From Ulota crispa (taxonomy: Eukaryota; Streptophyta; Bryopsida; Orthotrichales; Orthotrichaceae): DNA of 64,000 nt. Position 1 is the first letter of the stretch. Each line of letters begins with the position of its first letter. The translations under genes were made by a program, and so were the position numbers. Below, one piece after another: positions 1 through 64,000 of this stretch. The stretch lies in NCBI GenBank assembly GCA_963920765.1, contig OY987242.1:27118002-27182001 (forward strand). Direction: 5' to 3'. The notes beneath the pieces are model-generated. The model was given only the letters and a program-made list of their open reading frames with translations. It was not told where the DNA came from and searched no databases.

Positions 1-50
1 TTTCAGGACTATTTGGAGTCCCGTTTCTCCCTCTTGTACATTGAAGATAC

Positions 51-3000
51 TCGTTTGAAACTCTTTCGCATCTCATGCAGAAGATGATGTTGCTTCAAAT
101 AATGCTGCGCTGGCGAGACTACAAGCTTGGCAGCGCCAGAACCCACAGCATACAGTGGTCGAATGGGCCCAGCTCCCTGCACAAACTTGAAAAGCTGGTT
201 TTGGAGAATATCTTGTAGCCACTCATTTAGAAATATTCTTGAGAAACTGCTCAGTCCATGCACTCCGGCAGCCTTCACGTGTTTTAACTGGAGCTCAATA
301 CCCTGCACAACAACGCTCACTTAGTGACTGTGACGATGATAGTCCGATTTAAGTCACGAGACTAGTGTGTCAAACGAAAGCAGGAAAATATGAAAATTAG
401 CAGAAAAAAGCATTAAAAAGTGTACCTTCCACTGAACCAAATTCACAAGTTCAGCATAATTGCCGGCTTTCAAGGCTGCTAGGTCCACTCTACGAGGAAG
501 ATAATCCACACGAATGTTGAACGGAAGCACTTCAAACATCTGTCATCATGAATCATCGATGGTCAGAAAGACAGTCACATAAAATAAATGTCCAAGTTTC
601 AAAAACCATACAATCTCCGTGCCGTTTGATGAAAGAGAGTTCACCAACACAAAGAAAACTGGTTTAGTAAGTATCTATAAACACTCATGCAAATTCGGGA
701 ACAAACAAGGTAATAAAAATGTGGTAAATGATCAAACAAGTGAATCATATATAGGACAGGATACGACGCGTCAAAGTACCTGGAAAAAGGGTAGCAAGGG
801 TTCTGTAGGAGAATCAGTAAGATTGGAGCCGACTGAAGGGTTGGAACTGAATGAAGATGCCCTGGACAAATTTAATTCTTCCGATAACGTTCCTTGGCTG
901 GCACAGAACTGCGAAGAGAAAAACTTGCTGCAGAAATCAAGGTGGCGTTGATCTAAATGAATCCGAATGGGTAGGAGTGCAAAAGATACCCTGCCACCAC
1001 AAACAATCCCATCAATTAATTCTTGGAGGATTCAATTAAGACAAGCATCAATGTGCGAAATAGCACAGAATTTCTAAATTAGAAATAGACCACACTACAA
1101 AGAGCGCTTAGGTCCAGACTAAATTATCACACAAGTCTCCTATAACCACATCGCACCCTTGAATGCCATTCGAGATAAATAAGCGCAACTTCTGTCGTGA
1201 TCGAGGTTAAACCGTCCAATATTCTAAATTCAACAGTACAGTCGAGTTTCTATAATTCAAAGTTCGTGCAAAATATAAAAATCGTTCAATTTCTAGTCAA
1301 CAACTCACCTGTATTCTTCTAACACGTCCGTAGGATCTGGTCGGACAGCATCCATATCTATTTTAACGGCTTGAGATGACGTTTCTCGAGGCCGAGACGC
1401 CACATGGTGATAGCCTACAACCTGTAAAAAGAAAAGGAAGGAACAAATGATTAAGTGAAAATCTCATGTCCTTCTTGTCCATACTTCCAGGAGATATTCC
1501 AGAAAGGAAAAGAAAAACAACGCGAGCAATAGGATTACGACAGTGCAACACTAAAATACCCAACCGAAGGTGTGAATTCTTACAGTTTTCCACGGAGCAT
1601 TGGGGCTACAATCAAGGACTCCGAAATTGGAAACCGTGACAGTCAGCTTTGAGGCATAAAGTTCGGTTGTAGGGAATAAGTCGTACTGCACATTCACCCC
1701 ATTTAGAAACAACTCTAAGCAAACGCTTGGTTTGCGACTGCTTTCACCAGCAGGTGCACGCGTATTCCAGTCAGGATCCTCATCCCCAAATGGCCAGTCT
1801 GAACCCTCATGGAGGCGCCATTTCAAGCTCATGTTCTGTAAAACCATACGACCAACTGACTTGGGGTACCGCTTTGGGAGACCCAGTTTGACCACTTGCG
1901 TTTCTAAAGGAACATGATCCTCAACAATGTTCGGCCCATCGCCTTCGTACCAACCACCCCCAGAGGCACCTGTACGTGGAGGGTTTTTGAATGGTCCATT
2001 TGCAGTTGATGAAGAATCGTCTGAATGTTCAGAAAGACCACCCGGAGTGTGCTCAGACAAGTAGTCTTCGATGAAGATGTCTTCTTGAACATCCCTGACG
2101 CTCAATTCCGAGCTTTCAAGATCCAAGGCTTCCGATTGCAACTCACGCAAACTGATAAAAGCATTCTCAAGAACACCATCTAATAAGTCACGAGGTTCAC
2201 TAACATCCGCTGCTTTCACTTCCACTTTGTGCATTTTGATCTGTACACTCTGCTGCTGCAGAGGAGGAGCAAAGAGCTGCTGTAACTGAGCAACGAGGCG
2301 TTCAAATGCTGCAGTAGTATCGTGACAAGTATCGAAGCAGATTTCGTTATTCCCACATTCCACCTCCCATTTCTGGCTGTCGTCGCCACCAAGTCTGACA
2401 GTGACACCCATTGAAGTCTCCTTTGCAACCTGCATGAAATCAAGATTTTATAAAATCAAATAATAGAAGCAAATTCGTCATCCAACATAGCATAAACCTT
2501 CAAGCTCAGAAACGACACCAGACAAGCACTTAAGACACCATGCCTAAGAGGTACAAATACTGCTCATCCCAGGCATTTCAACTCAGAGAATAGTGACCAG
2601 GTGAATACATGTAGACGTACAAATCTTTACAACTTTCAACAAATAGACCCTCTCAAGCCAACTTACAGCGAGGTTACAGAGAAATCGCCATATCTTAACA
2701 TTAAACTTACTAAAATTATCTTACAAAGAAAAGGAAGGAGATCGAAACTAGATAGAAGGGAACCAACGAATAAACTCTACACAAAGAGAGAGAACCCCAA
2801 GGGCAGGTAATGTCGTACCTGAACAAAACCTGTATGTTGCATGGAGTCGGTGGAGTAGGTGAATTGCGCCTGTTTTTTAAATTCCAAGTCCAGCACATGT
2901 AGTGCAACGTCACGGAGCCTAACATCATACTGCTCCTGATTAGAGTGCATGCCATCACCACTCGATATTCGCACTGCAGCAGCGGCCAGAACACACGCAA

Positions 3001-6000
3001 CAGCAGAAGCCTCAGGAGCTGAAAGAGCCTCCAATCCAGGTTCATAACCCAAAGCAGCATCGTGCAAGTCCACTAAAAAGTACTTTCGCAGTTCATTCTT
3101 AGAAACAGGGGAAGGATGTGCTTGCTCGGCATCCTCTTTCCTAGCGTCACTTGTCAATGCTTCGGCTGGATCGAAGAATGCAGCAACTGCATTAATCCAG
3201 TCAAGACGGCCACCATACGCAACAATCGTGCACCCCTTCACGTTGGCCATAATGAAGTCATCTGCCAGCCTTTCACGACCAGGCCAAGACACATAGGTCA
3301 CAATAATGCCGGCTGACCCAACTGCCAAGACATTTCCACCCCCTCCATTTCCCCGCTGCAAGGCACTACTCCTGCATGCAAAGAGGAGAACCTCGTCGGT
3401 ATCACCTTGCAAGGGCGACAACCATCGATCAGGCGGAGATCCTGACACTTGACATTCTTCATGGCGAACACGTAAGTAGGATGCATCCAGGCTGCCACCC
3501 ATTTGCAAAACGGACAAAACCTGGAACATAATAATTGTGCGATTAGAATAGCACAAATTACCGACAAGAAACCATGAATCAAGTTGCAGTTAGACCTAAT
3601 CATACGCTAGCACCGAAAGCCACAAACCAGGAAAACGCAATATAGTAGGTTAGGGAACTGACAATCCAGCTAAGCAAATTTTGCTAGGTAAATATCAATT
3701 ATCATAATGAAAAATACATCAACTCAAATAAAACCAAAAAAAGTAGCGGTATTCCCCAACCTGAAGCTTGTGGATGTCAAAGTGTAAGATTTCCCAATGT
3801 TTCACCTCCTCGATCATCTCCTCAGTGAGAAGATTGAAATCCAATATTGCGTCTAAACGATCACATTGCACAATCACTGCTGTTTGTGAGACGTGCAGTC
3901 CTTCTGCGGCCAGTGAACTGGATGGTGTTGAAAATAAGCTACTTCCATCCAGATTCGTTTCACTAGCACAATCGGTCTTATTTGCAAGAGAAGAAAATAG
4001 CCCAATGAGTAGCAGGTACTGAGATCTCGACGTGTGCACCCCAACGAAGGGCAACCTCACTTGCACGACAATTGAGGATGATTTAATGAGCTTCTCTCTT
4101 AAATGTAAGTCTGCTTCTTCGGCAGCCTCTGCGGAAATGGCTGCCACAAAATCAAAGTTACAACCACCTATGCCTCCTCCTCCATCACCTCTTCTTTTCT
4201 GTGCCACTGCCCTGTCCCATGCTTGTTTGGCTACCCATGGACCAGTTTCAACTCCCCTGTTCCATGCAACCTCCACTGAAGCATCGACCTCACCCTGATG
4301 CTTGATCTTCAAAATTCCACTTGCTTGAAATTTCTCATATTGTGAGTCAACGTCCTTCAAGACCAGAAATACAGTGGCTTCTTCAACAGCAAAGACCAGT
4401 GAATTCCCAAGATTTGTCACAGCATCCATCAACTGAAGGTCCACAGACGCCAAAGCCAGGTCCAAAACACAGAAAGCTTTGGGGCTTCCAATGCTGCTTG
4501 CTAGTGGAAGTAACGGAATACCGGAAATAATCCGAACAGATGAGAGTGACGACGTGATATGAACAGAGGATAAACCAGCCACCGTCCTATTACTTTGATT
4601 ACCGGAAGTGTCCTGCCCATGATCAGAAGTACTGATCTGTCCCAGAAAATGAGTTACTCGCTGCACACACTGAAAATCTAGCCATATGACAACAGGTTGA
4701 AAATTTGTGTTGATATCCAAGCTCCAGGACCCCTCTGCAGCACCAGTATTGTTTATACCATGACGACAAAATTTCAGGCCAACCTGTACAGATTGGTTTG
4801 TCGCTGATGAGGTAATCCTTAGCATTTGATTTCTTTTCTTAGCCTTGTTATTTTCTCCTTTAATCGTGTTAGTCACATTCGAAGCAGGGTAGAGGCTAAC
4901 ATCATAAAGGGGTAAAGTTTCTTCGATGAGACTGGAGACCGTCTTGCGAGTCCAATCTTTTTCTTTCAGAAGAAAGGAAGCTGCCATTTCGTCTGTTGCA
5001 TCTTCCCAAAGCTCAACACTTTCAACAGTAAGATTTAGATCTGTCTTCTTTTCGGAAATCTGAACAAGGAATACAAATGTATGGTAAGTCTACAGTGCTC
5101 AAGATAAATATAATACAAAATTGTATCGTAGTTATTACTTCCCCATAGATGTACTTCAATTCGCGCGTAATGCAACCTCGATCACCATAACTATACATTT
5201 CCTTTTCTTAACAATGCAGTCAAAATGTACGAATAGGAATAAATGTATATGGAATGCCACACGATACCTATATGAAGATAGCTGTCCTTAAACATGCTAG
5301 TCACTCAGCACATTATAGGAATTTATTGCAGTCACGACGCGCTCTTTAGGCAAAGAAACAACGAGTGTCCAAAATAACCAAAAAGGTTAAGGCAGAGAAC
5401 TCACAGCAAATGAGAGGATGGTTCCTTCTAAATGTAAACGCAACTGCTCATCCACTGTACTGTCGGTGCTCTTTACGGTATCCGTGTAGGCAACCTCCAC
5501 CGATATACTGATAAATCTTGCTTTAACACCATATTCCACCTGCTTCCAAGCATCTACATGCCAAACCCCGATTTTAAGTTAGCGGGAATATAAAAATGCG
5601 TCATTAATTGCCGAGAATACTCCCACAACCGGTTTACAACAGTAAAAGCCATGTTGACTAGTCACCAGAATTGCCAAGATTAGATAACTGCATTCAGGTA
5701 CTCTACCTTGGTTAAACCCATGAATAAGTTTGAGATATATACCTGTTGCAAGAAGCATTGAACCAGTATCCAAACACTCGAAGAACTCGTCCACACTGCA
5801 ACAAATGACAAAAATATGAGATACGACCTAAGAATCCGGGTTTTGATCAAACCTGAACAGAAACACAATCTTCAACAATAACAGCTCTAGAACTAAGAAT
5901 TTAGTCCTCATTGTCTTTCACTGATCAAACAAGCCTCCAAAAATGATTTGGAACTAACCTGGCCGCCAAGTCTGCCTCGGCCACTTCTCCTGGGACTTTC

Positions 6001-7510
6001 TGACTATCTGCTCCGCCCCATCGCATCCAGTCTGATATCAAGTTTGTAGCAGGCAAAAACACTGAGCTACCAGCAACACTGCCCTCGGCTCCACCCACCG
6101 ATCTCGTGACCAGCATATCCGCTAACCTCTCAAGACGTTCTCCCCTCTTCTCAAGAATCCGACCAGTTTCTTCCATGGCACGCTTACTGCTACTTACAGA
6201 ATTCACCAGAGTAAATAGTTGCTCTATCCTCCAAACAGATGCATAGATCTTGAACGGTTGAACCACAAACTCAGTGTTGATTTTTGGAATGTCCAGAGAC
6301 CCTTCTCGTAACGGTATCCGTAATTGAATGGATCCCAGAATTCCACCACCATCTGCTCCTCCTAACACCGGAACCAAATGCTCCGCCATGTACCTGTTCG
6401 TCGTTCTCTCTTTCGACTCAACATTCTTAGGAGTTGGTAGCAAGCTAATTGTAAACCCTCTGAATTTGACATTTTTGACCACCATATGCGTGTCGATTCC
6501 GCTGTCTTGTGATTGAGAGCTCTCATTACCATACTCCACATATCCAGCCCGAATCACAAGTGTCGATGGCGACTTCGTGTCCTGAAGAAAACAACTCCAT
6601 CATGTCAGACTTTGTATGTCAAACAACAACCTAATTTAAAACCTTTGCCTTTCCCTGATCCGCATCCATAAACAACTGTATCTCCAACCAACGAAATTTT
6701 TAACCTGCATTCACATACCTAGGTACTTAAGATCAATTGCCTGGTTACTTTAGGGATTTTTGTGCGAAACTTACTGAGATTAATTTTGGAAGTTCGTGGG
6801 CCGACAGAACCTCCTGCTGAGTTTGATGCTCATATTTGATTGTCAGGTTCGTCACCTTAACACACAGCCCTAAAAGCACTTTCTCAACGATTTGCGCAAT
6901 CGCGCGAACCCCGACTTCAATGTCCATGTAGGCGGCTTCGCTGTTTTCCATCCCTCCGAGGACATCCCCATCGCTTTTTACTCCAAAAGCAGAGCCCGAA
7001 GTCCTACCTTCCTTATCCACCTGTGTTCGTACAGGGCGCAGGCGAGGGCCGAGAACAAGCTGGAGCCCGTGAATTTGAACCTCACACGGCTGATCCCGAC
7101 TGAAAATACTCCACAGATTCTTAGCGGTCACATTGCCTATCAAGCCTTCCTTCAACACTACCGGCGAAGTATCCCCCAACTGCTTGCCAATCAAACAAAA
7201 AAACAACGTCATCGAATCCCATTCCACAAACACGAACCCTACAGCAACCTCCAATTACCTACATAAACCACAAAGAACTCTCTCGTCTGACGTCTCTATC
7301 CAATTCATGAGAATTCAACAAAAACATCCTATAAAATCGCACCTGGTCGTTGAAGTAAGCCGTGTTCAGCGCGAGTTCCTTCAAATGAATCGTCCCCGAC
7401 CCTATCTGCACGTCTAGCTGCTCCAGATCCAAGTCATTCCGCAATATCCTCCCCAGCAAGTGCTTCATAGCAAATTTGCACACCCGCTTGGTTGCCCATT
7501 GCGAAATCAT
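51..7510 (-). CDS. ATG2: Autophagy-related protein 2 (ATG2), C-terminus beyond window
   Basis: ATG2 is a rod-shaped lipid-transfer protein that moves phospholipid from the ER to the growing phagophore, working with ATG9 and ATG18/WIPI. Coding exons read on the minus strand: 7510-7343, 7179-6775, 6681-6643, 6581-5959, 5795-5743, 5553-5405, 5059-3761, 3520-2819, 2429-1584, 1421-1309, 990-780, 539-426 and 302-51. All have GT-AG borders and compatible phases, and total about 1658 residues; plant ATG2 is near 1900, so roughly the last 200 lie off the left edge. The N-terminus (KRVCKF, then [15 protein letters not shown]) is the chorein domain. The exons at 1421-1309 and 990-780 give the conserved block with [13 protein letters not shown] and LDFCSKFF, and the exon at 302-51 contains VGSGAAKLV. 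The start is set by resemblance to plant ATG2, and the first in-frame Met precedes the chorein motif. The 39-nt exon 6681-6643 and the donor near base 50 are the least certain points. Confidence 0.9.
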
Positions 7511-7520
7511 GGCGACGCAT
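7434..7520 (-). promoter_or_regulatory. Upstream ORF overlapping the ATG2 start codon
   Basis: An ATG at 7520-7518 lies 10 nt upstream of the ATG2 start in another frame. It opens a 28-codon ORF that ends with TGA at 7436-7434, inside ATG2 exon 1. An overlapping upstream ORF of this sort normally lowers initiation at the main start. Whether the transcript includes this ATG is inferred. Confidence 0.5.
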
Positions 7521-7534
7521 GGAGTGCGCCACCG

Positions 7535-7553
7535 CCCGCCCGCCCGCCCGCCC
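7535..7553 (-). promoter_or_regulatory. G-quadruplex motif in the ATG2 leader
   Basis: On the gene's sense (minus) strand there are five GGG runs separated by single C residues, with CCC runs on the plus strand at 7535-7537, 7539-7541, 7543-7545, 7547-7549 and 7551-7553. This meets the strictest G4 definition (1-nt loops) and ends 25 nt before the ATG2 start. It could form in the DNA of the promoter or in the 5' leader RNA. Confidence 0.6.
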
Positions 7554-8255
7554 GCAAGCGCTTAGCAAAAAAGGAAGTTAAACCACCACTCCTTATCAAT
7601 CACACGCTTCCGCTCGAACCGAATTTTCCAAAAGACTCAGGTATTATACCTGGCTACTAAACCCTTGAAACAAGACGAATTAGCTGCGTCATGAATTCCG
7701 CCACCACCTCTCACAGAGCACCAGTCAAGCACAATCCAAAGAAAAATTCCTATCCCCGAGTGTCGCCGACTCCACGAAACCTACAAACGCCTCGTCGTAT
7801 CGGAATGTATCGTCTCATCACCAAACCCTAGTAATTGACCGGAATTGGAAGTATGATTGTTCCGTCTCCCAAAAAGCAAAAGCACCAGCAGCATCGCCGG
7901 CCTGGTAAGTCGGTTGAGAAAACAACCGGACACGTAATACCGCAGAAGCGCCAACCATGCAGTACAATCCACGGCCCAAGAGGAAAAGCTGCAACTCGGC
8001 CGCCGCAGCACCGGAAATCCTCGCTCCTACGAAAGCACGGAGACAGAGTGCAATACCACCATGAGGTGGCGGAGTACTATGCCCGAGAAAAGCAACTCCG
8101 TCGTCACGATACCCCCGAACTCTTCATCAAGGAGTCTCAAACAACACACACTTGAATTGTTAACGTTCATGGATGGGAACGTGGATATTAACCTACACTG
8201 ACGGAGGCCCCTTTTACATTAGAGGTGAGGAGCCATGGAGAAAATCCTTCACGGG
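7554..8255. other. ATG2 upstream region (5' leader and promoter)
   Basis: This stretch is less AT-rich than the intergenic DNA further right and has no repeat family that I recognise, consistent with leader and promoter. A 106-aa open frame on the plus strand (7835-8155) is basic and low-complexity and matches no family known to me. No TATA box could be assigned confidently. Confidence 0.4.
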
Positions 8256-8395
8256 CCATGGCTTTTCTTTGCTTTGAAAGGCCGGTTTTTGGAGGTAAGT
8301 TAGAGGTTTCTTGTTGCGGTGTATGGGTCATGGTTCTTCTTTGAAAGGCCAATCTTAGGAAGTAAGTTAGAGGCTTCTTGCTATAGTGTAAAGGG
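8256..8395. repeat. Imperfect two-unit tandem repeat
   Basis: Two units of about 70 bp each run through catgg, tttgaaaggcc, aagttagagg and ttcttg, with several substitutions. A further partial unit may be present near 8690-8730. No coding sense. Confidence 0.5.
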
Positions 8396-8531
8396 AGAAG
8401 AGGTCATAATGTATGTATATATATAAATAAATAAAAGATTTTTCTTTTTTTTTAAGTTTTTCTTTTTCTTTTCTTTTAATTTTTTGATTTATTTTTGTAA
8501 AAAAAACTTTTTTTAGGGTCCTTGGAAGTAG

Positions 8532-8563
8532 AGTTAGGCCCACCTCTTTAGGTGGGCCTAACT
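8532..8563. repeat. Short perfect hairpin
   Basis: AGTTAGGCCCACCT is followed after 4 nt by its exact reverse complement. Flanking bases (agggtcctt before, aagggacct after) extend the symmetry imperfectly, so this may be a very short MITE of about 70 bp rather than a terminator. Confidence 0.45.
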
Positions 8564-8738
8564 ATAGTTCAAGGGACCTTTTGCTTGTGCTTTTTCATTG
8601 CCACAAAGGACCAAAGGTGTTTGTCCACCTCATTTTCTCCTTCTCTTGTCTTTTGAAAAAAAAATCCCATTCTTGAAGTTTTCATTGGCCAAAATTTTGC
8701 TCTCCATGGCTTCTTGGCTCTAGTGTAAAGGGGGCTTG

Positions 8739-9154
8739 AATATTGCATTTAGGTTGTCTTGACAATTAGGTTGCCTTAGGGTATGTTCACACTTGGTGTT
8801 AGGAGGGATAGTAGCAATATGAATGTAGTTTAAAAGTGAGTCCATATTCATCTAGTTTTCCTTTGATACTACCTCTCTTAAGACCAAGTGTGAACACACC
8901 CTAACCCCGGTAGTTTACCTCATGACTCATCGTTTGGTCACATGCAGGCACATGCAACTCTATAAATACTTGGATTTCACATGGTGTACTACTTAAACCC
9001 TACAGTTTATTTTTCTATAGCTTTGTTGTTGTTGCCGTGTCCTTCAAATTTGTTTGTTGTAGTAATTTTTGATGAAACTTATTGTAGCAGCAGTAAATAT
9101 TTATGTAGTGTAAAATGTCAAGAAAATAATATGGGGCAATTTAAACCCAATATT
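8739..9154. mobile_element. MITE family F, copy 1 (interrupted)
   Basis: The ends read AATATTGCATTTAGGTT and its near inverse. The body matches 34800-35083 in the same orientation (shared stretches include tcatgactcat and the run ending gtgtaaaa.tcaagaaa), with a third partial copy at 53466-53620. A Tourist-like element sits inside this copy; the sibling at 34.8 kb lacks it. Confidence 0.6.
8779..8901. mobile_element. Tourist-like MITE, 123 bp
   Basis: Terminal inverted repeats read GGGTATGTTCACACTTGG at the left and GGGTGTGTTCACACTTGG (reverse) at the right. Flanks are TTA and TAA. Relatives lie at 33186-33289 and 39456-39585, each preceded by TAA. A TWA target site with ends beginning GGG suggests the PIF/Harbinger superfamily. 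It is nested in MITE F, whose 34.8-kb sibling has only one TTA here. Confidence 0.65.
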
Positions 9155-9170
9155 TAGTGTAAACTTAATA

Positions 9171-9467
9171 GGGAGAATTTCATGGATACCCTTGAAGTTT
9201 GCCATATTTTCATAGATACCCTTGCTTTTTCAAAAAATTCACATATCATAATTTTTAGGCGTTTGTTTTGTTGTGTGTGTCACTTCCTTCTCCCTTTGTG
9301 TGCACACTACTTTTTTGTTATGTGTGCACAAAGGAAGAAGGGAAGTGACATGCACAACAAAACAAACACTTGAAAATTTTGGTCCAAGGATGTTTGTGAA
9401 ATTTGTGAAAAAACAAGAGTATCTATGAAAATATGGCAAACTTTAGGGGTATCCATGAAATTTTCCC
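9171..9467. mobile_element. Mutator-type foldback MITE, 297 bp
   Basis: Long imperfect inverted arms start GGGAGAATTTCATGGATACCC. The element is flanked by a perfect 9-bp direct repeat AACTTAATA (9162-9170 and 9468-9476), the target-site length of Mutator-like elements. The short open frames inside come from the palindrome. Confidence 0.75.
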
Positions 9468-9518
9468 AACTTAATAATACAAGGGTTTAATTTTTTAAAT
9501 ACCTTTATGTTTTGCAAA

Positions 9519-9839
9519 AGAGAAGATTTCATGGATACCCTTGAAGTTTCTAAAATTTGCATAGATGCCCTTGCTTTTTCAAAAATTGCACAAATATCCT
9601 TGGACCAAAAAATTTAGGCGATTTTTTTGTTGTGCATGCCACTTTGCTTCTTCATTTGTGTGCAAGTTGCTTCTTTTTGTTTCATTACATTTCCTTCTTT
9701 ATCATTGATCATGAAGGACATATGAGCACAACAAATAAATGCCTGAAAATTATGGTCTAGGGGTATACATGCAATTTATGAAAAAGCAAGGGTGTCTATG
9801 CAAATATTGCGAACTTCATGGGTATCAATGAAATTTCCC
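9519..9839. mobile_element. Mutator-type foldback MITE, second copy
   Basis: Same family as the element ending at 9467, more diverged. It is flanked by TTTTGCAAA (9510-9518) and TTTTGGAAA (9840-9848), a 9-bp target duplication with one mismatch. The two copies lie head to tail 51 bp apart with different target sequences, so they are independent insertions. Confidence 0.7.
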
Positions 9840-9848
9840 TTTTGGAAA

Positions 9849-10255
9849 ACACCCTTACATTTTTGCATGTTTTAAGAAATCATAGCAACCTCTATAATAT
9901 CACATTGGACTTTTGTAATATCACATCTCTAATCTTTGTGATACTATCACATAAACACAATTTAAAAACTTATTGAAATTTTTTACTTTGCATTCTATTA
10001 AACATTTTGAAAGTCTCAATAAAATTCTAATGGTGAAAACGTAGCATAGTAAGCGCCAACTGCTAGTATCCTTGAAATTTTTAAAACTGCTAAAATACCT
10101 TTGTATAGATTCTATGAAGCACCTACATTATAATGATATGTTGAGCTGCACACACGCTTCAGGCAATGCTTCAACTTCCAATTCCACAAACGCCTTGCTC
10201 ATCAAGCACAAATATTTTTATTGTAAAAATGAATATGCAAATATGCAAATGTGTA

Positions 10256-10293
<38 letters not shown>

Positions 10294-11337
10294 TACATCA
10301 AAAATGGAAATAGCAAGATACAAAAGGAAAAAGAGAGATGAATTCAAATCATGTATGGGTGGTTGCAAGGTGGTTATAGGCTTTTTGTTGCGCACATTGC
10401 AGTTGTACCACAGTATAGTTGCACCACAGTATTGCAGGACATCTACAATTGTATTTTAGCAATTTTGCAAAGAAGTTCTTTACATAAAAATGGAACCCCT
10501 TGGCACTATGTCCCACATCTCATTGAAATTTGAGAGTTTGATTTTTGTAAAGCTAAAAGTTAGGACTTGGTGCATTACACTAGGACAATTCTCTTTTGTG
10601 AGCATCAAAAGGTGAGCCATGAGCGGTGAGCCAAGATTTCCGTGAGCGCAAACCAATTTTGAACTCAAAATCAATGAAAAAACTAAAAAAACTGCAAGTT
10701 TTTAGAAGAAGAAAATTCAAATGCATAATGATAGGGCCCTGTGTACACAACTACAGGCTTAATTTAGTCTTTTGATTATAAAAAAACCTCGGTTCATAGC
10801 TCATGGATTCCTACTCACAATATAGCATTCTCCATGTCAAGGTTTCATTTTTTGGTTGCACAACTTGTGTATTGCAATGGCTTGCAATAGTTTAAGGTCT
10901 ATTTTTAAATTCTTATATTCTATTTAAATTTTGGCTAAATTTGAAAATAATGATAAAAGATTGTATACAAAAATATGAAAAGATCAAGAGTTTAAGTGCA
11001 AGGTCTTTTCAAAAATAGTGCCTTAGTTTTGATGTCTTCTTGTTTAACATTTTACATTGAGTGTTCATCTATTATCTCCATTTAATAAGTACATGCTTGC
11101 TCTTGAAACACCCTAGCTTACATTATCTCTAGTGTTGCTCTCTCAAGTTTGACACATTTCAAACATGAATGATAAGTGCTCCAGGCCCCTCAAAATACTC
11201 TCATGGCATTCTAATGTAGCATGTCAAGGAGGTGTCAAGCATTGGCCCTTCAAAACACTATTCATCTTAAGTTTAGTGGATTTTATCAGATACTCCCCAT
11301 GGTGAAAGTTCAAGTGACTACTTATGGAGCACTTTTG
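9849..11337. other. AT-rich intergenic DNA
   Basis: No gene or end-defined element was recognised. It includes an AT microsatellite at 10258-10286 and short chance open frames only. Confidence 0.5.
10258..10286. repeat. AT microsatellite
   Basis: Uninterrupted AT dinucleotides. They generate spurious Tyr-Ile frames on both strands. Confidence 0.9.
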
Positions 11338-12213
11338 AAGTACAGTACTAGGCAAGCATGAATAGTCCGCTCCCTTGCTGCTGTTCAAAGAACTTTGCAT
11401 ATTGCATAGTAAAATTGGGATTTTGTTGTTTTGAATCATACATATTGACTCTTATGCAATTGCAACCAAGCATACCAAATTTTGATCCCAAAGAACCAAA
11501 ACCCTATTTTTGGTGAATTATTTTGTATTAAATTCATGATTTTACATAAAAATTGATTGAAGAAAAGTGGTGATGAATTTTTGAGATTTGATTGCATGGA
11601 TGTGTAGATATGCACATCTTTCCTTTGGACAAGCATTTCCAAAAAATGCTCCTAAATTCCTTCTATAATGATTTCAATGTTGAGATGAACATGTTCAAAT
11701 TTTGTAAAGTAAATGTTTCTTTATGATAATCAAATTTTGTTACTTGACTCATACACTATGACTACATTTGTACCTTTGAACATAAAAATATATTTATTTG
11801 GCCAAAAGCTAGCTTAAAAACAAAAATATCTATTTTACAAATTTTGGTCCTACTACAACCCACATTGAACTCTTTCTCAATCAGAATTTTGTTGCTTAAA
11901 GGTACTTGTTTTAACATGAAAAAGGTACATATAGATGTTTCCTACACATTCATGCAATCAAATCTCAAAAATTCATCACCACTTTTCTTCAATCAATTTT
12001 CATGTAAAATCATGAATTTAATACACAATAATTCACCAAAAATAGGGTTTTGATTCTTTGGAATCAAAATTTGGTATGCTTGGTTGCAATTGCATAAGAA
12101 TCAATATGTATGATTCAAAACAACAAAATCCCAATTTTACTATGCAATATGTGAAGTTCTTTGAACAGCAACAAGGGAGCAGACTATTTATGCTTGCCCG
12201 GTATTGTACAAGA
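11338..12213. repeat. Large foldback, arms about 270 bp
   Basis: The left arm (11338 to about 11610) reappears inverted at about 11935-12213. Both arms carry the blocks tgctgttcaaagaac, accaaaattttg-type runs, ctatttttggtgaattattttgtat and gatgaatttttgagat. A third, single-arm copy lies at 54122-54345. Ends and target duplications were not resolved, so the superfamily is unknown. Confidence 0.65.
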
Positions 12214-12848
12214 ATGAACAACAAGAATTTTGAGGGTTTTTTAAAAACCAATATAATCTCTTGAAGTGCAACGTTGGAGATGCTCTTACTTGTGATCCCA
12301 CATGGTTCACACATGGTTCGCTGCGTTCGCACCATAGATGTCGTACGTTTTAATGTGGGGAACAAGTACAGAGCACCGGATTTCAAGGTTGACAATTTTG
12401 CACGAGTCTTTGGGAACACGTGCAAGCCTGTACCGGACTACCAGTTGTGCAACGAATGTGAGTACCGGGGAAGTCCACTGACTGGTCCAAGGTGGACCCA
12501 ACATCTGTTACAATGCTTTTTTGGGCAATATTTCACTCATTTCTTTTAAAGGATATTTGGTAAAACACTTTCCCCTTTTTAGTGGATGAAATTGCTGAAA
12601 TGTCCCATGATCTTGAGATGATATTGGTTTTTTCGAAGGAGTGTAGATTTTGATAAATAGATGAGTTTTCATCCATATTTGAGTATCGTATTCAAGTTCA
12701 TGGACGTCACTCTAACAAAGATCATTTTTTTATTACTTAAATTTAATGAAAAAAAATACTACAGAGGAGGTTTTGCATTGGAAAAAAATATCGCAAGAAA
12801 GTTTTGAGTAGGTACTTTACTTGAAATGTGAGCTAGTTCTACAAAGAC
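12214..12848. other. Intergenic, partly higher GC, unassigned
   Basis: The 12,270-12,530 segment is less AT-rich and keeps open frames on both strands (91 aa plus, 65 aa minus). Neither resembles a protein family I know, and I do not call a gene. Confidence 0.4.
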
Positions 12849-12852
12849 TTAA

Positions 12853-13775
12853 CCCTTAAAGGACCATGGCCTTTATTTTGTCAAAAGACACTCAAAATTG
12901 TCACCTCTATGGCAAAAAGTAAAAAAGTTTGAAAATCAAGCATTTTGCATATCTAACCATAGGATCTTGTGCTAGACTACTATAAGAATGTGTCATACAA
13001 AACTCAAGAACTTTGACCGCACAAATTGGAAGATATATGCATTTAAAGCGTAAAAAATAGCTTGTTTTGCACCTTGCTTGATTAGATTTTTTAACTTTGA
13101 ACATTTTAAACTTAAAATTTTTGCTCCACAGAGTTTGGAATTCTATTTTTGCATGGTGGGAAGTTGAGTTGGAAATCTTGAGAAAAAATAAATAAATAAA
13201 TAAAACTTAATTTTCATTTTTTTAAAAACCATTAGGTAGAAGAAGGTATGAGATTGAACAAAAACTTAAATTGCTAACAACTTTGCAATGGAATTGAAAT
13301 GCAATAATCCCAATGGTAAGATTGTTCTAGAAAGCAAACTTCACCCTCTCCAATAAATTTTTTTGAAAAAATGTTAAAATTGCATTCAAAAATGAAGTTT
13401 ATAAGTTATTTTTTCAAGAAGATGCTTGAGTTGCCCGAAAAACAAGATTGTCCATAACTTTCTCATAACTAGTCCAAATGGAATGAATCAAAGCTTCAGA
13501 TGTAGAAAAAGTTATAATCTATAAGAAAAAAAAATTAAATTTTTTTTAAAGCTTTTTCCAAATTTTTTTTTGCTGCCCCTAGTCCCCAAATTTGTGCTTA
13601 TTTAGGCATAACTTTTGCTCCTTGGCATCAATTGGAATAAAAATTAGATTCCCCAAAAGCTAATGTGTTTTTCTATCTTCAAAAAAAGTTTCAAAAAATC
13701 AGGACAAAAATTGAGGCCGTAGGTACCTGCCCAAAATCCCATTTGTCCCCCAAAGGGACAACGGTCCTTTAGGGG
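12853..13775. mobile_element. TTAA-flanked piggyBac-like MITE, family A, 923 bp
   Basis: The left end is CCCTTAAAGGACC and the right end (inverse) is CCCCTAAAGGACC. TTAA lies immediately outside each end (12849-12852, 13776-13779). The sequence is homologous, in reverse, to the element entering the window's right edge at 63305; shared segments include the strings around gtacctgcccaaaatcccatt and cttgcccgaaaaacaag. No transposase reading frame. Confidence 0.75.
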
Positions 13776-13826
13776 TTAAGGTCCGTTCGCACTAGGTCTT
13801 TAACATGGAGAAACATCAATGTTAAG

Positions 13827-13955
13827 CCGGGTTTAATTTCATGGCAAATGACTATTTTGGTGTCGCGTCCCCATTGGAGAATATTGGGAGGGAACAAAAA
13901 CTATTCAGGAAAATCTGTTAGAGGTAGCAAATTTTTGCCAAAGAATTAAACCTTG
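13827..13955. mobile_element. hAT-type MITE, family H1, 129 bp
   Basis: Ends are CCGGGTTTAATTTC and (inverse) CAAGGTTTAATTC. A perfect 8-bp target duplication ATGTTAAG lies at 13819-13826 and 13956-13963. Longer relatives are at 35173-35459 and 39858-40142. Confidence 0.75.
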
Positions 13956-13963
13956 ATGTTAAG

Positions 13964-15783
13964 GGAACACTGTAGATAGCATGTTCACACTAACTTTTAA
14001 AACTAGTGCTGAACCTATGGGGAGGAAGCTTTTAAGGCGGTGTTTCAGCCGAAAGTGGCGCAAGAACTTTGAGATCATTGGAGAAATTAGAGACTTTACA
14101 TAAGTATCAAATCTAGTAGAATTGAACATTTCCGACTTGTGCGTGAGGTGTTTTATAACAACCTTGAATGGCAAGGGTTACCTAACACGAGTGCTTTGAG
14201 TTTCACTAGGAAATCTCAACAAGAAGACACCCAATGTCTCCTTTATGTGCGAACACCACAACTTTTAAAGACATATATTGTGAAAAATATACGTAGCAAG
14301 TGGAACACAAGACCCTCTATGTGAACTCGTCATTTGCACATAACATCTCTAAACAAAATACTAGGCCTTGCTTTCCAGGTGGTGTGAAAAGGAGAGTTTG
14401 AAACTTGTTATCTCTTACTACGTATTTCTACAACTCTTTCCGTAAAACCCTCTACAAATGCACCTTTAGCCTCTTGCAGCATAATTGCTTGTCAAAAGCA
14501 AGATCAACTTCTTCATTGTTGTCATTTGTGAATGAGGAGGGTTCACAATAAGTCCTTGGTCCTAATTGTAGAAATCTATCTCAAAGACCACATCCCAATT
14601 TTGGAACTTTAAAGGGGCAAAAGTGAATATTTTATTTTCTTGAATAAATATATAATTTTTTTTTGGAAGTTGACTTTTGAGTTGGGACCCATTTATGCCA
14701 AATTTAAAATTTGAAGCAAAATCCCACATTTTAGGGGTCAAAATAGAAAATAATTTCCTACAAGCAATTTCCAAGGGAATTAAGACTTGGCACTTGGAAT
14801 GTAGTGTGATAGCTAAATTCTTGAGCTATTTGTCTCTAGGAGGTCACTCAATGTATTCTTTAGAAATCAATTGTGATCAAGTAAATTTTCCACCCCTATT
14901 TATTTTTTAATAAATTTTGATTTAGCTCCAAATTTTTGGATATTCTCAAAAAATCATTGCATGTTGTATGTGAAAATTTTGGATTCAAACAAATTACACA
15001 AGATATCCAAATGCGCATTTGAAAATTGCACTAAAATGGTTGAATTTTCACTTCACAAATATTTTTCAGGTTAGCATTTGAATGACAATTGCATCCAACT
15101 TTGGTATACAAAAACTATAATCAAGCCTTCATTTATTGGCAATTTAAAAATATTTAATTTTTTTACCATATAAAATAGGGGGCCAATTTTTTTTCCAACT
15201 ATATAGTGTATTTATTTTTTTCCAAAATTTGCAAGTAATTATTTAAGATGATCTTGTTTTCAATAATTCACAATGTAAACTTTTGATATAGAAAAACACA
15301 CTACAATTTTTTCAAACTATTTAATTGATTTTTACAATATAAGATAGGGGTCAAAGATTTTAATTGCACGTGTATCAAAATAAAATAGGGAGTGCATCCC
15401 CCAAGCTATTTGTAGAGTAGCAAAAGTTGTCCGCATAAACTTCAACTTGAGTTGCATTTCAAATCCATACCATGGTTGTCTAAGTTCCCAACTTCCTTTG
15501 TCCAAATTGAGAGTCATACCTAGTACCTTTGATATATGCTTCAAGTAATAACATTTAAAACTTGTATTTGGGTTTGCATCCAAAATTGCCAAAATCTAGA
15601 TGTGATTTTTAATTGATTTTAGATATGCATAGTTTAGGAATAATAATCCATGTGCAAAACATTGGGATATTTCTTGATGTTTTGAATACATAATATACAA
15701 GATACTGGGAGATTTATGGAAAACATCAAGAAGTTGTGGAAAATTTTAGGAGATTTGTGCAGATATTGAGAGATTTATATCCC
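13964..15783. other. AT-rich intergenic DNA, nothing recognised
   Basis: Only chance open frames shorter than 90 codons. No end-defined element or conserved motif was found. Confidence 0.4.
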
Positions 15784-15787
15784 ATAA

Positions 15788-16013
15788 CCCTTAAACTTTA
15801 GAAAGGCCCTTTGCAACCAGTACAATACAGGGTATTTTTCTTGTGTTTGGAATAGATCCACACCTCTACTACATTTGAGATCAACAAAGAAGTTGGAATG
15901 TAAATAAATGCGGTTCTAGTGAGCTATTTGAGATCCCAAGTTAAAATTTCTTATTGGTAGCAAATGCCAAATATATGGCAATGTATCTATTAAGCCCTTG
16001 GGACGTTCAAGGG
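15788..16013. mobile_element. TTAA-type piggyBac-like MITE, family B, 226 bp
   Basis: A reverse-orientation copy of the short family seen at 41714, 52421 and 57699; shared blocks include aatagatccacacctctactacattt and gcggttctagtgagct. Ends are CCCTTAAACTT and (inverse) CCCTTGAACGTCC. Flanks are ATAA and TTAT, each one base from TTAA, so the duplication has decayed. Confidence 0.65.
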
Positions 16014-16017
16014 TTAT

Positions 16018-17079
16018 GTGAAGATGTCCATATATTTTCCAAACAAAACATAAAATTACATAAATAGTTTAGATTTAGTTAGATAGGGTTTGTGGCTTAA
16101 GAAAACTACTTTTTAGTGAATTTTTGGAGAAAACTTGTTGAATGTTAATCTTAAATTCAAATTGATTTGTACCATCTTGTCTAATTCTTAAACCATGAGT
16201 CCTTACCATTGACAAGATCATAACATTCAAGAATGGGACTTTTGATTGTTTGGGCATTTTCAAAAAAGGAAAACCTATTTGGGGGTTTGAAAGTCAAAAT
16301 CACATACTTGTATGACTTGGAACTCTTAGAATTAGGTTTTGTAAGTATGTTGAAAGTATGCATATTACAATTCAAACCAATTAGGCCCGCTTATAGTGAG
16401 AAAAATTATTTAAACAAAATAATTTACAAATCTCTTTGTTCAAAAGGTAGAATTTGAGGGTGCACATTGTTCATCCATCTGGCTTGAAAGTTTGTTTGTT
16501 GATCTTTTCCATAATTCAAAGTATTTAAGTAATTACATAATTAATTTTACCACATTCTCAAACTTGTTGCCCATCCTCACCAACTCAAAAAAATTGTTTT
16601 GAACTATAAATTTTGAGTTGCAACTTAGATTGCTCTAAATTTTTAGGCCTTGAATGAAACACATGCCACTGATACTAGTCTAGATTTCACAAAAATCCAA
16701 ACAAAATTGCTCTAGCTAGGCCAAGGCCCTAGAATTTCAATTCCAACCTTTTTGAGATTATTTCATGGCAAAGGGGCCTAGTTTCCTTGCCTTTAGTCAA
16801 AATATAGCCCAATGTTGTCCTTGCGTAGAGCTTTATGCCAAAAAGAAGCCCTTCCAACTTTTGTTTCCAACTACTTTATAGCTCTTCAAAAAACAAAATT
16901 ACCAACTTACCATCAAAGTCACTTCACAATTCACATGAGTGAATGTGACAGTTCTTGCATGTTTATTCATAATTAAACCATCCCATTCACTTTTTGACAT
17001 CTCAACTCTGGCATAATTCATCATTGATTGCATCAACTTATCATCCTATAGTTACGGTATACTAGCCATGATGCAAATG
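16018..17079. other. AT-rich intergenic DNA, nothing recognised
   Basis: Short chance open frames only; no end-defined repeat recognised. Confidence 0.4.
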
Positions 17080-17087
17080 GGTTGAAG

Positions 17088-17591
17088 CAGTGGTCCCAAA
17101 TGTGGCCGAGTTTAGTAAAAATCCCTATAAAAGATCTTTTGCTACAAAAAATGTAACTGTGTCAAATTTAGGAATTTAGCACTCTTAATTTTGTAAGTTG
17201 AGAGCTGATTTGGCATAATTTTTTTTCTAACAATTAGCCTAATAATTCTATAAATTATTCTCCAAAAATGTCCAATGTCAAACCAAAAAAATTGATATGC
17301 CAAATATTATAAAAGTCTTTAAGCTTAACTAACAAAAGAAGGTCAAGGTTGATTTCCGGTGGGCTCAATCTATTGCAAACTCTATACCAAGGGCTAATCT
17401 TAGAAAATTGAAGATTCTTAGGAAAATGCTTGATTCTACTAAAAATTGGTTGAATGCCAAATAAGAACAATTTTTTTTTTTTAAAATGCCTAATCTTTGT
17501 GTGTTTGGCGCCGAATCTACTCTCAACCTACAGTACAAGTAGTGCTTTTAGCCACTTGAGCTAAGTTCGATAACCACATTTGGGAACACTG
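17088..17591. mobile_element. hAT-type element, family G, 504 bp
   Basis: Ends are CAGTGGTCCCAAATGTGG and (inverse) CAGTGTTCCCAAATGTGG, 17 of 18 bases shared. The 8-bp flanks GGTTGAAG (17080-17087) and GTTTGAAG (17592-17599) differ by one base. The ends resemble the shorter copies at 30090-30250 and 57620-57996. It may be a longer member of the same family; no transposase frame was seen. Confidence 0.7.
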
Positions 17592-17599
17592 GTTTGAAG

Positions 17600-18847
17600 G
17601 GTTGTGGGCATGAGATGGTGCTTGCAGGTCAACGCAAAATATCATCTCAAAGCAACACAAGATAGTATTCCTACGGTGCGTGCTGATTGCAGTGGCAGAA
17701 TTTAAAAGGCAGCCAGCTTAGACAAGGCTTGCTTCTGATGGTTTTTGGTTTGAAATCTTTGAACAGCAGAAGCAGTTACGGTCATAGAACCACAATACTG
17801 TAGCCCAGCCACGGTAGAGCGGAAAGAGGCACGGTCACCAGCGCTGGAGAGCTGCATGCAAAGAGAGCATGAACGACGGGTGAGTGTACATGTTCACTTG
17901 AAAGTGACGAGGGCGGGGGCGGGTGAGCGTGATGCAGAAATCAGGCGGGGTGAGATGGCGATGGCGAGATGGCGATGGCGATGGCGATGGCGGGGGAGGG
18001 AGGAGGAGGACTTTAATCACGACGCCGGAGATGGTTTTCTTAGATTTGTTGTTTGGAATTGAAGAGAGGACGGGCATTGATGCCTCTTCACTCCTCCGGG
18101 AATAGCCTGCATTCAATTTAACAGAGATCGGCAAGCAGAGGTCATGAGAGATCATGAGAGATCATGTCGTTGGTGATGGTGTTTGGAAGAGGTCGGGTTT
18201 GATCTTATGTCATTGTTGTTATGGTTGCGTCGGAGGTGTTTGATCAGATTAGTACTCGGTGAGAATAGACCACGAGTTGATCGAATTTGTTTTTGAAGAG
18301 GTTGTGAGAATGGCGGGTTTGGTACGATCGGTTCGAGGTTGAGTTGAGGAGGTGCAGGATTGCAGATTTATAATGTCCGTCAATCAGAGCGCTTGGCCTC
18401 AGCCGCTCTTTTTTTCTTGGACGGTTATGCATTTTGTTTTGTCAGCATTTCGGTTGTAATTAGACGGTAATGTCCGTCACTACGGTTGTCAGTTCGTGTT
18501 AAAAAAATTCCCTTTCTCTGGCTCGACGGGGCTTTTCCTGTTATTATCCAACTCCTTGTCGAGTTTTGAAAGTCCTCCTTCACCGCGTTTCGGAGTTGGT
18601 GAACCGTTTGGTAATTTTATAGCGGGCGAATGAAGGTGCGTTGGTTGTACAGAGGTGTCTTCAGTGCAAATTTTCCAGGTTTCTATTTATGTGTGGTTCC
18701 TGCGCGGAAACTCGATTGCGCTACACAGGACGCACGTTTGCATGCAGAATGTGGCAAAGTTGGAGATTGGTGGAGTAATCGTTGCGACTGGTGATATTGT
18801 GATCTTCACTTCTTGCAATTGGAGGCATTTTGGAAGTGTCGCGGGCG
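17600..18847. other. Kinesin upstream region (promoter and 5' leader)
   Basis: GC rises sharply compared with the DNA to the left, and no repeat family is recognised. A hexamer run lies at 17953-17992. Transcription start and any leader intron could not be placed. Confidence 0.45.
17953..17992. repeat. Imperfect GATGGC hexamer repeat
   Basis: About six units of GATGGC, one of them interrupted, within a purine-rich tract upstream of the kinesin gene. An open frame through it is chance. Confidence 0.7.
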
Positions 18848-18874
18848 ATGGAAACAGAAGGCAACGAGAAATGA
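18848..18874 (+). promoter_or_regulatory. Kinesin upstream ORF 1 (8 codons)
   Basis: ATG at 18848 and stop TGA at 18872-18874, sharing bases ATGA with the start of the next upstream ORF. Presence in the mature leader is inferred from closeness to the coding start. Confidence 0.4.
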
Positions 18875-18915
18875 AGCTTGCTTGGAGTATGGAGGAGTTA
18901 TTGCAGTGGCTGTAG
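18871..18915 (+). promoter_or_regulatory. Kinesin upstream ORF 2 (14 codons)
   Basis: ATG at 18871 and stop TAG at 18913-18915, 19 nt before the kinesin start. The ATGA overlap with upstream ORF 1 is a geometry that permits termination-reinitiation. The TGA of ORF 1 is also the nearest in-frame stop ahead of the kinesin frame, which supports ATG 18935 as its start. Confidence 0.4.
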
Positions 18916-18934
18916 TAACAATTGTGCGAGAATC

Positions 18935-21900
18935 ATGACGGTACCACTGTCGCCCTCGCAGCATGATTCACCGGCCTTAGACGACGGTTGTTCGTCAGTA
19001 CGAGTGGCTGTACGTGCTCGACCGCTAGTCGAGAAAGAGATTGTAGAGAAGTGCAAAGAATGCGTCTCCTATTCTCAGGATGGAAAGCAAGTGGTTCTAG
19101 GAAAAGATCGCCGGTTCACTTTCGATCATGTTTTTGGCCCCGTTATCAGCCAGGACGACATTTACATCGACTGCGTCAAGCCCCTCGTCGAAAGCTGCTG
19201 CGCCGGGTAAGCAATCGTCCTTTCCTGGATGCATTATTGAAGCCACTGGACCTTGATTTGCTTGTTTTCCTGAAAAAATGTCTGGTAGGGAAAATATCTG
19301 CGAATTGCAAAGGGAAATTTTGTATACCCTAAAATCGTATGCGTGTGCGGGGTTATTGTGGTTCATACAGAAACCGAAAGAAATCTCGCTGTGATTTTCC
19401 GTGTCAAACTCCTCATGTTGAATTAGACTTGTCTTGGACGCTCCACCGCGCAGCCTGTAATTTAAATGGAATCGTTCTGCTGAGAGACTAATGGCGAGGC
19501 ACTTTACTGGAATTTTGGCATTCTTTTACTTCTCGCATCGGGCACCGAAGGGGCAGTGTTCGGTTAAGAGCTGCAAATTGCCCTTGATGACTTAAGGCTG
19601 GAGAAGAACAGGGACAATTTCTGTCAGGTTTTAGTTCTTGACAAGGAGCATTTTAAGCATTGCACAGTTGATTCATTATGAAGGGTCGCAGGGAACTGAA
19701 CAAAGGAGTGTTCGTCTCAATCCTCCTTTCGGAGTTACTATAACAGAATTTCTAATCAAACTTTGATTGGTGTGCTTTGTGTATCGTTTAAAAGTCCCTT
19801 TCCCTAACTTTCTGTGATTCCTCGTCCTATGCTCTCAAGCTCTTTCGCTTGGGCTTTTAGACGATGTGCCCGAGGATACAAGATTAGGAGGCTTCGTCAG
19901 TGCATTTTGTATAGCATGCTTGGTTACAATTAAGTATGCTTCCTTTTTCGTCGATCACGCGACTCGTACCCTGGGTGACATTACTCAGCTTTAATTTGAG
20001 GTTACTATATTTCAGTATCAAGTTGAGTATATTTGGAAGCTTGGCAAATTCATGTCTATCAAAATTCAGAAGTCGTGAAATTTAGAAATTCAACGTGTAG
20101 AGGGGGCCTGGTATTATAAGGAAATCTGAGGCGGAATTTTCTGCTGGGCACAGGTACAATGCAACGGTGCTGGCATACGGACAGACAGGCTCCGGGAAAA
20201 CCTTTACGATGGGTTGTGGTAACAACGTGTCATTGTTGGAGGAGGAGCTTGGCATTTTACCTCGTGCAATTCGCCAGCTTTACGAGAATGTGGAGGAGCG
20301 CAGCAACCAGGCTGAGTTCCTCGTATTCCTTCTCGCTCTTTTCTCGATTATTTTCAGCAACTGCTTTTCCCTCCCAAGAGTTTGATAATTTTTGCATATG
20401 AGAATAATCCTTCCAACTGCGTTGTCATTTTTTTTGTGACTGGACTTCTGGTTTGGATTCTCATTTTGTTGAATGTTAAGAGCAAGATGAATGTTTCATG
20501 CTGTTGCAGATCAAGTGTGCTTATGTTGAAATTTACAATGAGGAGATAAAAGACTTGCTCCACCCAGACACGCCTTCAAAGTCCATTTCCATTCGTGAAG
20601 ATGCAAATGGCGACATAGTGCTTGCAGGTGTCAAGGAAGAAGTTGTTACCAACTTTGAGAGCATGATCAGGTATCTAGACCTATTTTCGTGACAGGATTT
20701 GATCTTATTAAGCATAAACCTGGGTAGGTAATTACAGAGAAGTTGCTATGAAGTCTCTAAGTAGCCGAAATTACAGACAGTTTACAACTACTAACGAGAA
20801 GATGAGTCATCATTGCTCAGTTACTGCACATTGGATTTGCTTAAGGTTTGTGGATTTGCTCCAGAAAGTGCGATATGAACTTGTTAGCTTACCTAAGATT
20901 TTCTTTCCTGTTCCTTTTTTCATTGTGAATAATGCTAGTGATCTCCGCCTGGTTAATCTTGAAGCTCGAATTTCGATTTACATTAGTGCCTTAGACACGG
21001 GTTCAGTTCCTTCTCAACTTTTTGCAGGTTTCTTGAGCATGGGTCGGTTTTTCGCACAACAGGAAGTACATTAATGAACCAGCATTCGAGCCGGTCGCAT
21101 GCTATCTTCACCATCATTGTCGAGCAGCGGAGCATCCTGGAATGTGCTAGTAGCAATGATGTCATCACCGCAAAGTTTCACTTAGTGAGTCATGCGAATG
21201 CCCCTTACACTGAAGCTGGTCCAAATCTGTCGCAACATAACCAAGACAGTGAAATGCAACCGATGTTGGTCAGGGAATCATAAGGAGTCGATGTTGAAGA
21301 GCTGAAATGAAAAAATTCTGCAAATATGACCACCGATACTGCACGGAATCTGCATTGTGTAGGATTTTCTGCGAGTCTGAGCTACGTGATAATGAGGTGT
21401 TGCAGGTTGACTTGGCAGGCTCGGAAAGGGCAAAGCGCACCGGAGCTGTAGGCATGCGTTTTAAAGAATCTGTTACTATCAACTGTGGGCTTCTTGCTCT
21501 GGGGAATGTAATAAGGTATTATCCATGGGCCGCCATTCTTTTGTTCGTGTCTCTGTTGGTTATGCCTGCATTCCATAGGGCCATGTGACCTTCTTTAAGC
21601 TGTGATAGATCTGTGGTGTTTTTGAATAAAGCATGTCGTTTGCTAGTAAATCTTTGTGGGCTACTTGTTTACATGTGAAGTGCATTGGGAGATGAGCGAA
21701 AGAGGTGTCAACATGTACCTTACAGGGAATCAAAGCTCACACGCATGCTGCAGGTTCGCTCACTTTCACTTTGAATTTTTGCGTTGAAATTAGAACCGAT
21801 TTTAATGCTTTGCTAGTTCGCTAGATGCTTATTGCAATTTCATCTAATGTGCCTTCTTTGCATGATCTGTCGGTACTAAATATTATAGATGGTCTTTCTG

Positions 21901-24900
21901 CAAGGGTTGTACCTCTTTAAGGCGAAACACGTCGCTTTTTGTTGGTGACTTCAGAAAGCTCCTGATCCATTGCCTATAGTCACTAACAATGAGAGAACTG
22001 GGTCAATTTTCCATTTAACCTTCAAAGACCACCCTGAATTGGCCTACTAGGTCGTTCCATTTTGTCACGGAAAAACACAAGTATGATATAATTTCTCAAT
22101 CGACAACTGACTGCTTGCAATAATGGTGTCTCCTTTTTGCGACATTGCAGGATTCACTTGGCGGAAACAGCCGAACATGTATGATTGCTTGCATCAGGTA
22201 CTTGCTGTTGAGCATTAACCAATAACCGTTTGTGGATGCTCGGCTGGACTTTCAGTGCTTTTGCCCCATCTATGCTTTGGTCTTTTGGAGTCCAACCACG
22301 TCTTACTCCGCTTTTGTTGATTGCTCGATGATTTAACAGCACGGCAGACACAAACTTCGAGGAGACACTGAATACATTGAAGTATGCTAATCGGGCCCGC
22401 AACATTCGCAACAAGCCTGTCATCAACCGTGATCCGCAGTCTGTCATGCTGAATCAGCTGCGACAGGAAATTCGGGTGATTCACCATGGAGCCCCGTGAT
22501 AGACTCGATGTAGCATTTATTTTCTGTAAGTAATCTGTGTCTGAAACTTCTACAGTCCGACTAACCAATCTAACGAGGTTTTGTTTTCATAAGCAGGCTT
22601 TGCAAGTGGAGTTGCTCAATTCCCGAATGCGTAGTATGGGACTTGAACCTGTTAATGGACCGCAAAGTTTAGAGGTTCTTCTCCAAGATGAATCGCATCG
22701 AGAGTTTCTGGCTGATATCCGGTTTGTCTACACATCCAGTATTGGATGAGTTTGTTCTTAAGTAAATTCTATTCGTTTTCCCCACTACTGGTCACTTCTA
22801 AAATGCTGCAATAGTTTACACAACTTAAACATATCTTGGTGAATTTAAACGTTACGGACATGAAGTTGGAGGTAATTCTTTTGTTAATTTATTGTTTACT
22901 TGTCTAATCTTCATCCGACGTTTAATACGTGCACTAACGTTTTGACGAACTGAACATGGGATTTGAAAAAATGAGGTTGTGATCAGCGCAATACAAAAAG
23001 TCGTGTTGTATTTTGATGGTATTGCGGGGACTAACGCATGTGTAATCAATAAAGGTCTTCTGAAAATGTGCTGATAAAGGGTGCTCATGATGTGGTCGTG
23101 AAGGGCACGGGCAGATATATCTGTTGATGTGACTGCGGAGCTCAATACTGTACGTCGGAAGAGTAGGGAAAGGGAGCAGGAGTGCCTTAAATTGAAAGAT
23201 GAGATACAGGTAAAGCTTCCGGACTGCATCAGATGTAATAAAAGGTGTTGAACCAACTACCTATGTGTTGCATTTAAACATATTTCTGACCTGCCTAACC
23301 TGTGCCCTGCCATGTTGTGTAAAAGCTCCTAGATCTGGAGAGAGGTATGGGATGATTAGAAAGGCCGTTGTTTACAATTCTTCGAAATGTGTAAGATTTT
23401 AATTGACACGAGGCTTTCTCCGTGACAATACGATTGCAGGCATTGCAGTCCCTAGTAGATAAGCTTCAGGAGGAGATGCTGGAAATGCGTACTGAGCGCG
23501 ATCATTATCAGGTCAGAATGTACTAATTTATTTACGGATACCTTGTGGTTGGCCATGGCACATCCTCTGTATGTGTTTAGTTTCAACAACCGCCTTACTG
23601 CATCGTCTGCAAATCTTGTTTTGAAGTGCAACGTTCCTGAACGTGACACAGTATGCAAATTTGTTTTGTGGATTCTGCACTATCAGAGTTTTCACGTCCT
23701 TTTGCTCACAATGTTTTGGTTGCAGCTGAAAATTGATGAGGTAAACTCGGAAATGGTGGCATTAATGCAAGTGATGCCGCATTGGGAAGGTTGTAACGAC
23801 TTGAGTTCTTCTGTCAAGGGCCACCTATCAGAAATGATTAAGAGGGTCATGGGTGAACTTGATAACGAAGGACCAGGTTTTGGATCTAGTGAAAGTTCGT
23901 TTTCAAGCTTGGATAGACCAGCTAGTGCTGAGAATGACAGAGATACTCCTAGAGAGCAGAGCAATGGCTCGACGGGTCGGCCCAGATCTCAGCCAGAAGA
24001 TAGTCAAGCTGTCGCATGCACGCGAGACTTCTTGTCTTCCCCTTCTAAGGTAGATGCAAGTGTAAGGACTCTCCTGAAAGCTTCATACACGCATTCTATA
24101 GGGAGATTGTTTGTGAGTCCAGTCTTAACAGAAATTCCTCGTGCTTCACGTTCAATACAGGGTACAAATTGTACTTCGCCAGGTCGAACCAGTAGAGGTA
24201 CTCGTAATATTATTAACCAACATTTGCGAACTATTCGGGTCCTGGAAGAGCGGCTAGCAGCAAAAGAGAACGACGTTAAATCTAAAGACGACGCTCTGAA
24301 GGAAGCTACTGAAGATCTTGCAAGAGATGAAAGAATCTTTGCTGAGAAGGTATCTTCTGATAACCAGCATTACGGATATTAACTGAATAAAATGTCACCT
24401 TTTATTGCTTGATTGAGATTAAACAATGCAGCTGATTGTCCGATGTACGTGCACTCACAGATGAAGGAAATAAAGGCATTAAAGAAGCTTGCTCGAGATT
24501 TGTCAAATGAGAAAGAGGCTTTGGTGCAAAAAACGGAGAATAATGCCGCAATCATATCGCGAATGTCCGACCAGGCCTTGGCGAAGGAGGATGAGTTGGG
24601 TCGTATTCGAATGTCTCTTGAAGCTTTGCAGACTGGAAGGCCGGATGCTTTCGTCGTTAATGGTGCCTGTGTTCCCGGAGTTCCAGTTGCTGGGATGAAT
24701 GTGAAAGGAGAAAATGATGATAGTCATGCTGACAATAGCGAGACCGCTGACGAGGTGATAAGTATAATCCTAGCAATGCTAATACATTCTCACTTGTGCT
24801 TGACGGTTGCAGTGCTATCACCCATACTTATGTCACTGTGGAGTTAGCACAAATTTTACCCTTCTTGCTGACAATTTTTGTTTTACAGCGCCCATAGTTT

Positions 24901-27900
24901 TCAGGGCATGTGAACCTGCTTGATGTTGTCAAGAAGTGAATACCGCATATTACAGAACATTAATGCAAGCAGAAGCTGTAACTACTAACTTCTCAAACAT
25001 ATCGACATCGTTCGTGTGCCTCAGGCTAATTGCGATACATCGGAAAATGCTACTGATGCGGCTGATACGTTTAGTCAAGTTCGCCTTGAGGAACTAAGTG
25101 AAAAAATGAAGGTTGGCCTGTTTTCCAAGGTTTCATTACGTGTATGAATTTGAGAGTCATTGAATAGCATTTGTGAAGCACGTGTATTTTTCTCTACCTT
25201 GGTCGGATTTTTTTGAGTTCCGTGGCCCATAATATGTGGTTATCTTGGTCAAGGTGGAGGAAGAGGAGAAAGAGAGGTTGTTAGCTGAAAAGAAAACTAT
25301 TGAAGAGCAGAAGCAACATCTTGAAGAGGATGTGAGAGCTCAAACTCGAGAATTTAAACGTAGCAAACAGGTAGGCTTCTCTTCGAGATGAACAGATCTG
25401 AGCTTTAGATCTTTATTCTGATGTTTTTTCGTGATTATCATCAGGTTGAGCATTGCATCAATTGCATTCATCTCACAAAACTGTCTTTTTACAGAAGGGC
25501 AATTTCTTTTCGAAGTGTCTATGGGCATGTAGCATGTCAAGCACATATAAAACATCCGAGAGTGTGGGCGGCTTGACAACTCATTGAATTGGAAGCTATT
25601 CATAGACGTCATGCCTGGGTCATATATAACCTACCTCGACTGTATAGTCCCTGTCTGTTCTCTTACCGCTGAGAACAGTCGGCTTTGTGGCTCATGACTG
25701 GCGTTCAGCATAATCATTTAGTGAACATTTGGGCATGATAGTTTTGTACAAAAAACGAAAGATCGTAGAGCAAGAATTTGCAACACATAGGAATATCCTA
25801 CAGAGCTTAGTTTTTGAGCATTTTCTCCCTCCCATCTGTTACAGGGTCTTGGGGATCATGTATACAGTAGAATCTTGAATTCTTGGGTCATAATTTGTAC
25901 CGAGTCGCCAAATAGGCGTTTAGTTATTTTATTTCAGATGTATTTCAACCTCAACGGAAATATTTGGATTTCGGGAATTCCGAGGCTTTAACATTTCGGC
26001 GCCTACTTGCTCCTTTATTGGGAAGCGGAGAATTCAGATGAGACTAGACAGTGTTGGTGGCTCCCGCAGGTGATGGATAAGCAATTGCATGAGTTAGCCT
26101 TTAGCATTCAGCAAAAGGAAGAGCTTATTGAAGAGCTGGCTCGAAATGAATCTGAAGCGAAGCACTTGACAGCGCAATATGAGAGCCGTATGCTTGAACT
26201 TGAAGCCGAGGTTCACCGTCATCACCTTCTCCTGGTGTGTTTGATTTTTTCATATTAAAGTGGAACCCAATCACATCAATTAGCCCTCAGAAATGCAGTT
26301 CTAGAGAAATTATACTATTAGAGTGAAAACCGTTCCAGTTATAGGTGCTCACACATAATGAGCAAATGAACCCGACTACTTGCATGTACACTTCTAAAAC
26401 TAGGTGGCTATTCCTACAGACCTCACACGGCGGACCGTTAGTTATATTTACCGATTTCAAATATCTATATGCCCTTCTTCACGGCACTTTACGTATTCAA
26501 GAAACGCCTTCATCTTCATCAAGATATTGTCGCTGATTATCTGTAGATGAAACGAAAAGAGGAAGAAGTCGAGTCCCTGAAGAAGGAACTGGAGGCCATG
26601 GATAAAAATGCGGTTCGGGGGGTGGAGGAGAAGAGGAAACTTCGAGAACAATACGAAGAAAAAGTAAAGAAAATTACGACTCAGTTGGTGTCCTTGAAAA
26701 AGCAGCGTTGGGAGCAAGAGTCGCAACGCCTTGAGCGGCAAAAGGCGAAGTCTGACATAAAGGTATCCATAAATTTCTTGCGTCATTCCATTGATTAGCC
26801 ATAAATCGTACTTTGTATCCACACTTTCTCCTTTCAAGTCTTAAGACATGTTCCTCCTACCAGGAATCAGAATTAGTGTTTCTCAGTCTTATACCAGCAA
26901 GATGTTAAGATATTATAGCAGAAATACAGGGATCGACTGAAATATTCGATTAGTTTTAACATACAAACGGAAATATGAAAGGAATTCATGGGTGCCAAGA
27001 CCAAGAGTTATTGAATTTAAGATTACCCTTGTGTCTGATATCTTTAATTTACTGCGCAAATCTGAACTTTCAGTTAGTTGTCTTAGAGATCAGCATGCAA
27101 GATTAAGATTGAACTGGGCATGGTCCTGTTTTGTATAACAGGTGCAGCAATTGCAACATGAGATAACTCGAATGCGGGCACAGCAAGATTTCTTAAAGAA
27201 AAAGATTAAGGAGACGACTGAGAAGTACGAGGATGAGCATGACATGCACCAGAAAAATATGGCTCTCTTGAAGCGAGAATCAGAAAACCAGCTCAAGCGT
27301 GTTCGCGAGCTGGAGGTATGATCTCAGTTACCCCCTTAATGTTTGCTGGAAAATGTAGTTCTAGAAGAGATACTTTACGTAGTGTCTGCAGCTCGTACTG
27401 AGACCTTTTGATCTGCCCAGAACGGCTAATGAGCTGCATGTTCCCCGGTGTTCTGAAATATCCTTCTTCTGAGGTTTGCATCAGAACGGATGGACCTTTC
27501 TTTCCAACCGAGAAGAACGAATAGTGGGTACCTAAATTGTAACGTTTGTATAATTAAACTCTTTAGGAGTTTTCCGCTAAAACAAATGAAGGTTATGTTA
27601 TTCTACGGATTTCGAGAAATATGGTTCTTGCATGCCGAAGTTGGTTCGAAGATGTCTGTTGTTATCTTAAGTAGAAATCGATTAGATTTCCAAAATAGCA
27701 TATAGGTGACGATGTTTTGCAGAAGTGGTGCTTCGTAGGATCCCATTGAACTTTCCTTTCTTCAAGCATCACAATATCGGGGTAGTGTGTTCAGACCATT
27801 AATCTTCTAGTCGAGTATAGTATTTTGTGTTGTTCGTTTTGAAGAAAATCTTATTGTGAAAGTGAAGTGATAGAGAGTTATGATACACTGCAATAATTTG

Positions 27901-30900
27901 TTACTGACCCTTGGGTGGGATGTTAACAGATTGAAAATCAGCGACAACGTCAGGTTGCAAGGAGAAAGGCTGATGAGAGGGCTGCCACTAACAAGAAGCT
28001 GAAGGAATTGGGCATTTTAGAGACAGATCCACTAAAAGTCAGCAACCGAGAGCGAATTGATCACCCACAGAAAAGTGTTTCCAAGAGAGGAAATGCTGCT
28101 CTACCTGCGCTTGCTGAATCTGCTTTTGTGATCAATGTAGATCGCATGGAAACTCTTTTAGATCAAGAAATTGACAAGCTTTTAAAGATGAAGGAGGCTA
28201 AAAACTCCAAAGACAAACAGGTGAGAGGTACTTTGTGTTGCAAGGTACTTCGGAATGTGTATATTGACGATTACCCATGACAATTCACGTCACAAACGGT
28301 TGTCAAAGGTGCAACTTTGACAGTTGACTCGTATCTTTAGTACCAGCGTCCCTCAACCCTCTACAATATTTGGTGGATATTCAACTCCTATTGAAGGACC
28401 TCGCTGATATCCAAGCATTACTGAAACAGGAGGCAAAGAAGGAAGAGATATTGTCCGAGAAGGATGATTGTTTGAATGAAAGGTCGAAGCTGGAGTTGAA
28501 GCATGCGCGAGTTGTACATGACATATCCAAAGAGCTAGGGCAGCGGAAATTTCGCATTGAAGAGCTTGAAAAAGAAGCCCAGGAGAAGCTGGCTAAGTTG
28601 GAGGAAGCGAAGTCTGCAGGGAAGCTTGCCCTGGCCGACGAAATAACCGAGGAGGTAATTTTTTCCACACAAAGATTATGTCTTACCATCTGATCCAAAT
28701 CTAGTGCTCGAGTTTTTAAAGCTAGGCGAAGTTCCTAGCCTTTTTGTTACAATGGGTGGGAGGTTTAAATTTACTTGCAAGTTTTCTGTGCATCTGATAT
28801 GAAGAATTTGGAACCAGGTTACGGTGTTGCATGAGGAATGTGAACATGAAAAAGAAATATGTATTAACTTGGAGGACTGCCAGAGTCCTCAAGAACTGTT
28901 GACAGAAGCGGAGGAGCTTGGGGACCTGGATGAGCGGATTGAGGGCCTCGATGCTCAGGCAGAATATATGACCTTGTCCATTGCTGAGCACGAACGTGAA
29001 ATACTGGAAGGAAATACCACCAAGTAAGACTCGATTTTCTCATGACTCCAATCATCCACGTTCTTGTTTCAGTTGTCTCAAAGCTAGTCATCTGCCAGTA
29101 ATTGAATAATGCCTTGAACTTATAAAAATTCCAAGAGAGATAGGCTTTCCTTTCATTTGGCCCTTTTAGCTTCTTGTTACACCTTTTTACTTAGGTGATA
29201 GAATTGTGCAAATAAATGCAGGGAGGAAATAGCTGCACAGCTTGAGGCAATTCCACCGCATGATGCAAAGGTCATGCTGCGAAAATACTTGGAAAAATTC
29301 ATAGGTGTGATAGACAAGCAACGGCAGGATGCCAAAAATCTGGCTAATCTTGAAGTGCAACTAAAGGAGAAAAAGCAAGCACTCAACGAAGTAGAGCGAA
29401 ACTCTCGATTGAAAGAGCTTGAATTTGACCGCAGGTAGTCTATTTGTAAATCAAACAGGTCCTGCGGTATTATCTGGTCAAGAGAGGAGCTATGCCTAAG
29501 AATTCCAAGGGAGACATACTATAACGTGGCATCTAATCAACGGCTTTTGAAGATGAAACCAGGCGTTGATCTTATGGAATCATCATGTGATCTAAAGTGT
29601 TGGGAATATATAATTGTGCTCCTGGCATCATAGGAAGTACGTGGTATTCTGTTGATGTTTCATGCTTTAATTTCCGCAGGTTGACGGAGCTGCAAACACA
29701 ACATGCAAAGAACGTGCAATACTTGTTGAAACAGGTTGAAACTGTGTCGGCCACACCTGTACTTGAAAGGTGAGCTTTGCCCTTAGGCTGTTTGTTTACT
29801 TGAAAAATGCTGGCCAACTTTGAACTCACCTTTCTTAGTTGTCAGAAATATCCCTACAATAGTCGCTCATGTTACCGTTTCAGGCCTTCCTTTGAGGATG
29901 AGTGTTATGACTGTTTTTCTTGGTGTCACGAGACAGTTCTCTGTTTGAGCCTCCTACTAGGTTCTCTAAGCTTCTCTGGGAGAAAGGATAGGTAACATTT
30001 TTAGACGTCGGAGTGAAGGGGTTCAAATTTTCGGGCTGTTCGGTCAAATAACTGGAAATAGCTTTTTCCATGTAGAATCGTCTGAGGCACAGCGTTCTCT
30101 AAACTGGCTAAATTTAGCAGGATTGCTAACAAATTTTTCTCATAGCTCAAAAAAATGTAAGCTTTCTAGTGTTAAATTTGAAAATTTTAGCTTTTTAGCA
30201 ATGTTTTTAGCCACTCGTGCTAAAAGTGAAAATAATATTTGGGATCACAGTGAGGCATCATCCTGAAAGTTGTGACATTAGGTTAACTTATCATGCAGGC
30301 CAGTCAATCTGATTACGAAGACACTGGCTGACTTCCAATTACAAGAAGCTGAGGCGTCTAAAGAGGAGTTAAGTGAAAGGATAGTGCCTGATGTTACACA
30401 AAAGATTGTAGAGTTGGACAAAGACAATGTTTATTATAAGCAAACTAATCGCAACCTCAAGCGCAAGCTCCGAGAAAGGATAACTTCTTTTGAAACTGAG
30501 AAACAGGTACGAAATTGTTCTGAAACAGTACAAATACAACACAGTTCTTGACCTAATGCCATCAAGTAAAACATTTTGTGGCATCACAAGTTTTGATCAA
30601 GCTTCTGCTCATGCTGATGCATCGCAGTTAGCTTCTACAACTTCGAGAGCAATAATTAGACAACAAAATGCCTTGAGACATGGGTAATGCGTTAGCAATT
30701 TTTTGGATTGAATACAGCCGTTCCTTGGTTGCTGCAGTCAATAGAGCATAAAGTACAAGCAGAGCGACATGTGTGGGAATCAGAGCGTGCTTCATGGCAA
30801 TCTCGTGCAAACTCGTTCTTGTCCAAGCACGAACAACTGGAAAAAGATCACCAGGTCTGCCTTTCCGACTTTGCTGATAGTCAATTATTTTACATTGCAA

Positions 30901-31591
30901 GTTGTTTCATCATTTTCTGATTTCCAAAATTGAGTTTTCTCAGTGTGCAATAATTTATATTTTGGGATGTTGAAGTGATGATTCTCATAACTGACCCGCA
31001 TAGAAGGCTCATAGATTTTATCGAAATTAATTTACTTGACCCAAAGAAATTTATATCAGATGATTACTTGATCTTAAAATCAAATACATCTCATTCATTA
31101 ATTGCAAAATTTCAGGTAATAATGTTCTGCACTCAGGAAGAATCAGGTGTCTCGGAATGGGTTAAAGATTCAACAGTTTAAGCCTTGACTAGATTAACTT
31201 CTGAGTATTTGAAGTACCATGCCCATAGCAGTTTGCTCTCTCCACTGCATTTAATGGTCCTTATATGTGCACATGTTGATTGGTGACGTTTTGGGTTTCT
31301 TCTTCGATAGGCACCATGCTTAGGCTGCAGTCTCCACTCAGAAGATCAGTATGTATTTATGTTGTCGACGAGTGCCCCTCTCTCCAAACCCAATTTTTTT
31401 GCATTACTAATAGAAAATATTATTTTCATCCTTGGCAGGCACTCAAAGAGGAATTGGAGAACACGAAATCATTGATGCACAAGGCTGGATTGGGCATACG
31501 ATTACCTGTTCGGAATGTAAGGGAGCTGACAGAGGGTGACGTTGACCAGCGGTGCTCGCAACCCGAACCGCCATCACGTGGAGAACCGTGA
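18935..31591 (+). CDS. Kinesin-4 family motor protein, KIF21/KIF27-like
   Basis: A plus-end microtubule motor with a long coiled-coil stalk, about 1567 aa. Exons: 18935-19206, 20154-20322, 20510-20670, 21028-21184, 21406-21515, 21681-21753, 22151-22197, 22340-22475, 22597-22721, 23104-23209, 23440-23511, 23726-24349, 24461-24754, 25025-25111, 25254-25370, 26070-26234, 26547-26762, 27142-27315, 27930-28227, 28341-28654, 28818-29023, 29222-29434, 29680-29769, 30299-30506, 30738-30854 and 31439-31591; all phases join. The N-terminal motor (about residues 15-356) has P-loop GQTGSGKT (100-107), switch I NQHSSRSH (218-225), switch II DLAGSE (255-260) and the kinesin-4 string ALGDERKR followed by YRESKLTR. 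Coiled coil follows, with ATNKKLKEL late in the stalk, then segments recalling KIF21/KIF27 tails, and a short end containing [11 protein letters not shown]. No WD40 repeats or Cys-rich tail. The exon 19-20 junction (28227/28341) is the least secure. The KIF21/KIF27 assignment rests on remembered resemblance. Confidence 0.88.
30090..30250. mobile_element. hAT-type MITE, family G, 161 bp, in a kinesin intron
   Basis: Flanked by CTGAGGCA (30082-30089) and TGAGGCAT (30251-30258), sharing a 7-bp core. Its reverse complement matches 57620-57996 along its whole length apart from an insert there. It ends 48 bp before the exon starting at 30299, close to the likely branch-point region. Confidence 0.65.
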
Positions 31592-33182
31592 CCTAATTTT
31601 CATCTGATTGCGCCTAAAAATTATGCTTCACAAATTCTTCTGGCATCGCAATTACCTTGTGATCTGATATTTGCTTCTGGCGGACCAGGTGTCTGTTGAA
31701 GATCCACAAAGCTTGCGACCTTCTAATGTACCTTTTCTTAAATAGAACGAAAGCTGATCCAGGTGTTCCATGTGGGCAATCAATGAACTTTTTGATATAG
31801 AGTGTCATGATGCGCTAGATCGCACCTTTCTGGCCACGTGTTAACGATATAGGATACGGTTTTGTAATTTAGATCCTTGTCTAGATCTCGCTTAAGGCTC
31901 TTATCTGGTTTCCAACAGTGCACGAGGGCTCTGATTTGTTTGTGCGGATATTATGTTCGCTGCACTAGCTTTCAAAGTTTTATCTAACTTGTACAACAGG
32001 TAAGGATAACACCATTACGCCACTCCAAGCAATGGTCCCAAAGATTTACGAGGGTAAGTTTACGAGGTACTAGAATAAAAGCCCCTTGTTAAGAGGTTCG
32101 AAAATATTATACAGGTAAGAAATTAGGAACAGACAAAAAATACCAACTAAAAATGTTTTTTAATTTGGGTAGGGGGGTAACGCGTGCAACTTTATAAAGC
32201 TTTTGTGTTGGCAACCACAGATTTGGGGTAGAAGGAATGCCTGCTTCATTGGCTGGGAACAACCGCGTTTTTCTTTTGGAGTTAGAAGCATGTTACAAGT
32301 AGAAGGGTGGCACTTGTCTTTCTTGTGTTTGATTTCTTTGCCACTTTACAACTGCAGGCTTTCAAGTGCATCCCACCCAGTTTCCAAATAGGTAACGTCA
32401 GCGCTCCACCTTAAATTCAGCCATTGATTTTTACTTATTTGGGAGTTATGAAACAATCTCAATGCTCATTTGCATTCTCCGCCTGCTTCAAACTGAGGAT
32501 CAGTGACCTGACTTTTGTTTTATCTAACATACAGGGTGTGGGGCTATAGCATGGACAGTGATGACGGAAGCCGGCTCACATAACAAAATTAGCATATTTC
32601 TAGTAGCTCACAGGCCTAATAATTATAGCCTGACTTGTGTGACTTGCAAAAAATCTTCCAAGTCAAGAAGAAGATCAAATTCACGATGCCTGTTTTTTTG
32701 AAAATAAACCGGATTTTCTCGTTGAATAAGCGCTAATCCTTCTTGACTCAGCTCCAGAGCTTTACAAAGGGATCGAGAGGAAATTAAATTGTGACCTTCA
32801 AAAAGCCGATGAAAAGGTATCACGTCGTATTTCTTTTTCAATTTATACGATAGAAGATTGGAGCTCCATGTCAATGCCGTGTAGAAACTGCTCACTCGTA
32901 CCACTGAACGCATTCAAATTCATTAGGCCCTACTGTTGTAAAGTCAAATAGAGATGCCACGATAGCCATGATGCAAAGGGGGAAAACCAGCGTATGAATG
33001 TGTGCCAGGGGACCTGCCGGGGACCGGGATATAAGGTGAATAACCGATGCGAGTATGCGACCATTGTTGACTGTGGGCAAAAAATTACTGTTCTGATGAG
33101 GAACTTGAAGTTACGCAGACGTCCTTTAATGACTGCATTTATTGCGGCTGTCTGTGGAGGATACTGGTATCAATTACCTGCC
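31592..33182. other. Kinesin 3' flank, unassigned
   Basis: Composition resembles the gene rather than the repeat-rich DNA beyond, and should include the 3' UTR. Open frames up to 96 codons (32623-32913 minus) match no family known to me. No second gene is claimed. Confidence 0.4.
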
Positions 33183-33185
33183 TAA

Positions 33186-33289
33186 GTGGATGTTCACACT
33201 TGGTGTTAGGAGTATTAGCAGTATGAATGCAATCTAAAAGTGTGTTTTCATTGCTACTACCACTCTTAACACCAAGTGTGAACCTACCC
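33186..33289. mobile_element. Tourist-like MITE, 104 bp
   Basis: TIRs GTTCACACTTGGTGTTA at the left and the near inverse at the right, as in 8779-8901. Preceded by TAA and followed by TCA. Confidence 0.6.
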
Positions 33290-33323
33290 TCAATGTTCAA
33301 AGCTTATCTGTAATTTGGTTTTA

Positions 33324-34111
33324 GGACCGCTTCACACTATGGCAAAAGGTCAAGAGGTAATCAATTTCCACCAATCAAATTGCAAGAAATCAAGAGTTTG
33401 TCCTCTCAACCCTTCACACTAGAGGTCAAAGTCCAAAGTCCTTCACCCCCCATGACATCACTCTTTCATCCAAAAAGATAGTCTCTCAAGAAAAGTTTGG
33501 GTCAAGCAGATATGGAGATCCAAACTACAATTGAGAGGTCGTCAATTTTTTTCATGAAATAATCAAAAGCCAACAAGATCTTGGCCATTAGATTTGGAAG
33601 GCCTAATAAATGCTGTGACTTTGAACTATGGGCTTGGCCTTTGGAAGCTTCACACTATGATTATTCAAGTTGAGAGGACGTGGAAGCTCATTGCCAAGAG
33701 TTTGACCTTTGGACTTGGCCTTTGCAAGCTTCATAGTAAGGGCGGCCAAAGGTATCAAAAAAATATTTATTACATATTTTCAGCCCATTTCTTTGACCTC
33801 TCAATAAAATTTGATCATTGAATCTCACAGCCTCTCGACTTGGTCAAAGAGTTTAATTTTTGGTTTTCCCTTAGTAAAGCGACACGCATCCCACCACGCT
33901 AGCAAGTAAGGAAAATTTGGATAGAGTTGGACAGATTCAACAATGTGTGCACATTCATCCAATAAATCTACTAAAATTAATAGCTTTCTCCAAAAGCTGA
34001 CTAATTTGGTGCAAATGTGGAAAGGATTTGACGAATTCATCCATTTTTTTCAAGAAATCTTCTAGATTTAGGCAAATTTTTACCAAGAAATTAAAAAGTG
34101 TGAAGTGGCCC
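33324..34111. mobile_element. PIF/Harbinger-like element, 788 bp
   Basis: Ends are GGACCGCTTCACACT and (inverse) GGGCCACTTCACACT. TTA lies directly outside both ends (33321-33323, 34112-34114), the target site of PIF/Harbinger transposons. The interior has partial inverted and direct repeats (tttggaagcttcaca and tttgcaagcttcata) and no transposase frame. Confidence 0.7.
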
Positions 34112-34114
34112 TTA

Positions 34115-34401
34115 CTTTTTATTTGGTTTTAATACAGTTGGCTTTTGTCAACTCTGCTCTTGAAACCTTCCCGCCATCAACGGCATCGATCTGACAGGAA
34201 GTAGGTATTGACTGACAGAACGATGGAGGACGCTGACGTGTCAAGAGCAGGGCGGCCGAGAAGATTCAGGAATCTGAGCTGCCCAATGGGCGTTGAGTCA
34301 ACGGGGATGGAATAACAAACAGTGTGCACGGCACGTAACGGAGCGTCAGCGCGCGCTGAACACAAGCCCCCCCGCGGCCCACGCTGGTGATGAGGTCGAA
34401 G
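34115..34401. other. Short higher-GC spacer
   Basis: GC-rich relative to both sides (contains gcggcccacgctgg). No gene, repeat or end-defined element recognised. Confidence 0.4.
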
Positions 34402-34409
34402 CCGCGGAC

Positions 34410-34645
34410 CAGTGTTCGGGAAATTTTTTGGACTTCACCGGCTAAAATCCGGCATTTTACATGTTCAACCGGTTTTCTGCCAAATTGTGTCGGATGTTTT
34501 TCTAAACTTACATAATAATATACAATATTTAGAATCTTTAGTAAAATCTAACCAATTTTTTGCTAGCAATTTCGAAATGCAACTAGTTTTTTCCCCAATT
34601 CCACCGGCTAACATTGAACTAGCCTCCGATTTTTTGTGCACTATA
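34410..34645. mobile_element. hAT-type MITE, family H2, 236 bp
   Basis: The left end CAGTGTTCGGGAAA is followed by caccggctaaaatccgg. A perfect 8-bp target duplication CCGCGGAC lies at 34402-34409 and 34646-34653. Relatives are at 35596-36365, 39620-39839 and 45419-45628. Confidence 0.75.
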
Positions 34646-34799
34646 CCGCGGACCCGTTGTGAGCTTGTGAGAGTGTGTGACCTGTGAGTGATCCTCACTC
34701 AAATTAAATTTAGGAGAACGTGTTAGTTACCCAAAATTATATTCTGCAACAATATGCTTTTGCATTCCCCAGATCCAGGGTTAAAGTTCAACACCATAA

Positions 34800-35083
34800 A
34801 GTGCACTTAGGTTGCCTTAGCAATTAGGTTACCTTACCATGTAAAGTTATCTCATGACTCATGGTTTGACCACATGGAAGCGCATGTAACATTTTAAATA
34901 TTAGAATTTCACATGATATACGACATGGATGTCGCTAATTTGTCTTTGTGAGCTGTGATGTTGTTGCCAAGGCCTTTAACATTTGCTTATTGCAATAATT
35001 ATAGCTGAAAACTACTATAGCAACAGTAAGTATTTAAATAGTGTAAAACATCAAGAAATTAGTGTGGAGAACCTAAATGCACT
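34800..35083. mobile_element. MITE family F, copy 2, 284 bp
   Basis: Inverted ends AGTGCACTTAGGTT and AGTGCATTTAGGTT (inverse). Homologous to 8739-9154 but without the Tourist-like insert, so it represents the unoccupied state of that site. Confidence 0.65.
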
Positions 35084-35172
35084 ATTTGGTGAAGATTTTT
35101 AGCATGTCTAACGTGTTTTTATCGGCTAGAGGTAATTATGACAGATCACATTTGTGACCAGTGGCTGGCAGC

Positions 35173-35459
35173 CAGGGTTTAATTTCTTGGCAAAATTTTG
35201 CCTAAATCTTACTTTGAAAGTGCACTGACGACCTTTACACTATGAAATCAATGTGAAAAATTAGATGAAATCATTAGATCCTTCCTGAAGCAGAACCTCA
35301 ATTTGCCATATTTTGTGTGAAAGTAGCTTATAATAGCAGTTATTTGAATGAATTTTGGTGTATCATTCATATGTTCCAATTTTAGCCAGATTTTCCTTAC
35401 TTGCAAGCAGTCTGGGGTGCAGGTCGCTCTACCCTGACAAAATCGAAAATTAAACCCTG
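35173..35459. mobile_element. hAT-type MITE, family H1, 287 bp
   Basis: Ends are CAGGGTTTAATTTC and (inverse) CAGGGTTTAATTTTC. Flanks CTGGCAGC and CTGCAGCG are related but imperfect. Matches 39858-40142 along its length in the same orientation. Confidence 0.7.
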
Positions 35460-35595
35460 CTGCAGCGAGAGTGTGGGTGGACTATACCCGGTTAGCGCAC
35501 CGAGCGTGCTGGTTGGTTCACTGGGGATTGTGGAATATCCAAATTGACCAGGAGGTTATGAGGTATTTTAGTCCTACCTTACCGCATTGCCGGTG

Positions 35596-36365
35596 CAATG
35601 TTAGGGGAGAATCGGCTTTTAGTGTATTGTCAGAGCATCATCAATAGAGCACGGACATTTGAGCGGGCCTTAGGACTGCAAAAACACTTTTATTTTGTGA
35701 CTAGTGTATAATTAGAAAATGAGATTACTATCATTGCAAGCGTATACAAAACCTCGTCAAACAAATAAAATGACATATGGTATTGGAATTGGACTAACAA
35801 ACTAGAGCCCATTGAAAAAATAGCTAAAGGACAAATAACACGACAAATCATGCCTAATAAAGAAAAATTAGATAGTGGCACTCCAAATTCAATTTGGAGT
35901 GCCACTATCTAATTCATTTGGAGTGCCACTATCTAATTTTTCTTTATTAGGCATGATTTGTCGTGTTATTTGTCCTTTAGCTATTTTTTCAATGGGCTCT
36001 AGTTTGTTAGTCCAATTCCAATACCATATGTCATTTTATTTGTTTGACGAGGTTTTGTATACGCTTCTAATGATAGTAATCTCATTTTCTAATTATACAC
36101 TAGTCACAAAATAACAGTGTTTTTGCAGTCCTAAGGCCAGCTCAAATGCCCGTGCTCTATTGATGATGCCCTCAGCCGGTTGAAATTGCAGAAACACCTG
36201 TTGAAACTTAAAACCACTGGCTAAAAAACCGGACAAATGTTTCAAACAACCAACTGTAGCATATTTCCCTGTAGAGAAGCTCCGGTCTAATCCTGTAACA
36301 AACCGGTTGACAGTGAAAAATGCCGGATTTCAGCCGGTAAAGCTGAAATTTCTCCCCAAACACTG
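35596..36365. mobile_element. hAT-type MITE, family H2, split by a foldback
   Basis: The left end CAATGTTAGGGGAGAA and right end (inverse) CAGTGTTTGGGGAGAA are separated by an inserted palindrome at 35634-36171. Outer 8-bp flanks TGCCGGTG (35588-35595) and TGCTGGTG (36366-36373) differ by one base. Without the insert the element is about 230 bp, the size of its relatives. Confidence 0.7.
35634..36171. mobile_element. Near-perfect 538-bp foldback element
   Basis: The left arm from agcatcatcaatagagcacgg and the right arm back to ccgtgctctattgatgatgc are almost identical inverse copies of about 240 bp, meeting in a core where ttggagtgccactatctaat is repeated. A (T)CAG flanks both sides. Each arm carries the same open frame of 71 or 79 codons, on opposite strands, which is a by-product of the symmetry. 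It is nested in an H2 element. Confidence 0.8.
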
Positions 36366-36373
36366 TGCTGGTG

Positions 36374-37264
36374 TGGCGTGCCTGCTTGCGTTGCGAGTGT
36401 GCAATTTGGGGTTCCAACGTGCTGGGAACGGGTTAGATTGTGGTACAGGACAGATGCTGATGCGTGCAGTACAGTACAGCGGAGTAAGCCTGAGGACAAG
36501 TGTGCTGTACTGTACTGCTTTCCACTATCGTCTATGTATGGATTACTCATTCTTTTACGTTTTCAAAAAAGGTGAAACTTTGAAAGGAGCTTTCCTTGCA
36601 CCCAGGAACCCAAGGATGCAGCCCGCCTCCTCACCGCTATTTTGGTTCTGAATGGTGGCATGCAAAGTGTCATGCTTATGCAGTTCCCCCCCTCTGAAAT
36701 TTGGGGAAGCCCACGGTTGTAGACATCCCATTTGGTGTGGATTTTTGAAATTCAAATTAGGTATAAGAGCATCCACACCCTTGCACTCAACTTGGAGCTC
36801 TCAAAAGCTAGTGTCCAAGGTGTATTCACAATCATGGACACGCTCAAATCTTCAATGTCTCACCCTTGCTCTCACGCAAGTACATGCAAGCACTCAAAGC
36901 GTATCAAAGAGGATAGGTGTTGAGCTTCAATCGCATGTCTCTTATATCGACCAATGAACAAGTTTCAATTGTCTTGGATTTTGAGTGCGCTAACAATTCA
37001 TCAAACCTTGAACGCTCCAATGTTTGAGGTACAATCAAGCAAGGCCTTGCTAGCATACAACGGTTGCACGTGTACATGCGGTGAGGTGCTGCAAGCAGAG
37101 CGGGCACGCCAAGTGCTAAGGTAGACAGATCCATACTTGACTGTTTAAGGGTTTGGGGTACTTCAAGATCTCAAAAAATTCATGAATTTTTTGTAGGGTT
37201 AGCCTTTCAACAAGCTACCATGGAACATAATTTTTGTGGAAAAAGTATTGTAGACTATTTTATA
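36374..37264. other. Intergenic, unassigned
   Basis: Mixed composition with open frames up to 114 codons (36307-36651 region) that match nothing I recognise and overlap the hAT end. No gene called. Confidence 0.4.
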
Positions 37265-37268
37265 TTAA

Positions 37269-38005
37269 CCCCTAAAAGCCCACTTGTCCCTTTGGAGGAT
37301 AAAATGGATTTTGGGCAGCTCACAACAACTGGATGTTTCATCTTTTTTCTTTGAAATTTTCACACATGATGTGTCCAAGGAGACAGGAGTAGCTTTAAGG
37401 CCCAACAATTTTCATAACTTTTGACTTCATGGTTCAAAAGTTATTGCATGATATGTTGTTTTTTTGAACTCCGGGCAGCTTGGGCAGCTCAAAGAACTTC
37501 TTTTTAAATAAATTTTTTTTTTAAAATTTTAAATTGGTTTTTTAAACTTATATGTATGTAGGAAGCTTTGGACCATTGGATTCCAATAAGTGAGGCAAAA
37601 GTTACAAGAAGTTTTAGTTTGTGGGTAGATATGGAGTCTCTCAAAACCATACCTACCCGCAAACTAAAACTTCTCGTAACTTTTACCTCACTTACTGAAA
37701 TCCAATGATCCAAAGCTTCCCACATACATTAAGTCTAAAAACCAATTTCAAAAAAAGATTAAAAAAATGTCATTTTTAAAGAATTTTTTTGAGCTGCCCA
37801 GGCTGCTCATAGTTCAAAAAAACAATATATCAAGCAATAACTTTTGAATCGTGAAGTCAAAAGTTATGAAAATTGTTGGGCCTTAAAGCTACTCCTTGGA
37901 CACGTCATATGTGAAAATTTCAAAGAAAAAAGATGAAACATCCAGTTGTTGTGAGCTGCCCAAAATCTATATGTTGCCAAAAAATAGTGCTTGGGCTTTT
38001 AGGGG
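37269..38005. mobile_element. TTAA-flanked palindromic piggyBac-like MITE, 737 bp
   Basis: Ends are CCCCTAAAAGCCCA and its inverse, with TTAA directly outside both (37265-37268, 38006-38009). The whole element is a foldback: the run through gcagctcacaacaactggatg on the left is mirrored near 37945, and ggtagatatgg-type sequence lies at the centre. Confidence 0.78.
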
Positions 38006-38009
38006 TTAA

Positions 38010-38713
38010 ATGGTAAAGTTGCAGCTCATAGGGCCCCTATGAGCAACTCTAGACTAACCTTGAAACTACTTGGATGTGTTCCTTCAATGGTACTTGACGG
38101 TCATAATCCCAACACTCCCAATTTAGCTTAGCAATTGATGTGTGACAAGATTTGCTTGTGCAAGTAGAGTTCACTGCTCCACTGCGGGTCCAACAATGTG
38201 TGATGAAACCCTCAAAAATAGGGTGCACAATTGGGGACCGATCGAGAATGGGTGTGTCTACCTTATTGAGGGCCTGATTAATGTACAAGAGTATGGATTG
38301 TTGCTTAGCATATCAAGGCAATGAAGTGGATGCATGTACAGTAATGCCCAACTAAGATGAAGGTATCCGGATAAAATATTCATTTCATCTTAAGAGAGCA
38401 TGCATTGTAGCCAAATACCCCTTACAACTCCCCAATATTGAACCTACTTGACTACTTCTATGTCAAGGACAGTGATCTTATCCAAGCATTTTTCTTACAC
38501 AGATTCATCTTAGGTAGGTACTACTATACTTCATCCTATTAGAGCGGGTGCCCACTGTATCTCAGGAGTGGAAATGGTAAGAAAGATCAGTAAATTATTA
38601 ATTTTTGTATATTTTATTGCAAATTGCTACGTTCTAAACAATATCCATCTTTTTGAAAGATTCTTGCAAAAGTGGCAATGGCCATTATTAAATGCACAAT
38701 GACGTTACATGTC
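38010..38713. other. Intergenic, unassigned
   Basis: Holds a 79-codon open frame on the minus strand (38049-38288) with a protein-like composition and several Cys and Trp residues, but no family I can name. No element ends seen. Confidence 0.35.
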
Positions 38714-38717
38714 TTAA

Positions 38718-39455
38718 CACTAAAGGACTAGGCCCTTTTTTTTCTCAAAAAACACTCAAAATTGTTATTTTTAAATATTTAATTTCAAGAACAATTTCTT
38801 TCTAATTTTATATATTTAACCATAGGATCTTGCATACTATTTATGCAAGTAGATATGGTGAAACTTTTGTGACGTTTGACCAAATAGATTGAGAAATGTG
38901 ATCATTTGAAATTAACCTCTATATATATATATATATCCTTTGCCCAAGACCTTTAGGTCCATTTGACCACATTTAGTGAGCATTTTTTGTACTATGGGTG
39001 CTAAGAGATTTGTTCAGCATGCTTTAAACCATATTAGACATACTCTTAGTAGTTTGCATGACCAATGAAGACATAGAACACCCGACATGGGACTGCATTA
39101 CAAAGATGTGCTTGAAATTCACACTACAGTGAGATATTAGTTTTGCAAAACTAATTTCCAAACAATTTTTTGGCTGATAGAAATTCAAATAGTGGGTTGG
39201 GAAATTTTAGCTTTATTGACAACCGCTAAAACAAATTGAAAAAAAATGAAATCTCTATTAACTAATACAATTCAAAGGTTAATATATTCATCTAATACAT
39301 ACACTATTGCTTTGGACACTCTCCAATGAAGGGTCACACCTTCATTGGTTGCCCTTGGATAAAGTTAAGGCAATTGGCATGCCCAATTTGCCCTTTGATT
39401 ATCAACTTCTCCAAAATCTCCCATAAGTTTTGAATGATAAATTTGATTTCAATAA
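38718..39455. mobile_element. TTAA-type element, family C, right end lost
   Basis: TTAA (38714-38717) then CACTAAAGGACTAGGCCC. Collinear with 48609 onward (shared ccataggatcttgca, actgcattacaa and ggttgcccttgg). The match stops at 39455, where a Tourist-like element begins. Confidence 0.6.
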
Positions 39456-39585
39456 GGGTATTTTCACACTTGGTGTAAAGAGTGGTATTAGCAAAGGAAA
39501 ATTAGATGCATTTGGACAAATCTTTAGATTGTATTCATATTGCTAATACCCCTCCTAACGGCTAACACCAAGTGTGAACATACCC
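39456..39585. mobile_element. Tourist-like MITE, 130 bp
   Basis: TIRs GGGTATTTTCACACTTGGTG and (inverse) GGGTATGTTCACACTTGGTG. Preceded by TAA; the right flank is TGT. Same family as 8779-8901. Confidence 0.62.
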
Positions 39586-39619
39586 TGTGTACGTAAAACA
39601 AGTGCAGAGCTACCTTGAG

Positions 39620-39839
39620 CAATGTTCAAGAAAAACTGGTTGCTAGTTCATTGGGAAAAAACCAGTTGCAATTTGAAATTGCTGGCAAATAAACCGGTTA
39701 GATTTTACTAAAAACTCTAAATATAGTATATTACTATATGAATTTAGAAAAATATCTGGCACAGTCTTGCAAAAAACCAGTTGAGTACTGAAAATGCCGA
39801 TTTTTGGCTGGTGAAGTCCAAAATTTTTCACAAACACTG
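39620..39839. mobile_element. hAT-type MITE, family H2, 220 bp
   Basis: Perfect 8-bp target duplication ACCTTGAG at 39612-39619 and 39840-39847. Ends CAATGTTCAAG and (inverse) CAGTGTTTGTG. Inverse orientation relative to 34410-34645. Confidence 0.75.
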
Positions 39840-39857
39840 ACCTTGAGTCCTTGACAC

Positions 39858-40142
39858 CAGCATTTAATTTGTTGGCAAATTTTTGCCTAAATCTTACCTT
39901 GATAGGTCAGTGGCTCCAAGTACACTAAGAAATTTGGGTGGAGAATTGGATGAAATTGCCAAATCCTTTCTTGGGAAGAATCCATTTTGCCAAAATTTGG
40001 ATGAAAGTAGCTTATATTAGTAGTTGTTTGCATGAAAATTTTCTTATCATTCATTCTTTCCAATTTTAGGCATATTTTCCTTACCTACGTGCATTCTGGG
40101 ATGTGGGTTGTTCTACCCTGGCAAAACAAAAATTAAACCCTG
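39858..40142. mobile_element. hAT-type MITE, family H1, 285 bp
   Basis: Perfect 8-bp target duplication CTTGACAC at 39850-39857 and 40143-40150. Ends CAGCATTTAATTTG and (inverse) CAGGGTTTAATTTT. Starts 18 bp after the end of an H2 element. Confidence 0.78.
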
Positions 40143-40254
40143 CTTGACACCACCGTGGCGGCCTTGGCTGCACCCAAAATTGGAGTTGACAAGGAACAAC
40201 AACCAGTTAGCCACACCCCTGCCAAAAATACCCAAAGGCGCTTATGAGTCATCA

Positions 40255-41434
40255 AGGGCTCGGTTTACTGCACATATGTTGATTTGGGCCCCAGCAGTGT
40301 CAAGGCTAAAAAAGAACTACTTGGTTTAGCTGCCTCGCCCGACAAGCTGCCCAAGCGTGCACCTAGAAAAGCTCGTGTAACTGCATTTCAAAACTTTCAT
40401 CCATCTGCAAGGACAAGACGCGGGACCTCATTTGAAATCTCAGGAGATTTCAAGGTTGAAGACCTCCCAGTGACATGTGGCCTCCTGGCATTGGGAATCG
40501 GGCTAACAGGTAGGGTCGTGGAGTTTTTGAAAAAAAAAACACTATCTTCATTGTCTTCATTTTCCTGATGTTGCAAGTCTCTCACATCTCCAAGACTTGT
40601 ATACATTTTGCAAATCAAATTAGTCCTAGTAATTTGGAACTTACACTTTCTTTAACCCCTAAAGGACCAAGCCCCCTTTTTGGGGACAAATGGGATTTTG
40701 GGCACGTACCTATGGCTAAACTACTTTTTTGTAATTTTTTGAAACTTTTATGGAAGATGGGGAATTCAAAGATCTGCGTGGACATCTAATTTTTTCCTCA
40801 TTCCAACATTTATTGAAGAAATTGCAAATGAATTTATGAGAATGTTTGTTTGGCTAGTAGCCCAATAACTTTTTTACAAATTGCATTTTTTTGAAATAAA
40901 AATTTGAGGTTAGTTCTTTAGACTTACATATATGTGGGAAGCTTTGAATCATTCAATTCTAATTAATGAGATGAAAGTCATGAGAAGTTTAGTTTGCGTG
41001 TAGGCATAGTTTTGAGATTTTCCACACCTACCAGCAAACTAAAACTTCTCATAACTTTCATCTCATCAATTAGAATTGAATGATTCATAGCTTCCCACAT
41101 ATATGTAAGTCTAAAGAACTAACCTCAAATTTTTATTTTAAAAAAATAAAATTCTTAAAGAAGCTTTTGGGTTGCCCGGCAAACAAAAATTCTCATAAAT
41201 TCATTTGTAACTTCTTCAATAAATGTTGGAATGAGGAAAAATTAGATTCCCTCACAAATCTTTGAATTCTCCATCTTCCATAAAAGTTTCAAAAAATTAC
41301 AAAAAGTAGTTTAGCCATAAGTACATGCCCAAAATCTCAAAATTCTCGCAAGGGGACTTTGGTCCTTTAGGGGAAAAAATCACTACACAAAATATGTTTA
41401 TTGTGCAGATTCTTATTACATTAGAATGTTGGTG
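40255..41434. repeat. Left arm of a large inverted repeat, interrupted
   Basis: Sequence 40255-40651 and 41378-41434 is present in reverse at 44937-45400 with high identity. The arms are about 460 bp without the insert, and the spacer is about 3.5 kb. On the minus strand of this arm (and the plus strand of the other) runs the same 73-codon frame beginning MICKMYTSLG. The origin of the segment is not recognised. Confidence 0.75.
40656..41373. mobile_element. TTAA-flanked palindromic piggyBac-like MITE, 718 bp
   Basis: Left flank TTAA (40652-40655) then CCCCTAAAGGACCAAG. The right end GGTCCTTTAGGGG is followed by AAAA where the unoccupied arm has TTAA (45000-45003). Internally palindromic around about 41010; the blocks acttacatatatgtgggaagc and its inverse mark the inner arms. 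Confidence 0.8.
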
Positions 41435-41713
41435 TAAAATAATCTTTTCATTGCTTTTTTTAACAACTATAATTACTATACATTCCAATACAATATAAAC
41501 ACACCACTAATATCAAGTAACTTGAATTTTTTGCGCTCTTGATTTCTTGATAAAATAATGGAACAAAAATAAATTGTAATTGGTACAATTGCTAAGCTTG
41601 GATTGTTGCTGCTTAATCCCTAAATGCATAAGGCACAAATTTTGCAATTGGTGTTCAAAAAAAATTCAAGAATTGTTTTATCCATGTTGAAGGCACAAGT
41701 TTGATTATATTAA

Positions 41714-41957
41714 CACTTAAAGGACCGCTCTACGTATTATATAGTATATACAGTGCCGTATAACTGGCATTTGCTATCAATAAAAAGCTTTATTTTGGGA
41801 TCTTGACGTGGATCTTGACTAACTCACTAGAACCGCAGTGATCTATATTCTAACTTCTTTGTTGATCTCAAATGTAATAAAGGTGTGGATGCATTCCAAA
41901 TACAAGAAAATACCAAATATTGTATTGGCCGCAAAGGGCTCCTTGGTCCTTTAAGGG
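41714..41957. mobile_element. TTAA-flanked MITE, family B, 244 bp
   Basis: TTAA at 41710-41713 and 41958-41961. Ends CACTTAAAGGACC and (inverse) CCCTTAAAGGACC. The interior matches 52421-52646 and 57699-57910. Confidence 0.75.
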
Positions 41958-41961
41958 TTAA

Positions 41962-42994
41962 GGTTTTTCTTGGGGATGTTGCACACTGAAGTTAACTTCA
42001 CCGTTCAAATTCAATTTCCTCCATATCTTATTCTAGTTGTTTTTGGTGAAAGCTAACCAGAAGTATCCCTTTTGTGGCATGAATACTATTGTGAATAGTG
42101 TCATGAATAGTGTCACTTAGCCTATGACAGGTTGCCACATTGAAAAGATGGGTATGAGGTTCAGAAAAAAATGCAAATTTCCCTTGGGCACTCCTTTTGT
42201 TAGTAAAGGCCCTTTTATTGAAATGCTGTCATTCAACAAAATCTAAAAATACTTTTGGACTAATTTCACTTGGAATATCTTTGATGTAAAAATAAAAATT
42301 TATTCATTATTGAATTTTCCTTCATTCAAAATGATTTCTACTCAATAATTGAAGTTAAAAAATTTATTTGTATTAGGCGGTTGGGATTTGACATTTGCTT
42401 TCCATGATCATCTTTGAAATTGTGGTCATTGATTTGGAAGGGGGGCCATTGCATTTCAAGTAACAACAAGAAAAATGAAAACATGCTAAGTGGTTGTTTA
42501 TCAATTTTGTATCCAAAAGTTGCCAACCTGCATTAGAAATATTTGGTGGCTCCAATAAAAATAAAAAACAAATACTTATCCACATTCAGTTAGAAATATT
42601 TTATAATCCGCATGGTCATTTTGGTTTTTTAAGTAGTACCATCTAGAAGTCTCAATCTTCAAGATTCTATAATTACAATTTTGTTTTCATGTTTAAAAAT
42701 GATCTTACTAGGGCAATTCAAAACCTTCAAAATTGCCTTATACAAACTAGAAAAACAACCTTGGGCATTAAGGGGTTCAAACTTCAATATCTAACAATAA
42801 CCAAAAGTGCCAAATCCTTATATTTACCTCCTAATTTGCTCGGAATTGTTTCATATGTTGCATATGAAAGGTTTGGTACTTGGGCAGACTATCCAAGTAC
42901 TCTTGACTCATGATAGATCAGGTCCTTGCATATGGATTTATTATAGCATTCAATATATTTATAAATGATATAATATCAAATATTCAAATTAGTT
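41962..42994. other. AT-rich intergenic DNA, nothing recognised
   Basis: Only chance open frames up to 74 codons. No end-defined element found. Confidence 0.4.
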
Positions 42995-42998
42995 TTAA

Positions 42999-43340
42999 CC
43001 CCTAAACGTAAAATTGGTCATTGCAACCAACCCCTCTCCAGTGGTGTGGTAAACGCCCATCCATTTTCATATTGTTTCAAAAAGTTGTAAAGATGATTAA
43101 TGTATGGTGCTCTCATGAAATTGCAAGAAGAGCTACATGAAACCTAACACCTTATCTTTGAATCTTTTCACTATTTGAATTACCAAAAAATATGAGTGCA
43201 TATGGTATAAATTTTTGCCTTTCCATGATGGACCATGTGTTTATGATCACTTCTAAAATAAATCAAATCAAGAACAACTTTTTCCAGACAAGTTTCTTGG
43301 TATACATTGTACATTTTTTGTCTGTCTTAGCATTTAGGGT
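42999..43340. mobile_element. TTAA-flanked element with diverged interior, 342 bp
   Basis: TTAA at 42995-42998 and 43341-43344. Ends CCCCTAAACG and (inverse) ACCCTAAATG. Shares only the first eight or so terminal bases with the other TTAA elements, so it is either a separate subfamily or a chance pairing. Confidence 0.5.
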
Positions 43341-43511
43341 TTAAGCTCCATTTTTTGCTGACTGTTGATAATTTTTGTCAACCTAGATAAATTCCCATGT
43401 GCTTAAGTATAAATGTCTACTTAGTGTTCTTTGCATTCTTTTAATTTTTCCTTTATTGAGTTCATGAATGAGAACTCATGTTTTGAAATCACATTTTGAT
43501 AATAAACATAA

Positions 43512-43927
43512 GGGAATTCATACAATACCACCGCTTTTCAACTATTCTTCCACACTTAATATGTATGGCAAGTATTTACAATATTAAAGTAGGTGTGGAT
43601 AAGGGGCAAAATATCACTAATTTGAATATAGAACTTGACATAGAAGTTGCAACTTTAATTTTGTTTTTTAGCTTCACATCTTGCTCACAACATCAATTAA
43701 AAAGTCTACATTATGCTTAGTATAATTTAGATTTTTTGAAATTGACACTACAAGCAGGATTAGGAGCTGAAAAAGAAAACTACAATTGCAACTTCTATGT
43801 GAAGTTGTATTTTCAAATTAGTGATGCTTTGCCCATGGTCCACACCTACTTTAATATTGTAAATATTGGCCATATACACTAGGTGTGGTATAATAGTCCA
43901 AAAGGGGTGCTATATGTATCAATTTCC
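43512..43927. mobile_element. Mutator-type foldback MITE, 416 bp
   Basis: The inverted arms start GGGAATTCATACA. The 9-bp flanks TAAACATAA (43503-43511) and TAAACTTAA (43928-43936) differ by one base. Shared arm sequence includes caagtatttacaatattaaagtaggtgtgga. A partial relative is at 47150-47515. Confidence 0.7.
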
Positions 43928-44079
43928 TAAACTTAAATATACTCTTTGACTATACAAGGAGGAATTTTGAAAATCTGCACCAAAAAAACATGAAGGAAAA
44001 ATATATAATCCAATGGATTAAGAGAAGGTAGATGTAAACATGAAAGATGTTTTAATTCACATTCCCTAAATGTCTTCAA

Positions 44080-44560
44080 CTCTATACTACTAAGTGAGAG
44101 CCCAACCTTCACTAACTTTGTGCCCTTCTCTAAATCATTCTAAAACTTCTTGGTGGAAGTTGAAGTAATAAAAATGCTCTATATGTAGAATACTAAGCTT
44201 GCTCTACCTACATCCTTCTCCAAGATCTTATAGAACTTCTAGGTGGAAGTTGAAACAATAGAGGATGCCCCAAATATAAAACAACAAAACGCCCTTCAAC
44301 CATGTTTTAAAAACTAAAAATTGCCAATCGCTCTCTAACAAAGTATTAAAAAGTAACATTGTGATGAAGGCAATTATTATTTTTGGTTTCAAAATAAGAC
44401 TAAAATGACAATGCATCAATGTTAGATTTGTTACCAATTCTGAAATACTAATTTTTTGTAAAGTACATCAAGATTACATTGTAGACCAATTCATTTGTGA
44501 GATAATGATTTTTTGTAAAGTTGAACATTGCAATACCCATACTTGTCCAACTCACGCAAA
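44080..44560. repeat. Dispersed repeat family D, copy 1
   Basis: Direct repeat of 49375-49860; both contain tatactactaagtg, ggtggaagttgaa-type blocks, aaagtaacattgtgatgaa and ccaactcacgcaaa. Ends were not resolved. Confidence 0.6.
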
Positions 44561-44936
44561 TCGTGTGCATGTGTCTTAGTTGTGTACATGTGATTATCAC
44601 AGACAGGTGAAGACGTGATATTAAAGTGGTCCACATCTGATATTACAAAAAGTCTTGTAACTTTAGCAGTACAATGATCTTCTTTTTTGATGTTTACGGT
44701 TAAGAAGAAACTCAATTTATTCTGTAGTTGGAGGGACAAGACATAGAGGTCAGTATACATTGTTTACACTACTTGAAATCCCAATATTCCTCAATTTGGG
44801 GAAAAATTTGATTTTGAGATTTTTGAGTATTTCATTTTTAATGGTTTTCATGCCCATGGGTGCTGCTATCTTACCATGAAGTTTGTCTTATTTGTGTAGA
44901 TACCTATGGTTTCTCAGATATTGCACAAACACCTTT
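44561..44936. other. AT-rich intergenic DNA, nothing recognised
   Basis: Chance open frames only. Confidence 0.4.
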
Positions 44937-45400
44937 GGATTATACCAACATTCTAATGTAATAAGAATCTACACAATAAACATACTTTGTGTAGTGATTT
45001 TAAAGAAAGTGTAAGTTCCAAATTACTAGGACTAATTTGATTTGCAAAATGTATACAAGTCTTGGAGATGTGAGAGACTTGCAACATCAGGAAAATGAAG
45101 ACAATGAAGACAGTGTTTTTTTTTTCAAAAACCCCACAACCCTGCCTATTAGCCCAATTCCCAATGCTAGGAGGCCGCATGTCGCTGGGAGGTTTGCAGC
45201 CTTGAAATCTCCTGAGATCTCAGATGAGGTCCCGCGTCTTGTCCTTGCAGATGGATGAAAGTTTTGAAATGCAGTTACACAAGCTTTTTTGGGTGCACGC
45301 TTGGGCAGCTCGTCAAGCGGGGCAGCTAAACCAAGTAGTTTTTTTTAGCCTTGACACTGCTAGGGCCAGATCGACGTATGTGCAGTAAACCAACCCGTCA
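44937..45400. repeat. Right arm of the large inverted repeat (unoccupied)
   Basis: Reverse complement of 40255-40651 plus 41378-41434. At 45000-45003 it keeps a single TTAA where the left arm carries a 718-bp element. Carries a 73-codon frame (45037-45258, plus) nearly identical to that of the left arm. Confidence 0.75.
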
Positions 45401-45418
45401 TCAAGAGGGCTAGCGACC

Positions 45419-45628
45419 CAGCGTTCAGGGAGAAACTTTTGCTTTACCGGCTAAAATTTGACGTTTTTCATTGTCAACCGGTTTTCTACAGGACAACCGG
45501 ATTTTACCCTATATTTATACTTAAATGTGTTGTAATTAGTTTTTTTGCAATATATGGCTGAATTTCTTATCCGGTGGTTTCAAATTTCGATAGGAGTGCT
45601 TGTTGCAATCTCAATCTGCTAAATGCTG
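45419..45628. mobile_element. Probable hAT-type MITE, family H2, diverged
   Basis: The left end CAGCGTTCAGGGAGAAA with ccggctaaaattt and caaccggttttct matches the H2 family; the right end (inverse) is CAGCATTTAGC. No target duplication is visible. Confidence 0.45.
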
Positions 45629-46498
45629 ACCGGGGTTCTTTTTAGTGGCGAATGAGTGCGTTGATGTTGCCTCGCCATTAGAGGATATCAGGACGGAAAT
45701 ACGATCATTGGGTGAAATCGTTTGCAACTGGTGAATTTTTGTCACTAAAATGAACAGCACTGCTGACTATACAACTAAATGGCGGTTATTTTTCAAATTC
45801 TGATGGGGCATTGACCCAGTGCCCGATGTTCTAGTTGGAGCAGATCTTTGAGCTTCAAGCCTTCAACAAGCTACTATCTAGCATTTCCCATTTTCAACCC
45901 GTTTTTCATAACCGTGTACCAGATATTACCTACATTTCGAACATACATATATCACACCTTTTTTACTATTCTATCATGCATACACTATATACGGTTAATC
46001 TTATTCCTAAAATAATCTTATTTCTATTAGTTGGGTAGTTGGGTTGTTGTGTAAATAAAGATTGACATATACAACACATTGTGTAATTATCACTAACATC
46101 AGATAAAAACAAAAAATGTAAATCAAAAACATATATACAAATATGCTCTCAATGATTAAATTAAGAATCTATACACTATGCATTAGTCAAGCTACTTCTC
46201 ACTCCGCTCATGGAAGAATCCAAAAGTGTAAGGAGAACAAGAAAGAAAGTATATAACTCACAAAAACAACAATAGGAGCGCTCTCTCTCTCAAACCTCAC
46301 AAGTCTTGATTTGGTAAAGAATGCCAAGTCAAAGAAGAAGCATTCCTTATCCACCAAACTCTAAATGGCCTCAAAATGAGGTACCAACTTGAATGAAATG
46401 CCAAAGGCCCTAGACTTTCATCCATCTAATGATCTACATCTAATATGGCATAGCTACGATGCCACATCACGTGACAAGGTGTCTATGCTCCAAGAAGA
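45629..46498. other. Intergenic, mostly unassigned
   Basis: Holds a short H2-like fragment near 45855-45925 (tcaagccttcaacaag, ttttcaacccgttttt). Nothing else recognised. Confidence 0.4.
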
Positions 46499-46507
46499 TT
46501 AAATGAT

Positions 46508-46940
46508 GGGGAAATTACAAATAGGGGCACAAAAATGAAAATATTACAAATAGGGGCACAATTTCAAAATAATTACAAATAGGGGTGCAATTTTGAAATA
46601 ATTTGTAAGCTTTTGTATTTTTTTGGTTTTGACATTGGTTGATTTAGATATGTCATATCAAATGTCAGCTAACTTCCAAAAAACTTGGAGGTCTTTCTAA
46701 AAATTGCCATCCCCTTTGCTAAAATTTCTTTATTAAGGCTTGATTTGGAGAGACCTTTAAGTTTTTTGGAAGTTGGCTAACATGTGATGTGATATATCTA
46801 AATCAACTAATGTACAAACCAAAAAAATCTATAAAATTTTACAAATTACTTTGAAATTGCACCCCTATTTGTAATTATTTTGAAACTGAGCCCCTATTTG
46901 TAGTATTTTTCATTTTTGTGCCCCTATTTGTAATTTCCCC
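46508..46940. mobile_element. Mutator-type foldback MITE, 433 bp
   Basis: Ends GGGGAAATTACAAATAGGGG and the exact inverse. Perfect 9-bp target duplication TTAAATGAT at 46499-46507 and 46941-46949. The motif caaataggggcac or a close variant is repeated three times at each end. Confidence 0.82.
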
Positions 46941-47149
46941 TTAAATGATGGTTATGGTTGGTTATTTCTATTAGTTGGGTAGTTGGGTGTTTGTGTTTCA
47001 AGAAAATTAAATGGCTGTTATGGTTGGCCTTGGGGATGGGGTATATATGAGGATAGGGGGTGGTCGCGGGAGAAGGAAATGAACCACTTAAACTTTCTTG
47101 TACAATAGCCTTCCATTGGAACGGCGGGTGCACAAGTCTACAAGTATTA

Positions 47150-47515
47150 TGATATTATAGAAGGTGTGGACCATGGACAAATCATCACTAAATTGAAAAT
47201 ACAACTTGACATAGAAGTTTTATCTTCAGCTCTAATTTTCAACTTAGATCCCGCTCATAGTATTGATTGAAATATGTAAATTAAACTTAACATAATAAAT
47301 CTTTTAATCAATACTATGAACAAGATCTAGAGTAAAGAAATAGAGCTAAATTCACAATTTATATGTTAGGTTGCATTTTCAATTTGTGATGTTTTGTTTG
47401 TGATCTACCTACCATAATATCACAAATAAAGGCTGTATATAGTAGATGTGGTAGAATAGATGTGGTAGAATAATTAAAAAGATGTGATACATACATCAAT
47501 TCCCTTCTACTATAT
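47150..47515. mobile_element. Partial relative of the 43.5-kb foldback
   Basis: Carries both arms of the family (gaaggtgtggaccatgg.caaa.catcac at the left; ttgtgatgttttg and catacatcaattccc at the right). The extreme left end is missing. Confidence 0.5.
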
Positions 47516-47886
47516 TGACATATTTTCAAAAAACGTGGCCAATTTTCTTTAGTAGTGTCAAAGTTTAGTTGATTTCTTTTGTGATTCATGCCAATGACAC
47601 ACATGTCAAAATAACTAGTTTAGAACGGATGAAGAAGTAATAATGTAATTTTACAAGTACTAGGAATAACCACTTTGCTCAAGGTTCGATGCGTTGTTTT
47701 CTTGAAAATTACCTCTTGACTATTCAAGGACAAGAATTTGAAAACAAAAGTTTCTAACACTCAAAACAGTCGGTTTCACATGAAATAAAAACATGAATAT
47801 AAAATTCAAAATACCTACTTTTACACAGAGAAATAAGTGCTGCTACTTGTCTTTATTTTATACAAAAGGCCATTTTGGAGTGACGT
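47516..47886. other. AT-rich intergenic DNA, nothing recognised
   Basis: No open frame or end-defined repeat of note. Confidence 0.4.
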
Positions 47887-47894
47887 TTTATTTT

Positions 47895-48304
47895 GGGAAT
47901 TGATATGTGCACACAGAGGGGTTGATATTTGCACACTCCTTGGGAAGTAAATTATAGATTTCTATCATCAAAAAGTTGAATTTGAAAATTTTGAATTCAG
48001 ATTTGGGCTTAGAGACCATGGTTTACTAGAGAACCATAAAAAAAAGTTGCAATTGAACAACACCCAATGACAAAACTTATCTAACAAAAAAATGTAATTT
48101 TTACTTTTGTTTGTAAAAAAAGATAAATTTTGTCATTGGGTGTTGTTCAATTGCAACATTTTTTATGATTCTAGAGTAAATCATGGTCTCTGAGTCCAAA
48201 TCTAAATTCAAATCCTCAAATTCAGCTTTCTGATAGTAGAAATCTATAATTTACTTCCCAGAGGGTGTGCAAATATCAACCCCGGTTTGCACATATCAAT
48301 TTCC
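47895..48304. mobile_element. Foldback MITE, 410 bp, with 8-bp target duplication
   Basis: Arms start GGGAATTGATATGTGCA and end in the near inverse. Arm sequence includes aagtaaattatagatttctatcat and acacccaatgacaaa. TTTATTTT directly flanks both ends (47887-47894, 48305-48312). An 8-bp duplication points to hAT, though the ends look more Mutator-like. Confidence 0.7.
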
Positions 48305-48312
48305 TTTATTTT

Positions 48313-48604
48313 AATGTGGCCCATCCTTCATAACCCCATCAGGGCTGATTTGCTGTCAAAGCACCTCCCCAATATCCTCAGTTCTCAGTACCCAATTCCT
48401 CCGCCTCCCCAACATTTATCAAAAAATACCATAGTGAAGAATAACACATTATTTAGAAGTTACACCCACATTTTCAAAATAAAATGTCAAAACTTTATGT
48501 CATAAAATGTATTGACATAGTATCATTAAAAATGACGACTACATCATTCTTTTCATAACAAATGGGAAAAGAAAACAAATCAGCATAACTCTATTGAGAC
48601 TTAG
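48313..48604. other. Short intergenic spacer, nothing recognised
   Basis: No repeat end or meaningful open frame was found. Confidence 0.4.
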
Positions 48605-49374
48605 TTAACCCCTAAAGGACTAGGCTTATTTTTTCTCAAAAAAAAAAAACTCAAAATTTTTATTTCTAGTCCTTTTCTAATTTTTACAAATCTATCCATA
48701 GGATCTTGCATTAAATGTATGCAAGGAGACATCCTAATATTTTCACAAGATTTGATTAAACAAATTGAGCAATGTGATCATTTGAAGTTATGTATTAAAA
48801 GATTTTTTTGACCTTTGTCCAAAATTTTCATGTCCTTTTTACTATATGTTGTGAATGTTTTTTGCACTATGGGTGTTGTAAAGATTTGTTCAACATGCTC
48901 AAAATCATGTTAGGCATGTCTTCACAAGCTTTCAAGGCAAACAAAGACATGTAACACACCCTACATGGCACTGCATTACAAGCATGTGCTCTAAATTTTC
49001 ACTTGCATTGTGGTCTTTTGCAAACCAAATTTTTTGGGGGTTGATTTTGAATTATACAATCCAACTAATGAATTGGATGAACTTACCTTTATTGACAATC
49101 CAATCAAAAAACCAAACCTCTAGTAGCTATTGCATTTCAAAAACAACTATATTTATCTCATGGAGTTATTTATTTATCTAGTATACAATTGCTTTTTATA
49201 TCCCCCAACAAAAGGTTATACCTTCGTTGGTTGCCCTTGGGAGAAGTCAATGAAGAATGATATGCCCAACTTGTCCCTTAAATGAAAAAATCCATAAAAC
49301 ACCAATAACTTTTGGATTGTAAATTGGGTTTCAAAAATATATACATATCTGCATATATAAACACACACATATAT

Positions 49375-49860
49375 CTATACTACTAAGTGGGAGCCTAACC
49401 CTCACTAACTCTGTGCCCTTTTCCAAAACTTTTTGGTGTAAGTTGAAGCAATAAAGGACGCCCTAGATATAGAACACCAAGCACCCTCCAACCATGTCCT
49501 CCTAAACCTCCTAAAATTTTTTGTTGGAAGTTGAAACAACAAAGGATGCCCCAAATATAAAACACCAAATATCCTCCAACCATGTGCCAAAAAATCAACA
49601 AAAGGCCAATCACCCCCTAGCACAATATTAAAAAGTAGCATTGTGATGAAAGCAATTACTATTTTTGATTTCAAAAAAGGAGCAGAATGACAATGTATTA
49701 AGGTTAGATTTTAAACCAATTATGAGATATTGATTTTCTATGAAATACATCAAGATGACATTCTAGACCAATTGATTTGGGAGATATTGATTTCTTGTAA
49801 AGTTGAATGTTGCATTATCCATACATGTCCAACTCACGCAAAGCGTGTTCCTATACACTA
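49375..49860. repeat. Dispersed repeat family D, copy 2
   Basis: Direct repeat of 44080-44560, lying inside the 1.9-kb TTAA element and abutting the AT microsatellite. Confidence 0.6.
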
Positions 49861-49984
<124 letters not shown>

Positions 49985-50181
49985 AAGTCCTCCTTCCTGT
50001 TGTACCAACGGACCTCCATACAAATTGCCCTTCTTTCCCTACCTTGGCCTCTCCTTTTTTTGATCTTGAATTTCAAAAATTGAGAAACTCAAATTCATAA
50101 TGCACCGGCCATGCATGTGCCCCCATCCCCATGCCCTTAATACCCTTGTTAATGCCCATGCCCCCTATCTCCATGCCACCC

Positions 50182-50305
50182 ATCCCCATAATTTGGTTAC
50201 GGAACCCCATGCACTCGCATCCCCACAATTTGGTTATGAAACCCCATGCACTCACATTCCCACAATTTGGTTACAAAACCCCATGCACTCACATCCTCAT
50301 AATTC
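50182..50305. repeat. Minisatellite of about 37 bp, 3-4 units
   Basis: Units of the form cccacaatttggtta..aaaccccatgcactcac(a)t repeated with few changes. The open frames through it (50100-50459) are repeat artefacts. Confidence 0.75.
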
Positions 50306-50550
50306 AATTACGGATTTGTTGTCATTAGTTATAGAACTGTCAAGGACTACCTCCAAGGACACTTTTGAGGTGTATTCTATTATATATATAGATATATACA
50401 TACATATACTTATACATACATATCACCATATATGTAGCCCTTGCAAAACTTTTTTCTAGAAGAAAGGAGTTCAAAAAAGTTGATAAAAAATCCCAATAAA
50501 AGAAGCATGCCCAATCCATTTTGTCCATAGGGACAATGGTCTTTTAGAGT

Positions 50551-52274
50551 TTAGGGGCCAAGATCTCATTTCCCTATAGATGTTTGAAGGTCTTTGATGA
50601 AATGCATGACATTTATAGACCTTTGTCAAAGAAATTGATTCAAAATAACAATTGCAAAATTAACCTTAGTGAGTTTGCTATTGTCTCAACCCATGTGCAC
50701 AATCACCTTCTTTGTCAATAGCATCACTTTCCTTAGGATCAGGCGTTTCTTTTATCTAATCACTTGTTGACTTATATGATTTGTTGCAATCAAATTCTAA
50801 TTCATAACACATAAACTCGTGAGCATTCATCGTAGGTCATGTGTTTGAACTTTTATATGATAGAATTGTCAGCTCTCCTAGTAACTACATAATATCCTCC
50901 ACTTTGTCTTTTTGCCTGAAATCTTGTGCTTCACTTTGCATAACTTGGACAAAATGCTTGTTTGCCACATTTAAGTATGGACTATCTAGAGTTTATAAGT
51001 AATAATCCAAAATTGCTTGGGTTTGCAAAAAAATTGGGAGGTATATGCAAAACAATGAGAGATGCCTACAAAACATCAAGAGTACTGTTTAAATTGATAT
51101 ACATGTAAAATTTTGGAAAATTTGTACTCAAAATTTTGGGAAGTCTCTAATGTTTAGGAACACAGAAAGTCCATTTTTATACAAATAATCCAAATTTAGT
51201 TAAATGTAGCAATTGTATGCTTCCAACAATTTGCAACTGTTGAGAGTTTAATTCCTACTCTCCAAGCCATTTCAACCATTATCGCTATTTCAAAGAATAA
51301 TGCTCCACAAAACTTATGTGGATTCTTTTAGGAGAGTGATTCACAACAATTATTTGGTTGAGAAAAGAGGAATGTTCTTCTTTATCTACCGATTTTCTTT
51401 GGATCACACATTTATCAATTTTTAGATGACTGAACACCTTTCCGAGTAAAATTACAAAGAAAGGAGTATTGATGATGTTACCATTCAACGCTTAACACTT
51501 TTGAGTACTTTCCCTACTGTAAAAAATAGATAGTGAGAGATTTCCATAACACATATAAGGTTCTAACACATACAAGGATCAGCTGTACCATTGTGCAAGA
51601 TGTGCACTAAAGGTGATGCGAAGGTAAGTTTTTTTTAGTAATAGCAAGGCCAACCTCCATCATTCCTCAAATCCTCTCTTTCCCTTTTTGTAGGCTTTTG
51701 TAGACTTGCTATATATCGCATATATGTGTTTGCGGGCCAAGGGTGAAAAAGGTTCAGATTTTTAGGCTCACATACAAACGTTAATTCTAAGAAAACTTCT
51801 ACCAAAAGATTGAATATGAGAATTTAGAATTCATATTTGGATCCACAAACCTTTGTTGAGTGAGGAGCTACAAAAGGAGACAAAATTGACCAACTCCAAT
51901 ATAGAGGCGGATTTGCACCTTTAATCTTGTGCATAAATAAATCCGAGCTTTCCCACTTACTGTCCACAAATATGTATGTGTTGAATGCCAAGTCTTTTAT
52001 GTGGACCCCAAGGTGGAAAAAATTTACTTTTTTGTACCAACAAGAAAAATGGCAAGAATTTGCCTCTATTTATTAGTTGTTCATTTATGCCTAGTTTGAC
52101 CCGGGTTTTTGTATCTAGATTTGAATTCAAAATTTTCAAACTTGGCCAACCACAGTAATTTTTAAGTTCCAGCATTTTCCTCTAAGAGGAAATTCTGAAA
52201 AGAAATTCACCCCTAGATTCCACTCAAATGAAAAGAAGGGATTTGGACAAGATGGAGTGAAAATTTGTGTTTAT
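50551..52274. other. AT-rich intergenic DNA, nothing recognised
   Basis: Only chance open frames below 75 codons. No end-defined element found. Confidence 0.4.
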
Positions 52275-52278
52275 TTAA

Positions 52279-53430
52279 CCCATAAATTACCATTGTTCCT
52301 TTGGGGGACAAATGGGATTTTGGGCATGTATTTACAGTTAAACAACTTTGAGTGATTTTTGAAACTTTTATTGGAGATGGGGAAGTCAAAGACCTACGTG
52401 GTCATCTAATTTTTTTTCAACCCTTAAACAACCATAGGGCATAGTATATACATTGCCATATAAACAATATTTGCTACCACTAAGATGTTTTAATTTGGGA
52501 TCTCAAATAGCTCACTAGAACCGCTTTTATTTATTCTCCAATTTCTTTGTTGATCTCAAATGTAGTAGAGGTGTGGATCCATTCCAAATACAAGAAAACT
52601 ACCCCATATTGTACTGGTTGCAAAGGGCCTTTCAATTGTTTAAGGGTTAATTCCAACATGTATTGAAGAAGTTAAGCAAGAATTTATCAAAACTTGGGGA
52701 GGAGGGGTAGTTTGGGCAAGGCCTTTTATGTATAAGTGGGTGTTGACTCCAAAGAGGTTAGTCCTTCTGGGCACAAGGAGTGGACACTTGGGCAAAGGGG
52801 AGTACGTGGAGTGGAAAGTGCCCATCTTGGAAGATTCCCAACCCTCCATTCCTTTTGCCCCTTGTAAAACTTGGTACTTTCAAATTTTAAGCAATTTGTG
52901 TATTTGTTTATTAATTTTAATTTTTCCAAATTGTAGTGGGCTAAGAGCTCTTGCCTTTCATTGTTTAGACTAATGTAATTCAAATTTCTGAATTTTACAT
53001 AAATCCCCCAATTTTACCTAGTGCACTTGCAAATTTTAGAACCTTCCGACATTCAAAGATTTTTTGAAGTATGTTTTACGTACACTTCCAATTCATTTGA
53101 TAATTCTTCCACATGTACCTAACTTGGTCTTCTACATGGGGTAAATAAACTTCAACTTTGTGTAGAGCAACTTTTTTGCTACAAGAGTGGTCAAAGGCTT
53201 CAAAAACAATTTGGGCAACAGGGGGAAAAAAAAATCTTCACTTTAAATCTTGATATCTCACTTCTTACCATCTGAAATGAGCTCATTTTTTTCACAAGTA
53301 CCACGCATAGTCTAGGGCAAGATCCTATGGTTGGATTTTCAAAAAATATAAAATCTACGTTTCTACTAATTCCCTCAAAAGCGGCAGTTTTTAACAATTT
53401 TCATAGAAAAAGGGCTTAGTCCTTTAGGGG
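52279..53430. mobile_element. TTAA-type element, family A, with nested family B copy
   Basis: TTAA (52275-52278) then CCCATAAATTACCATTG. The right end GGCTTAGTCCTTTAGGGG is followed by TTCA. The left part is collinear with 40656 onward (gacaaatgggattttgggca, tggggaagtcaaaga). A family B element interrupts it at 52421-52646. Confidence 0.62.
52421..52646. mobile_element. TTAA-type MITE, family B, nested, 226 bp
   Basis: Flanks TCAA (52417-52420) and TTAA (52647-52650). Ends CCCTTAAACAACC and (inverse) CCCTTAAACAATTG. The homologous stretch at 40790-40815 runs straight from ctaattttttcctca into ttccaacatttattgaag, giving the unoccupied state. Confidence 0.72.
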
Positions 53431-53465
53431 TTCAAAAAACTCACCTATTGATTGTCTCTACACTA

Positions 53466-53620
53466 AATATTGCATTTACGTCGCCTTAACAATTAGGTTG
53501 CCTTGCCATGGAAAGTTACCTCATGACTCATCACTCAGCCACTTGAAGGTGCCTGCAACTCTCTGGATACTTGAATTTCACATGGTTTACAACCTGGGTG
53601 TAATTTGGTGCCTTGTGCAT
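53466..53620. mobile_element. MITE family F, copy 3, partial
   Basis: Starts AATATTGCATTTACG and continues with caattaggttgcctt, cctcatgactcatca and ttgaatttcacatggt as in copies 1 and 2; the right half is missing. Confidence 0.55.
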
Positions 53621-54121
53621 TTAGGGGTTGATTGGAATTTTCTTAAAGCACCTTTAGTTAAGCCCAACATAAAGGCCCAATATTGTCTAGGCCAAGTAGC
53701 TTGGCCTTGAGATAACTGGGCAGGTGTAGGCTGGATGGAACTCCACTAGAAAAAATATGAGCCCTCCACAAGGCCCCTAAAAACCCCTTTCAAGGGGTTT
53801 CCTTAATTGCTTTAATTTATACTTTGGGATAACAAAAATTCCTTACACCCTACTATGCCTTTGACTACAATCATGGCTCACATTGGCATATCCAATTTCC
53901 ATTGGCCGTCACAATTACATGTACATATTACCATGGTCCTTTTTCTCTATATTAAACTCTTCAACTTAGTACCTATGAGGGTAACATTTAGTTATGATTA
54001 TGTACAATAATAGGAGAATAATTAAGAAATGGTGACATAGTACTAAATTGCCATTTTCTACTCATAGTTTTGTGATGTACAATACCTTCCCATAAATTTT
54101 TGTCACTTTCATATACAATTC
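53621..54121. other. Intergenic, nothing recognised
   Basis: No end-defined repeat or conserved frame was seen. Confidence 0.4.
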
Positions 54122-54345
54122 AAAGAACTTTGCATTGCATGGAGTATAATTAGTATTTTGTTGATTTGAACCTTAGATTTTGGATTCTTATGCAATCCCA
54201 ATCTAGCATACCAAATTTCAATTCTTCAAAATTAAAACCCTATTTTTGGTGAATTATTTTGTATTAAATTCATGGTTTTACATTATAATTGATTGAAAAG
54301 TAATGGTGATGAATTTTTGAGATGTGGTTGCATGAGTATTGTGAG
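54122..54345. repeat. Single arm of the 11.3-kb foldback family
   Basis: Same orientation as 11390-11610: caaagaactttgcat.ttgca, ccctatttttggtgaatta and gatgaatttttgagat in order. It has no partner arm here. Confidence 0.65.
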
Positions 54346-55329
54346 TGCTCAAACCTCCCCCTCTGGAAGTAGGCGCATATACAATCGGGTTCTAAATTGA
54401 GCTAATGGATGAGCTATTAAAGCTCAAGGGTGGTTTGGTTGTAGATTTCCAACTAAAAGATGCCTTCCAAGCAATGGATCTTTGCTAATAAGTCTACAAC
54501 GCACAATGATGGACAAAGAGAATAATCTTTCAAAGGATTGAGTGTGAATCAAAAGGGATTAATTGACGTAGGTCGTAAGAAATCATACCTCATCTTAGGG
54601 TTCCGCATAGCCCATCGCTTGATCATGGATGGCCTCCATTCGCCCTTGAATACGGTATTGGGGGATATAAATAAGTGAGGGCTTGGCCTTATTCTAGGAC
54701 GAATAATCACAATACGTTAAGGGGGTGGGAGGGCTAACCTCCTATAACGGACCGGTGTACTACTTGAGCATGTGACAAATAATCACAACATCACCCGAGC
54801 ACCGGCCAATGACTAGGGAAGGGATTATCTACCCTTAAATATCCCAAACGAGTATCTTAGAGTGCAAAGTCACCACCAAGCTAGTTAATGGTCAAGGGAT
54901 GACGAGTTCACTATTCAAGGCACCAAACTTATGATGCAAATAGGAGTTAGCAAGAAGATAATCCAAGGGGCTTTAGACATCAATATTTAATCTCACCCTT
55001 TAATGGTCCTTTGGGAAATATCCTCTTAACTGAAGAAATGGGTGAGAAATAATTGGGGCTTGCCCCTTTCTTCCCCTTTCTCATTTTCTTACTCTGTCTT
55101 TTAGCTTACCCTTTCCTTTAAAGTTGGGCCGGAGGGTCGGACCGGCAAGCTCGGGCCAGCAGAGCCGAGGGTCGGCAGGCAGGTGCGCTGGGGGTCACGG
55201 GACACCGGACCGTCAGGACCGAGGGCGCGTGCTCTCGCAGCGGGGCGCTGGTGCCTCGCGGCGGGGGCTGGCTCTTGCGCGGGGGCTGGCGTCACGCGGG
55301 GGCTAGCGTCCCGCGTGTGCGTGAATGGG
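54346..55329. other. Unassigned, rising GC
   Basis: Composition differs from the surrounding AT-rich DNA. A TATAAATA sequence lies at about 54666. Open frames at 55101-55306 on both strands follow from high GC. A decayed LTR element is possible but no LTR pair or primer-binding site was identified. Confidence 0.4.
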
Positions 55330-55890
55330 TGACGGGCTCTCGGAATGCTAAGCCGCTGGCTAGGCTCTCGGAATGGTAGTGGGGATTAAGGGGCTTGCGT
55401 GCGTGACTGATCTCGGAATGCTAAGCAGCGGCCGAGCTCTCGGAATGCTAAGCACGTGCTGGACTCTCGAAATGCAAGCGCGCGGCTGAGCTGTGAATGC
55501 TAAGCATGCTGCTGGCTCTCGGGATGCGAGGCTGTAGTGACGGGTTCTCAGGGAACCAGGGATCGAACGCTAGCACGTGACTAGCTCTCGGAATGCTAAG
55601 CAGCTGGCTGGGCCGTGAATGCTAAGCACGCTGCTGGGCTTTCGAAATGCAAACACGTGACTGCTTTCGGATGTTACTGTGATCGGGGGCTCGAATGCAA
55701 GCAGCTGGCCGAGCTCTCGAAAGGCCAAGCACGCTGGCTGGCTCTCGGAATGCTCAGGGTATCAGGGCTCGAAATGCAAGCAGCTAGTTGAACTCTCGGA
55801 ATGCTAAGTGCGCGGTTGAGCTCTCGGAATGCTAAGCACGCTGCTGGGCTCTTTGAATTGCGAGGCACGTGAGCTGGGCTCTCAGGATGC
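55330..55890. repeat. GC-rich minisatellite array
   Basis: About fifteen degenerate units of roughly 25-40 bp, each built on gctctcggaatgctaagca followed by a variable cgctggctgg-type stretch. It stands out by GC content and has no comparable sequence elsewhere in the window. Confidence 0.75.
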
Positions 55891-57611
55891 TGCCGTCGAG
55901 TGTCAAGGAAAGGCAGCTGTCACGCACTCGAGGCAAGCTGGTCAGCAAGGGCAAGCCATTTGCTGGACGAGTTTGCCTAGCAGGTGACGTCTCAGAGAGT
56001 TCCAGGAGAATCGAGAGAGCTGGCCGAAGTTGAGCTCAAAGGATAGGATTCTGTTAGAGCTACTAGGAGGGCTTGTTTTGGTAAGCCAATGAGTTCTGAT
56101 AGTGGTATGGCAAGGGCTGGAGGAGTCTGACAAGGTATCTATGCTAGCTATGGACTCTCAGTAGGCCACTCAATGACTTTAACTAGACTTCTAGGAGGTA
56201 TGGAAAAGCAGCATCGCCAGGTCTTAATCCAACTTCCTCGGGGTTAGTAGACAACACACACAATGGGAAGGGACCTTTGACTATGAAAAGCAAGACTAAA
56301 GTAAGGGATAGTGGGTTGCAAAGAGAGAAAGACTAAGAGTACAAGGGAGGGGCCCAAGTGCTGAAGTGATGGGTTTACAAGGAGTGGGCAATCTAACATG
56401 ATCAAGTGCTAAGAGGAGTGTACAAGTGACTAGGACCTGAAACACTCCTCGCTTCTGTCAATGGAGCTCTAAATGGATGATATCTTGAAATTGGATGTCA
56501 CATGCCTTCTGAGAATTGGATGGATGTTGTCGTTCGAGGCCTTGCCGCTATCAAAACAACTTGAAACTTGGAAGATTGTCTTGAATCCTTGAGAAACTCT
56601 TCCATGAATTTTGGTGGCATTTTACTACCATTTTTCAACCTCCTTTCACCGGAGTCGATTAGTAGCCTTGCAAGGTTGACCGCTTGGAATCACGCTCTCT
56701 ATGGAGCAAAAGGTATTGGACACCTTGAGTATAGGCGCACCAAATGATCTAGTGATGGGAAATGTGAGCTGGGTGACGTGGCCACTGGCCATAGTAGCCA
56801 AACCTAAACTAACCCTCTCTAATTAGATTAGTGGGGATTTTTGGAGGGGATCCCAAATCCCTAGTAGGTGTGTCACTCAAACTAACTAAAAACCACTAAA
56901 ACCTTGCCAATCGCTCCTAATGACTTACCAAATGGAGTAGGGTAAATGGCGTACCACTAACTATTTGGTCTAACTTCTCTAAATCAACATAAATGGCTAT
57001 TCCACTTATATTAATGTAATATCAAAGCGAAGTAAAACAAAAAAGTAATTCATGACTTTTGGTGTTGAATCTGGGACTCACAAGTATCTAGGGAACATCC
57101 ATATGCACATCTTCTATGCTAAAAAGAACCCCCTTACGTAACAAAAAATGGATCTACAAATATTTCAATGAGACCTTTGGTATGCCTAAATTTTGTAAAA
57201 TATATATTTTTATTTTTTAACTAGATTTTCACCAAGGAAACTTAACATCTTGTTAAAAGGTACAAACTTAGTCACAATGTAGGAATCAAATAGCAAATTT
57301 TGATTTTCTCAAAGAAATATATATTTTCAAACTATGAATGAAAGTGACAAAAATTTATGGGAAGGTATTATACAATAGGAAAGTTATACGAGGTAGAGAC
57401 ACTTCACATATGCTTCTAATGTAACTAGTCTAAGCCCAATAAATGTTAATAGTGTCAAATCTTAAGGGCCTTATGGAGGATTTAAATTTTAGTTAATGAT
57501 TAATTTTAAAAAAATCTTTGCATTCTACCTAAAACATGAAAATCATAATAAATTTTGATGGTGAATTTGTAGCGTACCAAGCGTCAACTACTTGTTAATA
57601 CTTAAAATATT
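55891..57611. other. Unassigned intergenic DNA
   Basis: Mixed composition to about 56,900, AT-rich after that. No gene or end-defined element recognised. Confidence 0.4.
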
Positions 57612-57619
57612 TCTAGCAC

Positions 57620-57996
57620 CAGTGATCCCAAATTTTATTCTTACTTTTAGCTCAAGTGGCTAAAATCACTGCTAAAAATCTAAAATTTTCAAATTTAACC
57701 CTTAAAGGACCATAGGGCATAGTATATACGCTGCCACATAATCAATATTTGCTACCAGTAAGAAGTTTTTATTTGGGATCTCAAGTAGCTCACTAGAACC
57801 GCTTTTATCTATTCTCATTTCCTCAATGTAGTAGAGGTGTGGATCCATTCCAAATACAAGAAAACTACCCCGTATTGTAGGTTGCAGTGGCATGCTCAGT
57901 CCTTTAGGGGTTAATATTGTGAAGCTCAAAAGTTTTTTACTTGCATAATGTTTTTTGTAGCAATTTTACCATAATTAGCTAGTTTAAAGATTGTTG
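57620..57996. mobile_element. hAT-type MITE, family G, containing a family B insert
   Basis: Perfect 8-bp target duplication TCTAGCAC at 57612-57619 and 57997-58004. Starts CAGTGATCCCAAAT. Removing the 212-bp insert and one TTAA leaves 161 bp, the exact length of the reverse-oriented sibling at 30090-30250. Confidence 0.82.
57699..57910. mobile_element. TTAA-flanked MITE, family B, nested, 212 bp
   Basis: TTAA at 57695-57698 and 57911-57914. Ends CCCTTAAAGGACCA and (inverse) CCCCTAAAGGACTG. The hAT sibling in the kinesin intron has a single TTAA at the corresponding place. Confidence 0.82.
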
Positions 57997-58004
57997 TCTA
58001 GCAC

Positions 58005-58466
58005 TAAATCAAATGTCATTATCAGAAATGTTATTAATATTGTTTTAGTGCAAAACTTGTACAAGTATAGTCTATAATAAAACAATTTTATTTCAACATA
58101 CATATTTCAATCCATTTTGATGTACATTATAGGAACTACTTGGAATGAATTCATTTAGTATTGGGAAAAAAAAGCACTCTTATGATACATTGTGAAGAAT
58201 GATTTTTGTAATAAGAGTAAATGTGAGCCAGGTTTTTCTATGCTTCAATTGCTCATGCAATTTTAAATCTTGTTTGCAAAACATAAGGAGGTCTCATGAT
58301 GTAGGGGACATAGGCCTTCCAATTATTATGCTAAAATATATGAATGTTCTCCATAAATCTTTCAAGTTCTGCAAAGGGCTTTCTGAAATCTGCAATATAC
58401 ATACAAATCGTTAAGAGATTTCATAATGTTTTGCTTTTGAATTTTTATCTCTAGACATTGGTTAGT
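58005..58466. other. AT-rich intergenic DNA, nothing recognised
   Basis: A 71-codon plus-strand frame (58199-58414) has no recognisable family. Confidence 0.4.
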
Positions 58467-58470
58467 TTAA

Positions 58471-59397
58471 CTCCCGAAGGACCATGCCTTTTGTTTTTTT
58501 TGTCAAAATCACACAAAACTGCCACTTCTAGGGGTTGAGTAAGAAGGTGGGTTTTTTTTTTTAATTTTAAAGTCCAACTGTAGGATCTAGCCTTAAACTA
58601 AAAGAGGTATTTGTGAGAAAAATCAGTTCACTCTACATGGAGTGGAGGGATATATTTACATTTGAAGTAAAGGGATTTTTTTTCCCATGTTGTTTGCAAA
58701 TTTCAAAAGCCTTTGACCACTCTAACATGAAAAAAACTGCTCTACCCAAAGTTGTGCTTTCAATGTTCCATGTAGGAGATCAAGTTAGGTATATGCAAGA
58801 GAATTTTCAAATCAATTGAAACTATACAACACACGGGAAAGAAATAGTACATAAAAAGAAGTAGACAATGAGTCAAAACCCTAAATTGTTTAGAATTTGA
58901 TTATTGAAATGAAAAATGCAAATCCCAACAGTTCTGATGTTGTAATAAAAAACGTACTTCCCTCCAATTTTTTTTTTTCAAAACATTTAAAATTGAGTAA
59001 AATAAAGGACTTTAAAGTTTATTTGAGAGTAGAGAATCCATAACTGCTTGCAAACAAAAACTCCTCATATATTTCATCTCATTGATTGAAGTTTGATGAT
59101 TCAAAGCTATCCATGTATCAAAAATTCAAAAGAACCAATTTCAAATTTTCATTTTTGGAAATGTACTATTTAAAAAAGTTTTTTGAGCTATCCAAACTGC
59201 CACTCCTCCCTTGCTTTTGATATATTTTTGCATAACTTCTACATTAAATGTCAAAATGAAGAAAAAATTAGATGCCCACCTCTCTCAAAATTCCTAAGCT
59301 TCATAAAAATTTTCAAAAAATCACACAAAATAGCTTATCAAAAGGTACATGCCCAAAATCCCATTTGTCCCTTGAAGCAACAGTGGTCCTTTAGGGG
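58471..59397. mobile_element. TTAA-flanked piggyBac-like element, family A, 927 bp
   Basis: TTAA at 58467-58470 and 59398-59401. Ends CTCCCGAAGGACC and (inverse) CCCCTAAAGGACC. The right-end string catgcccaaaatcccatttgt is shared with the other family A copies. Confidence 0.72.
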
Positions 59398-59401
59398 TTA
59401 A

Positions 59402-59734
59402 CATTAATTAAACATGGTTTAAATTGTGACGGTATCTTTCATACTTTGCAATATCTTTGATACTTTGCAATTTTAGATGATGGTTTTATGGACACTATAA
59501 TATTCCAACAATCACATTGTTTGCACCAAGATTGTTAAAGTATTTTTCAATTTGCTTCAACGAAATACAACTCCTCAATTTTCACCTAACCAGTTCGGTG
59601 TGGATGTATTAGCCGGTTTCCAAACTCCTAGTTTTGGTATTATATTAACAAAATAAACAAAAACAAAAGTACTTGACACTAGATCCTCAACATATGATCA
59701 TTCTATTTGCATTAATGACATGACAGTTAAGAAC
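59402..59734. other. Spacer between two inverted family A copies
   Basis: AT-rich; contains ccggtttccaaac-like sequence near 59600 but no end-defined element. Confidence 0.35.
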
Positions 59735-60324
59735 AGTTTTTGTTTCCATGCAGTTAGGGATTCTCTACTCTAAAATAAACTTTGAAGTTTATTTATTTTA
59801 CTCAATTTTTAATGTTTTGGAAAATGTATAAGATCAAAGGATGGAAAATGATTGTTAATTACAACATTACAACTATTGGGAATGGCATTTCTATATATTT
59901 TAATTAAAATTATACCAATTCATTGTTTTCAATCATTCTCTACTTCTTTTTACTTACTCTTTTTTTCCAATATGTTCTACACTTTCAAATGATTTGAAAC
60001 ATTTTTGACATGTACTCTACTTAGGTAGAATAAGGAATCTAGAGAAGCATCACCCAAACAACCTTTTTATCTTAACAATTTCACCTTCTGAGGGATAATT
60101 GCCCAGTTTTCCACATGAACCCAAACAACTATTGAAATCATTCTATCTTCAAATCCACCTAGTAAAAAATTCTGAAAATTTTCCCACATCTTTTAAAACT
60201 AATGTACTACACGATCCTACAATTACATATGCATATAAATGTTTTAGTTTTAGTTTTTGTTGATACCATAAAAATGACAACTTTTGAGAGTTTTTGGTGA
60301 AAACGGAGCTTGGTCCTTTAGAGG
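59735..60324. mobile_element. TTAA-type element, family A, inverted and truncated
   Basis: Right end GGTCCTTTAGAGG followed by TTAA (60325-60328). Its reverse complement is collinear with 58471 to about 59060 (for example ttgagtaaaataaa and gagtagagaatcc). The other half is missing, so the pair forms an inverted duplication of one family. Confidence 0.65.
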
Positions 60325-60513
60325 TTAAAAGCTTATTTGATATTCACATTCACAAATTTTCTCAATTTAATCATTTTTTTCTCCTTTTTTTTCATACAAC
60401 TCAAACCAAATACAAAGATACTATTCATACATCAAAACACTATTTCCCTTTTTTTCTTTATCATTTAATTTTATTAGGAATTTCACAACCTATATTACTA
60501 CATCAGTGTATCT

Positions 60514-62035
60514 TTAAATCTCTCCACCTACATTGTCACTTGAATCTTTCATATCATAAAACAAGTCTTGCAATGCATCTTCATTGACATGTGCTGAACT
60601 TGATAAATAAATAGAAGTTTTGTAATCTTCTTCTTTTGCTTCTTCTTTGTGGTCCTCTCTTTCTTTCACATTAACTTCTTCATCTTCAAATTCAAGTTCG
60701 TCACTTCTTTCAGGTATTGTGAAAATTCCTCCTACCTCTACTAGAAATGACACTTCATTATATTCATTCACTTCATTGTCATCTCTTTCTATAACTATAT
60801 CACTTAGAGTAGTATTACTGCTGCTATCAATATTAGAATTGACTTCAAACCTTTTGAACCTAGATTCTACTTCAATGACAACGCTCCAATTTTTATCCTT
60901 AGTATCAACCATATAAAAGACTTGGAGAACTGCATTTAGCTCTATTATAGGCTCATTTTCAATATCTTCTACCGAAAAAACCTTATTGGTATGTACTTTA
61001 GTGAAACCGCTCTCATTTTGTTTTAGAGTTACACCACTTTCAGCATCATAATACTCTACTTTCAGTAATACATCATTATCAACTATTGGTCCAAAATTTA
61101 CCTTTACTATATCTACTATAGGGTGATTGCAAGAATGACCTGTACTACATTTTGTCCCCCTCACCTTCTGCGGCTTGTTTTTTGCTTGTAACTTTTGCAA
61201 AAGAAGTCATATTGACTTGTCCTTTTAGGGTGACGTGCACATGCAAGTTATTGACATTCAATGATTTTCTGGTGTTTCTTAAAATTATTTTGCTATTTTT
61301 AAGCAACCCCCAAATAGGTGTTTACCTTGGCCATTTTGGAGGGTTTTAGTACTATTTTGGGTTCAAAAAAGCTTTTCTAAGGCTGTAAATCAAGGGTGTT
61401 GTTTATGGAGCATGCTTACATGCATTTGTAGAAGGGTTTTGCAAGATTATAAATTCCATGGCATTTGCATTGTCTCAAAGTGGGCATCCTATCTCCCTTC
61501 ATTGGCAAAATACGAAGAAATTCCTCAGCAAAGCAATTGTACCATGTGAATGTGTTTAATGCGTTTTCAAATGGCCATTTTTTGTTTTAATTTTTTGGAT
61601 TATTTTACTATTTTCTAAAAAGCAAGAAAAAAATTGGCTTTTTGTTAATGATTTTGTTTTGTGCATAACTTTTAGAATAAAAAATTTCTAAGTTTAGATT
61701 TTCACAAGTATGCTATTTTAAGTGCTTTACAAATTTTCCATATTTTATTTTATTTTATTTTATTTTATTTAAAAAAATTATTTCAAATGCTCATAGTATT
61801 ACATAGTACTATTAGTTTTAAGGGTGTTTGAGACAAAACTGACAGGTCATTCTTGCAACTACCCTATATAACCATAATAGAATTCATTTTCACCTTCCTT
61901 ATTTTTGTATGTACCTCGTACAATTGAATCACATGTCACAGTTCAAGTTACATCTACCTTATATATCCAGTATTATAGAAGTTGGCATACTGATTTGGTC
62001 CACGAGCATATTCTTGAACTTCCGGATGCATATTT
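60514..62035 (-). pseudogene. CACTA (En/Spm) transposon relic, DUF4216 region
   Basis: Minus-strand remains of the protein found with TNP2-type transposases in plant CACTA elements. At the 5' side, near 62031-61965, a fragment containing HPEVQEYARGPNQY matches the conserved HPE..ARGP block that precedes DUF4216. After a frameshift and stops, GENEFYYGYI leads into a 744-bp insertion (61121-61864). Beyond it the frame resumes as VDIVKVNFGP, then ESGFTKVHTN, NEPIIELNAVLQVFY and KNWSVVIEV, all DUF4216 landmarks, and ends in an acidic tail at 60514. The open frame seems to begin near 61200, but its first 27 residues are translated from the insertion. Clearly inactive. Confidence 0.8.
61121..61864. 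mobile_element. 744-bp insertion with 23-bp inverted ends, in the CACTA relic
   Basis: Ends are GGGTGATTGCAAGAATGACC and (inverse) GGGTAGTTGCAAGAATGACC. TATA lies outside both ends (61117-61120, 61865-61868). Removing the element with one TATA rejoins the DUF4216 frame as EFYYGYI-VDIVKVNF, without a stop. The superfamily is unclear: a 4-bp TATA duplication is unusual, and a TA site with later change is possible. Confidence 0.7.
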
Positions 62036-62039
62036 TCTC

Positions 62040-62935
62040 CTTAGTATATTTCTTCTCCAACCTTTTTTAACACCCAATCTTTGTATGCAAGTACTTGAAA
62101 TTCCTCTGGAAATGGTACCCCTTCACCAACTTGGTCTTTGAAAGCAACTTTTTGCAATTCTTTTTCATATCATATAATTTTGTATTGAGATTGGTACGAC
62201 TCAAAACACTTGGCATTTTGCAATTTGTATGTATGAACATGTCAATTGTACCAAAATAATAAGAAATTTGAAGAACTAAAATTATAAATAAGCACATGAT
62301 TATTTGTATTTAGAATATTTAATAATTTCTTGAGCTTAAATACAATCTTTTCATTTCATGATAATGCCTTTGAATATCCATTAAAAAATCATTTAGATCA
62401 TTACTCTCAATATTTTCAATAACATTTAATTTTTTTTGGAATCATTTTCACTTCAACCTTTCTAAAATGAAAAATAATACATCTCTTAACTAATTATTTC
62501 ACTTTAAATTAAAAATACATTCTTTGACATATAAAAACTAAATAAATTAATTGACATAGTTTTAAATGTCAGGATGTAAACACTCTGATATTTTCATGAT
62601 GGAGAATTTGATCAAAATTTTATTACACCTTATTCAAAAACCTTAATATTATTAAAAATATATTAAAAAGACATCAAAACAAGTTCTTAGTACATGTTAA
62701 TTTTAATGTTAGTATTTCAAGTTATGCGCACTAAAATAAACATAAGGGTTTTATATAAACTCCTTGTTTTTAACATGTTTGTACTTATGTGTCATTAGAA
62801 CTTATTTAATTCTTTATTACACAAAAATCATACTTGATCAATAAGTGACGCAGACATTCTTTTTGCTCTCCAGAGTTTGGGCAAAATCAAACCATCCTCC
62901 TTTGCTCCAACTTCAATGTTCCATAATTATGGAGC
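62040..62935. other. AT-rich interior of the CACTA relic
   Basis: Separates the DUF4218 and DUF4216 regions. No protein similarity was recognised; it may hold introns or further insertions. Confidence 0.35.
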
Positions 62936-62939
62936 CATT

Positions 62940-63292
62940 GGATCCAGCTTACGCAAGTACTCAGCAATAGAATATTGCTTCTCATGAAGCATATCCCCTA
63001 GCCATGCTCCCTTTTGGATGTTTTTTTGTCCGACATGATCTATTAGGTTCTTCATGTAGCGCTTTCAAGAGTACTTCCACTTCAAATGAACTAGACCAGT
63101 TAATTTTACTTCATCTATTAAGTGTACTAATAAGTGCACTTGACTATCAAAAAATGTTGGGGACATATGCATCTCAAACATACACAAAGTTTCAGCCAAT
63201 TCCAGTTCCATTGCTTGAATTTGTGTTCTATCTATACCTTTTTGACAAATCCAATGCAATACTTCTCCATGCCTATGGATGGTACTCTCCAA
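62940..63292 (-). pseudogene. CACTA (En/Spm) transposon relic, DUF4218 region
   Basis: Minus-strand frame with the order LAETLCMFEMHMSPTFFD, VHLLVHLIDEVKLTG and HLKWKYS, the hallmark of DUF4218 in plant CACTA proteins. A TGA at 63067-63065 replaces the codon before KRYMKNL, which continues the domain (QKGAWL, SIAEYL) to about 62945. Upstream, a TTAA-type element begins 9 bp beyond, so the TNP2 transposase core was either cut off or lies past the window. Confidence 0.82.
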
Positions 63293-63304
63293 ATTTTTAG
63301 TTAA

Positions 63305-64000
63305 CCCCTAAAGGATCATTTCTCTATTCAACAGACAAATGGGATTTCGGGCAGGTACCTATGGCCTCATTTTTTGTCTTGATTTTTTGAAACTTTTTTT
63401 GAAAATAGAAAAACACATTAGCTTTTGGGGAATCTAATTTTTATTCCAATTGATGCCAAGGAGCAAAAGTTATGCCCAAATAAGCACAAATTTGGGGACT
63501 CCAAGCAGCAAATAAAATTCTTACAAAATCTTTGAAAAAAAATTCACATTTTTTTTCTCATAGATTATATATTTTTCTCCATCTGAAGCTTTGATTCATT
63601 CCATTTTGACTAGTTATGAGAAAGTTATGGACAATCTTGTTTTTCGGGCAATTCAAGCATCTTCTTGGAAAAATAACTCATAAACTTCAATTTTGAATGT
63701 AAGTTTAACATTTTTTCAAAAAAATTTGTTTGAGACTGTGAAGTTTGCTTTCTAGAACAATCTCACCATTGAGATTATTGCATTTCAATTCCATTGCAAG
63801 GTTATTAGCAATTTGAGTGTTTGTTCAATCTCATACTTTCTTCTACCTAATGTTTTCTTTTAAGAATGAAAACTAATTTTTTGTTTTTTGTTTTTTTCCC
63901 AATATTACCAACTGAACTTCCCACCATGCAAAAATAGAATTCCAAATTCTGTGGTGCAAAAATTTTAAATTAAAAAAGTTCAAAGTCAAATAATCTGGTT
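63305..64000. mobile_element. TTAA-flanked piggyBac-like element, family A, runs off the right edge
   Basis: TTAA (63301-63304) then CCCCTAAAGGATC. Collinear, in reverse, with 12853-13775; both carry gggcaggtacctatggcctca, a run around tttggggact, and the aagatgcttgaattgccc stretch. About 230 bp of the far end lie outside the window. Confidence 0.75.

Follow-up and report, generated by a model that had tools for sequence, protein, structure and literature searches.

The window analysed here, a stretch of 64 kb of DNA, contains about a dozen short elements at TTAA sites with the 13-bp ends CCCCTAAAGGACC and close variants, which raises the question of what kind of transposon these elements are and which transposase moved them. 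The first-pass annotation had read the combination of TTAA and ends starting with CCC as the piggyBac signature. The piggyBac transposon is in wide use for seamless gene transfer and has been studied mainly in animals and ciliates, and Bouallegue and others reportedly surveyed the superfamily in 2017. Many relatives of it in a plant are striking because the family is best known from animals.

Short elements with common ends in the window

When up to three mismatches were allowed, TTAA adjoining the 13-bp end was found at 17 sites in the window, against 0.15 expected from shuffled sequences, and at 15 sites when two or fewer mismatches were allowed, so that the description of about a dozen elements with common ends at TTAA was borne out. 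Fourteen starts had been listed in the first-pass annotation, with TTAA on the left of eleven copies, and the left flank is indeed TTAA at 11 of the 14 (12853, 37269, 38718, 40656, 41714, 42999, 48609, 52279, 57699, 58471 and 63305). The remaining three did not stand as such: 15788 has ATAA, 52421 has TCAA and no end is present at 59735, the recognisable end of that copy being the right end at 60324. Among the right ends within two mismatches of the 13-mer, six of eight have TTAA (13775, 38005, 41957, 57910, 59397 and 60324) and two do not (41373 and 53430), consistent with the statement that most copies have TTAA on the right; this count leaves out a ninth match at 52307, which is the palindrome arm of an element. 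For the 12 window ends with at most one mismatch, the flank is exactly TTAA in 10, and the outer T is present in all 12.

The elements with TTAA on both sides are a 923-bp non-autonomous element (12853..13775), whose right end contains a palindrome centred at bp 24, a 737-bp element with the ends CCCCTAAAAGCCC (37269..38005), and elements of 244 bp (41714..41957), 212 bp (57699..57910) and 927 bp (58471..59397). For the 737-bp element, a related empty site with a single TTAA was found in L011, and the best-scoring relative, located in L043, reads TAAA there; for the 212-bp element, a related empty site with a single TTAA lies in the window itself at 30248-30089 (76% over 161 bp). A 718-bp element (40656..41373) has an exact TTAA on the left and AAAA at the right flank, and a 1,152-bp element (52279..53430), within which what seems to be the start of a ~240-bp-type copy lies at 52421, has TTAA on the left and TTCA on the right. 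The ~342-bp copy at 42999..43340 has a left TTAA and a weak right end (5 mismatches) at TTAA, and the copy at 15788..16013, a decayed member of the ~240-bp family, has a right end with 4 mismatches. On the forward strand, the left ends CACTAAAGGACT (38718..39472), CCCCTAAAGGACT (48609..49337) and CCCCTAAAGGATC (63305..64000) each adjoin TTAA; positions 39472 and 49337 are the limits of similarity to other copies, and the window stops before any right end of the third element. On the reverse strand, the element at 59679..60324 has the right end CCTCTAAAGGACC at TTAA (60324); no left end was found when it was looked for, and 59679 is the limit of similarity. A fragment at 50432..50547, also on the reverse strand, was recognised by its resemblance to other copies.

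The two-ended window copies range from 212 to 1,152 bp and contain no reading frame of 150 or more amino acids, and no coding remnants were detected in the short elements by blastn or by a profile of 12 transposases. The window elements are thus short, present in high copy number and without a coding frame, as MITEs are. Comparison of 42 copies at 70% coverage gave seven groups of at least two copies plus four singletons, in line with the earlier suggestion of at least three interior families. Their ends start with 5'-CCC (YY) and form a short inverted repeat of about 13 bp, as is characteristic of piggyBac.

Target site and abundance in the genome

In the 275-Mb genome, 38,725 sites matched with at most two mismatches, compared with 40 for the reversed pattern; the short elements number very roughly 19,000. 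At this threshold the genome average is 9.0 sites per 64 kb against 15 in the window; the dense group is therefore a genome-wide feature, and its description as something special to this locus is not upheld. The genome-wide flanks did not conserve TA alone: the outer T persists beside 8,154 of the 8,479 exact ends, with mixed bases at the next position (-5), and the target is therefore not a TA site. In 20 sampled regions TTAA adjoins 70 of 74 ends, a count that leans towards TTAA because the regions were picked around exact TTAA + 13-mer sites. The counts free of this lean are those of the window ends (10 of 12, above) and of the one-mismatch ends of the 20 regions, which have exact TTAA in 12 of 13. 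Moreover, a single-TTAA empty copy was found for 6 of the 15 elements with a comparison site, the other nine comparison sites not being a clean single TTAA. These results confirm the proposed 4-bp TTAA site, duplicated on insertion, as in piggyBac.

Transposase genes and their ends

The genome contains at least 120 matches to the DDE_Tnp_1_7 (piggyBac) domain, a lower bound with 116 of 528 candidates scored; one transposase absent from this listing was met by chance in L025. Among the 120 matches listed, 110 have a stop codon, and the stop-free copies include a 563-aa frame (C1:1180709-1181995) and a 472-aa frame (C8:19570986-19572215), each a single open frame. The domain of L034 matched the solved structures of piggyBat (E 2.4e-25) and piggyBac (6.4e-24), and three catalytic Asp residues, read by eye from the piggyBat alignment, are aligned with those of the piggyBac family. 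The transposase lineages are 30-56% identical to one another. On visual inspection, one L031 frame also has a Cys/His-rich tail. LEAFY-SAM and ZF-HD domains are present in the genome, which supports the placement of the host among plants, as had been assumed.

A TTAA+CCC end lies on the expected side at 8 of the 15 transposase loci examined, and in four transposase lineages such ends lie 1.3-2.1 kb downstream of the domain; at the other seven loci (L025, L031, L032, L035, L037, L039 and L040) no TTAA/CCC end of their own was recognised in the DNA examined. Two coding elements, L042 and L045, are bounded on both sides, and are about 5.0 and 5.2 kb long. L043 is a 90.5% copy of L042, and the similarity stops at the ends of L042 to within 1 bp; no recognisable TTAACCC was found at the 5' end of L043. 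The end pattern of L045 is confined to the two ends of that element, with no third occurrence in the genome. The common 3' end of L033 and L041 recurs on C6, 1.6 kb downstream of an additional transposase, and the 3' end of L030 recurs on C1, 1.9 kb downstream of another transposase (chance expectation for the whole patterns, 0.03 and 0.14, respectively); these recurrences are independent coincidences.

Beyond CCC, the paired ends of L042 and L045 (four in all) agree with the window consensus at 26 of 44 positions, compared with a shuffled mean of 11 and with none of 50,000 shuffles as high. The transposase-locus ends closest to CCCCTAAAGGACC are CCCCTTGAGGACTA, CCCTTTA(A/G)(T/C)GACCA and CCCCTAAGCACCCA. 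Thus the first-pass proposal of a DDE_Tnp_1_7 transposase bounded by the same ends was confirmed as to the domain in the same genome; as to the exact ends, no copy bounded by exact CCCCTAAAGGACC was found among the 15 loci. No refutation came from either condition set in the first-pass annotation, conservation of TA alone across the genome or a longer parent element with a mariner-type or other transposase. Two sub-patterns of the window ends adjoin a transposase at 0 of 41 and 0 of 87 positions among the matches listed. In a search of L029-L045 beside the transposase domains, a good end at 7433 of L044 turned out to be a truncated short element.

Assignment of the elements and comparison with known systems

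Very probably the elements belong to the piggyBac superfamily as non-autonomous (MITE-type) members and owe their movement to a piggyBac transposase supplied from elsewhere in the genome. This assignment is based on the TTAA duplication, the CCC ends, the lack of a long frame, the resident DDE_Tnp_1_7 genes with like ends and the one-sided palindrome described below; the resident genes, with a TTAA+CCC end at 8 of 15 loci, also support the initial reading of the signature. The transposase would pair the two short ends, and the paired elements would be cut out and then inserted into TTAA, which would be duplicated, in agreement with the site and duplication seen here. The cut-and-paste reaction may proceed via hairpins with precise excision, and one resident transposase lineage may move, or have moved, the CCCCTAAAGGACC elements.

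It is unlikely, although conceivable, that the elements are of piggyBac type and that the transposase that spread them exists in mobile form no more: the coding copies would have been lost or have decayed, or a host gene would be all that is left of it. The lack of an exact-ended coding copy among the 15 loci and the stop codons in 110 of the 120 matches listed would fit such a loss, whereas ends were seen at only 8 of 15 loci out of at least 120 matches, so that the partner may be unsampled, and the numerous exact ends (8,154) and some copies that are still 92-94% identical argue against great age. Less likely again is a fuller scenario, in which a long-lived and diversified piggyBac population in the plant lineage gave rise to short elements by the tens of thousands, and the transposase behind the commonest of them survives as a host gene, not a transposon. 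The candidate would possibly be the stop-free copy at C1:1180709-1181995 or C8:19570986-19572215, and, if this were true, the plant would possess an equivalent of the PGBD genes of animals and of PiggyMac of ciliates.

Sola3 is another superfamily that duplicates TTAA. Kolobok, which has been recorded in chlorophytes and rhodophytes (PMC9587614), does so too, and either could have produced the short elements if the genome's piggyBac genes were a coincidence; the missing exact-ended partner among the 15 loci would then be explained. We regard this as very improbable, because the piggyBac coding elements have TTAA, CCC and further end bases in common with the short elements, and Kolobok termini are given as 5'-RR in that source, against CCC here. 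Hardly any credence is left for a Tc1/mariner (Stowaway-like) origin, with TA as the target and TTAA a mere local preference: TA is contained in TTAA, and Stowaway at TA is a plant MITE class (PMC10004981), but the free outer bases of such sites are contradicted by the retention of the outer T (8,154 of 8,479 exact ends, 12 of 12 window ends) next to a mixed -5 position. Tourist-type 3-bp TWA sites were rejected, as they do not fit a TTAA that is symmetric on both sides.

With the piggyBac assignment, the elements resemble by description the animal piggyBac-type MITEs of coral (PMC2872659) and mPok of Pokey (PMC4912750), which are described as short, non-coding and piggyBac-associated, whereas the host here is a plant. 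In plants, a C-fern table has PiggyBac-labelled repeats (1,230 copies, 122 kb; PMC6890710), and a review lists PiggyBac among the angiosperm MITE superfamilies (PMC10004981). These repeats bear the same superfamily name; however, the relevant passages of both papers give labels and counts, whereas here the TTAA site, empty sites and transposase genes with ends are documented side by side, and the ends are far more numerous. In the open-licence literature, from which most subscription papers are missing, we found no account, for bryophytes or any other land plants, of piggyBac elements together with their ends and transposases (a text match to 'piggyBac' in a paper on the moss Niphotrichum came from 'piggybacking'). 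The remark that the family is scarcely described in land plants fits this literature, but has to be qualified by the angiosperm entry in the review. If correctly assigned, the elements, alongside several transposase lineages, show that the superfamily can multiply in a plant to a very high copy number, and the genome supplies native plant ends and transposases to compare.

The piggyBac of Trichoplusia ni (6x67/6x68; PMC7351741) is alike in its TTAA target and in transposase sequence, and its catalytic Asp positions align with those found here, as read from the piggyBat alignment. It differs in end sequence, and a further difference is the length of the two-ended coding elements here (about 5.0 and 5.2 kb). 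Its cysteine-rich domain binds a palindromic repeat at bp 17-33 (PMC7351741), a feature that is not strictly defining for the superfamily. At the threshold of 6 of 7 pairs, 24 of the 42 short elements have at one end a palindrome centred at bp 23-25, and thus alike in position; none has it at both ends and 18 have it at neither. L042 and L045 also carry it, each at the 5' end. The T. ni repeat is reported at both ends with different spacing (PMC7351741), in contrast to the one-sided palindrome at this position here, which suggests a design feature retained outside animals and to which a cysteine-rich domain may bind. The palindrome profile over 91 ends has further peaks at centres 15 and 28-29, of which the centre-15 peak overlaps the 13-mer itself.

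Ends and target site of the short elements

The 17 bases formed by TTAA and the 13-bp end CCCCTAAAGGACC matched 17 times in the window with up to three mismatches, against 0.15 expected from shuffles. The first-pass annotation had reported TTAA at the left flank in eleven copies and at the right flank in most, and both statements held: TTAA is present at 11 of the 14 noted starts and at 6 of the 8 right ends with up to two mismatches. Its start coordinates were right for most copies, although a different tetranucleotide adjoins those at 15788 and 52421, and no end lies at 59735. The genome-wide search that it proposed for these ends with TTAA flanks gave 4,072 + 4,082 occurrences of the exact 17-mer in the 274.8-Mb genome (reversed control, 0) and, with up to two mismatches, 38,725 sites versus 40 for the reversed control. 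Roughly 19,000 two-ended elements would be present were every end partnered, and some ends have no partner. The view that the elements form a dense local group was not sustained; the window, placed in a 41.4-Mb contig, has 15 sites with up to two mismatches versus 9.0 expected at the genome-average density, and therefore holds no special cluster.

A target of TA alone would leave the outer T free to vary; its constancy contradicts a TA-only target and bears out the proposed 4-bp TTAA. With the exact 13-mer, 8,154 sites genome-wide carry TTAA versus 325 with VTAA, and the window ends with up to one mismatch to the 13-mer have exact TTAA in 10 of 12 cases and the outer T in 12 of 12. Over all regions analysed, TTAA was found at 70 of 74 ends (position -5 being T27 C22 G14 A11), a figure that includes 20 regions of contig C1 selected around exact TTAA+13-mer sites. 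Within these 20 regions, TTAA adjoins 12 of the 13 one-mismatch ends, which were unused in the selection.

Many elements sit inside other repeats, which allowed a search for empty sites: the joined flanks of 42 two-ended copies (up to three mismatches to the 13-mer, flanks differing from TTAA by no more than one base; 3 overlap another copy under a different start) were compared with uninterrupted relatives. A comparison site was available for 15 of the 42, and the relative has a single TTAA for 6 of these: window 57699-57910 (relative at window 30248-30089), window 37269-38005 (relative in the sampled region L011; a higher-scoring relative in L043 has TAAA) and, in other sampled regions, L011 5826-6752, L013 5384-6314 (91% over 240 bp), L025 4159-5071 and L026 3936-4473. 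The remaining 9 comparison sites were the element's own end, the end of another element, or a relative with a different tetranucleotide.

Some pairs of elements share one TTAA (L011 4414/4419, L022 3209/3214 and L023 7024/7029), which suggests insertion of one element into the TTAA duplicated by its partner. In L020, an identical element end with an identical 10-base flank occurs twice, at 6254 and 8001; this repetition at a distance of 1,747 bp is probably a tandem duplication.

Interior families and the palindrome in the ends

The 42 copies confirmed the earlier observation of at least three interior families sharing the ends. The main group has 20 members, mostly near 930 bp, and three others have 4 each (about 240, 540 and 650 bp, with one longer); there are also three pairs, and four copies are singletons. 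Within-group identity, with overlapping copies excluded, ranges from 57% to 94%, so the ages of the elements are mixed.

In the T. ni piggyBac, bp 17-33 of an end hold a palindromic repeat to which the cysteine-rich domains bind (PMC7351741). The short elements often have, at one end, a palindrome whose centre lies at bp 23-25 (TTGTCCC-TTTGG-GGGACAA is an example). At least 6 of 7 pairs were found at one end in 24 of the 42 elements, at neither in 18 and at both in none (shuffled, 0.6% per end), and 5 of 7 pairs at one end in 32 and at both in none (shuffled rate, 4.8%); many of the elements counted are of common ancestry and hence not independent. Over 91 ends, mean pairing was 2.64-2.66 of 7 at centres 24-25, the largest shuffled mean being 2.45. 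Further peaks lie at centre 28 (3.19) and at centre 15 (3.55, overlapping the 13-mer), so in at least some families 24-25 is not the only palindrome position.

The same palindrome occurs in L042 and L045, two transposase-coding elements with both ends found. Their 5' ends pair at 6 of 7 and 7 of 7 positions, respectively, each at centre 25 (for L045 after correcting a slice offset of three bases), and their 3' ends at 5 of 7 or fewer at any centre tested, indicating a one-sided design common to coding and short elements.

Transposases and their ends

A genome search with DDE_Tnp_1_7 (PF13843), the piggyBac transposase domain, gave at least 120 matches that exceeded the curated cut-off (best E 1.3e-73), a lower bound with 116 of 528 candidates scored; 110 of the 120 matches listed contain a stop codon. 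The 14 control genomes gave no DDE_Tnp_1_7 match, and nothing is built on that comparison. DDE_Tnp_1_7 was the sole Pfam family matched by three frames. Among solved structures, the domain of locus L034 matched piggyBat (E 2.4e-25) and piggyBac (E 6.4e-24), and its active-site Asp positions line up with those of piggyBat in the alignment. Among 15 transposases, identity was 30-56% in comparisons between lineages, and three pairs reached 69-81%; such sequence divergence favours long residence or multiple arrivals over a single recent one.

The search for such a transposase bounded by the same ends, also proposed earlier, succeeded in part: among 15 loci examined out of at least 120 listed matches, a TTAA/CCC end was found for 8 and none is bounded by exactly CCCCTAAAGGACC. 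No listed transposase adjoins any of the 41 and 87 positions matched by two sub-patterns of the window-type end. L042 (CCCCTCATCGCCAA / CCCTTCATTGCCAA) and its copy L043 share 90.5% identity across 5.03 kb, and this similarity breaks off no more than 1 bp from the TTAA ends that bound L042; L043 retains the 3' end and lacks a recognisable 5' end. Of the 30 sites of the L042-type pattern, 3 are the ends of these two elements, and no listed transposase adjoins the others. L045 is bounded by CCCCTTGAGGGCTA and CCCCTTGAGGACTA, the only two genome-wide occurrences of its pattern. Loci L033 and L041 (72% identical) have the common 3' end CCCTTTA(A/G)(T/C)GACCATGG; of 24 such ends genome-wide, 3 follow a listed transposase at a distance of 1.6-2.1 kb and in the correct orientation, one of which (C6:4939366) is independent of the pattern definition. 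The 3' end of L030, CCCCTAAGCACCCAGCCC, was found again at C1:6992842, 1.9 kb after another transposase (among 100 of 259 positions listed). L034 and L036 have one putative 3' end each. No listed end downstream of a transposase was in the wrong orientation.

Beyond CCC, the four paired ends of L042 and L045 share 26 of 44 positions with the window consensus (shuffled mean, 11; none of 50,000 shuffles as high), the two ends of one element being mutually non-independent. Nine coding ends together agree at 57 of 99 positions versus 26 when shuffled; the four-end test is the fairer, because some of the nine were chosen as TTAACCC sites in a TTAACCC-rich genome.

The piggyBac domain matches free of stops include C1:1180709-1181995 (563-aa frame) and C8:19570986-19572215 (472-aa frame); both are interrupted by an unmatched stretch, and each is a candidate for either a recent copy or a host gene. 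Three pairs of equal or near-equal transposase hits (C7:18203169/18223004, C10:676128/785346 and C2:36765124/36779670), whose members are separated by 15-110 kb and face opposite ways, suggest inverted duplications. Downstream of the transposase domain, L044 has 147 perfect tandem copies of ACAT (5872-6459).

Classification and host

That the window elements work like piggyBac and belong to the piggyBac superfamily is well supported. In the open-licence literature, we found no description of such elements together with transposases in a land plant. PiggyBac labels are already in the plant literature, namely 1,230 copies in a C-fern repeat table (PMC6890710), an entry in an angiosperm MITE superfamily list (PMC10004981) and piggyBac-like elements of archaeplastids in a tree description (PMC9942806). 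The superfamily itself is therefore known, and what is new here is the host, together with the scale and the demonstration.

The placement of the elements in a plant genome was borne out by domain matches on large contigs, C1 included: six for the LEAFY SAM domain (one strong, five weak) and eight for the ZF-HD dimer (four strong). The distribution of these two families among organisms indicates a plant host of the streptophyte line, most likely a land plant. As a guess, it could be a moss, which would suit the moderate genome size and the some ten large contigs. Most plants have one or two copies of LEAFY, so six SAM matches exceed the usual number. Contamination, as a source of the window, is unlikely because the window is internal to a 41-Mb contig and adjoins exons of the autophagy gene ATG2 (window 1551-3586, - strand; ATG2_CAD, E 3.5e-18). 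A second frame at that locus has a weak match under the cut-off (9e-4), and the neighbouring long frames up to 7254, with no ATG2 match in Pfam, may be part of the same gene. At window 60514-61206 (- strand), a 230-aa frame has a weak DUF4216 match just under the cut-off (2e-6, 28.7 bits) and is presumably a fragment of a CACTA transposon.
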